A stretch of 35,392 bases of DNA from a virus, in IMG/VR virus record IMGVR_UViG_3300017768_000026, positions 1 to 35,392 of that record. The stretch is one strand, 5' to 3'. Shown piece by piece: positions 1 through 35,392 of the stretch. Position numbers and translations under genes: made by a program. Below the pieces are notes generated by a model that saw only the letters and a list, made by a program, of their open reading frames with translations, did no database searches and was not told the DNA's origin. Each line of letters opens with the position of its first letter. Positions within the stretch are counted from its first letter, which is position 1.

Positions 1-105
1 GAGGGCAGCGAGATTGAGGAGCGGGTAGCAAAATCGATTGAGGCGAAGCTCGATTGCCTGTCTGAACTTAACGACTCAGATTTACACGTTGCCTTGACTG
101 AGTAA
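1..105 (+). CDS. C-terminal end of an unknown protein (partial)
   Basis: Frame 1 is open from the first base to a TAA at 103-105 and codes for 34 residues that are rich in Glu and Lys at the start and end in VALTE. The 5' part lies outside the window. The composition looks like a charged helical tail. It is on the same strand as the early genes that follow, so it is probably the end of the preceding early gene. No function can be given. Confidence 0.5.
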   Translation, partial: EGSEIEERVAKSIEAKLDCLSELNDSDLHVALTE

Positions 106-156
106 TTACTCTGAAAAAGCGCTTGCACGGGCGGATTCGCCGGTGTAGGTTGGGGG

Positions 157-486
157 ATGGATATCCCATCAAAACTAATACTGAAGGCTGACCAGGAATT
201 CGTCTTTCACCTCACCTTTGAAGAGCACGAGAGGTTTCGCTCTCACGCTCTCAAGACGCGCGGTGCGGTTCTCAACAAATGGGCGACAGCGTTCGCGCCC
301 TCCTACGAAATACGCCGAGACGCCGCGCGCGCCACGGTGAAGAAACGTTGCTGCGAGTTCGTTGCGATGGGGCTGTTCACAGACTTCGACAAGCCGGAGT
401 CTGACCGTCGCGAGTCTTGCGAATTAATGAAATTAGCCTTTGACAAGTTCGGGAACCCGAACGATGATCGATTCACAACCAACTAA
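157..486 (+). CDS. hypothetical early protein, 109 aa
   Basis: An ATG after a run of five G bases opens a 109-residue frame. The protein is mixed alpha/beta in appearance, has two adjacent Cys (KKRCCEF) and no membrane segment. Its TAA is one base before the ATG of the next gene, so the two are probably co-translated. A TTGCAC hexamer at 123-128 with TAGGTT 17 bases later could be a weak promoter, but the match is poor. I do not recognise the family. Confidence 0.6.
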   Translation: MDIPSKLILKADQEFVFHLTFEEHERFRSHALKTRGAVLNKWATAFAPSYEIRRDAARATVKKRCCEFVAMGLFTDFDKPESDRRESCELMKLAFDKFGNPNDDRFTTN

Positions 487-487
487 T

Positions 488-1216
488 ATGAAATTACCAA
501 TCTCATCAACCGAAAAGAAGTTGCGCCGCGAGGTGCTGAAACTGCAATTCATCACGGGATTATCTCTATTCCTTACGTTTCTGATTTTGATCCTGTGGAT
601 CGTGTCAGAAATAAAAAAAGCTCGATTCCAGATCGAGTTTCAATCCCAGCCACAAACCCAGCCAATGCCACAGCCACAAACCCAGCCAATGCCACAGCCA
701 CAGCCACAGCCACAGCCACAGCCACAACGAGAGCCTGACGCCGCTCTCTTCCCCCAGGACTCCAACGAACTCCCCCAGTGGGAGCCTGCGCCAACCCCGG
801 AAGCGCCGACCTATCTCGGCAAGACTATGCCCGACAGCGTTTGGGAGGCAATCACAACCCTGACACACAGGCAAGACTGGCCATGGTACGCAGCACTAGC
901 ATGGCAGGAATCGACATGGGATCCGACCTGCTATCACTACGACAACGACAACGGCTACGCTCACGGCTTGTACTGCCTTCACTCGTACTGGCGGAAAGAG
1001 GACGTCGATTGGATGAAGTCTCAACCCGGTGGCTGGAAGTGTCCGCAAAACAACCTGCGAGCGTTAGTGCGATGCCTCGAAGCTCACGACAAATATTACA
1101 AGCCCGCCGATTGGTATGAGACAGCTTCTCACTACAATGGGGGATCTCGCGGAAACCGATCCTATGCAGACAGCGTTCAAAAGCACGCGGAAGCGCTCGA
1201 AAAGATAATTGGCTAA
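488..1216 (+). CDS. membrane-anchored lysozyme-like (SLT-type) protein with Pro-Gln linker
   Basis: With the ATG at 488 the protein has 242 residues. Residues 19-42 form one transmembrane helix (GLSLFLTFLILILW). Residues 53-80 are a Pro-Gln repeat, then an acidic/proline linker to about 110. Residues 115-242 resemble a soluble lytic transglycosylase fold: an Ala-rich helix ending in WQES with Glu141 as the candidate catalytic acid, then NGYAHGLYCL where the family has its GxxGLxQ segment, and ASHYNGGS at the place of the family YNxG motif. It would cleave or bind peptidoglycan from the membrane. Upstream in-frame starts (TTG 440, ATG 464) would overlap the previous gene; 488 follows its stop by one base. 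Its place among early genes, far from the lysis genes, argues against simple lysis. Confidence 0.6.
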   Translation: MKLPISSTEKKLRREVLKLQFITGLSLFLTFLILILWIVSEIKKARFQIEFQSQPQTQPMPQPQTQPMPQPQPQPQPQPQREPDAALFPQDSNELPQWEPAPTPEAPTYLGKTMPDSVWEAITTLTHRQDWPWYAALAWQESTWDPTCYHYDNDNGYAHGLYCLHSYWRKEDVDWMKSQPGGWKCPQNNLRALVRCLEAHDKYYKPADWYETASHYNGGSRGNRSYADSVQKHAEALEKIIG

Positions 1217-1220
1217 CGTG

Positions 1221-1249
1221 TTGACAAACCGAGATAACTACAATACAAT
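1221..1249 (+). promoter_or_regulatory. sigma70-like promoter giving a probably leaderless mRNA
   Basis: TTGACA at 1221-1226 and TACAAT at 1244-1249 are separated by exactly 17 bases. The ATG of the next gene is at 1256, only six bases after the -10 box, so the transcript would start at or within a base or two of the start codon. An internal ATG at 1265 is the alternative start. Confidence 0.65.
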
Positions 1250-1255
1250 AACATT

Positions 1256-1438
1256 ATGGATTATATGACTCTACTGGACATCGCTCCAGAATACCAACTG
1301 ACGTGCCCAGCTTGCGGACCCGTCAGTGATACCGCCGCCGATATCATCGATATCGAGCGGGTCGAAGGTCGTGACCTCTTCCGATTCGAGTGCCTGCTAT
1401 GTGCAGAGACTGCAGAATCATTTATTGATCTTAACTAA
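1256..1438 (+). CDS. small zinc-ribbon protein, 60 aa
   Basis: The protein has two CxxC knuckles, CPAC near residue 17 and CLLC near residue 48, separated by about 28 residues of beta-prone sequence. This is the layout of a four-Cys zinc ribbon. The rest is acidic. It is the first gene after the 1221-1249 promoter and is followed eight bases later by the RecB-like nuclease gene, so it probably belongs to the replication or recombination unit. The DNA- or protein-binding role is an inference from the fold only. Confidence 0.6.
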   Translation: MDYMTLLDIAPEYQLTCPACGPVSDTAADIIDIERVEGRDLFRFECLLCAETAESFIDLN

Positions 1439-1446
1439 CCGAATCG

Positions 1447-2541
1447 ATGGACGTTAACCACTCCGAGAGAGACCACGCCCTACACTCGCCGTCGGGGATG
1501 AAAAACCGGCGGTTGTGCCCCTCATTCAAACAGAGAGATGACGGTGGCGAGAATGCCGCCGCCACTGAAGGCACCGCGTGCCACGAAGCCGTGGAGCAAG
1601 GCGACGCCGGTCTTGCGCCCGAAGGTTGCGAATACCTCGTGGCTAAAGCGTTGGATTTCTACTCAATGCTTGGGGAACGATACCCAGGCGCTGAGTGGTT
1701 ACCAGAAGAGCGCGTATACACCCACGAAGCGACCTGCTGGGGAACTGGTGACCTGTTAGGCTACGACCCAGCCACAAGCACAATCATAGTCGCTGACCTA
1801 AAATTCGGCAGGAACTACGTCGATCCCGCAGGCGAAAACGACCAACTAGAGTGCTATGCAGTCGGAGCATGGAACAAATACCCAGGCGCTGATAACTGCG
1901 ATGTGTGGCTCTATAATCCACGCCGCAACGAGACATCAGATCACCGATACACGTCGAGCGACCTGCAAGACCTGCAAGACAAAATCACAAACACAATCAC
2001 AAACGCCGTCGAAAACGACGGCAAAATCACAAACGCTAACCAATCATGTGGCCTGTGTGCTCATGCTGCAACCTGCCCCGCTGCCAAAACCATGCTAATC
2101 GAACCAGTCACCTCAACATCAGTCGCCTTACCCGATCAGATGGACGCCAGTCTGATGACTGCAACCGAACTCACCGCCGCTCTCGAAGCTGAAAAAACTA
2201 TCGTCAAAGTAGTCGAGCAGTGGTCCAAAGCTCTCAAAGCCGAAGCGCGGGAGCGACTGGAGACCGGTGGAGAGATTGAGGGATGGTCGATGAAGACTCG
2301 AAAAGCACGAGTCATCGTTGAAGAACCTGACGAGGTTCTGACGGTTGCTCGCGAGTCTGGAGTGTCTGAAGAACAGATTGAGAAAGCCGTTGCTGTAGAC
2401 GTTGGCTTACTCAGGAAAGCCGTGTATGCTAACGCTGATAAAGGCGACAAGAAGAAAGCAGAAGAAGCGTTTTTATCCACGTGCAAATCTGAAGGTTTTC
2501 TGACTCAAGGTTCCTACGACTACCTTGCCAAAGAAAAGTAA
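1447..2541 (+). CDS. RecB/Cas4-like PD-(D/E)XK nuclease with 4Fe-4S cysteines (DUF2800-like)
   Basis: This 364-residue protein carries the RecB-nuclease signature in order: His46 (ACHEAVE), Asp102 (GTGDLLGYD), Asp117-x-Lys119 (VADLKF) and Gln133-xxx-Tyr137 (QLECY). One Cys near the N-terminus (Cys24, LCPS) and three after the nuclease core (Cys201, Cys204, Cys210 in CGLCAHAATC) match the four-Cys iron-sulfur staple of Cas4 and AddB nucleases. The N-terminal HALHSPS resembles DUF2800 phage proteins. The C-terminal third is helical, with a long charged segment. It probably processes DNA ends during replication or recombination; it lies two genes upstream of the DNA polymerase, a common phage arrangement for DUF2800 proteins. 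Confidence 0.8.
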   Translation: MDVNHSERDHALHSPSGMKNRRLCPSFKQRDDGGENAAATEGTACHEAVEQGDAGLAPEGCEYLVAKALDFYSMLGERYPGAEWLPEERVYTHEATCWGTGDLLGYDPATSTIIVADLKFGRNYVDPAGENDQLECYAVGAWNKYPGADNCDVWLYNPRRNETSDHRYTSSDLQDLQDKITNTITNAVENDGKITNANQSCGLCAHAATCPAAKTMLIEPVTSTSVALPDQMDASLMTATELTAALEAEKTIVKVVEQWSKALKAEARERLETGGEIEGWSMKTRKARVIVEEPDEVLTVARESGVSEEQIEKAVAVDVGLLRKAVYANADKGDKKKAEEAFLSTCKSEGFLTQGSYDYLAKEK

Positions 2542-2551
2542 CAATAAAAAC

Positions 2552-2579
2552 TTGCATAATCATCTATCTAGATTATACT
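2552..2579 (+). promoter_or_regulatory. sigma70-like promoter for the 2639 gene
   Basis: TTGCAT at 2552-2557 and TATACT at 2574-2579 are separated by 16 bases. Transcription would start near 2586, just before the 2589-2605 hairpin. The promoter sits between the stop of the nuclease gene and an A-rich leader, so the following gene can be transcribed alone. Confidence 0.5.
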
Positions 2580-2588
2580 ACCAATCTC

Positions 2589-2605
2589 GACACGACAACC
2601 GTGTC
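2589..2605 (+). promoter_or_regulatory. 5'-end hairpin in the leader of the 2639 gene
   Basis: GACACG, a five-base loop ACAAC, then CGTGTC form a 6-bp stem a few bases after the predicted transcription start. It is followed by 33 bases that are almost only A and C/T and then the ATG at 2639. Hairpins at the very 5' end are known to protect messages from decay; that role is inferred here. Confidence 0.45.
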
Positions 2606-2638
2606 AGAAACAAACCAAAACAAAATAAAAATAATAAT

Positions 2639-3274
2639 ATGAACGAATTCGACCAACTCACCAACACCACCGACACTGCCATCACCGCCGCCAATGACCT
2701 CGGCGATGTCTTTGAGGGAGATTTTAATGATGCCGATCTCCGTCCGATGCAACTGACTATCGGTCACGCGCTTTCCAAAAGCGTGAAAGCAAACCCAGCC
2801 CTGTTGGGATCGTGGGTGCTTGATGGAATCGGAGCAGGGAAGGAAATCAAGGTTTCCTTTACCAACATTGGCCAAAGCTACGAGGAAGATTGCGAGCTAG
2901 GAAAAGGATCGACGGGCGGCCGTATGTTCGATACCCGTGAAGAAGTCGTAAAGCTTGGGTTGCGCGCTCGCCCTGTCGCCTTCCTTAGTCTTTACGTCCA
3001 GAGCGAGGAGCTTGGTGACACTGATGTTGATGGCATCGGATCAGTTGCCCGTGCAACTTGGGTAGTTCGCAAGTCCGCCTATCAAGCAATCGTTGTACCT
3101 CTCCGCCGTTGGGCGAAGAAAAACAACGGTTCAGGCAAGGCGGTTAGCGGCCAATGCGTCACGATCGCAGTTAAAGAGATCCAATCGACCAACGGGTCTT
3201 ATCTTGTCCCTGAGATCCAAGGTTTCGAAGATCTTGGCGAAGAAGCTGCGAAGTTCATGCAGGTCAACGCCTAA
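2639..3274 (+). CDS. probable replication-associated protein, possibly ssDNA-binding (211 aa)
   Basis: The ATG at 2639 follows an A/C-rich leader without Shine-Dalgarno; the frame extends upstream to a TTG but that part is K/N-rich translated leader. The protein is globular with beta-rich segments (KEIKVSFTNIGQSYEE, ARPVAFLSLYVQ, KSAYQAIVVPLRRW) and a Gly/Thr loop. I do not recognise the family. It lies between a RecB-like nuclease and the DNA polymerase, where many phages code a single-strand-binding or annealing protein. It appears to be a one-gene transcription unit with its own promoter, stabilising hairpin and terminator, which suits a protein needed in large amounts. The ssDNA-binding role is therefore inference from context. 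Confidence 0.7.
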   Translation: MNEFDQLTNTTDTAITAANDLGDVFEGDFNDADLRPMQLTIGHALSKSVKANPALLGSWVLDGIGAGKEIKVSFTNIGQSYEEDCELGKGSTGGRMFDTREEVVKLGLRARPVAFLSLYVQSEELGDTDVDGIGSVARATWVVRKSAYQAIVVPLRRWAKKNNGSGKAVSGQCVTIAVKEIQSTNGSYLVPEIQGFEDLGEEAAKFMQVNA

Positions 3275-3301
3275 CCTCACCACCACATAACCCAAACAAT
3301 C

Positions 3302-3332
3302 GGGCGACTGTCTTAATGGCAGTCGCCCTTTT
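3302..3332 (+). terminator. rho-independent terminator after the 2639 gene
   Basis: GGGCGACTG (3302-3310) and CAGTCGCCC (3320-3328) form a perfect 9-bp stem with a nine-base loop, followed by TTTT. An ATG (3316) sits in the loop. Confidence 0.75.
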
Positions 3333-3336
3333 GGGT

Positions 3337-3552
3337 GTGAATATTAATATTGAAATAAACCCGAGAGCGCTGCGCGATGCAGCGTCACTCGTTAAGATGA
3401 GACTAGAGAGTGAGTCACTCACCCACAACGAAGTGTCTGCAATCCTCGAAGGGATGGTCAGAAATTACCTCTTACCAATCGCTGGAATCACCGTAGTCGA
3501 TACACCACGAGCAGCACACACGAACCCACCATCAGCTCCAATCAAACAATGA
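3337..3552 (+). CDS. hypothetical small protein, about 71 aa
   Basis: The open frame begins formally at ATG 3316, but that codon lies in the loop of the 3302-3332 terminator, so the GTG at 3337 is a more plausible start; ATG 3397 is a third option. The product has a helical middle (ALRDAASLVKMRLESE, NEVSAILEGMVRNYLLP) and a Pro-rich C-terminal tail, resembling a small helical regulator, but no family is recognised. Its TGA overlaps the ATG of the next gene (ATGA), implying translational coupling. Confidence 0.5.
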   Translation: MNINIEINPRALRDAASLVKMRLESESLTHNEVSAILEGMVRNYLLPIAGITVVDTPRAAHTNPPSAPIKQ

Positions 3553-3848
3553 ATTTCCCCCTCAATCTCTCAAATGACCACGCTTGGCGTTGGGTTGCCG
3601 ATGATGAAGACTCCCGGTTCGACGTGTGTGGCTCTAAGAAAGTCGAGCGCTCATCCACCGACGTAGATGAAATCGCTATGCGATCAGATGGAACTTACGA
3701 CGTCACTGTAGAGTTCTCCGGATCCCGTGTCGTTCGCAGTGAGCCGCTGACGTCTCAGGATGAAGCCGAGGAACTGCTCCAAGAAATAACAGACAACCCG
3801 CCAGCATACTTAGACGACGAAGCTGAGAATGGCCCGTCGTGCGATTAA
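3549..3848 (+). CDS. hypothetical acidic protein, 99 aa
   Basis: It starts in an ATGA overlap with the previous gene and ends 31 bases before the DNA polymerase. The protein is strongly acidic, with beta-strand-like repeats in the middle (GTYDVTVEFSGSRVVRSEPL) and a helical segment (SQDEAEELLQEI). The early SNDHAWRWVAD segment is Trp-rich. There is no recognisable catalytic motif. Small acidic early phage proteins often modulate host enzymes, but nothing here proves that. Confidence 0.6.
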   Translation: MNFPLNLSNDHAWRWVADDEDSRFDVCGSKKVERSSTDVDEIAMRSDGTYDVTVEFSGSRVVRSEPLTSQDEAEELLQEITDNPPAYLDDEAENGPSCD

Positions 3849-3879
3849 AAAGAAAACAACTAATTAAAAAGTAAATAAT

Positions 3880-5652
3880 ATGAGTGAAAAACCAGTTTAC
3901 GCCTTGGACTTCGAGACTACCTATTCAGACGAATTGTCCGTATCCACGCAAGGGATTAAAAACTATGCCCGCGCCACTGAGACTTTCTTGATTTCAGTCG
4001 TCGGATCAGATGGGTTCGAGTATGTTGGCCCCCCAGAAGATTTTGACTTTACTATGCTAAATGATTGCATCGTATGCGCGCATAATGCGTCTTTTGACGC
4101 TGGAATTCTTCGCTATTCTCTCGGGTTTGATGATTCGCGATATATCTGGAAAGATACCGCCGCGCTATCCACGTACTTACAATGCGGCAGGAGCCTGAAA
4201 AACGCGTCTCACCACATGCTAGATAAAGAGATTTCAAAACAAGCACGTGACGCATTCAAAGGGTTCGATCGCGCGAAACTCGAAGAAAAAGATCTGTTTG
4301 GTGAGTCGATGGCTACTCTCACCTACGACTACTGCTTGTGGGATTCTAAACTCTCGTTAGAGATATGGCTGAAATACTCCCATTTGTGGCCTGAGTCCGA
4401 ACAAGAAATTTCTCGCCTGAATTGGGAGTGTGGCCATCGCGGGATTAGTGTTGACGTTCCCCTTCTCGATAAGTTCATCAAGAAACTGGAGGAAGTCATG
4501 AAAGATTCAGAAGCGTTGATCCCGTGGAGAGACCAAGGCGTTCTGTCTGCAACTGCTCGTGATCAGTATCTCACCCAAGAATTGAAACTATCTCGCCGCG
4601 AACTACCATCATCGTTTGCCGCCGACGACGACGAATTCATTCAGTTTTGTGAACTCCATCAAGTCGAGGCTCTCGACAATCTGAAACTATATCACCGCGC
4701 GAACACCGCTCTGAAGAAATACAAAGCCATAAAGAACCGGATTGATCCCGAGACTGGTCGGATGCCCGTCGAGTTATTGTACGGTGGCGCGCCTCACACT
4801 ATGCGTTTTGCTGGTGCGTATGGCGTCAATATGCAAAATCTACCACGTGATGAATTCGCGGGAACCAACATGAGAAACATCTTTACCGCCGCGCCTGGGA
4901 AGAAAATGATCATTGCCGACTACTCTGCAATAGAAGGCGTCGTGTTGTCCACGATAGTCGGGAGCACGAAAGCACTCGACCTTTTCCGTGCAGGTCGAGA
5001 CTATTATGAGTGTCAAGCTGTAGCTGCCGGGCTGTATGACGAAAATAAGGGCCCACTCAAAGAAGTCGATCCTAAACTCAGATACAGAATGAAAGTCCAG
5101 TCACTAGGTTGCCAGTATCGGATGGGTGGAAACCGCCTCGGTGACATGATCAATGACAACCGCCTTGGAAAAGAACTCGTTACACTATTCCGAGAGTCTA
5201 ACCCAAACATTGTCAGATTGTGGTCAAAACTTGAAGACGCGATGAGGAGCGGTTTAGATGTCGGATTCTGGGAAATGCCACTCCCAAGCGGGAGGCGGAT
5301 CCGGTACACGAACATTCACGAACGAGATGGCAAATATGGTAAAGAACTGCTATGCCAAACATCCAAAGATAAGAACGTAAGACCGATTCACGGCGGACTC
5401 CTGGTAGAAAACATGGTCCAAGGAATTGCCCGAGACGTGCTCACCGATGCAATGTTGAAACTAGGAAAGCATGATGGCAAATCGTTCAACATCCTGCTAC
5501 ACATCCACGATGAAATCGTATTCGAAGCTGATGAAGCTATCGCCGAAGCTGTCGCCGACGAGATCAAGGCGGTGATGGAAACGTCACCCCAGTGGTTGCC
5601 CGCTTTGCCTCTGCGAGTAGACCCATCCATTACTGATCGTTTTGAAAAGTAA
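3880..5652 (+). CDS. polA-like: family A DNA polymerase with 3'-5' exonuclease
   Basis: The 590-residue replicative polymerase has a DnaQ-like exonuclease at residues 5-160: Exo I YALDFET with Asp10 and Glu12, Exo II CAHNASFD, and Exo III YDYCLWD. The polymerase domain follows: motif A IIADYSAIEG (about residue 348), motif B RMKVQSLGCQYRMG, and motif C LLHIHDEIVFE (about residue 545). It has no 5'-3' exonuclease domain, as in compact phage PolA enzymes. It copies phage DNA in the cytoplasm. The start follows an A-rich leader (TAATTAAAAAGTAAATAAT) with no Shine-Dalgarno. It is flanked by the early genes of the same strand; a primase and a helicase are not in the window. Confidence 0.95.
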   Translation: MSEKPVYALDFETTYSDELSVSTQGIKNYARATETFLISVVGSDGFEYVGPPEDFDFTMLNDCIVCAHNASFDAGILRYSLGFDDSRYIWKDTAALSTYLQCGRSLKNASHHMLDKEISKQARDAFKGFDRAKLEEKDLFGESMATLTYDYCLWDSKLSLEIWLKYSHLWPESEQEISRLNWECGHRGISVDVPLLDKFIKKLEEVMKDSEALIPWRDQGVLSATARDQYLTQELKLSRRELPSSFAADDDEFIQFCELHQVEALDNLKLYHRANTALKKYKAIKNRIDPETGRMPVELLYGGAPHTMRFAGAYGVNMQNLPRDEFAGTNMRNIFTAAPGKKMIIADYSAIEGVVLSTIVGSTKALDLFRAGRDYYECQAVAAGLYDENKGPLKEVDPKLRYRMKVQSLGCQYRMGGNRLGDMINDNRLGKELVTLFRESNPNIVRLWSKLEDAMRSGLDVGFWEMPLPSGRRIRYTNIHERDGKYGKELLCQTSKDKNVRPIHGGLLVENMVQGIARDVLTDAMLKLGKHDGKSFNILLHIHDEIVFEADEAIAEAVADEIKAVMETSPQWLPALPLRVDPSITDRFEK

Positions 5653-5685
5653 CAACTAAAAACTAAAAAACTGAAAAAAAAATAG

Positions 5686-5991
5686 ATGAACAATAGAATA
5701 GAAGACAAGACTTTAGCCGAAGCAAACGAATTGATTGCCGGAGATCGACATAACGACTACGGTCCAGCAACTGAGAATTTTAAGAGAACCGCCGATTTGC
5801 TCAATGCGTTTTTATCCAATAAACTCTCAGCGAAACTCACAGAATCAGACGTCGCTCAGATTATGATATTAGTGAAAATTGCCAGAAACGCATGTGCTGC
5901 GAAGCGAGACAGTTTCGTTGATATCGCCGCATACGCCGCTCTTGCAGAGCAGTGTAGAGTCCACTTCGCGCAAGGTTCTGGAAATGAGTGA
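5686..5991 (+). CDS. DUF6378-like phage protein
   Basis: The 101-residue all-helical protein contains the pattern RHNDYGPATENFKRTADLLNAF, then DVAQIMILVKIARNA and RDSFVDIAAYAAL. This spacing matches phage proteins annotated as DUF6378, whose helical core resembles MazG-like nucleotide pyrophosphohydrolases. A nucleotide-metabolism role next to the polymerase is reasonable but unproven. The leader before the ATG is nearly all A. Its 3' end overlaps the start of the AP2 ORF by eight bases. Confidence 0.75.
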   Translation: MNNRIEDKTLAEANELIAGDRHNDYGPATENFKRTADLLNAFLSNKLSAKLTESDVAQIMILVKIARNACAAKRDSFVDIAAYAALAEQCRVHFAQGSGNE

Positions 5992-6211
5992 ATCACAAAT
6001 TCATTTCTTTGGCGTTTACAGAAACGCCTATTCAAAGAACTGGAAGGCGTCGATCTCAATAAATAAAAAAGTGAGACACTTAGGTTACTTCGTAGACTTC
6101 GAAGAAGCTTGCGCTGCGCGTATCAAGGCTGAGTTGAAACATCCAGAGACGACTCCGCATCGCGAGGGTGAGGAACTCGAACTCTACGAGATTCTTAAGT
6201 CAAAGATATGA
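5984..6211 (+). CDS. AP2-domain protein, likely C-terminal piece of a homing endonuclease
   Basis: The ATG at 5984 gives 75 residues, almost all one AP2/ERF-type DNA-binding domain: FFGVYRNAYSKNWKASISI, then HLGYFVDFEEACAARIKAEL. It aligns along its length with the C-terminal AP2 half of the intact HNH-AP2 gene at 8272-8856, including the shared HLGxFVxFxxACxARIKAEL and the tail HREGEELELYEIL. The HNH half is missing, so it is either a decayed homing endonuclease or a surviving stand-alone DNA-binding protein. Its TGA overlaps the ATG of the HNH fragment that follows. Confidence 0.75.
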   Translation: MSESQIHFFGVYRNAYSKNWKASISINKKVRHLGYFVDFEEACAARIKAELKHPETTPHREGEELELYEILKSKI

Positions 6212-6354
6212 AATCGAAACCCCTACCAACCCTGTCGAGACTGAATGAATTGTTCACACTCGATCACGAGACGGGTGAACTAATCAGGAAAGTGAGGCGG
6301 CAGCGCGTCAAAGTCGGCGCTTGGGGTCGTTCCCGAGTGGCGGTTAAACAGTAA
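6208..6354 (+). pseudogene. truncated HNH-AP2 homing endonuclease (N-terminal 40 codons kept)
   Basis: The frame codes for 48 residues. Residues 5-38 (LPTLSRLNELFTLDHETGEL and the following KVRRQRVKVGA) are nearly the same as residues 9-42 of the intact endonuclease at 8272. DNA similarity stops close to 6320, just after GTCGGCGC, before the HNH motif. Bases beyond it belong to the minus-strand structural gene 6280-7035. The break therefore marks a recombination or insertion junction. It begins in an ATGA overlap, as the intact copy does. Confidence 0.75.
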
Positions 6355-7035
6355 GCGAGTCTGTAACTGACTTTCGTCAACGTCAGGCTCATAGGACATC
6401 GACGCCCGGAAGTTAACCGCCGAGTGAGTGTCCAGACCTTCCAAATTCAGGACGATGGGATCACCTGCCGCACCCGAACCTGAAACGCCAGTGGCGTCAG
6501 CCAGCTTCATCGACGTTGGTCGGTTGTCGAACGTCCCCGCCGCGTCAACAGTGAACTGCGCATCTACCCAAGTATCTACGTTCGTGTCGTCAATCTCAGT
6601 CTCAGTCGCTGACCCGGCAAAATAGAATGGAGTCAATAAACCCATATATCCTTGAACATCACTGACGTCAGTGCTCGCGCCTGCTGTCGGAGACCCCAAC
6701 CTCGCTGCTGGCGAAGCCAAGCTAACCGCACGATCGGCAGAGTCAGAGTCTAAGGTCGTGACCGTGACTGTGGCCGTGCTCCCGTGTGCGATCACGTCTG
6801 CGCCTAGGGCTGCGATCCCGCCTGTGACTACGATCGATTTACCAGCTTCGATTGCGATGCCGCCGACTGAACTGAGTGTGTCCGAATCTGGACCCACTCG
6901 TCGCTCTAGGTCCAGGTCGCGGAATCCAACCGAAATCGGCTGATCTGTGTAAATATAGACTGAATCCCGCTTCGCTTTGAGGCTAGGTCCGAATAATTCG
7001 GAAACTGAAGAAGTGACTGTGTGCTTGCTGATCAT
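6280..7035 (-). CDS. beta-rich virion or fibre protein with a chimeric C-terminus
   Basis: This is a 251-residue Ser/Thr/Gly/Asp-rich protein with no membrane segment. Residues 5-100 resemble the neighbouring 101-residue protein at 7042-7347 (both have a SVYIYT/STIYLN strand, then IEAGKSIVVTGG/VSAGEPFTISGS). The middle (TEIDDTNVDTWVDAQFTVD, then NRPTSMKLADATGVSG) looks like phage fibre or decoration repeats. The last 13-15 codons read antisense through the HNH remnant at 6280-6320, so the natural C-terminus was probably lost. The leader is A-rich (GGTAAAAAATT before the ATG), with no Shine-Dalgarno. It is probably co-transcribed with 7042-7347, seven bases upstream. Confidence 0.65.
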   Translation of the reverse strand: MISKHTVTSSVSELFGPSLKAKRDSVYIYTDQPISVGFRDLDLERRVGPDSDTLSSVGGIAIEAGKSIVVTGGIAALGADVIAHGSTATVTVTTLDSDSADRAVSLASPAARLGSPTAGASTDVSDVQGYMGLLTPFYFAGSATETEIDDTNVDTWVDAQFTVDAAGTFDNRPTSMKLADATGVSGSGAAGDPIVLNLEGLDTHSAVNFRASMSYEPDVDESQLQTRLLFNRHSGTTPSADFDALPPHFPD

Positions 7036-7041
7036 AATTTT

Positions 7042-7347
7042 TTACCCTACGAATGAGATTGTTGAGTCGTTTGTCGTGGCCGTGGTCGCGACTGAGACCG
7101 AGCCAGTGGCAGCGATCGCGTCGATTTTCGCAGCTGCAGCTGAACCCGAGATTGTGAATGGTTCACCGGCTGAGACTAGGACTCCAACACCGACTTCGAT
7201 TGGGGCAGAGACTCCGACTGTGTCTGGGTCTTCAATGCCCAGCCAAATGTCTTCCGACGGGTTGAGATATATAGTTGATCGCAAGCCCGAGGGATCTGCG
7301 CTGAACAAATTTGTGGATGTATCGGCCACGGTTTTTACTTTGTGCAT
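7042..7347 (-). CDS. small beta-rich protein, probable capsid decoration or fibre component
   Basis: The 101 residues are Ala/Ser/Thr/Val-rich and predict a compact beta fold, with IYLNPSEDIWLGI and a long VSAGEPFTISGSAAAAKI segment. It is similar in layout to the N-terminal 100 residues of the next protein (6280-7035), so the two look like products of duplication. It starts 13 bases after a TTGACA element at 7361-7366 and is divergent from the glycosyltransferase gene. Its function in the virion is inferred from composition only. Confidence 0.6.
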   Translation of the reverse strand: MHKVKTVADTSTNLFSADPSGLRSTIYLNPSEDIWLGIEDPDTVGVSAPIEVGVGVLVSAGEPFTISGSAAAAKIDAIAATGSVSVATTATTNDSTISFVG

Positions 7348-7360
7348 ACTTAAGGAAGCT

Positions 7361-7366
7361 TGTCAA
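7361..7366 (-). promoter_or_regulatory. TTGACA-N13-ATG element for the 7347 start
   Basis: TTGACA on the minus strand ends 13 bases before the ATG. With the plus-strand TTGACA at 7383-7388 it forms an inverted pair with 16 bases between the hexamers. Confidence 0.5.
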
Positions 7367-7382
7367 ACATGATAAAAATCGG

Positions 7383-7410
7383 TTGACATGCTTGAAATCT
7401 GGTGTAAACT
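7383..7410 (+). promoter_or_regulatory. sigma70-like promoter giving a probably leaderless glycosyltransferase mRNA
   Basis: TTGACA at 7383-7388 is followed 16 bases later by TAAACT (7405-7410). The ATG at 7418 is seven bases further. TTGACA to ATG is 29 bases, identical to the spacing at 1221-1256. Confidence 0.55.
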
Positions 7411-7417
7411 GCTCACT

Positions 7418-8275
7418 ATGAAGATTCTATTCACAACATTCGCCACCCCATCTGACTTCGACTGCCTAGAAAGTTCAGATAATTCTCTAATTTCTTTAGG
7501 GTTCGATCACACCTCTGATCGAGTCATCGTTGTCGAGTCCCACGAAGAAGCTGCCGAATATCGCGGACGGTTTCGAACTCAGGTTTCGGGCTTCGCGCGC
7601 GGAGCGACTCTAGATGGTATCGCTTGCGTGATGGGGATGATCGAAACTTGGAAAGATATTTTAGCACGCAACCCTTCCGTGACACACATCGCTAAAATGG
7701 ACGCCGACGTCTTGCTCAATGGCACGAAATTCGTCGATGTCCTATCAACTGGGAATTTCGATCACGTTGGACATCTGCGAGAACTGACTATCCGCGTCGA
7801 TGGAACTGACGAAATACGATCGCAGCTCTCATATGCGTGCGGTTCATTCTACATCTTGTCTCGCGAGATAATCGAAGCCATGCCATCTGGCGAGGCGCTG
7901 CGCGTGAGACTGTCGGGCATTGATGATGGCCTGACTGGCCATCTGTCGATGAAGCGCATTTCTGCGCCGTCTTGGCCGGAAGACGAAACGATTTCCTCAC
8001 TGACTCGCGAATTAGGTGCAAGGATCGCTTGGGAAGGTGATCACTGCCCGTTTGGGATATGGACGAGTTGGAGACACATGCCGCATCAGTCTGGTGAGTT
8101 TTCAATTGGCGAAGCTGCACGATGCAAATCCTTCGACGCCATCGACTTCGGGCGCACTGCGACAATCGCCAGCGAGGCATTCCCCACGCGCGAATCTCGA
8201 CGTGCAGTCACTGAGAAAATAATGGTTACGTTCCTTGGCCATAACGAACGTATGAATTACAACAAGTCTAAATGA
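7418..8275 (+). CDS. GT-A-like glycosyltransferase
   Basis: The start at ATG 7418 gives MKILFTTFATP; the longer frame begins inside the -35 box and is not credible. The 285-residue protein has a Rossmann-like start, a helical segment with METWKDIL, and THIAKMDADVLLN with Asp95-Ala-Asp97, a DxD-type metal and nucleotide-sugar site. YACGSFYILSREIIEAMP follows, as in GT-A enzymes, then a WxxE/D-type region. It probably moves a sugar onto phage DNA, a virion protein or the host surface; the acceptor cannot be told. It lies between two endonuclease gene copies and overlaps the HNH-AP2 gene by an ATGA, so the two travel and are translated together. Confidence 0.7.
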   Translation: MKILFTTFATPSDFDCLESSDNSLISLGFDHTSDRVIVVESHEEAAEYRGRFRTQVSGFARGATLDGIACVMGMIETWKDILARNPSVTHIAKMDADVLLNGTKFVDVLSTGNFDHVGHLRELTIRVDGTDEIRSQLSYACGSFYILSREIIEAMPSGEALRVRLSGIDDGLTGHLSMKRISAPSWPEDETISSLTRELGARIAWEGDHCPFGIWTSWRHMPHQSGEFSIGEAARCKSFDAIDFGRTATIASEAFPTRESRRAVTEKIMVTFLGHNERMNYNKSK

Positions 8276-8856
8276 ACAAAGGAAAAGCAAGATCCCTACC
8301 GCCACTGTCGAGACTGAATGAACTGTTCAGTCTCGACCACGAGACCGGTGAACTGACGTGGAAAGTGAGGCGTCGGGGAGTCAAAGTCGGCGCACGTGCA
8401 GGTTCATTCAACAAGTCAAACGGATACCGCAATCTTATGATTGATGGCGTTAACTACAGAGAACACCGTGTAATTTACTACATGGCAACCGGTCACGATC
8501 CTGGGAGTCTGCACATAGACCACATCGACACTGACCGGGCGAACAACCGACCAAGCAACCTGCAACTAGTGACGAATCAAGTGAATACGCAAGCGCAGAC
8601 AGTGAGTAAATACAATACGAGTGGATTCACTGGCGTCTCGTTCTACAAACAAACCGACAAGTGGCAAGCGCTAATCAAAATAGACGGGAAGAAGAAACAC
8701 CTAGGTTTGTTCGTAAACTTCGACGACGCCTGCACTGCACGAATCAAAGCAGAACTTCAGTTCTTTACAATCCAACCACGGCGGGAAGGTAAGCAACTTG
8801 AACTATACAACCGTCTCAGTCTCAGGCCCAGTCCCAGCCATAGCCCCAGTCCCTGA
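8272..8856 (+). CDS. HNH-AP2 homing endonuclease
   Basis: The 194-residue protein has an N-terminal recognition region (LSRLNELFSLDHETGELTW), an HNH nuclease core at about 62-105 (EHRVIYYMATG, then HIDHIDTDRANNRPSNLQLVT, with the paired His and Asn of the family) and a C-terminal AP2 DNA-binding domain (SGFTGVSFYKQTDKWQALIKI, HLGLFVNFDDACTARIKAEL). Such free-standing endonucleases cut DNA lacking the gene and spread by repair. The last 13 residues are Ser/Pro repeats (SPSHSPSP) encoded by a CCCAGT-type tandem repeat. Two related fragments lie at 5984-6354. Confidence 0.9.
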   Translation: MNKGKARSLPPLSRLNELFSLDHETGELTWKVRRRGVKVGARAGSFNKSNGYRNLMIDGVNYREHRVIYYMATGHDPGSLHIDHIDTDRANNRPSNLQLVTNQVNTQAQTVSKYNTSGFTGVSFYKQTDKWQALIKIDGKKKHLGLFVNFDDACTARIKAELQFFTIQPRREGKQLELYNRLSLRPSPSHSPSP

Positions 8857-8879
8857 CCCAGTCTCAATCCGGGTCGGGG
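8851..8879 (+). terminator. possible terminator between convergent genes
   Basis: CCCTGACCC (8851-8859) pairs with GGGTCGGGG (8871-8879) over nine pairs with one G-T wobble and an 11-base loop. ATTCTTTC follows on the plus strand. The T-run is weak, so terminator activity is uncertain; it includes the stop codon of the HNH-AP2 gene. Confidence 0.4.
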
Positions 8880-8888
8880 ATTCTTTCG

Positions 8889-11800
8889 TTAAGGTGCTAC
8901 CCAAGCAAAACCTGTCGTCGTCGCGGTCAAAACATAAGGATGACCGGAAGTTGGGGGATCGGGGAAGTCGTTAACCACCTTCAAGCCGTTGGCTGAAACG
9001 GTTAGCATGTTATTTGAGATAGTGTCATCGACCTTTAGCACGCCAGACAATACGCCAGCCGTCACGGTTAAATCGAGAGTGCTCGTGTCAGCAACTCCGA
9101 TCACTGCCGATGTCCACGATCCATCAGCTTTCAGAACCTTGTTCGATAACTGTTCAGAGAAAGTGGGGCCGGGAACCAATCCATCTGCATTCGTACCAAA
9201 CTCATCGTAGGTAGTATTGGGTGGCACCGTGTAACTACCAGCACCATTGTAGAATTTGCTAGAATCGTTTGGTCTGGGTGGGATCAGACCTCGATTATTA
9301 CCATCGTGCAACGGAATCGTGAAACCAGAACCACCGTCGATGGTGACTGCGCCAGTCGATGAAGAATAATTCACATTCTGTTTCGTTTCGGCCGCCCAAG
9401 TTTTATCAGCACGCAGAAACTTGTTGGCTGCGACGTCGGCAGCTGACGGACCAGGAACCAAACCAGACACGCCGGTCGTGTAGTCGCTGTATGTCGTGTC
9501 TGGCGGTGTCGTGTAACTACCCGCGCCATTGTAGAACTTGCTAGAATCGTTAGGGTGTGATGGGATCAAGCCCGCGTTGGTACTGTCGTGAGTTGGCAGA
9601 GTAGCGGACGCGCCGTCAGAAATTTCGATCGTCCGCGTGCTGGACGTGTAAGACAAGTCTTGATCAGATCCGCCGGACTGCGTCACCCACGTGCCATCTG
9701 CACGTAGAACTTTATTATTTAGCTGATCGCTGAGAGATGGTCCAGGCACCAAACCATCGACGTTGGTCGCAAAATCGCTGTATGTCGTGTTGGGTGGTGT
9801 CGAATAACTACCAGCGCCATTGTAGAATTTGCTAGAATCGTTTGGCCGCGCTGGGATCAATCCCGCATTGCTACCGTCGTGGACTGGAAACGTGAAGCCA
9901 GATGCACCGTCGATTGTAACTGATCTATTCGATGATGAGTAATTTACATTCTGTTTCGTTTCTGCCGCCCAAGTTTTATCAGCACGCAAGAATTTGTTCG
10001 CTGAAACGTCAGAAGCTGACGGTCCGGGCACCAAACCGTCTGAATTCGTGTTGAATTCGCCGTAAGTCGTGTTCGGTGGCGTCGTGTAACTGCCAGCGCC
10101 ATTGTAGAATTTGCTTGAGTCGTTAGGGTGTGATGGGATCAACCCCGCATTATTAGCGTCGTGAGTCGGAAAAGTGAAACCTGAACCACCGTCGATTGTA
10201 ACTGATCGCAACGGCGACGAGTAGTTCACATTCTGTTTCGTTTCGGCCGCCCAAGTTTTATCAGCACGCAAGAATTTGTTCGCTGAAACGTCAGAAGCTG
10301 ACGGTCCGGGTACCAAGCCAGACACGCCGGTCGTGAATTCCTCAACCGCCGTATTCGCTTGATCGACCCACGAACCATCTGCCTGCAGCACTTTATCGCC
10401 TGAGATGTCTGAAATGCTAGGTGCTGGAACGAGACCCGCGCTACCTTCTTCGAAATCATCGTAGGTCGTGTTCGGCGGTGTCGTGTAACTACCAGCGCCA
10501 TTGTAAAACTTGCTTGAGTCGTTAGGGTGGGACGGGATCAGACCTGCGTTGCTACCATCATGTAACGGAAACGTGAAACCTGCACCGCCGTCGATCGTAA
10601 CTGCACGAGTTGATGACGTATAACCTAAATCTTGGTCGTCAGTATCAATGACTGAGTTCGCATCAATCCAAGATCCGTCTGCGCGTAGCAACCTGTCGTT
10701 AGACACATCGGCAGCGGAGGGACCGGGAACCAAACCAGACACGCCGGTCGTGTAGTCGCTGTATGTCGTGTCTGGCGGTGTCGTGTAACTACCCGCGCCA
10801 TTGTAGAACTTGCTAGAATCTGTCGGGATCGGAGGGACTAGCCCCGCGTTAGTACCATCAGCTAATCCGTATGTCGTGTTCAGTGGAGTTTCGTAGCTAC
10901 CAGCGCCATTGTAAAACTTGCTTGAATCGTTCGGGTGTGCTGGGATTAAACCTGGGTTTGAACCCGTGTGTTCTGGGATCGTGAAACCAGCGCCATTGTC
11001 TATAGACACATCACCAGTCGCCGCGTCATACTGCAAATCTTGGTCGTCAGTATCAACCAGCGAATTCGCGTCAATCCACGTCCCGTCTGCACGTAGCAAC
11101 CTATCATTAGACACGTCTGCAGTCGATGGTGATGGAACTACGCCCGCCGTATTAGTGGAAAACTCAGGCAATTCTGCGAAACTACCAGCGCCATTGTAAA
11201 ACTTCCCTGCGTCGTTAGGGTGGGACGGGATCAGACCTGCGTTGCTACCATCGTGGATCGGAAACGTGAAACCTGCACCGCCGTCGATTGTAACTGCACG
11301 AGTCGCCGACGTATACCCAAGATCCTGATCGTCGGTGTCAATCACTGAATTCGCATCCACCCACGTACCGTCTGCACGTAGCAACCTGTCGTTAGAAACG
11401 TCAGCAGCTGACGGGCCACTCACGACGCCGTCTGTGTTCGTCGCAAAAGTAGGAAGATCTGAGAAACTACCAGCGCCATCGTAAAACTTGCTTGAGTCGT
11501 TCGGGTGTGCTGGGATCAAGCCAGCATTAGCGGAATCGTGATTCGTGAGAGTGAAACCGGACGCACCGTCGATCGTAACTGCATTCGAAACTGAAGAATA
11601 ATTCACGTTCTGTTTCGTCTCAGCTGCCCAAGTCCCGTCTGCCCTTAAAATTTTGTCCGCCGATACGTCTGAAGACGTAGGACCAGGAACCAAGCCAGAA
11701 ACGCCGGTGGCATAATCATCGTAGGTTGTGTCTGGTGGCACTGTGTAACTACCCGCGCCATTGTAGAACTTGCTAGCGTCGTTTGGGTACGCCGAAATCA

Positions 11801-13472
11801 GACCATCATTTGTAGAATCGTGAACCGGTAACGTCGCCGAGGCACCGCCTGAAATGCCAATCGTGCGACTGTTCGAGGTGTATGACAAGTCTTGCTCATC
11901 GGTATCAACGATCGAAGCTGCCTCAACCCACGTACCGTCCGCGCGTAAGATCTTATCGTTGTTAACGTCGTCAGACGTAGGAGCAGGGACAGTCCCTGCA
12001 TTCGACGTTGAAAAGGGTGGCGTCACCGTGTCTGGCGGAGTCGTGAAATTGCCCTGGCCATCTAGGAACTGGGTTGCACTACCCGTCAGAGCGGGAACCA
12101 GTCCAGAACCTGTCGTCGTGGCGTCTGGGATCGTTATCGATTCGTCGCCGCCATAACCGAGAGCCAAAGTCGCAGAAGCTGGATCAAACGAGATCGACTT
12201 AACTGCGGGGAAGAATTCTGGCGTGCTCCCGTCTGCATTTATTCTCGTGACGTAGTCGCCCGGAGCTTTCCTGCCAGTCTTGGGAACAGAACCGCACTCA
12301 ACGAATGGCCCTAGGGAATCGGTTCCTTCGCCGTGGTTCACCGATTCGATGTAATCAAACGACACACCTTCTCGCCTTGGTCCCTTCCCCCCGTTAACAA
12401 TTGATTGGTATGTGAACTGACCCCTACGGACTCGCATCGTCCCCTTGACTACCTGAATCTGTGCGCAACCTTCACCGGCAGGTTCTGACGTGACGCTTGA
12501 AACAAAGCTGTGATCCACAGACTTTGATTGTGGTGTAGGTTGAATTCCTCCTGAATAAAACACTCTCCCTTTTGGTGGCGCTGGTGGTTCGGCAGGCGGT
12601 GCGTCGTCGTTCTCGTCCCCGTCCCCGTCCCCGCCTGAGCCACCGCCTGAGCCTGAGTCAGAGCCACCGCCTGAGCCACCGCCTGAGCCTACGCCTGGGT
12701 TCTCCTCTTCTTCTGATTCGCTGTCGTCGCATGCGACTGAAGAAGGTGGTTCGTAAGGAGCAAGGAACGCGTCAGACGACAGATCCTGAGTGTGTGGGAT
12801 GCCGATCGAGTTCGTGACGAAAGCGTCATCATCTTTGATGTCTATCTTACAGATTGGTAGGTATATCTCGCCGACCTCCTCCGCGAAGTCTTTAGCTGCG
12901 GGCGTGACCGCGTGCTCGCCGGTAGTAGGACCACAAGCAAATTCGAGGGGCGCAGGTTCTGGCAGGATGTCGTCAGGGACGCCGTCGCCGACTTCGATGG
13001 TTATCGGCTTCTCCTGGTCGGTGTCGAGTTCCCACATGTATTCGAGCGAACCGCGAACGAGGAGCTTGACATAGACTGTGTTTCCGTCTCCGACTGCGAC
13101 CCGGTTTTGCTCACTCTCAAAACTCTCTTTTGTGTGTATGTCTGCGAAGAAAGGTCGGTTCCTTTGCGCCTCGCCGCCCATGATGAAGATTGCGCCTACG
13201 TTTATTATAGCATCCCAGTCGTTACCGGTTTGTGGCTCTAGACGAACCTGGAACGGGTGCTGATTCTTGATCGTAGGTATGTGGGAACGAGCGTCAATAG
13301 ACACTTGACCCTCTGAATCGAGAGTCTTTATCAGTCCCGGTCCTACTGAGATGTTGCCCGGTGTAAGGGCAGAGCGAACCCCGTCCTGGATCGCGTTCAA
13401 GCGACGCGCAGTGAGCACGTCAAATAGATCGTCACCGGGTGACGCGGAGTCGTTAAGTATTGAATCAGGCAT
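8889..13472 (-). CDS. giant repeat tail fibre protein, 1527 aa
   Basis: The last gene of the minus-strand tail module. The N-terminal 250 residues are a non-repetitive domain likely to attach to the tail tip. A Gly/Ser/Asp linker (about residues 258-300) and a Pro-rich piece follow. A second unique domain spans about 305-440. From about residue 450 to 1440 come some ten units of about 95 residues, each made of two related modules: GLVPxPSxxDVSxxKxLRADGTW and GLIPxHPNDSSKFYNGAGSY. Such GLxP/KFLxxDGxW modules are typical of phage fibre shafts. The C-terminal 80 residues are unique and end in FAWVAP, a possible receptor-binding or trimerising tip. The start has no Shine-Dalgarno. It is 24 bases downstream of the 13497 gene. 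Confidence 0.85.
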   Translation of the reverse strand: MPDSILNDSASPGDDLFDVLTARRLNAIQDGVRSALTPGNISVGPGLIKTLDSEGQVSIDARSHIPTIKNQHPFQVRLEPQTGNDWDAIINVGAIFIMGGEAQRNRPFFADIHTKESFESEQNRVAVGDGNTVYVKLLVRGSLEYMWELDTDQEKPITIEVGDGVPDDILPEPAPLEFACGPTTGEHAVTPAAKDFAEEVGEIYLPICKIDIKDDDAFVTNSIGIPHTQDLSSDAFLAPYEPPSSVACDDSESEEEENPGVGSGGGSGGGSDSGSGGGSGGDGDGDENDDAPPAEPPAPPKGRVFYSGGIQPTPQSKSVDHSFVSSVTSEPAGEGCAQIQVVKGTMRVRRGQFTYQSIVNGGKGPRREGVSFDYIESVNHGEGTDSLGPFVECGSVPKTGRKAPGDYVTRINADGSTPEFFPAVKSISFDPASATLALGYGGDESITIPDATTTGSGLVPALTGSATQFLDGQGNFTTPPDTVTPPFSTSNAGTVPAPTSDDVNNDKILRADGTWVEAASIVDTDEQDLSYTSNSRTIGISGGASATLPVHDSTNDGLISAYPNDASKFYNGAGSYTVPPDTTYDDYATGVSGLVPGPTSSDVSADKILRADGTWAAETKQNVNYSSVSNAVTIDGASGFTLTNHDSANAGLIPAHPNDSSKFYDGAGSFSDLPTFATNTDGVVSGPSAADVSNDRLLRADGTWVDANSVIDTDDQDLGYTSATRAVTIDGGAGFTFPIHDGSNAGLIPSHPNDAGKFYNGAGSFAELPEFSTNTAGVVPSPSTADVSNDRLLRADGTWIDANSLVDTDDQDLQYDAATGDVSIDNGAGFTIPEHTGSNPGLIPAHPNDSSKFYNGAGSYETPLNTTYGLADGTNAGLVPPIPTDSSKFYNGAGSYTTPPDTTYSDYTTGVSGLVPGPSAADVSNDRLLRADGSWIDANSVIDTDDQDLGYTSSTRAVTIDGGAGFTFPLHDGSNAGLIPSHPNDSSKFYNGAGSYTTPPNTTYDDFEEGSAGLVPAPSISDISGDKVLQADGSWVDQANTAVEEFTTGVSGLVPGPSASDVSANKFLRADKTWAAETKQNVNYSSPLRSVTIDGGSGFTFPTHDANNAGLIPSHPNDSSKFYNGAGSYTTPPNTTYGEFNTNSDGLVPGPSASDVSANKFLRADKTWAAETKQNVNYSSSNRSVTIDGASGFTFPVHDGSNAGLIPARPNDSSKFYNGAGSYSTPPNTTYSDFATNVDGLVPGPSLSDQLNNKVLRADGTWVTQSGGSDQDLSYTSSTRTIEISDGASATLPTHDSTNAGLIPSHPNDSSKFYNGAGSYTTPPDTTYSDYTTGVSGLVPGPSAADVAANKFLRADKTWAAETKQNVNYSSSTGAVTIDGGSGFTIPLHDGNNRGLIPPRPNDSSKFYNGAGSYTVPPNTTYDEFGTNADGLVPGPTFSEQLSNKVLKADGSWTSAVIGVADTSTLDLTVTAGVLSGVLKVDDTISNNMLTVSANGLKVVNDFPDPPTSGHPYVLTATTTGFAWVAP
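9454..9548 (-). repeat. 95-base exact repeat, copy A
   Basis: Identical base for base to 10726-10820, 1272 bases away, within the fibre gene; it codes for the LVPGPSAAD to KFYNGAGSY boundary region of two units. Confidence 0.85.
10726..10820 (-). repeat. 95-base exact repeat, copy B
   Basis: Partner of 9454-9548. The two are in direct orientation and in the same reading frame, so exchange between them would remove or add units without breaking the frame. Confidence 0.85.
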
Positions 13473-13496
13473 CGGGTATGCGGTGGAGTTTAATGC

Positions 13497-14246
13497 TTAC
13501 TTATAGATCTGTTTCTTGAATTTCCCCATCATCCACTCTCTTGATATCCTGTAAACACTGCCGACTTTTGTGAAGTTCGCGCCCATATACAGCCACGTGT
13601 AGTCCGTCGCTTGTGGTGCGCCGCCGGGGGGATTACCGAGCTTACCGATCCCATCGAGAGAGGGAGGGGAACTGGAAACATACTTTTGACGCCAGCGAGC
13701 CGTATTCATAGCAAGGTAGGACTCAGTTCCGTGCAATGGGTGGCCGGACGCGAACCTGTCGAAATAGGTTCTGTTGTTTGTCCGGTAAGTGATCGAGTTG
13801 TTTTCCGCGTCTCGAAATATAGTATTATTCTCGCGGCTTGATTCCGCAGTGCCCCCAAAATCCTCCCCTTTGAAATTAGGGTGCGTTTCGATGGGGACAG
13901 AAGCTGCGCCTACTTGGAATTCATATTCCTTTTCTCCGTCGTCGTCTTGGCTCGTGTCTATGCTTATGCCCGTGTACGAGACCGAGACTGTGACTTGGGA
14001 CTCATCAAAGGTCGCTTGCCACGTGTCACGCTTCAGACCGTGCTCATTAGCGAGATCGCGGATCGGGAAGTTATCGACAACTCCTGTGATCAGCGTGTCT
14101 GAATCTTGCCCTAGGAAAGTCGCCTTTTCGCCTATGTAAGTCGCTTGTATGGAGACGCCTTGGCCCACAGCCTTTGTCATGGTCCATCCCGGTTGGAGGA
14201 CAAGCGAGGGGTTTCCGTAGGAGAGATTGTTGTTTCTTGACGCCAT
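13497..14246 (-). CDS. distal tail protein, unknown family (249 aa)
   Basis: The protein is beta-rich and soluble, with an N-terminal half of short strands (YGNPSLVLQPGWTMTKAV, QVTVSVSYTGISI), an acidic loop (DTSQDDDGEKEYEF) and a C-terminal half rich in Tyr, Trp and Arg (YFDRFASGHPLHGTE, TARWRQKYV). It lies between the tube-like protein 14262-15440 and the giant fibre, so it probably belongs to the tail tip or links the fibre to it. It starts 13 bases after TTGACA; AGGAAAG just before the ATG could also serve as a Shine-Dalgarno. No family is recognised. Confidence 0.7.
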   Translation of the reverse strand: MASRNNNLSYGNPSLVLQPGWTMTKAVGQGVSIQATYIGEKATFLGQDSDTLITGVVDNFPIRDLANEHGLKRDTWQATFDESQVTVSVSYTGISIDTSQDDDGEKEYEFQVGAASVPIETHPNFKGEDFGGTAESSRENNTIFRDAENNSITYRTNNRTYFDRFASGHPLHGTESYLAMNTARWRQKYVSSSPPSLDGIGKLGNPPGGAPQATDYTWLYMGANFTKVGSVYRISREWMMGKFKKQIYK

Positions 14247-14259
14247 ACTTTCCTAAATC

Positions 14260-14265
14260 TGTCAA
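14260..14265 (-). promoter_or_regulatory. TTGACA-N13-ATG element for the 14246 start
   Basis: The TGA inside this TTGACA is the stop codon of the upstream gene (14262-15440). Confidence 0.5.
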
Positions 14266-15440
14266 ATCATTCTTGCAGACCAGTGTAGGTGGTAAATGTT
14301 GGCGTTAGTTCCGGCTGGAATTGGGGCGTCAAACACAACATTCATCCCACGGCTTGTCACTGACGAAGCATCGACGTTGGCGTCAATCAGCTGCCTGTTG
14401 GTGTTCGGTATCGTGAGATCTGCTTTTGTGAACCTTGGCAGTCCAGGGAAGTTCCAGGCTGAGAAATCTACATTTGCACTGGTGTCTCCGGCTGATAGCG
14501 CGATGATTCCGTAAGCGAAGTTCGCGTCATACTCGCCCACTTCGCGCATTTCCCACATGAGGTCGTAAGAAGAAGACGGTGACGTGTCAGATTCAAGCTC
14601 ATAATCGAATACGCCGCCGGAAACCGTGTTATTCACTACTGCGCCTGAGATTGCTGGGTAGTTGCTGTCCACTTTCAGCCCTGCACTGATCCATGGTAGT
14701 GTGTACGAGTAGCCAGAACTGATCGTCTTGCTCGAAGCGCCTGCAGATATCGGGTCCGACCCTGAACGGTACGTTGATGCTCCCGGTAGAGTTGTGAAAG
14801 GAGAAACTGAATAACTCAAGTGAAACGGTGCGCCGGGTTCAATGTTGCCGTCGTAAACGAACGTTGCTCCTGTCGAAGTGACTTCCTTCACATATATGTT
14901 CACAGCTGGAGAACCCGAACCCGGGAGCGCTAAGTGAACTTGACTGACTACCGGCGGAGAAGAGAAAACTTCGTCGAAAGTTACTGTTATCTCAGAAGTT
15001 GAGTAGTCGGTTTGTGTAGGTTGGACGCCATACGCGACGCCGTCCGTGTCTACGAATTCTGAAGGCAGTACGAGATTACCGTGGGAAGTCCCCGACACTC
15101 GACACGTGATGAAGTCTGAATTGTTTCTGTCGATGTTCCTTGACTCTACTAAAAACGACTCTCCCCGGTAACTGAAACCTGAAGAAGACCTAAACTTGTC
15201 TTCACAAAAGAGATACCCCTCTAGTGAGTAGGTGGCGAATTCTGGACCTAAGTTGCGCCATACAACATTCCCGTCCTGATCATTAGTCTCGTGTATAAAT
15301 TCCGGTTTCCAATCCACCGTTAGCTTGACTGGCGACATGCCCACCGCCTTGACGATCCTTGCGATATCCGCAGGCTCATCGAATTGAAATTTATATTCGA
15401 GTCTTCCGCTCTTTTGTGTGCTGCTTGTTTGGTTGCTCAT
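14262..15440 (-). CDS. distal tail protein with a tail-tube-like N-terminal domain
   Basis: Residues 10-125 align with the probable tail tube protein 23738-24331: SGRLEYKFQF/SGSLKYVFGF, MSPVKLTVDWKPEF/VSPTSLTISYEPEF, YSLEGYLFCEDK/FSMEGYSVCDDK, and NNSDFITCRVSGT/NNQDFQTASLSGT. After this come about 265 extra residues of Ser/Thr/Pro-rich beta domains. It directly follows the tape measure gene (TAATG overlap), the position of Dit-like distal tail or baseplate hub proteins, which share the tube fold in other phages. It probably forms the ring that ends the tail tube and carries tip proteins. Confidence 0.75.
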   Translation of the reverse strand: MSNQTSSTQKSGRLEYKFQFDEPADIARIVKAVGMSPVKLTVDWKPEFIHETNDQDGNVVWRNLGPEFATYSLEGYLFCEDKFRSSSGFSYRGESFLVESRNIDRNNSDFITCRVSGTSHGNLVLPSEFVDTDGVAYGVQPTQTDYSTSEITVTFDEVFSSPPVVSQVHLALPGSGSPAVNIYVKEVTSTGATFVYDGNIEPGAPFHLSYSVSPFTTLPGASTYRSGSDPISAGASSKTISSGYSYTLPWISAGLKVDSNYPAISGAVVNNTVSGGVFDYELESDTSPSSSYDLMWEMREVGEYDANFAYGIIALSAGDTSANVDFSAWNFPGLPRFTKADLTIPNTNRQLIDANVDASSVTSRGMNVVFDAPIPAGTNANIYHLHWSARMI

Positions 15441-18400
15441 TATCGCATTACGTTGTTAGTGTTGCTTGGTCCGCCTTTGCCTTGCGGTGTCTTGTTATTC
15501 ATTTCTGAGATCTCATCAAAGATCCGGCTTAGTGTGTCATTCGTCACCTTCTGTTCTGCTTGGAGTGGTGTCATTTTCGGATCGACTGACGTCACTCGGT
15601 TACCAGCACCGATCTTCGTCATGTCATCAGATACGACCCGACTGACGTCATTTTTCTCGAACTCACGTCGTTTCTTGTCGTCTTCCCGCTTCGCTGCGAG
15701 AAGAGACTCTTGCTGCTCTTGGCTGATGTTGGCTTCGTTCATCGACTGGATGAATTCAAGCTCTTCCGCCTGATCGCGAAGCGCTTGCGCTTCTTTCTGG
15801 AACTTGTCAGCCATATCAGAGTCGCCCGCAATCTCTGCACGAAGTGCTTGCTGCTCTTTTAACGCTAGCATGATGTCGCGTTGCGCAGTCAGTTCTGCAC
15901 TTTCTCGTGACGCGCCTGCCGCCTTGTTCGACAATTCAATCGCCGCGTCCCTTTCAGGCCCTTCCGGTATCGCGTCGGTTATCGCTTTAACGCGCGCAGT
16001 ATCATCTAGGAGAGCTTGAAGCTCTTTAGCTTCTGCCAACGCCTGCGACGCGAACTCAGCTTGTCCCCGCATAGAGGCCACCGCCGCCTCCGCGTTCAGT
16101 TGCTGTATTCTCGTTTCTTTGCGGGATGCCTCCGCCCTGATTTCCATGATTTTCTTCACTGCCTTCTCTTCCGAGTCTAGGGCGTCATTGCGCGACTTGA
16201 AGATGTCGTCGTCCATCGTCTTCTCGTTTAGTTTCAGTTTCTTCCTCGCGGCTTCGATGTTGTCTATCTGTGAATCTGCCGCCGATCTTCCAACTGCTTT
16301 TGAAGCGGACTCCGCGTCAATCTTAGCCGTGTCTTGCGCTAGTTTCAGCTGCTGCTCACGAGACTCGATTTGCTGCACTATCGCCTGCTTATCCGCCTCC
16401 GCGTTGCTGAGAATCAATTGATTTTCCTTCTCAAGGAATTTCTTCCTTGCTGCGAGCGTGTCTTTCTCACCTATCTTCCTGTTCCGCTCAACCTTGTCTT
16501 TACGACGGCCACCACTCAAGTTGCTTATCTCAACATCAAGCTCTTTCATCTGCCGAGCGATGCGGATGAGTTCATCATCGTTGAACTCCATCTCGATCTC
16601 AAAGATCGACGGGATTGCCGAAAAGGCGTCTTGTGCGTCCCGTGCTTTCTTGGCCGCTGAGTCTAATTTGTCCGTCACTTCGTCCAGTTTGCTCAAGTTC
16701 AGCTTCTCAAAGCCGTCTTTGCCTACCGCGTCCCTCATATCCGTGACCACTTTTGTGAACTCACCCGAGACTCCTTCAATCATAGTCTTGAAGTCGTCCG
16801 CGTTACTGGTCATCTCGAAGTCGGTTTTAATCTCACGTTCAGGGAAGATCTGTGCGAGCAGCTTAAGGTCATCAATCAGTCTGTCGATATTGTCGCCGGA
16901 GTCTTCGACCGTGAACGAGGGAACCTTAGCAGATTCTGCGAGTCTCTTCGCTTCTTCCATCGACTTAACCAGATCGTCACCCGACCGAGTGAATTCAACA
17001 CCAAGCAAAGCGTCATCGTGAGAAATGCGCGCAGAGCCTTTCTGGATACTATTCATCCTGTTAACTTCACGGGCTGCGATCTTCGCGCGTTCGTCAGCAG
17101 CTTCCTTGAACTCTTTCACGCCTTGATCGACGTCCAACCCTGCCGCGTTGCGATCCGCGTCGCCAAATTTCAGCAGGTTGTTAAACGACTTCTGATCCGC
17201 CGCCGACGTCGCCGCTTCGTCCGCTTTCTTGGTCACTTCGTCAAGCTCTTTCTGCAGATCTTTCAGCGCGTCCACTGGAGACATGAACGTTCTTCTGAAT
17301 TCGCGCTCTTGCTGTTTCAGTCGCTGGATGTTGAAGATCTTATCAGCATCAATGGCGAGTTCATCTGAACTCTTGGCGAACGAGTTAACGTCGAGATCTA
17401 CTGTGTCAGCGATCGTCTTCTTGATCGCTGCAACCGCATCTTTGGCAGCCTTCACGCGCCTCGCGTTGCCTTTCTCTTCTTCTTTATTCAGTCTCGCTTG
17501 TGCTGACGTGAGAGCCTTGACTTGATCGCGATACAGAGCGGTTGCGTCATTTGCGTTCCGAACGTCCTTTGCTTGATCTTTGAGCTTCTTTGACGCCGCT
17601 TCTGCGCCTTTCTTCATTTCGTTCACCGCGTCAGACGTTGCCTTCATTCGATCGCGTAAAATCATAAACGCCGCTGCTGCTACTGATGCAGATGCGCCCA
17701 TCAAGAAGAGTGGGTTCTTCATGGCTCGTATACCATCCATCAATACGCCACCGACGAACTTGGCTAGCTTCTTGAACGTCCCTAGTACCCCAGTCGCCAC
17801 GCTGCCGAGTGCGCCGAGTGCGCGTGACCCCGCTTTGATCCCTTTAGTGTCAACGTCTGCGACGCCCTTCATACCTTTGACTAGCTGTCCCGCGTCAGAG
17901 GCTGCATCGACTGACGCCTTGCCAAAGATTGCGATGGAGGCTGCACCTTTTAGCAATCCCCAAGCTTTCTTGGGATCGCGTTTCTTGAATAGAGTCGATA
18001 AGGCAGACCCTGCAACTTTTGAACCTGCGGTGATCTCTCTTGACGCCTTCTTAACGTCACCGGACCCACCCCTAAACATTTTGAAGATTCCACCAAGTCC
18101 CGCTAGCATCGCGCCGGATGAAATCGCAACTAGGGAAGCTTGCACCACCTGGAACGCTGCAACGATTGGGCCGGTAGACGACACGATTGCCGCGCCCAAC
18201 TCGATAAACTTCACCTTGATAGAAGCAACCATCTTAGGGAAGATTGATAGCTGTCGAGCTAAAGCGACGGCTGTCGGTGTTGCTTGCTCAAGAGCATCAG
18301 TGAGTGCTTTCGTAGTCATCTTTTCAGACTCTAGGAACTGCTCGCCCACTCCCGCCTTCATCTTGACGACGGTGTCTTCAAAGTTACTTTTCAGAGTCGA

Positions 18401-19225
18401 AAGGTTACCTTCCATCGCTTCCATCGCGCCGGACGTCCTGCCGAGTTCATCTGCAACGATCTTCCAGACACTCGAACCGCTCTTTCCTGACGCCGTCAGT
18501 TCTTCAAGTTGTGTCCGCGCGCGTCCAGAAACCAGCCCAAGCTCCTGCAATCTCATCGCAGCAAATCCTGGCGCTCTTCCCGACTGAAGGGAGTCGTACA
18601 ACCGACCTATGTTTCTCGCCGCTTCATCAAATCCGATACCGGCTACAGCTGCCGCATCACCCACCATCGTCATACCCTCAGCACCGGACAAAGCGCCACG
18701 AGTCAAGGTCTCCAACGTCTTGTTCGCACCGATGATATCTTCAAGTTCGAAAGGGGTCTTCATCGCGAAATCATTCATTTCGTCAACACGTTGTTTCGCC
18801 GCTTCGAGAGATTGCAGTAGTGGGGTGAACTGAGTGACCAGCTCTTCCATCCCCGCCGCTGTACCTATCGTCATCTTCTTCATGGCGTTCGCCAGGGAGT
18901 CGATCACTTTCAGCGACCCCAAAGCTACGCCAGTGAAAACCGACAATCTGCCGATCAGTTTTTCAGTAATCAACACACCCAGCACGTTCAGCGCGCCCTT
19001 CATCTTGGAACTACCAGTCTGGAAAACTAAAAACGACTCTAGGAAGATATCGCCAGCACCGCGCATTCGTTTGGACATGCGTTTGACGCCCTTCGTAGTC
19101 TGGTCAGCTGCTTTCGTCGCACCTTTTCCGAAATCTTCTGCTGACTTCGCAGCTTCGTCAAAGCCCTTCTTGAGAGAAGAGTCGAACTTAGCTTCTACGT
19201 TTAATTTTGTCGGATCATCGGCCAT
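15440..19225 (-). CDS. tape measure protein, 1261 aa
   Basis: The longest tail gene apart from the fibre. Residues 75-330 match the conserved N-terminal region of phage tape measure proteins (DEMNDFAMKTPFELEDIIGA, then GIGFDEAARNIGRLYDSLQS and APGFAAMRLQELGLVSG). Hydrophobic helices follow at about 335-400 and 490-520 (FLMGASASVAAAAFMILRD), and then a long Lys/Glu/Ala-rich coiled coil from about 530 to 1240. It sets tail length and is later ejected into the host envelope. At about 1.5 angstrom per residue, 1261 residues predict a tail of roughly 190 nm. The stop overlaps the next start (TAATG). Confidence 0.95.
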   Translation of the reverse strand: MADDPTKLNVEAKFDSSLKKGFDEAAKSAEDFGKGATKAADQTTKGVKRMSKRMRGAGDIFLESFLVFQTGSSKMKGALNVLGVLITEKLIGRLSVFTGVALGSLKVIDSLANAMKKMTIGTAAGMEELVTQFTPLLQSLEAAKQRVDEMNDFAMKTPFELEDIIGANKTLETLTRGALSGAEGMTMVGDAAAVAGIGFDEAARNIGRLYDSLQSGRAPGFAAMRLQELGLVSGRARTQLEELTASGKSGSSVWKIVADELGRTSGAMEAMEGNLSTLKSNFEDTVVKMKAGVGEQFLESEKMTTKALTDALEQATPTAVALARQLSIFPKMVASIKVKFIELGAAIVSSTGPIVAAFQVVQASLVAISSGAMLAGLGGIFKMFRGGSGDVKKASREITAGSKVAGSALSTLFKKRDPKKAWGLLKGAASIAIFGKASVDAASDAGQLVKGMKGVADVDTKGIKAGSRALGALGSVATGVLGTFKKLAKFVGGVLMDGIRAMKNPLFLMGASASVAAAAFMILRDRMKATSDAVNEMKKGAEAASKKLKDQAKDVRNANDATALYRDQVKALTSAQARLNKEEEKGNARRVKAAKDAVAAIKKTIADTVDLDVNSFAKSSDELAIDADKIFNIQRLKQQEREFRRTFMSPVDALKDLQKELDEVTKKADEAATSAADQKSFNNLLKFGDADRNAAGLDVDQGVKEFKEAADERAKIAAREVNRMNSIQKGSARISHDDALLGVEFTRSGDDLVKSMEEAKRLAESAKVPSFTVEDSGDNIDRLIDDLKLLAQIFPEREIKTDFEMTSNADDFKTMIEGVSGEFTKVVTDMRDAVGKDGFEKLNLSKLDEVTDKLDSAAKKARDAQDAFSAIPSIFEIEMEFNDDELIRIARQMKELDVEISNLSGGRRKDKVERNRKIGEKDTLAARKKFLEKENQLILSNAEADKQAIVQQIESREQQLKLAQDTAKIDAESASKAVGRSAADSQIDNIEAARKKLKLNEKTMDDDIFKSRNDALDSEEKAVKKIMEIRAEASRKETRIQQLNAEAAVASMRGQAEFASQALAEAKELQALLDDTARVKAITDAIPEGPERDAAIELSNKAAGASRESAELTAQRDIMLALKEQQALRAEIAGDSDMADKFQKEAQALRDQAEELEFIQSMNEANISQEQQESLLAAKREDDKKRREFEKNDVSRVVSDDMTKIGAGNRVTSVDPKMTPLQAEQKVTNDTLSRIFDEISEMNNKTPQGKGGPSNTNNVMR

Positions 19226-19238
19226 ATTTCTGGCCGTC

Positions 19239-19244
19239 TCTCAA
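19239..19244 (-). promoter_or_regulatory. TTGAGA-N13-ATG, one-mismatch copy of the recurring element
   Basis: TTGAGA ends 13 bases before the tape measure ATG. A perfect 12-base palindrome CTCACCGGTGAG lies a little upstream at 19259-19270, inside the end of the previous gene. Confidence 0.35.
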
Positions 19245-19248
19245 CTAA

Positions 19249-19866
19249 TTATTTTCCTCTCACCGGTGAGTCTTGAGTAGGGAGGACTCCTTGTTCCTGT
19301 AGTCGTTTGATGGCTGCGACGTGGTCTCTGTCTTCCTGAGTGACTAGCTTAAAGTCGGGAGATTCCAGACAATTGAATCCTGCACTGTACCAGTACGCGC
19401 GGCCTAGTGGCATAGTCCACACCTTATCTTCACACCATCCAGTGTGTTTTATCACGCTGCAGGCTAGTGAAAGCTCACTAGGCAGCATCTCTTGAGATCC
19501 GCCCTTGTTAACTGTCTTGTCTCCGCCGGTCGATTTGACTTCAGGCGGTGCAAACTGATCTTCGAGGTAGTTTTGGAACTTCTTGAATTCTGTTGATGGG
19601 TTGTACCGTAGCAATCGCCACCACCATACGAGATGGCCCAAGAGAGACACTTTAGTCGGAACCGACTTCGGCGCTTTCCCGTAGTCGGCGGAACAGATCC
19701 TGACGGCAAGTTCAAGATCGGTGATCGAGACTTGTTCACCCGATAAAATCGGAGATTCTATAGAACTCAACCAGAACTGATAGTATAGGCAGAACGGCTT
19801 CAGTGTACGACCGAAAACAACGTGCTCTTCAGTCGCAAAGCTCTCTCTAAACTCAAACCAAGTCAT
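19249..19866 (-). CDS. probable tail assembly chaperone-position protein (205 aa)
   Basis: It immediately precedes the tape measure gene, where tail assembly chaperones are found. The protein has an aromatic N-terminal half (FCLYYQFWLSS, GHLVWWWRLLRYNP), a short Lys/Gly linker (about residues 111-126), and a C-terminal helical part (SELSLACSVIKHTGWCED, GRAYWYSAGFNCLES, EDRDHVAAIKRLQEQG). I see no clear slippery site or second-frame extension, so the usual frameshifted two-form chaperone is not supported. It starts 14 bases after a TTGACA element. The chaperone call rests on position only. Confidence 0.55.
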   Translation of the reverse strand: MTWFEFRESFATEEHVVFGRTLKPFCLYYQFWLSSIESPILSGEQVSITDLELAVRICSADYGKAPKSVPTKVSLLGHLVWWWRLLRYNPSTEFKKFQNYLEDQFAPPEVKSTGGDKTVNKGGSQEMLPSELSLACSVIKHTGWCEDKVWTMPLGRAYWYSAGFNCLESPDFKLVTQEDRDHVAAIKRLQEQGVLPTQDSPVRGK

Positions 19867-19880
19867 TGCCTTGGCTTGCC

Positions 19881-19886
19881 TGTCAA
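19881..19886 (-). promoter_or_regulatory. TTGACA-N14-ATG element for the 19866 start
   Basis: It lies directly after the TAA of the upstream gene 19887-20570 and 14 bases before the ATG. Confidence 0.5.
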
Positions 19887-20570
19887 TTAAAGCCAGCTAC
19901 ACGCGCCAGTCGAAGAAGTCAACGTGCCACCCTTTGGTATGTTGATTTGACCTGGGTGCCATTTTATGGAATCGTCGTCAGCGTTTTTCGTGGCGACAAT
20001 CAAATCGCCGGGATACGACTCCCACTGGGTATTGCGGTAATCTACGCGGTGAAGATTTGCCTGTGAAAACGCGCTTGACGCGCCCGGAGTGCATCGATAA
20101 TAGAGGGCCTCCCAAGTTGAACCGAACGGGATGCCCAAACTGGATACCCCTGTGGTCGAGGCTCCTACATTGCCTGAGCCCCAGTAGCTTATTGTGCCTG
20201 TGTTAGGGCAGTCGATTTGAAAGAAGCCCGACGACGCTACACGGCGCGGGACAGGGATCGAGATCACTCGGTCAGTCCATTTCAGTTTTGCGGTGGACGA
20301 ATAGCTGACGGTGCCCCCGCCCGACATATTCCGCTGTGCCTCTTGGAAGAACCGTGACAGGTCTCCGAGTGGGGCCCACTGGTTCGCATAAGCAGAGTTC
20401 GGCGGATCGTAGTAGAGTTCGAGTTGCTCTAGGCTCTCGTTATAAATTAGGGTTCCGTCACCCACCCCAGTCAAAGCGTCGCGCTCTGCAGTAGTCAGGC
20501 TAGGGAACTGAACCCCCTGATTCACTTGGCTTAGGTCCAGTTTATCTACGTGTATCGTCTTAATAGCCAT
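19887..20570 (-). CDS. fibre or tailspike-like protein with a PSLTxAERDAL head domain (227 aa)
   Basis: The start at 20570 gives MAIKTIHVDKLDLSQVNQGV, which mirrors the N-terminus of the next protein (MATQVIDVDRLDLSNASEGV). Both have the phage fibre motif VQFPSLTTAERDAL, then GTLIYNESLEQLELY, seen in many tail fibre and tailspike attachment domains. The remaining 150 residues are Ser/Gly/Thr-rich beta sequence with no further motif. It overlaps the end of 20560-22146 by 11 bases. It is probably a receptor-binding or accessory fibre subunit. Confidence 0.7.
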   Translation of the reverse strand: MAIKTIHVDKLDLSQVNQGVQFPSLTTAERDALTGVGDGTLIYNESLEQLELYYDPPNSAYANQWAPLGDLSRFFQEAQRNMSGGGTVSYSSTAKLKWTDRVISIPVPRRVASSGFFQIDCPNTGTISYWGSGNVGASTTGVSSLGIPFGSTWEALYYRCTPGASSAFSQANLHRVDYRNTQWESYPGDLIVATKNADDDSIKWHPGQINIPKGGTLTSSTGACSWL

Positions 20571-22146
20571 AATCAATGTAAGGGAATTCAATTTCGTTGT
20601 CTTCGGTCACTTCGCCGGTTACTCGATACAAACCTACAGAACCCAAAACGCCGCCGACTAATCCTGAGACGTTCACATTGTTGAATTGATGTCTTACGGG
20701 GTGTCTGTCTGCGGTTGAGGAGGCACTAGTGCCCGCTAGGAAGCTGTTGTTCGTGCCCTCGGTCACCCAATCGCCTCCCTTGAGTATTATCTCGCTCTCA
20801 CAATCGTTGTCATTATCTACAGTCGAAAATGCAAAGTAGCTGGTGCCCGAATTCGAATCGACTTGCTTGCGGAGAACCTTACCCACGTCTGCGATGACTC
20901 TAGCGGTCACGGGGGAAGCACCGGTTGCGGGAGCTATACCCGATGCGAATTGGTTCCAGGTCCGAAAACCTAGCGTCTTGGAGTAGACGAAGGTCTTTGC
21001 TTTGATGTAGGTGTCTGCGAGCACATCGACTTCAGTTTGTCCACTAGCCGTAGAGGCTGAGTAAGATACGACGCCGCCACCCTGCCCGACAGCGTCGATG
21101 TGGTCAATGTCGATCTCAAACACCGTCCTGCAAGGGTTGTTTCCGCGAACTGCGTTCCAAAAGAGATTAGTGCCAAGGTCGGCGGTAGCTACTAACGTTT
21201 TCGCACGTAGACAGAAGTAAGCGTTGCCAATCGAGCTTGTCGATTGTGGGTGGTAAAACATCCCATAGCTACCGGCGGAAGTGTGGGTGTTGTTCATGTG
21301 TACGGATATACCGCCACTCACTTCTACGTTGATGTAATGGTCATTGATAGTCCCATAACCAAGGTAGAGGAAACCATCTTCTTGTGTTAGCGATTTGCAC
21401 TTCAAGTAAGAACCGTTCTGGCAGTTGAGAAACGTGATCAACCGGCAAAGATTAGAGCCGCCACCGGCTCGACCGGGTGAAGATATGTGACCAGCATCAA
21501 TGTGGACGTCGCCTGCGAACGTCATACCGGAAGCAAAGCCGGAAACGTCGCCGAGTTCAAGTTTAACGTCTTTTGTCGGTGTTGTCGAGCAGTCGAACGA
21601 GTAACCGACGCGACTGGTGGGAGCTACGACATCAGGAAAGCCCAACAGGGTGAAGCAATCAATAGACTGGCACAAGAAACCGGGTTCGGCTGTAGTGTCA
21701 AAGGAGAACGTAACGCCAGGATCGCACTTGATCGTGGTGAACGCTACAGGCTCGACTTGGTTGGTCATCGAATACGTCCCAGTTTCTACGACGATAGTGT
21801 CGCCAGCACTTGATGCAGTAACTGCGGCGTAGAGAGTCAGAAACGGCCTGCTTGAATCCCACAACTTAACGCCGTTCACTGTCGTGTGTGAAGTCGCTGC
21901 TGTCGTATCGTCTCCGCGAAGTGATACGCGAAGCGTGTTGGCCGCCCACTGGTTCGCTGGTGTGGATGCGACCCAACCGGACCCGTCATAGACCTGTAAT
22001 TCTTCAGCTGTCGAGTTACGGACGATAGTTCCGGTCGGAACTGACGCCAAAGCATCGCGTTCAGCTTCCGTCAAGGAAGGGAAGACTACGCCTTCACTCG
22101 CGTTCGATAGATCGAGTCTATCGACGTCTATTACTTGTGTCGCCAT
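20560..22146 (-). CDS. beta-helix tailspike-like protein (528 aa)
   Basis: Residues 1-60 are the fibre head domain shared with 19887-20570 (VVFPSLTEAERDALASV, GTIVRNSTAEELQVYDGSGW). Residues 75-135 are a pectate-lyase-like entry (LRVSLRGDDTTA, SRPFLTLYAAVTASSAGDTI), also present in 22157-23635. The rest shows the short repeating strands and turns of a right-handed parallel beta-helix (GDVHIDAGHISSP, SLTQEDGFLYLGYGTI, INVEVSGGISVHM). Such spikes bind or cut host polysaccharide; no catalytic residues can be assigned. CTGACA lies 16 bases before the ATG, a poor match to the recurring element. Confidence 0.75.
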   Translation of the reverse strand: MATQVIDVDRLDLSNASEGVVFPSLTEAERDALASVPTGTIVRNSTAEELQVYDGSGWVASTPANQWAANTLRVSLRGDDTTAATSHTTVNGVKLWDSSRPFLTLYAAVTASSAGDTIVVETGTYSMTNQVEPVAFTTIKCDPGVTFSFDTTAEPGFLCQSIDCFTLLGFPDVVAPTSRVGYSFDCSTTPTKDVKLELGDVSGFASGMTFAGDVHIDAGHISSPGRAGGGSNLCRLITFLNCQNGSYLKCKSLTQEDGFLYLGYGTINDHYINVEVSGGISVHMNNTHTSAGSYGMFYHPQSTSSIGNAYFCLRAKTLVATADLGTNLFWNAVRGNNPCRTVFEIDIDHIDAVGQGGGVVSYSASTASGQTEVDVLADTYIKAKTFVYSKTLGFRTWNQFASGIAPATGASPVTARVIADVGKVLRKQVDSNSGTSYFAFSTVDNDNDCESEIILKGGDWVTEGTNNSFLAGTSASSTADRHPVRHQFNNVNVSGLVGGVLGSVGLYRVTGEVTEDNEIEFPYIDYGY

Positions 22147-22156
22147 ATGTTGAAGA

Positions 22157-23635
22157 TTATGTTGTCAGATACTGGATGGATCCGCCACCTGCATTAGAAA
22201 CGGGTGTCGAAGCTGTGATGAAACCAAGGTCGAAGTAACTGACCGAGCTTGCGTTCTGGATTAAGACCCCGGTTCCGCCTGGGTTTGTGATCATCGGCCT
22301 ACCCGTGATTGTGCTCGTGACTGCGGAATTACCGTCATCTATCCCCGTCACGGTTACGCCAGACATGTGAATTGTCAGGTTCGTCTTCAGAGTCAGCGTC
22401 TCGGAGTAGATACCCGGCTCCACGTATACTTGTTCGCCGTTCGAACTTGCGCCTGAGTCGTTAGCTGCGTTTATGGCTGCGGTGATCGTCTGAAACGGCT
22501 TGGTAGAGTCCCAAGTATTGAAACCACCAAGGGCGACTTTAGAAGCTAAGGCCGTGGTATCATTGCCATTCTTGGCAACGCGCAACTGGCTGGCGATCGG
22601 CTCACTCGTGTCGAGTGAAGTTCTTACCATCGTGACAGCGCCTGCAGTGTCTACCCAGAAAACAGAAGTGGGCGAACTGGACGCATTATCGTCGCCGGTA
22701 TAATAGAGCAACCTGTCGGTGATACCTTCTGCGGTGGAAACGACTTCGGCTTCTGCTGCTGTCGGTTGGCCTGCGGTGGCTGGCGCTGTGGCGGTGTTCG
22801 TTAGGTGGAATCGAGGCGCGTCGTTACTGCTACCAACTAAAATAAATCGCACTGTGTCGAACGAAGACGTGGATATGTGGCTCACTGCGCACTGATAAAG
22901 TCGATCTGAGTGCCAAGCCTGCTCACCCTTTACAAATGACACGCCTGAAGACCAGTTCGGTGCGAACGAATCGAGACGGGTTCCGTCAGCTGCGACGTCA
23001 CGCCCGTCTATGGTGGACGTCGTCGTTAGAGCGCCAGTGAGGCTCACTGCGCCTGATTCGAGAGTCGTTACAGATAACGCGCCTGAATCGTCAAGAGTCG
23101 CAGATGAAGGCTGGATGTCTCCGCCAGTGCCATCGTATCGAGCAAGACTATTGTCGGTGGTCGTCGCAGGTTTGACGACTAGGTCAGACAATGCGATCAG
23201 ATCACCCGCGCCGATGTCCAAGGCTATGGTTGCGTCACTGGTATAGTCACCGGCTACGACGTAGACTCTGCCGGAGTCTGCGACCACGTCCCCGGCTACG
23301 TAGGACGTGCCCGTCTGCCAGTCGTCGGGTAGCTCGTTCACGGCTGCGCTCGACAAGGTCACCCAGTTCGATGAGTCTGCCGCAAATGTAGAAAGACTCG
23401 TTCCAGCAGAAATTCGAGAGTAGATCACGCCGGAAACAGCGACTTGATCATTTTTCGAGTAGGCTTGTGCAGAAACCCACTCGTTCGGGAGCACGTTGAA
23501 CCTAGCGTCAAGCGCTGCATTCGTGACTGGTCGGGTGCTTACTGAGTCTAGAGCAGAATCTGCACCGGTAAAGGTTGCCCCGGTGATATCTATCGCGGTG
23601 TCTACGTTCAAGCTTGAGATGTTACGTGCGGCCAT
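22157..23635 (-). CDS. fibre protein with carbohydrate-binding-like repeats and beta-helix (492 aa)
   Basis: Three modules resemble the chitin-binding type 5/12 fold: WVSAQAYSKNDQVAVSGVIY (about 53), WQTGTSYVAGDVVADSGRVY (about 105) and WSSGVSFVKGEQAWHSDRLY (about 227). From about residue 345 comes the same beta-helix entry as in 20560-22146 (QLRVAKNGNDTTA, NTWDSTKPFQTITAAINAA, QVYVEPGIYSETL), followed by beta-helix rungs. It is likely a host-surface glycan-binding fibre. It is the first gene after the terminator behind the tail tube, and starts 13 bases after TTGACA. Confidence 0.75.
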   Translation of the reverse strand: MAARNISSLNVDTAIDITGATFTGADSALDSVSTRPVTNAALDARFNVLPNEWVSAQAYSKNDQVAVSGVIYSRISAGTSLSTFAADSSNWVTLSSAAVNELPDDWQTGTSYVAGDVVADSGRVYVVAGDYTSDATIALDIGAGDLIALSDLVVKPATTTDNSLARYDGTGGDIQPSSATLDDSGALSVTTLESGAVSLTGALTTTSTIDGRDVAADGTRLDSFAPNWSSGVSFVKGEQAWHSDRLYQCAVSHISTSSFDTVRFILVGSSNDAPRFHLTNTATAPATAGQPTAAEAEVVSTAEGITDRLLYYTGDDNASSSPTSVFWVDTAGAVTMVRTSLDTSEPIASQLRVAKNGNDTTALASKVALGGFNTWDSTKPFQTITAAINAANDSGASSNGEQVYVEPGIYSETLTLKTNLTIHMSGVTVTGIDDGNSAVTSTITGRPMITNPGGTGVLIQNASSVSYFDLGFITASTPVSNAGGGSIQYLTT

Positions 23636-23648
23636 ATATTTCGAGATC

Positions 23649-23654
23649 TGTCAA
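23649..23654 (-). promoter_or_regulatory. TTGACA-N13-ATG element for the 23635 start
   Basis: It starts right after the T-run of the 23655-23693 terminator, so no other promoter fits between terminator and gene. Confidence 0.55.
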
Positions 23655-23693
23655 CAAAAGAAAAGGGCGAGCAGCACTAAGCCACTCGCCCTT
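23655..23693 (-). terminator. rho-independent terminator after the tail tube gene
   Basis: On the minus strand AAGGGCGAG and CTCGCCCTT form a 9-bp stem with an 11-base loop, followed by TTTTCTTTTG. It lies 45 bases after the tail tube stop codon, and ends directly at the next TTGACA. Confidence 0.75.
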
Positions 23694-23737
23694 GTTTCCT
23701 TTCCTTTTCTTTCCTTACCTTCCCGCCTTAACCAAAG

Positions 23738-24331
23738 TTATACGTTGCAGGGGTTTTGGGTCCAAACCCAAGCGGATCCGTCGAAATGGACAGAATCGCC
23801 GGTTTCTACAGCTTGACCGGTCAAACCTGGGGCTGTGAGAGATCCGCCTACAGTCACGAGGTAAGCGTGTCCTTTGACTTGCTTAGTAGCGTCGGTCAGA
23901 TCAGGGTTGCCAGTAGAAGTCGATGCGTCGATCGTTCCCACACAATAGTAACTGATGTTGGAATAAGTCGTTCCACTCAACGAAGCAGTCTGGAAGTCTT
24001 GGTTGTTATAGGCTAACTCACGAGAAGTGACGTTAAACAGTTTGCCATCATAGAAGAAGAAGCTGTTGGCTAGCAACTTGTCGTCACAAACCGAGTAGCC
24101 TTCCATGGAGAAATTTCCGGCACGTGGCCCGATCACACTGGCGACGGTGTTTCCGGTCGCGTCTTGTGCAGTAGCTTCAAACTCAGGCTCGTACGAGATC
24201 GTGAGTGAAGTAGGAGAAACGCCGATCTCAGTTGCAATCGATGCAACGTCGGTGATGGTCGTTCCGGTGTCTTTGTCGTTAAAGCCGAACACGTATTTCA
24301 GTGAACCGCTTTGATCTAGGTTAGCTGGCAT
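23738..24331 (-). CDS. probable major tail tube protein (197 aa)
   Basis: It is a beta-rich protein in the tail tube position (after the connector and terminator genes, before the tape measure region). Residues 9-120 are shared with the distal protein 14262-15440. The C-terminal 60 residues (HAYLVTVGGSLTAPGLTGQA, HFDGSAWVWTQNP) look like a small added beta domain, which may decorate the tail surface. High expression is suggested by an A/C-rich start region, which is formed by the Lys/Thr/Asn codons at the end of the upstream gene, and by a strong terminator directly after the gene. Confidence 0.75.
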   Translation of the reverse strand: MPANLDQSGSLKYVFGFNDKDTGTTITDVASIATEIGVSPTSLTISYEPEFEATAQDATGNTVASVIGPRAGNFSMEGYSVCDDKLLANSFFFYDGKLFNVTSRELAYNNQDFQTASLSGTTYSNISYYCVGTIDASTSTGNPDLTDATKQVKGHAYLVTVGGSLTAPGLTGQAVETGDSVHFDGSAWVWTQNPCNV

Positions 24332-24335
24332 AATT

Positions 24336-24584
24336 TTAGTTTTTCTTGGTTGTTGGTTTCTTGGTTGGTTTCCTTAGTTTAAAGCTTGCGAATGGTTGTG
24401 GCTCAGGCTCAGGCTCAGGCTCAGGCTCCGGGGTATAATCCCAATCGATTTCACCGAAATACAGCCAGCACACACCGTTTAGCTCCGCCTTGTCGGTGAC
24501 TTTGCCGAACGAATAATAGTTCTCGCCGATTTCGATTGAATCCCAATTGTGTTTAAAAATGGATATACCAAAGCGTTTCGCCAT
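24336..24584 (-). CDS. small tail-module protein with Pro-Glu repeat and basic tail (82 aa)
   Basis: ATG 24584 is chosen because it lies 14 bases after TTGACA; the frame is open further upstream but without support. The first 50 residues form a compact domain (FKHNWDSIEIGENYYSFGKV, GVCWLYFGEIDWDY). Then come a (Pro-Glu)6 repeat encoded by a hexanucleotide tandem repeat and a basic tail KKPTKK-like. It sits between the tail terminator and the tube protein. No family is recognised. Its A/C-rich last codons double as the leader of the tube gene four bases downstream. Confidence 0.6.
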   Translation of the reverse strand: MAKRFGISIFKHNWDSIEIGENYYSFGKVTDKAELNGVCWLYFGEIDWDYTPEPEPEPEPEPQPFASFKLRKPTKKPTTKKN

Positions 24585-24598
24585 ACTATTGACTGTGG

Positions 24599-24604
24599 TG
24601 TCAA
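24599..24604 (-). promoter_or_regulatory. TTGACA-N14-ATG element for the 24584 start
   Basis: With the plus-strand TTGACA at 24616-24621 it forms an inverted repeat, TGTCAAC, nine bases, GTTGACA, in the 74-base divergent gap. Confidence 0.5.
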
Positions 24605-24639
24605 CTTTCACCCGGTTGACACGGTAGCCATCTCAGCCG

Positions 24640-24645
24640 TTGACA
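24640..24645 (+). promoter_or_regulatory. TTGACA-N13-ATG element for the 24659 start
   Basis: The only plus-strand copy at this spacing. Another TTGACA lies 18 bases upstream at 24616-24621. Confidence 0.5.
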
Positions 24646-24658
24646 CGTGGCGGTGTGT

Positions 24659-25090
24659 ATGTCCGACATATTTCACCGCCTAGAGCACGGCCTTGTTGAT
24701 TTCTTGAGTTCTCAGCTGACTGGCGTCAACGTATACACTGGCGATAGTGGAAGTTCGGTGATAACTCCTTATGTGGCTGTCTATTCAACCGAGGCGGAGA
24801 CTCTCAACACAATCGGGGACTCAACCACCGATTTCGTTGATGTTCGGGTTATCGTTGCAACTGACATCGATAATGACGCCCCCACCTTGGTTACTGAGAT
24901 CTCTTCTCAACTCAGATCGGCTATCGACCTGATCGATGAGGGATCCTGGGAAGATTCGACGCGGGAGCTAGTTATTCACGGGATGCAGAAACTTTCAACG
25001 GATCGGGCGAACCGTGGTCAGAGTCGTGGTATCATTTACCGTTACCGCGTAGCTGCGAGCTATCGAGAGAACTCGGCAGGGAACTGTTGA
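24659..25090 (+). CDS. probable tail terminator/completion protein on the opposite strand (143 aa)
   Basis: The protein starts MSDIFHRLEHGLVDFLSSQL, then beta strands (TPYVAVYSTEAETL), then DFVDVRVIVATDIDNDAP leading into a helix (LVTEISSQLRSAID), and a final strand RGIIYRYRVAASY. This order, with an N-terminal helix and the strand-then-helix core, resembles lambda gpU/DUF3168-type tail terminators. Its place between connector genes and the tube gene is the terminator position, but it is the only gene from 8889 to 35392 read in the plus direction. Its 3' end overlaps the 25032-25247 ORF tail to tail by 59 bases. ATG 24659 is chosen over 24647 because of the spacing to TTGACA. Confidence 0.6.
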   Translation: MSDIFHRLEHGLVDFLSSQLTGVNVYTGDSGSSVITPYVAVYSTEAETLNTIGDSTTDFVDVRVIVATDIDNDAPTLVTEISSQLRSAIDLIDEGSWEDSTRELVIHGMQKLSTDRANRGQSRGIIYRYRVAASYRENSAGNC

Positions 25091-25247
25091 AACCTTCGTC
25101 AACCAGTTCGCGACCCTTCTTTGACGTCTTGAGCAGATCCTCACTCGGTTTCGATTGGAACGGGGTTCCGAATTTCCCTAGTTCCAAGTCCCTGGCGATC
25201 TTTCGCAACGCTTTGGCGATGTCGCCCGCATTCGTTTCGATCTTCAT
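25032..25247 (-). CDS. small connector-position ORF, possible HK97 gp10-like fragment (71 aa)
   Basis: The ATG at 25247 lies one base after the stop of the previous gene. MKIETNAGDIAKALRKIARD at the N-terminus resembles the first helix of HK97 gp10-like or minor tail proteins, but the family is usually 100-150 residues, so this may be a shortened version. The C-terminus is Ser-rich and overlaps the opposite-strand gene 24659-25090 for 59 bases. Either the two genes were brought together by an inversion that cut this one, or the ORF is a small protein of its own. Confidence 0.45.
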   Translation of the reverse strand: MKIETNAGDIAKALRKIARDLELGKFGTPFQSKPSEDLLKTSKKGRELVDEGFNSSLPSSLDSSQLRGNGK

Positions 25248-25248
25248 C

Positions 25249-25578
25249 CTAGAAGAAGTCGCTGCCACGAGGATTCTCGGCAGATGTTTCTAGCCGGTAT
25301 CCCGCCCCACCCATCGATACTACTGAGGTGACTCGTGTCGTGATTGATCCTGCGATTACTTTCGTCCCTTTGATCGGTGCGGCCAGCGCGTGAACGGCTT
25401 CACTGATGTGAATTTCGTAGCGATCCTCAACCCGCTTCCCGCCGGGAGTAGCTGAGTTCGTGCTCTCGATTGGGCTTACGATACCGGGGACGGATACGCC
25501 GCCTATGTCTAAGATCTCCGACATCAAAGCCTCCGCAGCTTCAACGTCGTCCAAGAAACAATCGTCGAAAATACTCAT
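25249..25578 (-). CDS. head-tail joining protein (109 aa)
   Basis: The 109 residues include an acidic N-terminal segment and a beta core (VEDRYEIHISEAVHALAAPI, TTRVTSVVSMGGAGYRLETS), the pattern of lambda gpFII-like head-tail joining proteins, and it lies where they are found, between the capsid and tail tube genes. Its ATG overlaps the stop of the Lys-rich gene 25575-26252 (ATGA), so they are translationally coupled. The family assignment is by size, strand pattern and position. Confidence 0.65.
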   Translation of the reverse strand: MSIFDDCFLDDVEAAEALMSEILDIGGVSVPGIVSPIESTNSATPGGKRVEDRYEIHISEAVHALAAPIKGTKVIAGSITTRVTSVVSMGGAGYRLETSAENPRGSDFF

Positions 25579-26252
25579 GATTGGCCTTTGCTGAATGTTG
25601 TCTCCGATTGACCGTGTTCAGCGATCAACTTGCGCAGCTTCTTTTTACGCTTATCGCGCTTAGAATCCCTGCTGTATGCGGAGAATTCTTCGGGCTTTTC
25701 GTCTTCTGTCTTGTCTTTCGACTTGCCCTTGCTTTCTTTCATCTTCTTCAGTTCTAGTTTCTTGTTTAGAATCTGCTGCTTGTTGGTCTGATTAGCTTTC
25801 CCGCCCGCCCCCGCGATGACTGAACCGGCTGCGATCGCTGCAGACGCTGCTAGGCCAGCTTTCCCCAGCTTCTTCTTACCCTTGGATAGTTTCTCTGCCG
25901 CTGCTTTCAAAACTGCGCCAGACGCCACGAGACCGGCTGTAGAGCCTACGTTTCGCTTGCTGGTAGCTGCTTTGGCTGTCCTGGTCACGATCTCTTTACG
26001 CAATCGGAGTTTCTTCCTGAAATCTGATTCCTCGAAGTTGAGTAGTTCATCAACATCGTCAAGCAGGTCTTTAGGTAAGTCAGAGTCTTCAAATTTCAGA
26101 AGCTTGTTGAGAGCTTTACGTGAGTTCACGAGACCCATTCCCACGAGTATCGTCATCACGCCTTGCAGACGACCTTTCGCTTTCTCTTCGCGCTTTTCGG
26201 CTTTCTCCGCTTTCTTGTATAGTCTAGAATTCTCTCGATCTGCCCTGAACAT
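25575..26252 (-). CDS. lysine-rich protein with Ala/Gly hydrophobic segment (225 aa)
   Basis: ATG 26252 is preferred over GTG 26261 because it is 13 bases after TTGACA. The protein has a highly charged N-terminal coiled segment (KKAEKAEKREEKAKGR), an acidic middle (LLDDVDELLNFEESDFRKKL), an Ala/Gly stretch able to pack as a hairpin in or on a membrane (about 105-155: GLVASGAVLKAAAEKL, GLAASAAIAAGSVIAGAG) and a basic tail (SKRDKRKKKLRKLIAEHG). Similar composition is seen in 29794-30735 and 30757-31143. Binding of packaged DNA or an internal virion role is possible. It is the first gene after the terminator behind the major capsid gene. Confidence 0.65.
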   Translation of the reverse strand: MFRADRENSRLYKKAEKAEKREEKAKGRLQGVMTILVGMGLVNSRKALNKLLKFEDSDLPKDLLDDVDELLNFEESDFRKKLRLRKEIVTRTAKAATSKRNVGSTAGLVASGAVLKAAAEKLSKGKKKLGKAGLAASAAIAAGSVIAGAGGKANQTNKQQILNKKLELKKMKESKGKSKDKTEDEKPEEFSAYSRDSKRDKRKKKLRKLIAEHGQSETTFSKGQS

Positions 26253-26265
26253 ATTTATCACTGTG

Positions 26266-26271
26266 TGTCAA
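26266..26271 (-). promoter_or_regulatory. TTGACA-N13-ATG element for the 26252 start
   Basis: It overlaps the last bases of the T-run of the 26270-26308 terminator. Confidence 0.55.
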
Positions 26272-26308
26272 AAGAAAAACCCCTCACCGGTTCGAGTCCG
26301 GTGAGGGG
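26270..26308 (-). terminator. strong rho-independent terminator after the major capsid gene
   Basis: CCCCTCACCGG and CCGGTGAGGGG form a perfect 11-bp stem with a seven-base loop, then on the minus strand TTTTTCTTTT. The right arm is followed on the plus strand by TTTGATTGTTTT, so it may act in both directions. It lies 19 bases after the capsid stop codon. Confidence 0.85.
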
Positions 26309-26327
26309 TTTGATTGTTTTCGCGGTA

Positions 26328-27287
26328 TTAAGCGAAGTTAGTTTCGATCAGTTCAGCAGAACCGTCGTCGAGGATCTTCTCAACGCTGTTGGTTCTGACG
26401 CGCATCACGTCGCTACGACGAGCGTCGTCACGGCGGGACTCGGAAGTGAACAAACCGCCAGGGCTGTCTGCACCCCATACCAACGTCCGGCCAACGCCGC
26501 CGCTGCTGAAGTCGCCACCTTGCACGTTCAACAAACCAACGTAGTCGTTCGACCATACTGGAGTTAAGACAGGGCTTTGACCTTTGTTTGCACTGTCGTG
26601 AGTTGCACCGGCGATTACCACGTTAGGAACACCGAAAGCGCTGCCAATGTCGGAAGGACCAACCAAACGGTAGCCGTTGCCGATGTTGTTACCAAACAAG
26701 AACGTCTGGAGAGCAGTCGTGCGACGGATGCGGTTCCATACAGTTTGGCTCATCACCAAGGTGTTTGGAACTTCAGCTTTACGCTGCATGCGCTCAATAG
26801 CTTCGAGGAGATCTTTAGCAAAATCAACAGTAGCTAGGTTAGCTTCAGTCAACGCGGTGCCCATGGCAGTCGTGTTGAAGGTGCTGCTATCGAAGACGGT
26901 GTCAGCCACGCGCTTCTCATAGTCAAGCATCAAATACCGCATCAGCAACTTGCTGGTGATACGCTCTGCGCTGTAGAAGGAAGACATTTCCTCAACTGCC
27001 ACGTCGTCGATGCGCTCTTCTGCACCGCGCTCGTCGCACTGATATGTATCCCACTCAGTTGCACGGGCGATTTCAGGATATCCGCCACTTGGAGCACGCA
27101 AAGTCGAACCGTGCTTAAGGAGCTGACCTTTGTCGCGCTTGATACGAGGGAAACGGCCTGCGCGGCTGTTCACTGTCTGGGTTGGGAGAATCTTCGAAGC
27201 TACGAAGAACTCATCAGCTTTTGCTGATTCTTCGAGAAACTGGGAGATTTCTGGGCGAGATACGTCGCCGCTGCTTGTGTATGCCAT
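26328..27287 (-). CDS. major capsid protein (HK97 fold), 319 aa
   Basis: The size, the position after a protease/scaffold and a decoration gene, and the sequence fit a phage major capsid protein. The N-terminus (SRPEISQFLEESAKADEFFV, ASKILPTQTVNSRAGRFPRI) is the extended arm; a long spine helix region follows (SAERITSKLLMRYLMLDYEK, RVADTVFDS). LVMSQTVWNRIRR and LQTFLFG, then GRTLVWGADSPGGLF in the C-terminal part, are typical of the P-domain and A-domain of E-like families. It is preceded by an A/C-rich leader without Shine-Dalgarno and followed by a strong terminator, as expected for the most abundant virion protein. Confidence 0.9.
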   Translation of the reverse strand: MAYTSSGDVSRPEISQFLEESAKADEFFVASKILPTQTVNSRAGRFPRIKRDKGQLLKHGSTLRAPSGGYPEIARATEWDTYQCDERGAEERIDDVAVEEMSSFYSAERITSKLLMRYLMLDYEKRVADTVFDSSTFNTTAMGTALTEANLATVDFAKDLLEAIERMQRKAEVPNTLVMSQTVWNRIRRTTALQTFLFGNNIGNGYRLVGPSDIGSAFGVPNVVIAGATHDSANKGQSPVLTPVWSNDYVGLLNVQGGDFSSGGVGRTLVWGADSPGGLFTSESRRDDARRSDVMRVRTNSVEKILDDGSAELIETNFA

Positions 27288-27332
27288 TTGATTTTAGTAG
27301 TTTAAGTGTTGTTTGGTTTGTTTGTGTCGGGA

Positions 27333-27710
27333 TTAGTTGAAGACCACGCGGATGATGTCGCCGTCAGAAGCAGCAGCTTCGAGAGCGGTTCCCACGGCAG
27401 CGCTACCGTCTACAGTTGAGACGACTTTGCCGTTAGTGTCGGGGTCCACTTTAGCGCCCACTGCGATAACACCGGAAGCGGTGGCGTAATGGATGCCAGA
27501 ACCTTTAAGCTGGATACCAGCGATGTTGCGGCCATGGCTACCATCAGCAGCAACGGTCCCATCAACGTCTTGAAGCAACGTTCCGAGAAAGTCGCTGTTG
27601 TTAGAAGCCAGGACAGCTTCGCCGTTGCTGTCGATACCAACGCGAAGGTTGGCTGCGATTGCACCGGTTGCGGAAGCGACTGGAAGAGAGATTACGTTTG
27701 AATCTTGCAT
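27333..27710 (-). CDS. capsid decoration (cement) protein, DUF2190-like (125 aa)
   Basis: The protein is rich in Ala, Gly, Val and Asp with a compact beta fold: VISLPVASATGAIAANLRVG, then DFLGTLLQDVDGTVA, GRNIAGIQLKGSGIHYA, and GAKVDPDTNGKVVST. It ends in ASDGDIIRVVF. This order (initial GAIA..RVG, later GVIAVGAKV and final VGTAL...GDIIRV) is typical of DUF2190-type cement proteins that bind capsid threefold axes. It lies directly upstream of the capsid gene. Its leader contains four AAAC repeats before the ATG. Confidence 0.85.
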   Translation of the reverse strand: MQDSNVISLPVASATGAIAANLRVGIDSNGEAVLASNNSDFLGTLLQDVDGTVAADGSHGRNIAGIQLKGSGIHYATASGVIAVGAKVDPDTNGKVVSTVDGSAAVGTALEAAASDGDIIRVVFN

Positions 27711-27753
27711 GTGTTTGTTTGTTTGTTTGTTGTGTTGGATTTGTTTTGGTTAA

Positions 27754-28911
27754 TTACAGAGCGCCGATACCTTTGAGATACTCGCGGTATAGCTCAGGCT
27801 CGTCGTTCACAACCTTCTCGGATGCGTCAGAAAAGTTCATCTCTTTCTCACCCATCAAGCTTTGAACGCGAGATTCAAACTGTGAAGAAGCTTCAACAAC
27901 TTCAGTTGCGACTTCGCTCTTTGCGGGCGCGTCACCGAGGTTGGATGCGCCATGCTTGAGGGCTTCAATCTCAGCGTCACGCTCTTCGAGGATCTCACCG
28001 AAAGCCACCAGGGCGTCTTCGAGTTCTTCAATCTTAGCGTTAAACTCAACTTCCGTGTCGCTTGGCTCTTCGTTTGCGCTTGCTTCAACCAAAGCGTCAA
28101 CCTTGGCCTCGAACTCGGCAGACTCTTCGCCAGCTACGTCAGCCAATAGATCGGCTACAGCTTCAACTTCTTCGTCGGTAAGTTCGTCAGATGATTCTTC
28201 AGAAACTTCGTCAGCAGACACTTCGTCGGCTGCGACTTCGTCAGTCACGTCTTCTTCTTCGTTTACTTCCTCGTTAGCTTCTTCGAAGCCTTTAAGGAGT
28301 TCGGTCTGGAATTCTTCCAGTTTAGCAATTTGGTCGGCTTGGGCTGCGCTGAACTCGGAGATTTTCTTGAGTTCTTCGAGAACCGCCGATAATTCGGTTG
28401 GTTTGTCCATATCTTCGTTGTCGCTGTCAACTTCCTTGGCTTCAAATAGTCCGTTCACGTTTGCGGCAGGGTTTGCGACCCAGTCCACGCTTACGAGCTT
28501 TTTAACACGTGCGTATGTTTTATCTCCAACAGTCTCGGGTGTTCCGCGAAACGCTGCAGATAGTCCGATGCCTGTAGGCATGCGCTCCGCCATTTCAAGC
28601 AAGTGGTCGAATTTGTCGTGGAATTTAAGCAAGTGCAAATCACCGCGCAGTTGGTTTCCTTCGACGCGGAAGTTTTCCAGATATCCAACAACCGCATCAG
28701 CACCGCTGCCGTGGTTTAATTTGACTGGAACTTGCTTCATGCCGCAGGCTTCGTCGTGCATTTGACCGACACAGACGGAATCAACGTGCAGGTTGTGCCC
28801 GAGGGCGATCAGATCGCCAGTGATCACGGACACGCCCTTGATGACGCCGTTCTCACGGTCTACCCGACCCTCTGCCGATAGGGCTGCTTCTAAATTATAT
28901 AAGGTTGACAT
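27754..28911 (-). CDS. capsid maturation protease fused to scaffold (385 aa)
   Basis: Residues 1-155 are a prohead protease domain: VPVKLNHGSG with His67, a strand GYLENFRVEGNQLRGDLHLL, then PTGIGLSAAF with Ser118 and a VDWVANPAAN segment with Asp143, the His/Ser signature of HK97-type capsid proteases. Residues 160-385 are a very acidic, helical Glu/Ala/Asp-rich region, including DEVAADEVSADEVSEESSDE, as in scaffolds that are removed after assembly. The C-terminal part (NDEPELYREYLKGIGAL) probably binds the capsid protein. It cleaves itself and the scaffold during maturation. No separate scaffold gene is seen nearby, supporting a fusion. Confidence 0.85.
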   Translation of the reverse strand: MSTLYNLEAALSAEGRVDRENGVIKGVSVITGDLIALGHNLHVDSVCVGQMHDEACGMKQVPVKLNHGSGADAVVGYLENFRVEGNQLRGDLHLLKFHDKFDHLLEMAERMPTGIGLSAAFRGTPETVGDKTYARVKKLVSVDWVANPAANVNGLFEAKEVDSDNEDMDKPTELSAVLEELKKISEFSAAQADQIAKLEEFQTELLKGFEEANEEVNEEEDVTDEVAADEVSADEVSEESSDELTDEEVEAVADLLADVAGEESAEFEAKVDALVEASANEEPSDTEVEFNAKIEELEDALVAFGEILEERDAEIEALKHGASNLGDAPAKSEVATEVVEASSQFESRVQSLMGEKEMNFSDASEKVVNDEPELYREYLKGIGAL

Positions 28912-28930
28912 ATTACTAATAGGCTCGTCG

Positions 28931-29305
28931 TCAATCAGATGATTTCATCTTGGCGGTTTTCGACTTGTTTTTAGGCGTTTTTCGGTCTGCGAGTTGTTCG
29001 ATGCACCACTCAATGAGTTGAGGGGAATCTTTTAGGATCGTCGTCAGACCTGTGGCGATCGCGCTCACCGTCTCTTCTTCGGTTGCACCGTCTTCTATCC
29101 CGAGTATGCTCGTGATCCCGTGTAGGGCTTCGTGGATGACTGTGTCTACGACTATGTCGGTGGCAATGTCTTCGTCGCTGGCGACTTTGATGGTTTGGCT
29201 TGGCGCGTAGCAGTAGCCATAGCGCTCTGGGATGTCGAGAGAGTCAACCCACTCTATTTTATAATCTCGCGATAGGATTCGGACGGTGTTTGGGCGTTGA
29301 GTCAT
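28931..29305 (-). CDS. small HExxH metallopeptidase-like protein (124 aa)
   Basis: The start at ATG 29305 follows TTGACC by 13 bases; the longer frame begins at a GTG. Residues 58-62 are HEALH, the zinc-metallopeptidase HExxH motif, at the end of a hydrophobic helix (IATDIVVDTVIHEALHGI), and an acidic ATEEETVSAI about 15 residues later could give the third ligand Glu. The N-terminal half is a strand-rich domain (VRILSRDYKIEWVDSL). The C-terminus is a Lys-rich tail. Short proteins with HEALH and a later EExV are frequent in siphophages; their substrate is unknown. Its TGA forms part of a TTGACG element before the next gene. Confidence 0.75.
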   Translation of the reverse strand: MTQRPNTVRILSRDYKIEWVDSLDIPERYGYCYAPSQTIKVASDEDIATDIVVDTVIHEALHGITSILGIEDGATEEETVSAIATGLTTILKDSPQLIEWCIEQLADRKTPKNKSKTAKMKSSD

Positions 29306-29318
29306 GCCCCTCACCGGG

Positions 29319-29324
29319 GGTCAA
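29319..29324 (-). promoter_or_regulatory. TTGACC-N13-ATG, one-mismatch copy of the recurring element
   Basis: Its TGA is the stop codon of 29321-29779. The spacer contains GTGAGGGG, which could also act as Shine-Dalgarno. Confidence 0.35.
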
Positions 29325-29779
29325 TCGTTTGGGTTTACGATAGGGCTAGCGATTTCGGTGGCTTTCTTGGCCTTCTTCTTCTTCTTCTTCTTCTTAGGCG
29401 TCGATCCGTAGGCTGCTGTGGAGTTTTCTGGCGTTATGGGGCCAGTCCCAGCTTTCTCAAATTGCCCTTGTCTATTGCGCTCTCGTGCATCGATAAATTC
29501 TGAAAATTTTTCCGAAAGGCAACGAGTCACTGGATCCACCGCGTCGGGCGACTTCACAACTTTCTCTTTCTTGGCTTTCTTCTTATTCTTGGCCATGTTG
29601 CCGAGTGCTTTTGCGAGGTCACTCTTTGCGGAGAACGTGCGCGTTTTCTCAGCAATCGGCTTTAACTTATGTCCCATCGGCCCCGCCGTCACTCCCCCAG
29701 AGTTAGGGTTTTTTCGGGCTTGCTTTCTCTTCAGCATTGCAGCAATAGCTGCGCGAAGTCGGCGGGGTTCGATGGTCAT
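29321..29779 (-). CDS. lysine-rich basic head-module protein (152 aa)
   Basis: The protein is very basic: RRLRAAIAAMLKRKQARKNP at the N-terminus, NKKKAKKEKVVKS in the middle, and a run of eight Lys (PKKKKKKKKAKKA) near the C-terminus encoded by a (CTT)n repeat on the plus strand. A central part (DAVDPVTRCLSEKFSEFIDA) looks folded. No catalytic motif or membrane segment is seen. It lies between the metallopeptidase and the 11-residue-repeat gene. A DNA-binding or packaged-DNA role is suggested by composition only. Confidence 0.6.
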   Translation of the reverse strand: MTIEPRRLRAAIAAMLKRKQARKNPNSGGVTAGPMGHKLKPIAEKTRTFSAKSDLAKALGNMAKNKKKAKKEKVVKSPDAVDPVTRCLSEKFSEFIDARERNRQGQFEKAGTGPITPENSTAAYGSTPKKKKKKKKAKKATEIASPIVNPND

Positions 29780-29793
29780 AAAATTTGTAAAGT

Positions 29794-30735
29794 CTACTTC
29801 TTTTCGGACTTCTTCTGGCGAGCTTCTTTAACCAAGCTCTTGAGATCCTGCTCGGTCAGCTTGTCGCTCGCTGCCTTGGATGCTTCGCGGTTCTTCTTGC
29901 GGAGCAATTGAGCGGCAGACGCTGCGGCAACGGCTGCGGTGACTTTACCGGCTTTTGTCAGCTTAGTCTTGCCTGCAACCTTCTTAAGCTTGGCAACGCG
30001 GCTATCTGTTGCGGCTGCGGTAGCACCACCGATTCCGGCTGCTGCTGCTAGGTTGCCTTTTGAGTTGAGAGTTTTACGACCCTCTTCACGCGCGTTCAAG
30101 CGATCAGCAATCTTCTGGGACGTTTCGTCGCCTTCTTTGCCTTTGTAGCGGATAGCGAACTCCACCAACTCACTGATGCTGCGCTCTTGACCTGCTTCAA
30201 AGCCATATTTTTTCTTGAAGTCGTCAGCTTTCTTGGAAACCTTCTTTTTAGCAACTCCAGCTTTCTCGCTTGCGACTTTCTTGGCATCGCCGAGCTTCTC
30301 GCTTGCGACTTTCTTAGCTTCGGCTAGCTTCTCGCCGCCGACTTTCTTGGCATCGCCGAGCTTCTCGCTTGCGACTTTCTTGGCTTCGGCCACCTTCTCG
30401 CCACCGACTTTCTTAGCATCGCCAAGCTTCTCGCCAGCAACTTTCTTAGCTTCGGCTAGCTTCTCGCCACCGACTTTCTTGGCCACGGCTGCTTTCTCGC
30501 CCACAACCTTCTTAGACGCTGCGATCTTCTGTCCTGCAATCTTCTTCAGAGCAGCGATCCGCTGTGGTCCTGCTTTCTTGGCGGCTGCGACGCCAGCTGC
30601 ACCGGCTGCGCCGACTGCTGCCACTTTGGCCATCTTCTTGAGTAGGCTTTGCTTCTTCTGCTTTTCTTCATCAGTCGCCGCGAATTTGTATTCGATTAGC
30701 GCGTCTAGTTTTTCGTTGAGTTCGATGTGGTCCAT
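29794..30735 (-). CDS. LEA/histone H1-like repeat protein (313 aa)
   Basis: After a short N-terminal helix (residues 1-36) and an Ala/Gly stretch (37-57), residues 64-162 hold nine 11-residue units of the type KKV(G/A)(G/S)EKLxxA, then a Lys-rich end (VSKKADDFKKKYGF). Eleven-residue Lys/Glu/Ala repeats occur in LEA proteins and Lys/Ala-rich tandem tails in histone H1-like proteins. Residues 180-313 include a folded part (SISELVEFAIRYKGK) and a second Ala/Gly stretch (NLAAAAGIGGATAAATDS) with a basic tail. Its place next to the portal and protease suggests a head-internal or DNA-condensing protein. Its leader is A/C-rich (ATAAACACACACACGACA). Confidence 0.65.
   Translation of the reverse strand: MDHIELNEKLDALIEYKFAATDEEKQKKQSLLKKMAKVAAVGAAGAAGVAAAKKAGPQRIAALKKIAGQKIAASKKVVGEKAAVAKKVGGEKLAEAKKVAGEKLGDAKKVGGEKVAEAKKVASEKLGDAKKVGGEKLAEAKKVASEKLGDAKKVASEKAGVAKKKVSKKADDFKKKYGFEAGQERSISELVEFAIRYKGKEGDETSQKIADRLNAREEGRKTLNSKGNLAAAAGIGGATAAATDSRVAKLKKVAGKTKLTKAGKVTAAVAAASAAQLLRKKNREASKAASDKLTEQDLKSLVKEARQKKSEKK
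30250..30546 (-). repeat. nine 33-base tandem repeats coding for KKVxxEKLxxA units
   Basis: Units alternate between KKVGGEKLAEA and KKVASEKLGDA types, so a 66-base higher-order period has probably been duplicated. The reading on the opposite strand stays open by composition only. Confidence 0.85.
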
Positions 30736-30756
30736 TGTCGTGTGTGTGTTTATAGT

Positions 30757-31143
30757 TTACCGGTTTTTTCTGCGGTTGATTAGTTTGGTTGTGAGTTGTT
30801 TTCCTATTTCGCGCGGTGTGGAAGGCTTTTCAGATAGTTCGGTCACGGTCTGCGCGTCTGCGAATCTCAAGAGTCGCTTTGCAACGCGGAGGGCCATCTT
30901 GCGCCTAAAGTCTCTCGACTTCGTAATCTTTTGGAGTCCAGTTTTAACGAGTCTCACTTTCTGATCTTTCAACCTGCGGACTGAGCCGGGGTGCCTTCGA
31001 TTCGACGACACGAGAGCAGCGCCAGTAGCAGCGACGGAAGCGATGGCAAGGCCAGAATCAATCTTACCTTTCACCTCTACCGCGCTATTGTAACGCTGGC
31101 GAAGGTTCGCCCTACGCTTCTTCCTCTTTGCTGATCGGCTGGT
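30757..31143 (-). CDS. basic protein with Ala/Gly segment, next to portal (128 aa)
   Basis: ATG 31143 overlaps the end of the portal gene by 32 bases; the frame is open further upstream only because it runs against the portal gene. Residues 20-41 are an Ala/Gly/Ser hydrophobic stretch (GLAIASVAATGAALVSS) that could span or lie in a membrane. The rest is strongly basic (RRHPGSVRRLKDQKVRLVKT, then FRRKMALRVAKRLL). It resembles the Ala/Gly-basic layout of 25575-26252 and the end of 29794-30735. No family is recognised. Confidence 0.55.
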   Translation of the reverse strand, partial: TSRSAKRKKRRANLRQRYNSAVEVKGKIDSGLAIASVAATGAALVSSNRRHPGSVRRLKDQKVRLVKTGLQKITKSRDFRRKMALRVAKRLLRFADAQTVTELSEKPSTPREIGKQLTTKLINRRKNR

Positions 31144-32818
31144 CATTACTTTCAGGGTTTGCGTCAAGTTTCGGGACGATCTTCTCTGCTTTCTGCAGTG
31201 GGATGTCGTGAGTCTGCACCAGCATTTGGATCGCACTTTCTCGGTCTATGATGCCGTTGCCGACTGCTTCGAGCAGGTCGATCACGTTGCTGACGCCCTT
31301 GTCACCAAGCTTCTCGCCGAGTGTCGGTTCTGTGGGTTCGGTTTCGGTGGCTGCCAGCATCGATGTGGCGTTAACCATATCGGGAATGTATAGATCGATA
31401 GGAACGCCGGTAGAAGCGCTAACGTCACGCATCTGAACAACTTCATTTGCAAGCTGTTCGGTGGTTTCGCGGAAATCTCCGCCTTGGCTCTCGACGATCT
31501 GGCGACGTGTCTTGATTCCTGCGCGCAGTAGGTTCAGGTCTGCGTTCACTTCGTGACCGAGGTCAGCAGTCAGCCAGCTAGCATACTGCCAAGCTCCTTT
31601 GTTCCATCCACGACTGGGAGGACTCTCGCCTTTCGAGATACCGGACGAAATTACGAGATTCTTGACGCGGTTCAAGACGGTATCTTCAAGCATCGCTTGC
31701 CATCTGTGGATGGATCGCATAACCTGCTGGCTCTCGATTCGAGCGGATACACCACCAAATTTCGAGAAATCAGTGACAAACCCGATCGGCAGACCTAGAC
31801 CGGACGCGATCTCAGCTTGTATGACGGAAACGAGGTTCATAAATCCGCCACTAGGTCGGTTGGTCCCCGGTGCGAACGTGATATCTTCACTCTCACCCAA
31901 CCGAACGACTTTACCGGCAACGGCTTCCATCGTTCCTGGTGTGGTGGCAGTTGGTTTCGTCGCGAACGCGCCTGCGCCAGTGTTCGAATAGGGGTTGGAC
32001 GAACGGACAAACCCAGCGTAGCTAGATGCGTACTTAGAAGCGGACTTTTCGAACGCTAGGAGATCTTGGAGATCTTTAACATGGGACAGAACCGAGTGGA
32101 AGTACGAGATCCCACGGTAGGAGTCTGCACGGTCTGACTGCATCAGCATGATGAATTGGTCAGCGCTGAAATCCCGATCTTTCTGGTATTGGTTTGTTAG
32201 TGAGCGCTTCCAAACCTCATACGACACTGGTCGGCCATTCTCGTCAAGTTTAACGCCGGAAATCGAGTCGGTTCGCGGCATTGAGCCACCTTTGTTTGCG
32301 TCACCGATCCGATCCGCTTCGATTATGCTCAACTGAGGAGTATTTTCGTCATCGCTGGATAAGACAAGGCCGCAATCACCATCGCGCAGCATCGCGACAA
32401 AAGCTAGTTCCACTAACTTTCGAAACGTAAACCGACCAGTCGCATCGGCGGACTGGTGCGCCCAGCCATGGAAATAATCTTCGTATTTCTGATCAATCTT
32501 TGGGTTCCCGGTCCGTGACTGGAACGCCAAGCGCTGAGTAGTGTAGAGGGCGAGTTTATCGAGTATTCCTGAAACGATAGGGCTATTCTCTGCCGCATCA
32601 CGCGCCTGATACATCAGGTTCTGTCGATCCCGGTCGTTTGCGTAGCTCGATGGGTTCTGGTGCTGCGCGGCAGTCGCAAGCTTCCGGTGGGGGCTGGGCT
32701 GCGCTGCGGTGTAATGGAACTCGGTTAAGCGCTGCTTGCTGGCGAGTCTGCGCAGTCCAGCTTGTGGGCTGGCAAACGAGACAACTTTATCTACAAATGT
32801 TTGTTTAATTGGTTCCAT
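31112..32818 (-). CDS. portal protein, lambda gpB type (568 aa)
   Basis: The 568-residue protein matches lambda-type portals: N-terminal RDRQNLMYQARDAAENSPIV, a trunk with FTFRKLVELAFVAMLRDGDC, QLSIIEADRIGDAN, the clip and stem region with GRPVSYEVW, FIMLMQSDRADSYRGISYFH and LPIGFVTDFSKFGG, and a C-terminal helical crown. It forms the dodecamer at the capsid vertex through which DNA is packed and leaves. The gpW-like gene lies directly upstream, as in lambda. The C-terminal tail is acidic (SKEEEA). The large terminase is not in the window and presumably lies further upstream of the lysis genes, or elsewhere in the genome. Confidence 0.9.
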   Translation of the reverse strand: MEPIKQTFVDKVVSFASPQAGLRRLASKQRLTEFHYTAAQPSPHRKLATAAQHQNPSSYANDRDRQNLMYQARDAAENSPIVSGILDKLALYTTQRLAFQSRTGNPKIDQKYEDYFHGWAHQSADATGRFTFRKLVELAFVAMLRDGDCGLVLSSDDENTPQLSIIEADRIGDANKGGSMPRTDSISGVKLDENGRPVSYEVWKRSLTNQYQKDRDFSADQFIMLMQSDRADSYRGISYFHSVLSHVKDLQDLLAFEKSASKYASSYAGFVRSSNPYSNTGAGAFATKPTATTPGTMEAVAGKVVRLGESEDITFAPGTNRPSGGFMNLVSVIQAEIASGLGLPIGFVTDFSKFGGVSARIESQQVMRSIHRWQAMLEDTVLNRVKNLVISSGISKGESPPSRGWNKGAWQYASWLTADLGHEVNADLNLLRAGIKTRRQIVESQGGDFRETTEQLANEVVQMRDVSASTGVPIDLYIPDMVNATSMLAATETEPTEPTLGEKLGDKGVSNVIDLLEAVGNGIIDRESAIQMLVQTHDIPLQKAEKIVPKLDANPESNDQPISKEEEA

Positions 32819-32836
32819 CAGGTCGGTTCTTAACGG

Positions 32837-33085
32837 TTAGCAATTCCAGTCGATTTGGCCAGTCACGCCGCCGCCCATGTTGTTGGACGCGGAACGGCGT
32901 GAAAGCTCAATCCCCACAGCTTGCAGGCGGTCTTCGAGCATTTTAGCAGAGCGGGTATATGTCTTAGAGCCTACACCCTGCGAATCGAAGAACGATTTTA
33001 GCTGTTCGATGATCCGCGCGCGCTCTTCGGCGAGTTCGGTTGCGGTGAGGTGCTGAAAGAATGCGGTATACTTAGTCGCGGACAT
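32837..33085 (-). CDS. gpW-like head-tail connector (82 aa)
   Basis: An 82-residue helical protein with TATELAEERARIIEQLKSFF and TRSAKMLEDRLQAVGIELSR, the two-helix pattern of lambda gpW, which binds below the portal. The order gpW then portal is the lambda order. It starts 13 bases after TTGACA. The C-terminal NNMGGGVTGQ is flexible. The assignment is by size, helices and position. Confidence 0.65.
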   Translation of the reverse strand: MSATKYTAFFQHLTATELAEERARIIEQLKSFFDSQGVGSKTYTRSAKMLEDRLQAVGIELSRRSASNNMGGGVTGQIDWNC

Positions 33086-33098
33086 ATATCACGCCCCC

Positions 33099-33104
33099 TG
33101 TCAA
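33099..33104 (-). promoter_or_regulatory. TTGACA-N13-ATG element for the 33085 start
   Basis: The hexamer is the right arm of a 7-bp hairpin, GTCAATC, four bases, GATTGAC (33100-33117 region), which contains the stop codon of the upstream gene. Confidence 0.5.
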
Positions 33105-33347
33105 TCAACCGATTGACTGCGCTGCTTTCTTCTTAGGGGCTGCTTTCTTTTTAGGTGCTGGTGCTGGTGCTGGCTTTTCGGCTTTCAGCCCAACGAGATC
33201 TTTCAGATCGTTGGCGTCGTCTACGACCTGCAGGACGATCGGACCAATGAAGACGGCTGCACCATACTCGGTCGGAGTGATGCGGCTGATGTGATCGGTA
33301 TTGAGTAGCTCTTTTCCGGTGTTCGTGTTTACTTCGATGAATGGCAT
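33105..33347 (-). CDS. small protein with Lys/Ala/Pro tail (80 aa)
   Basis: The first 50 residues form a compact beta-like unit (LLNTDHISRITPTEYGAAVF, IGPIVLQVVDDANDLKDLVG). A tail of about 25 residues follows with PAPAPAPKKKAAPKKKAA. It lies between the amidase and gpW-like genes, so it could be a lysis or head accessory protein. No family is recognised. Translation starts after an A/C-rich leader with eight AACC repeats. Confidence 0.55.
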   Translation of the reverse strand: MPFIEVNTNTGKELLNTDHISRITPTEYGAAVFIGPIVLQVVDDANDLKDLVGLKAEKPAPAPAPKKKAAPKKKAAQSIG

Positions 33348-33350
33348 GGC

Positions 33351-33382
33351 GGTTGGTTGGTTGGTTGGTTGGTTGGTTGGTT
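33351..33382 (-). repeat. (AACC)8 leader repeat before the 33347 start
   Basis: Eight tetranucleotide units (AACC on the minus strand, GGTT on the plus strand) lie 3 bases before the ATG, in a 45-base stretch with almost no G on the transcribed strand, after the stop of the amidase gene. Confidence 0.9.
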
Positions 33383-33392
33383 TTGGTTTTGG

Positions 33393-34025
33393 TTATTTTT
33401 CGAGCTTCTTTGCAATCGCTTGCAACTGCTTACTGATGAGAGTCAACTCATCGGAAATTTCGCGGTTACTCGCGGCCATCGGCCCATCAGGCTCCTGGCG
33501 CTGTAATCCGAGACCGGCTGCGATCGCTTTAGCAAACAGCGCAGGAGTCCCCGGCCACTGAAGCCAGCGCGCGGCTTCTGGGTTTGAGATAAATTCGCAC
33601 TCCACTAAGATCGCAGGCATAGCCGTGTACCGAAGCACGGCAAATCCCCGCTCTTTGACGCCCCGATGATTGGACTCAGGCTGTAGGATCGGCAGGCATG
33701 ACGAATACACAGACTCAGCGAGCTTCGCGCCTGCACGGCTTCCGGGGTTGTGAAATACCTCAAACCCACGAGCGTTGCTGTCGGCGCTGTTTGCATGTAT
33801 CGAGACGAAAAGATCCGCATCGGCACGGTTGGCGATGTCTGCACGTTGGCGCAGACCAAGAAACGTGTCATCATCACGAGTGAGTCTGATGTTGTCAGGC
33901 GCTAATGCTTGTAGCTGCCGGGCGACCTTTAGGACAAAATCTTTCTCACGCATTCCGTTTCCGATTGCGCCGGGATCTTCTCCGCCGTGTCCCGCGTCCA
34001 CCATAATCTTTAGGTTGCTTACCAT
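33393..34025 (-). CDS. N-acetylmuramoyl-L-alanine amidase (Amidase_3 endolysin)
   Basis: This is a 210-residue Amidase_3 enzyme. The Zn ligands are His13 (DAGHGGEDPGA), Glu27 (MREKDF) and His77 (LFVSIHANS), and Glu142 (AILVECEFISNP) is the catalytic acid. It cleaves the bond between N-acetylmuramic acid and L-alanine of peptidoglycan. There is no signal peptide, so it needs a holin. The C-terminal 30 residues are a helical tail. Its ATG overlaps the stop of the holin-like gene (ATGGTAA), and it lies within the lysis cluster. Confidence 0.95.
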   Translation of the reverse strand: MVSNLKIMVDAGHGGEDPGAIGNGMREKDFVLKVARQLQALAPDNIRLTRDDDTFLGLRQRADIANRADADLFVSIHANSADSNARGFEVFHNPGSRAGAKLAESVYSSCLPILQPESNHRGVKERGFAVLRYTAMPAILVECEFISNPEAARWLQWPGTPALFAKAIAAGLGLQRQEPDGPMAASNREISDELTLISKQLQAIAKKLEK

Positions 34026-34357
34026 TTTCCGATGTCTTCGAGGTTTGGGTGCGTTAGCTGTGGGTGGGATTGTCCGTAGGGCGTAGGCGCGGGCTGGGAC
34101 TGTGGCTGTGGCTGTGTCGCTGCCGCGCGTTTCGTCTGCTCTTTAGCAACGAAAATTTTCAGCACCTTACGCACTGCCGCGTAAGATCCACCCGAGATTC
34201 CGAGTATGCCTAGGGCTAGGTTTACGTCCACATCTAGGTCTATGCCTAGCCAGATCTCACTGGCTAGTTGTGCGATGATCGTGACCGACGCTATTAGCAT
34301 GGCGAGCCACGTGACCTTATATTCTGATGTCTTATTTCCGTCAGTTTCAGGAGCCAT
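34019..34357 (-). CDS. holin-like membrane protein (112 aa)
   Basis: Two hydrophobic segments (about 14-38: VTWLAMLIASVTIIAQLASE, and 45-61: VNLALGILGISGGSYAAV) are separated by a short acidic turn, and a basic tail with Pro-Gln repeats (TQPQPQSQPAPTP) follows. This two-helix layout of about 110 residues, next to the amidase gene, fits a class II-like holin. The tail includes a hexanucleotide repeat. The start lies 14 bases after TTGACA. Holin activity is inferred. Confidence 0.7.
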   Translation of the reverse strand: MAPETDGNKTSEYKVTWLAMLIASVTIIAQLASEIWLGIDLDVDVNLALGILGISGGSYAAVRKVLKIFVAKEQTKRAAATQPQPQSQPAPTPYGQSHPQLTHPNLEDIGKW

Positions 34358-34371
34358 ATTATCTATACTGA

Positions 34372-34377
34372 TGTCAA
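34372..34377 (-). promoter_or_regulatory. TTGACA-N14-ATG element for the 34357 start
   Basis: The TGA inside it is the stop codon of the endonuclease gene 34374-34904. A GCCGAG, six bases, CTCGGC hairpin lies just upstream at the end of that gene. Confidence 0.5.
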
Positions 34378-34904
34378 CCGAGATAATCGCCGAGCCTTCT
34401 CTCGGCGGCGTTTAGCATTTTTTTCGTATTACTTTTCAGATACGGTATCGAGATTAGCTTAATCCCTAAGCTTTTGCAGAGTTCGCGCTTTCTCTGATCG
34501 CGGGCGACGATGTCTGAAAACTCGGTCCCCCACGGGTTATCAGAAAAATAATGGTGATCGCCCTGAATCTCAATCCCTATGTCGCGACTTGGTAGGAAAA
34601 AATCTAGGCGCTGGCTTGTCGCTCCTGTTTCAAGGTAGTACTCACGGATAAACTCGACGCCGGATTCTATGATAAATCGCTGCAACGCATGCTCTCCACG
34701 AGAACCCCGGCACCGTGGGCAACCCTTGCCTTTCAGATGGTCGTTAGGCGTCATAAAGAACTCGCCATGAAATTCTTTCCGGCAGATGACCGAAACTTTC
34801 TGATTCGTCCGGTGGTAATTTGTTGCCTCGTACGAATACAGATCACCGTGAGCGAGGTACGCCCGTTCAATAAACTGTTCTTTCGTGAGAGGTTTCCGTG
34901 GCAT
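34374..34904 (-). CDS. Vsr-like EDxHD homing endonuclease with DUF723-like zinc knuckle (176 aa)
   Basis: The N-terminal part has Cys41 (VSVICRKEFHGEF), His56 (NDHLKGKGCPRC) and Cys62-x2-Cys65, resembling DUF723 DNA-binding zinc domains. The nuclease part carries Glu71 (RGEHAL), Asp101 (RLDFFLPSRDIGIEIQ), His117/118 (GDHHYF) and Asp136 (VARDQRKRELCKSLGI), then LISIPY: the order of the EDxHD family of Vsr-related homing endonucleases, such as I-Bth0305I. It lies within the lysis cluster, between a lipoprotein gene and the holin, so it is probably a selfish insertion. It may cut at phage genomes lacking it. Confidence 0.8.
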   Translation of the reverse strand: MPRKPLTKEQFIERAYLAHGDLYSYEATNYHRTNQKVSVICRKEFHGEFFMTPNDHLKGKGCPRCRGSRGEHALQRFIIESGVEFIREYYLETGATSQRLDFFLPSRDIGIEIQGDHHYFSDNPWGTEFSDIVARDQRKRELCKSLGIKLISIPYLKSNTKKMLNAAERRLGDYLG

Positions 34905-34940
34905 TACAGAGAATCGGTCTCGTGATCGAGTGTGAACAAT

Positions 34941-35159
34941 TCATTCAGCCTCGCCAGTGGCGGCAGAGGGATTGCTTTCTTTCGGTTGAGTGTGGTCATA
35001 TTTTCCACCACCGTAGCTTACCTTGTACAATAAGTCAAGAGCAATCTTTTGATTCTCACTTGGAATTTCGTGTATACCGGGCAAGTGCGGCTTCCCGTAC
35101 CTCGCGCAAGACTGCAAGCTGGCCAAGCAGAATATTAAGATAATGAGAGTCAGCCTCAC
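34941..35159 (-). CDS. Rz1-like outer-membrane lipoprotein (o-spanin), 72 aa
   Basis: With a GTG start at 35159 the protein is MRLTLIILIFCLASLQSC followed by a short polar chain. LQSC is a lipobox with Cys18 as the lipidated residue after signal peptidase II. The ATG at 35222 would add 21 polar residues before the signal, which is less likely. Its size and the overlap of its first 104 bases with the 35056-35310 ORF in another frame match the nested Rz/Rz1 arrangement of phage spanins, which join inner and outer membranes at lysis. The tail is not notably Pro-rich, in contrast to many Rz1 proteins. Confidence 0.65.
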   Translation of the reverse strand: MRLTLIILIFCLASLQSCARYGKPHLPGIHEIPSENQKIALDLLYKVSYGGGKYDHTQPKESNPSAATGEAE

Positions 35160-35310
35160 TGTGTTTGATGATGATTCCTTGTAGTTCACGTTCCTGTTTG
35201 AGAGTTGTGTGGATCGCGTCATAATCCAGTTTTTTAGCTTTGTGGTCGAAATACGCTTCGACGGCTCCGACGACGCGGCCCAGGATCTCAGATATCGTAC
35301 TCGCTATCAT
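35056..35310 (-). CDS. Rz-position ORF, small helical protein (84 aa)
   Basis: The ATG is preceded by AGGAAGGAA, one of the few convincing Shine-Dalgarno sequences in the window, 13 bases upstream. The first 22 residues (MIASTISEILGRVVGAVEAY) are only weakly hydrophobic, so a membrane anchor is doubtful. The rest is a charged helix (LDYDAIHTTLKQERELQG, LGQLAVLREVREAALARY), compatible with the coiled coil of an i-spanin. The overlap with the lipoprotein gene supports an i-spanin, and the missing transmembrane segment argues against it. Confidence 0.5.
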   Translation of the reverse strand: MIASTISEILGRVVGAVEAYFDHKAKKLDYDAIHTTLKQERELQGIIIKHSEADSHYLNILLGQLAVLREVREAALARYTRNSK

Positions 35311-35392
35311 ATTTTCTCGATTCCTTCCTATCTATGGCCGCCCATCGAAATTTTGCGATCATGAAAAACGCGGTGGTTATGCTTGCAAAACC
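35288..35392 (-). CDS. C-terminal end of a small membrane protein (partial)
   Basis: The minus-strand frame is open to the window edge and ends at 35288, overlapping the 35310 start. The visible 34 residues begin with a hydrophobic segment (FASITTAFFMIAKF) and continue with a charged tail (RWAAIDRKESRKYDSEYDI). It could be the end of a holin or of another lysis membrane protein. Confidence 0.45.
   Translation of the reverse strand, partial: GFASITTAFFMIAKFRWAAIDRKESRKYDSEYDI

Follow-up and report, generated by a model that had tools for sequence, protein, structure and literature searches.

Very short late promoters have been described in the jumbo phages AR9 (AACA-6N-T|A/G) and phiKZ (TAT|G), where phage multisubunit polymerases recognise them and leaders measure 26–491 nt in AR9 (PMC5312081, PMC4666361). 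In Deinococcus-Thermus a -10 motif, TANNNT, lies a few bp from the ORF and gives leaderless mRNA (PMC12340547), and in Akkermansia, a Verrucomicrobium, 10% of transcript starts are leaderless (PMC4782308). Here we describe a TTGACA hexamer that recurs 13–17 nt before the ATG of phage genes. Like the AR9 and phiKZ promoters it is very short, would lie near the start point, lacks the classical -35/-10 pair and is in some cases intragenic, but the genomes concerned are about 35–54 kb, no polymerase was recognised in them and the element is positioned at the ATG. As in Deinococcus-Thermus, a putative promoter element and the ATG keep a defined distance; the difference is that it is TTGACA at 13–17 nt with no accompanying -10. 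Leaderless sigma70 promoters, such as those of Akkermansia and of the early genes discussed below, likewise combine TTGACA with a transcript start at the start codon, but carry the hexamer about 29 nt from the ATG together with a proper -10. In the open-access literature searched, no account came to light of non-jumbo phages whose ATG is coupled to one -35-like hexamer; in this respect the element would be new, whereas short late promoters of jumbo phages and the start-adjacent elements of Deinococcus-Thermus were already known.

The window, the whole stretch of DNA analysed, is a 35.4-kb phage contig from an IMG/VR record, and a 10-kb contig (L002) is 99.99% identical to it. A lambda-like head and tail module occupies mainly the minus strand, and genes for a DNA polymerase and an exonuclease lie on the plus strand. 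No terminase genes were recognised within the 35.4 kb, so the window is probably incomplete. A sequence-only reading had listed nine genes with TTGACA 13 or 14 nt before the ATG, far more than chance would give, and all nine sites are present. The exact number is ten, the additional site lying inside the protease gene, and there are one-mismatch variants besides. Across both strands the ten TTGACA-N13/14-ATG matches compare with 0.72 expected, and none of 100 dinucleotide shuffles reached that number. The hexamer alone is no more frequent than chance predicts (20 copies, 22 expected); half of its copies lie 13–14 nt ahead of an ATG, and the histogram of spacings is sharply spiked, with six copies at 13 nt, four at 14 nt and two or fewer at every other value. 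The spacing had been thought fixed at 13–14 nt. The true range is 13–17 nt, which adds two one-mismatch starts (22146 and 28911) to the two variants already reported (starts 19225 and 29305), both of which we also found. Among curated window starts this range holds 10 exact and 4 one-mismatch hexamers, whereas the remaining 5-nt bins that were compared hold 0–2 exact and 0–1 one-mismatch copies. The TGA of the hexamer doubles as the stop codon of the upstream gene at only 19 of 72 non-redundant sites, which bears out the earlier dismissal of stop-codon bias and led us to reject reinitiation at stop codons as well.

All but one of the sites lie on the minus strand. TTGACA-N14-ATG at 34355..34377 opens a 112-aa holin-like gene (34019–34357), and its TGA also terminates the HNH gene that lies upstream. 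The 82-aa gene preceding the portal gene, in the head-tail connector position, has TTGACA-N13-ATG (33083..33104), and connector-position genes of relatives also bear the signal. Further along the strand, exact pattern matches precede genes 24336–24584 (N14, 24582..24604) and 19249–19866 (N14, 19864..19886), tail gene 13497–14246 (N13, 14244..14265) and gene 7042–7347 (N13, 7345..7366), which is divergent from the plus-strand gene at 7418. The one plus-strand site (N13, 24640..24661) serves an inverted gene, 24659–25090, which is tail-terminator-like by inspection and stands head-to-head with the 24582..24604 site. The one-mismatch elements, taken from curated starts on the minus strand, are TTGACC-N13-ATG before gene 28931–29305 (29303..29324), TTGACG-N17-ATG before the head protease gene 27754–28911 (28909..28934), CTGACA-N16-ATG before gene 20560–22146 (22144..22168) and TTGAGA-N13-ATG before a 1261-aa tape-measure-like gene (19223..19244). 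In relatives the head protease gene has an exact TTGACA-N14 before its start. About a quarter of the late genes in the phage group are marked in this way.

The tenth exact site lies within the protease gene (28408..28430, minus strand). Its N14 spacer leads to an in-frame Met, the first residue of a nested, scaffold-like ORF of 218 aa (MDKPTELSAVLEEL..., 27754..28410, minus strand) that forms the tail of that gene. All five relatives with an equivalent gene (protease homology 38%) have TTGACA-N17-ATG at the matching internal place; in GC-rich relatives about 593 nt of the protease gene precede the internal hexamer, and the nested scaffold start carries the signal in every lineage examined. In the window and the first relatives, direct reading places the hexamer over the codons of a Val-Asp pair (GTTGAC A). 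In lambda C/Nu3 the scaffold also arises from an internal start within the protease gene; the difference is that the internal start of the window phage shares its TTGACA element with separate genes.

Relatives were collected through the portal protein. The aligned portals of the window and of L117, a contig recovered by motif scan whose portal is about 31% identical to that of the window, were used as the query and gave 15 loci in addition to that of the window, including contigs of 54, 47, 32, 26 and 24 kb (G001–G005). Portal identity of the distant relatives to the window is 31–33%. G001 appears near complete, because genes from its two ends adjoin in G003. Relatives that keep the genes and lose the hexamer had been named as the outcome that would speak against the signal, and the opposite was found: across G002–G005 and L237, exact TTGACA stands before every one of the 23 detectable orthologues of the eight signal-bearing G001 genes, compared with 1 of 98 orthologous starts of the remaining genes, the 23 starts not being independent events as these relatives are akin to one another. 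The spacing at the 23 starts drifts within 13–17 nt and differs between orthologues. In an alignment of 37 non-redundant sites, strong information is confined to TTGACA and the ATG, with at most 0.3 bit per column 5′ of the hexamer. Start codons are nearly all ATG, the exceptions being one GTG in G002 and one in L289. A pyrimidine-purine step is typical of bacterial transcription start sites, and in the first relative set the base before the ATG is T at 27 of 37 sites, compared with 52 of 172 other starts; in the GC-rich clade it is C at 19, T at 15, A at 9 and G at 6, with no preference for T, and we therefore rejected T at -1 as an initiator, since it holds for one clade only.

The signal is a property of a large, mostly uncultured phage group and not of the window phage alone. 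A terminase alignment scan gave 80 loci, 57 of which have at least one qualifying pair; in the isolate group L310–L325 a recurring pair lies within the terminase gene and was excluded from the signal. In a clade of 57–61% GC, each better-covered locus has 5–7 sites (up to 7 per 12–22 kb), L289 having 7 where 0.45 are expected. The contig L238, which belongs to a Verrucomicrobiales metagenome bin and encodes a terminase 36% and a portal 24% identical to those of G001, has three TTGACA in 5.9 kb, each 13–15 nt before an ATG, at the terS-position, connector-position and protease genes. The best cultured match to the GC-rich clade terminase is Akkermansia phage Moulinsart (350 bits; next 232), which makes Verrucomicrobia likely hosts of this group. 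P8625 and Moulinsart lack the signal, though both share distant head genes. In 94 bacterial genomes of the presumed host order, TTGACA-N13/14-ATGGC is no commoner than the same pattern at spacing 20–21, and a portal scan of bacterial genomes gave no match. A DNA-polymerase alignment scan for relatives was abandoned, as it returned only remote phages, all lacking the signal. We also set aside a head-to-head pattern scan of IMG/VR as evidence of breadth, its matches being mostly divergent sigma70 promoters of the extended -10 type. That scan nevertheless yielded L117.

Several sites directly follow strong intrinsic terminators. Terminators whose T tract merges into TTGACA (-19.8 to -29.1 kcal/mol) occur in the window (two), G002 (one), L238, L267, L292/L294 and L264. 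In the window, the terminator 3′ of the major capsid gene (26277..26311, minus strand, 14-bp stem, -26.3 kcal/mol) is immediately followed by TTGACA-N13-ATG of gene 25575–26252 (26250..26271, minus strand), and a second (23663..23693, minus strand, 13-bp stem, -23.5 kcal/mol) by that of gene 22157–23635 (N13, 23633..23654, minus strand). Judging by gene position, L267, L292 and L264 probably also have such a junction after the capsid region. Upstream transcripts should end at these terminators, and transcription of a gene just past one would thus have to begin anew within about 20 nt. Head-to-head gene pairs in the window (24582–24661), G001, G004, G005 and G007 have two sites with no sigma70 -10, and no other recognisable promoter was found at these pairs. 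The signal is also absent before the capsid gene in the window and G001; since this gene is expected to be the most expressed, a signal that starts a unit fits better than one that recruits ribosomes.

We consider it probable that these phages use TTGACA as the core element of a late promoter. An RNA polymerase, most probably that of the host under the direction of a putative phage product, would recognise the hexamer and start RNA 13–17 nt 3′ of it, at or a few bases from the ATG, so that late mRNAs would be leaderless or nearly so. Every element would open one short transcription unit, for example one comprising the nested scaffold, a decoration-like protein and the major capsid protein and reaching as far as the terminator that lies against the following element. 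The leaderless starts of Akkermansia, and the sigma70 promoters of the window phage, whose ATG falls where the transcript is expected to begin, agree with this reading. A late promoter with a very short leader and a translation signal had earlier been offered as equal readings; we favour the former and rank the latter as its main rival, the evidence weighing clearly, if not decisively, towards transcription. The terminators may be read through, and a six-base core holds little information, both of which count against a promoter. The translation rival, to which we give a distinctly smaller though not negligible probability, holds that UUGACA in the mRNA, 13–17 nt before the AUG, replaces Shine-Dalgarno in late genes, its binding partner being the ribosome, one of the ribosomal proteins or a factor of the phage. 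The almost exclusive use of ATG, the 5-nt spacing range, which resembles that of a Shine-Dalgarno and so also speaks against a promoter, and the finding of a Shine-Dalgarno at none of 31 other window starts suit it well, and a start nested in another gene, as in lambda C/Nu3, is the textbook case of an internal ribosome site. Yet most late genes, capsid included, lack the signal, and sites that abut terminators or open divergent genes would need a promoter anyway. Extended pairing with the 16S tail was rejected for Verrucomicrobiota, TGTCAA lying behind the anti-Shine-Dalgarno in 1 of 195 genomes of these likely, not proven, hosts. Depletion of TTGACA on the sense strand outside the sites points to translation; as a test of transcription, antisense-strand depletion is seen in the first set (14 versus 43) but is missing from the GC-rich clade (31 versus 37), and we gave this mixed result little weight.

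It is unlikely that TTGACA is instead the site of a phage regulator (an activator, a repressor, or a signal for antitermination or RNA processing) whose target promoters or transcripts lie elsewhere. Inverted hexamer pairs in both divergent regions of the window (24599–24621 and 7361–7388) are of a kind such a site might show, and in some relatives TATAGT- or TGTAGT-like stretches lie just 5′ of TTGACA. However, the quantity under constraint is the distance to the ATG, the upstream sequence is nearly information-free and a consistent -10 occurs neither upstream nor downstream. An ordinary sigma70 promoter with TTGACA as -35 and the ATG within an extended -10 (TRTG) has very little left in its favour: the hexamer is the -35 consensus, N13 sets the ATG at the extended -10 position, and elsewhere TTGACA-N13-ATG often does mark such promoters (TTGACA-N12-TRTGn-TATAAT), which account for most matches of an unfiltered IMG/VR scan. 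The sites of the window are not of this kind. In line with the sequence-only reading, none of the ten has a -10 hexamer 16–19 nt 3′ of TTGACA (best 1–3 of 6 matches); sigma70 geometry would start the transcript about 16 nt inside the gene, and spacings of 15–17 do not fit, so that this reading is refuted unless the annotated starts are wrong at every site. Moreover, genuine sigma70 promoters of the window phage look different. In the early region, TTGACA-17-TACAAT (1221..1258, plus strand) and TTGACA-16-TAAACT (7383..7420, plus strand) have their ATG 6 and 7 nt past the -10, respectively, where a leaderless transcript would begin. The early and late layouts differ, so that TTGACA is, judging by arrangement, used in two ways by this phage: accompanied by a -10 where it stands about 29 nt from the ATG, and without one where it stands 13–17 nt away. 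Chance or an annotation artefact has a negligible probability and is refuted by the window count, the 23 of 23 orthologues, the sites of the GC-rich clade and L289.

The factor that would read the late promoter was sought among the relatives. A phage sigma-like factor, suggested earlier, received no support from Pfam sigma models: region 2 (PF04542) had no match in the relatives, and region 4 (PF08281) had one sub-threshold match, of 11.7 bits, in G001. The T7-like polymerase model (PF00940) had no match in G000–G003, where the window is incomplete and control genomes gave none either, and inspection of the G001 ORF list gave no obvious polymerase candidate. T7-like promoters are conserved over an unbroken stretch of about 20 bp that takes in the start, a trait that these sites lack. 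A 158-aa helix-turn-helix protein is encoded immediately 5′ of terS in G001, G003 and L237, and likewise in L217 and L336. This position houses late activators in some other phages, and the protein is a weak lead as candidate reader; it is absent from GC-rich clade loci.

If the element is a promoter, TTGACA would be read where sigma region 4 cannot sit and a different reader must exist, the search for which would be narrowed to genes common to a recognisable clade. It would also explain how late genes are expressed without Shine-Dalgarno and how the nested scaffold is made. As an annotation rule the signal has flagged a relative, L117, by its motif only. Should the hexamer act in translation, these phages would possess a ribosome element of a non-Shine-Dalgarno kind. 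We put at even chances the proposition of a late-gene start system new to phages, in which, in a non-jumbo phage, a single hexamer that matches the -35 consensus, set 13–17 nt from the ATG and lacking a -10, starts leaderless transcripts gene by gene, even within a coding region, through a putative initiation factor.

The TTGACA signal, which lies 13–17 nt before the ATG of late genes, was absent from Akkermansia phage Moulinsart. We found in this phage an AGACGGYRGGG-like stretch with 11 matches at no more than one mismatch, compared with 2.2 expected; matches at 2789–2799, 4644–4654 and 15318–15328 were positioned closely upstream of the gene at the head-tail connector position (start 2808) and of genes 4684 and 15339, respectively. 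These stretches are possibly a counterpart of the TTGACA signal with a different sequence. In phage P8625 the ATG of starts 5448, 10772, 15594 and 22442 lies approximately 30 nt downstream of TTGACA, and GTATC...(G)GATAC-like repeats immediately precede the ATG at three of these four starts.

Several starts in the window that lack TTGACA have A/C-rich, unstructured-looking leaders (27288–27332, 27711–27753 and 33348–33392), which resemble leaders in P8625 and may represent Shine-Dalgarno-free translation leaders. We also noted repeats in the window: HNH/AP2-type endonuclease gene fragments (6210–6272, 8284–8393 and 34917–34979; 82–83% alike) occur in direct and inverted orientation, and a 33-nt tandem repeat (30197–30592) within the gene of protein 29794–30735 encodes its KKVAGEKLAEA-type repeats.

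Upstream of early genes in G001, the 54-kb relative contig carrying the TTGACA signal, a TTCGAAT..GTAGA..(AGCGTA)ATG-like sequence recurs (e.g. starts 16760, 17064, 18632 and 27305), and probably represents an early promoter family.
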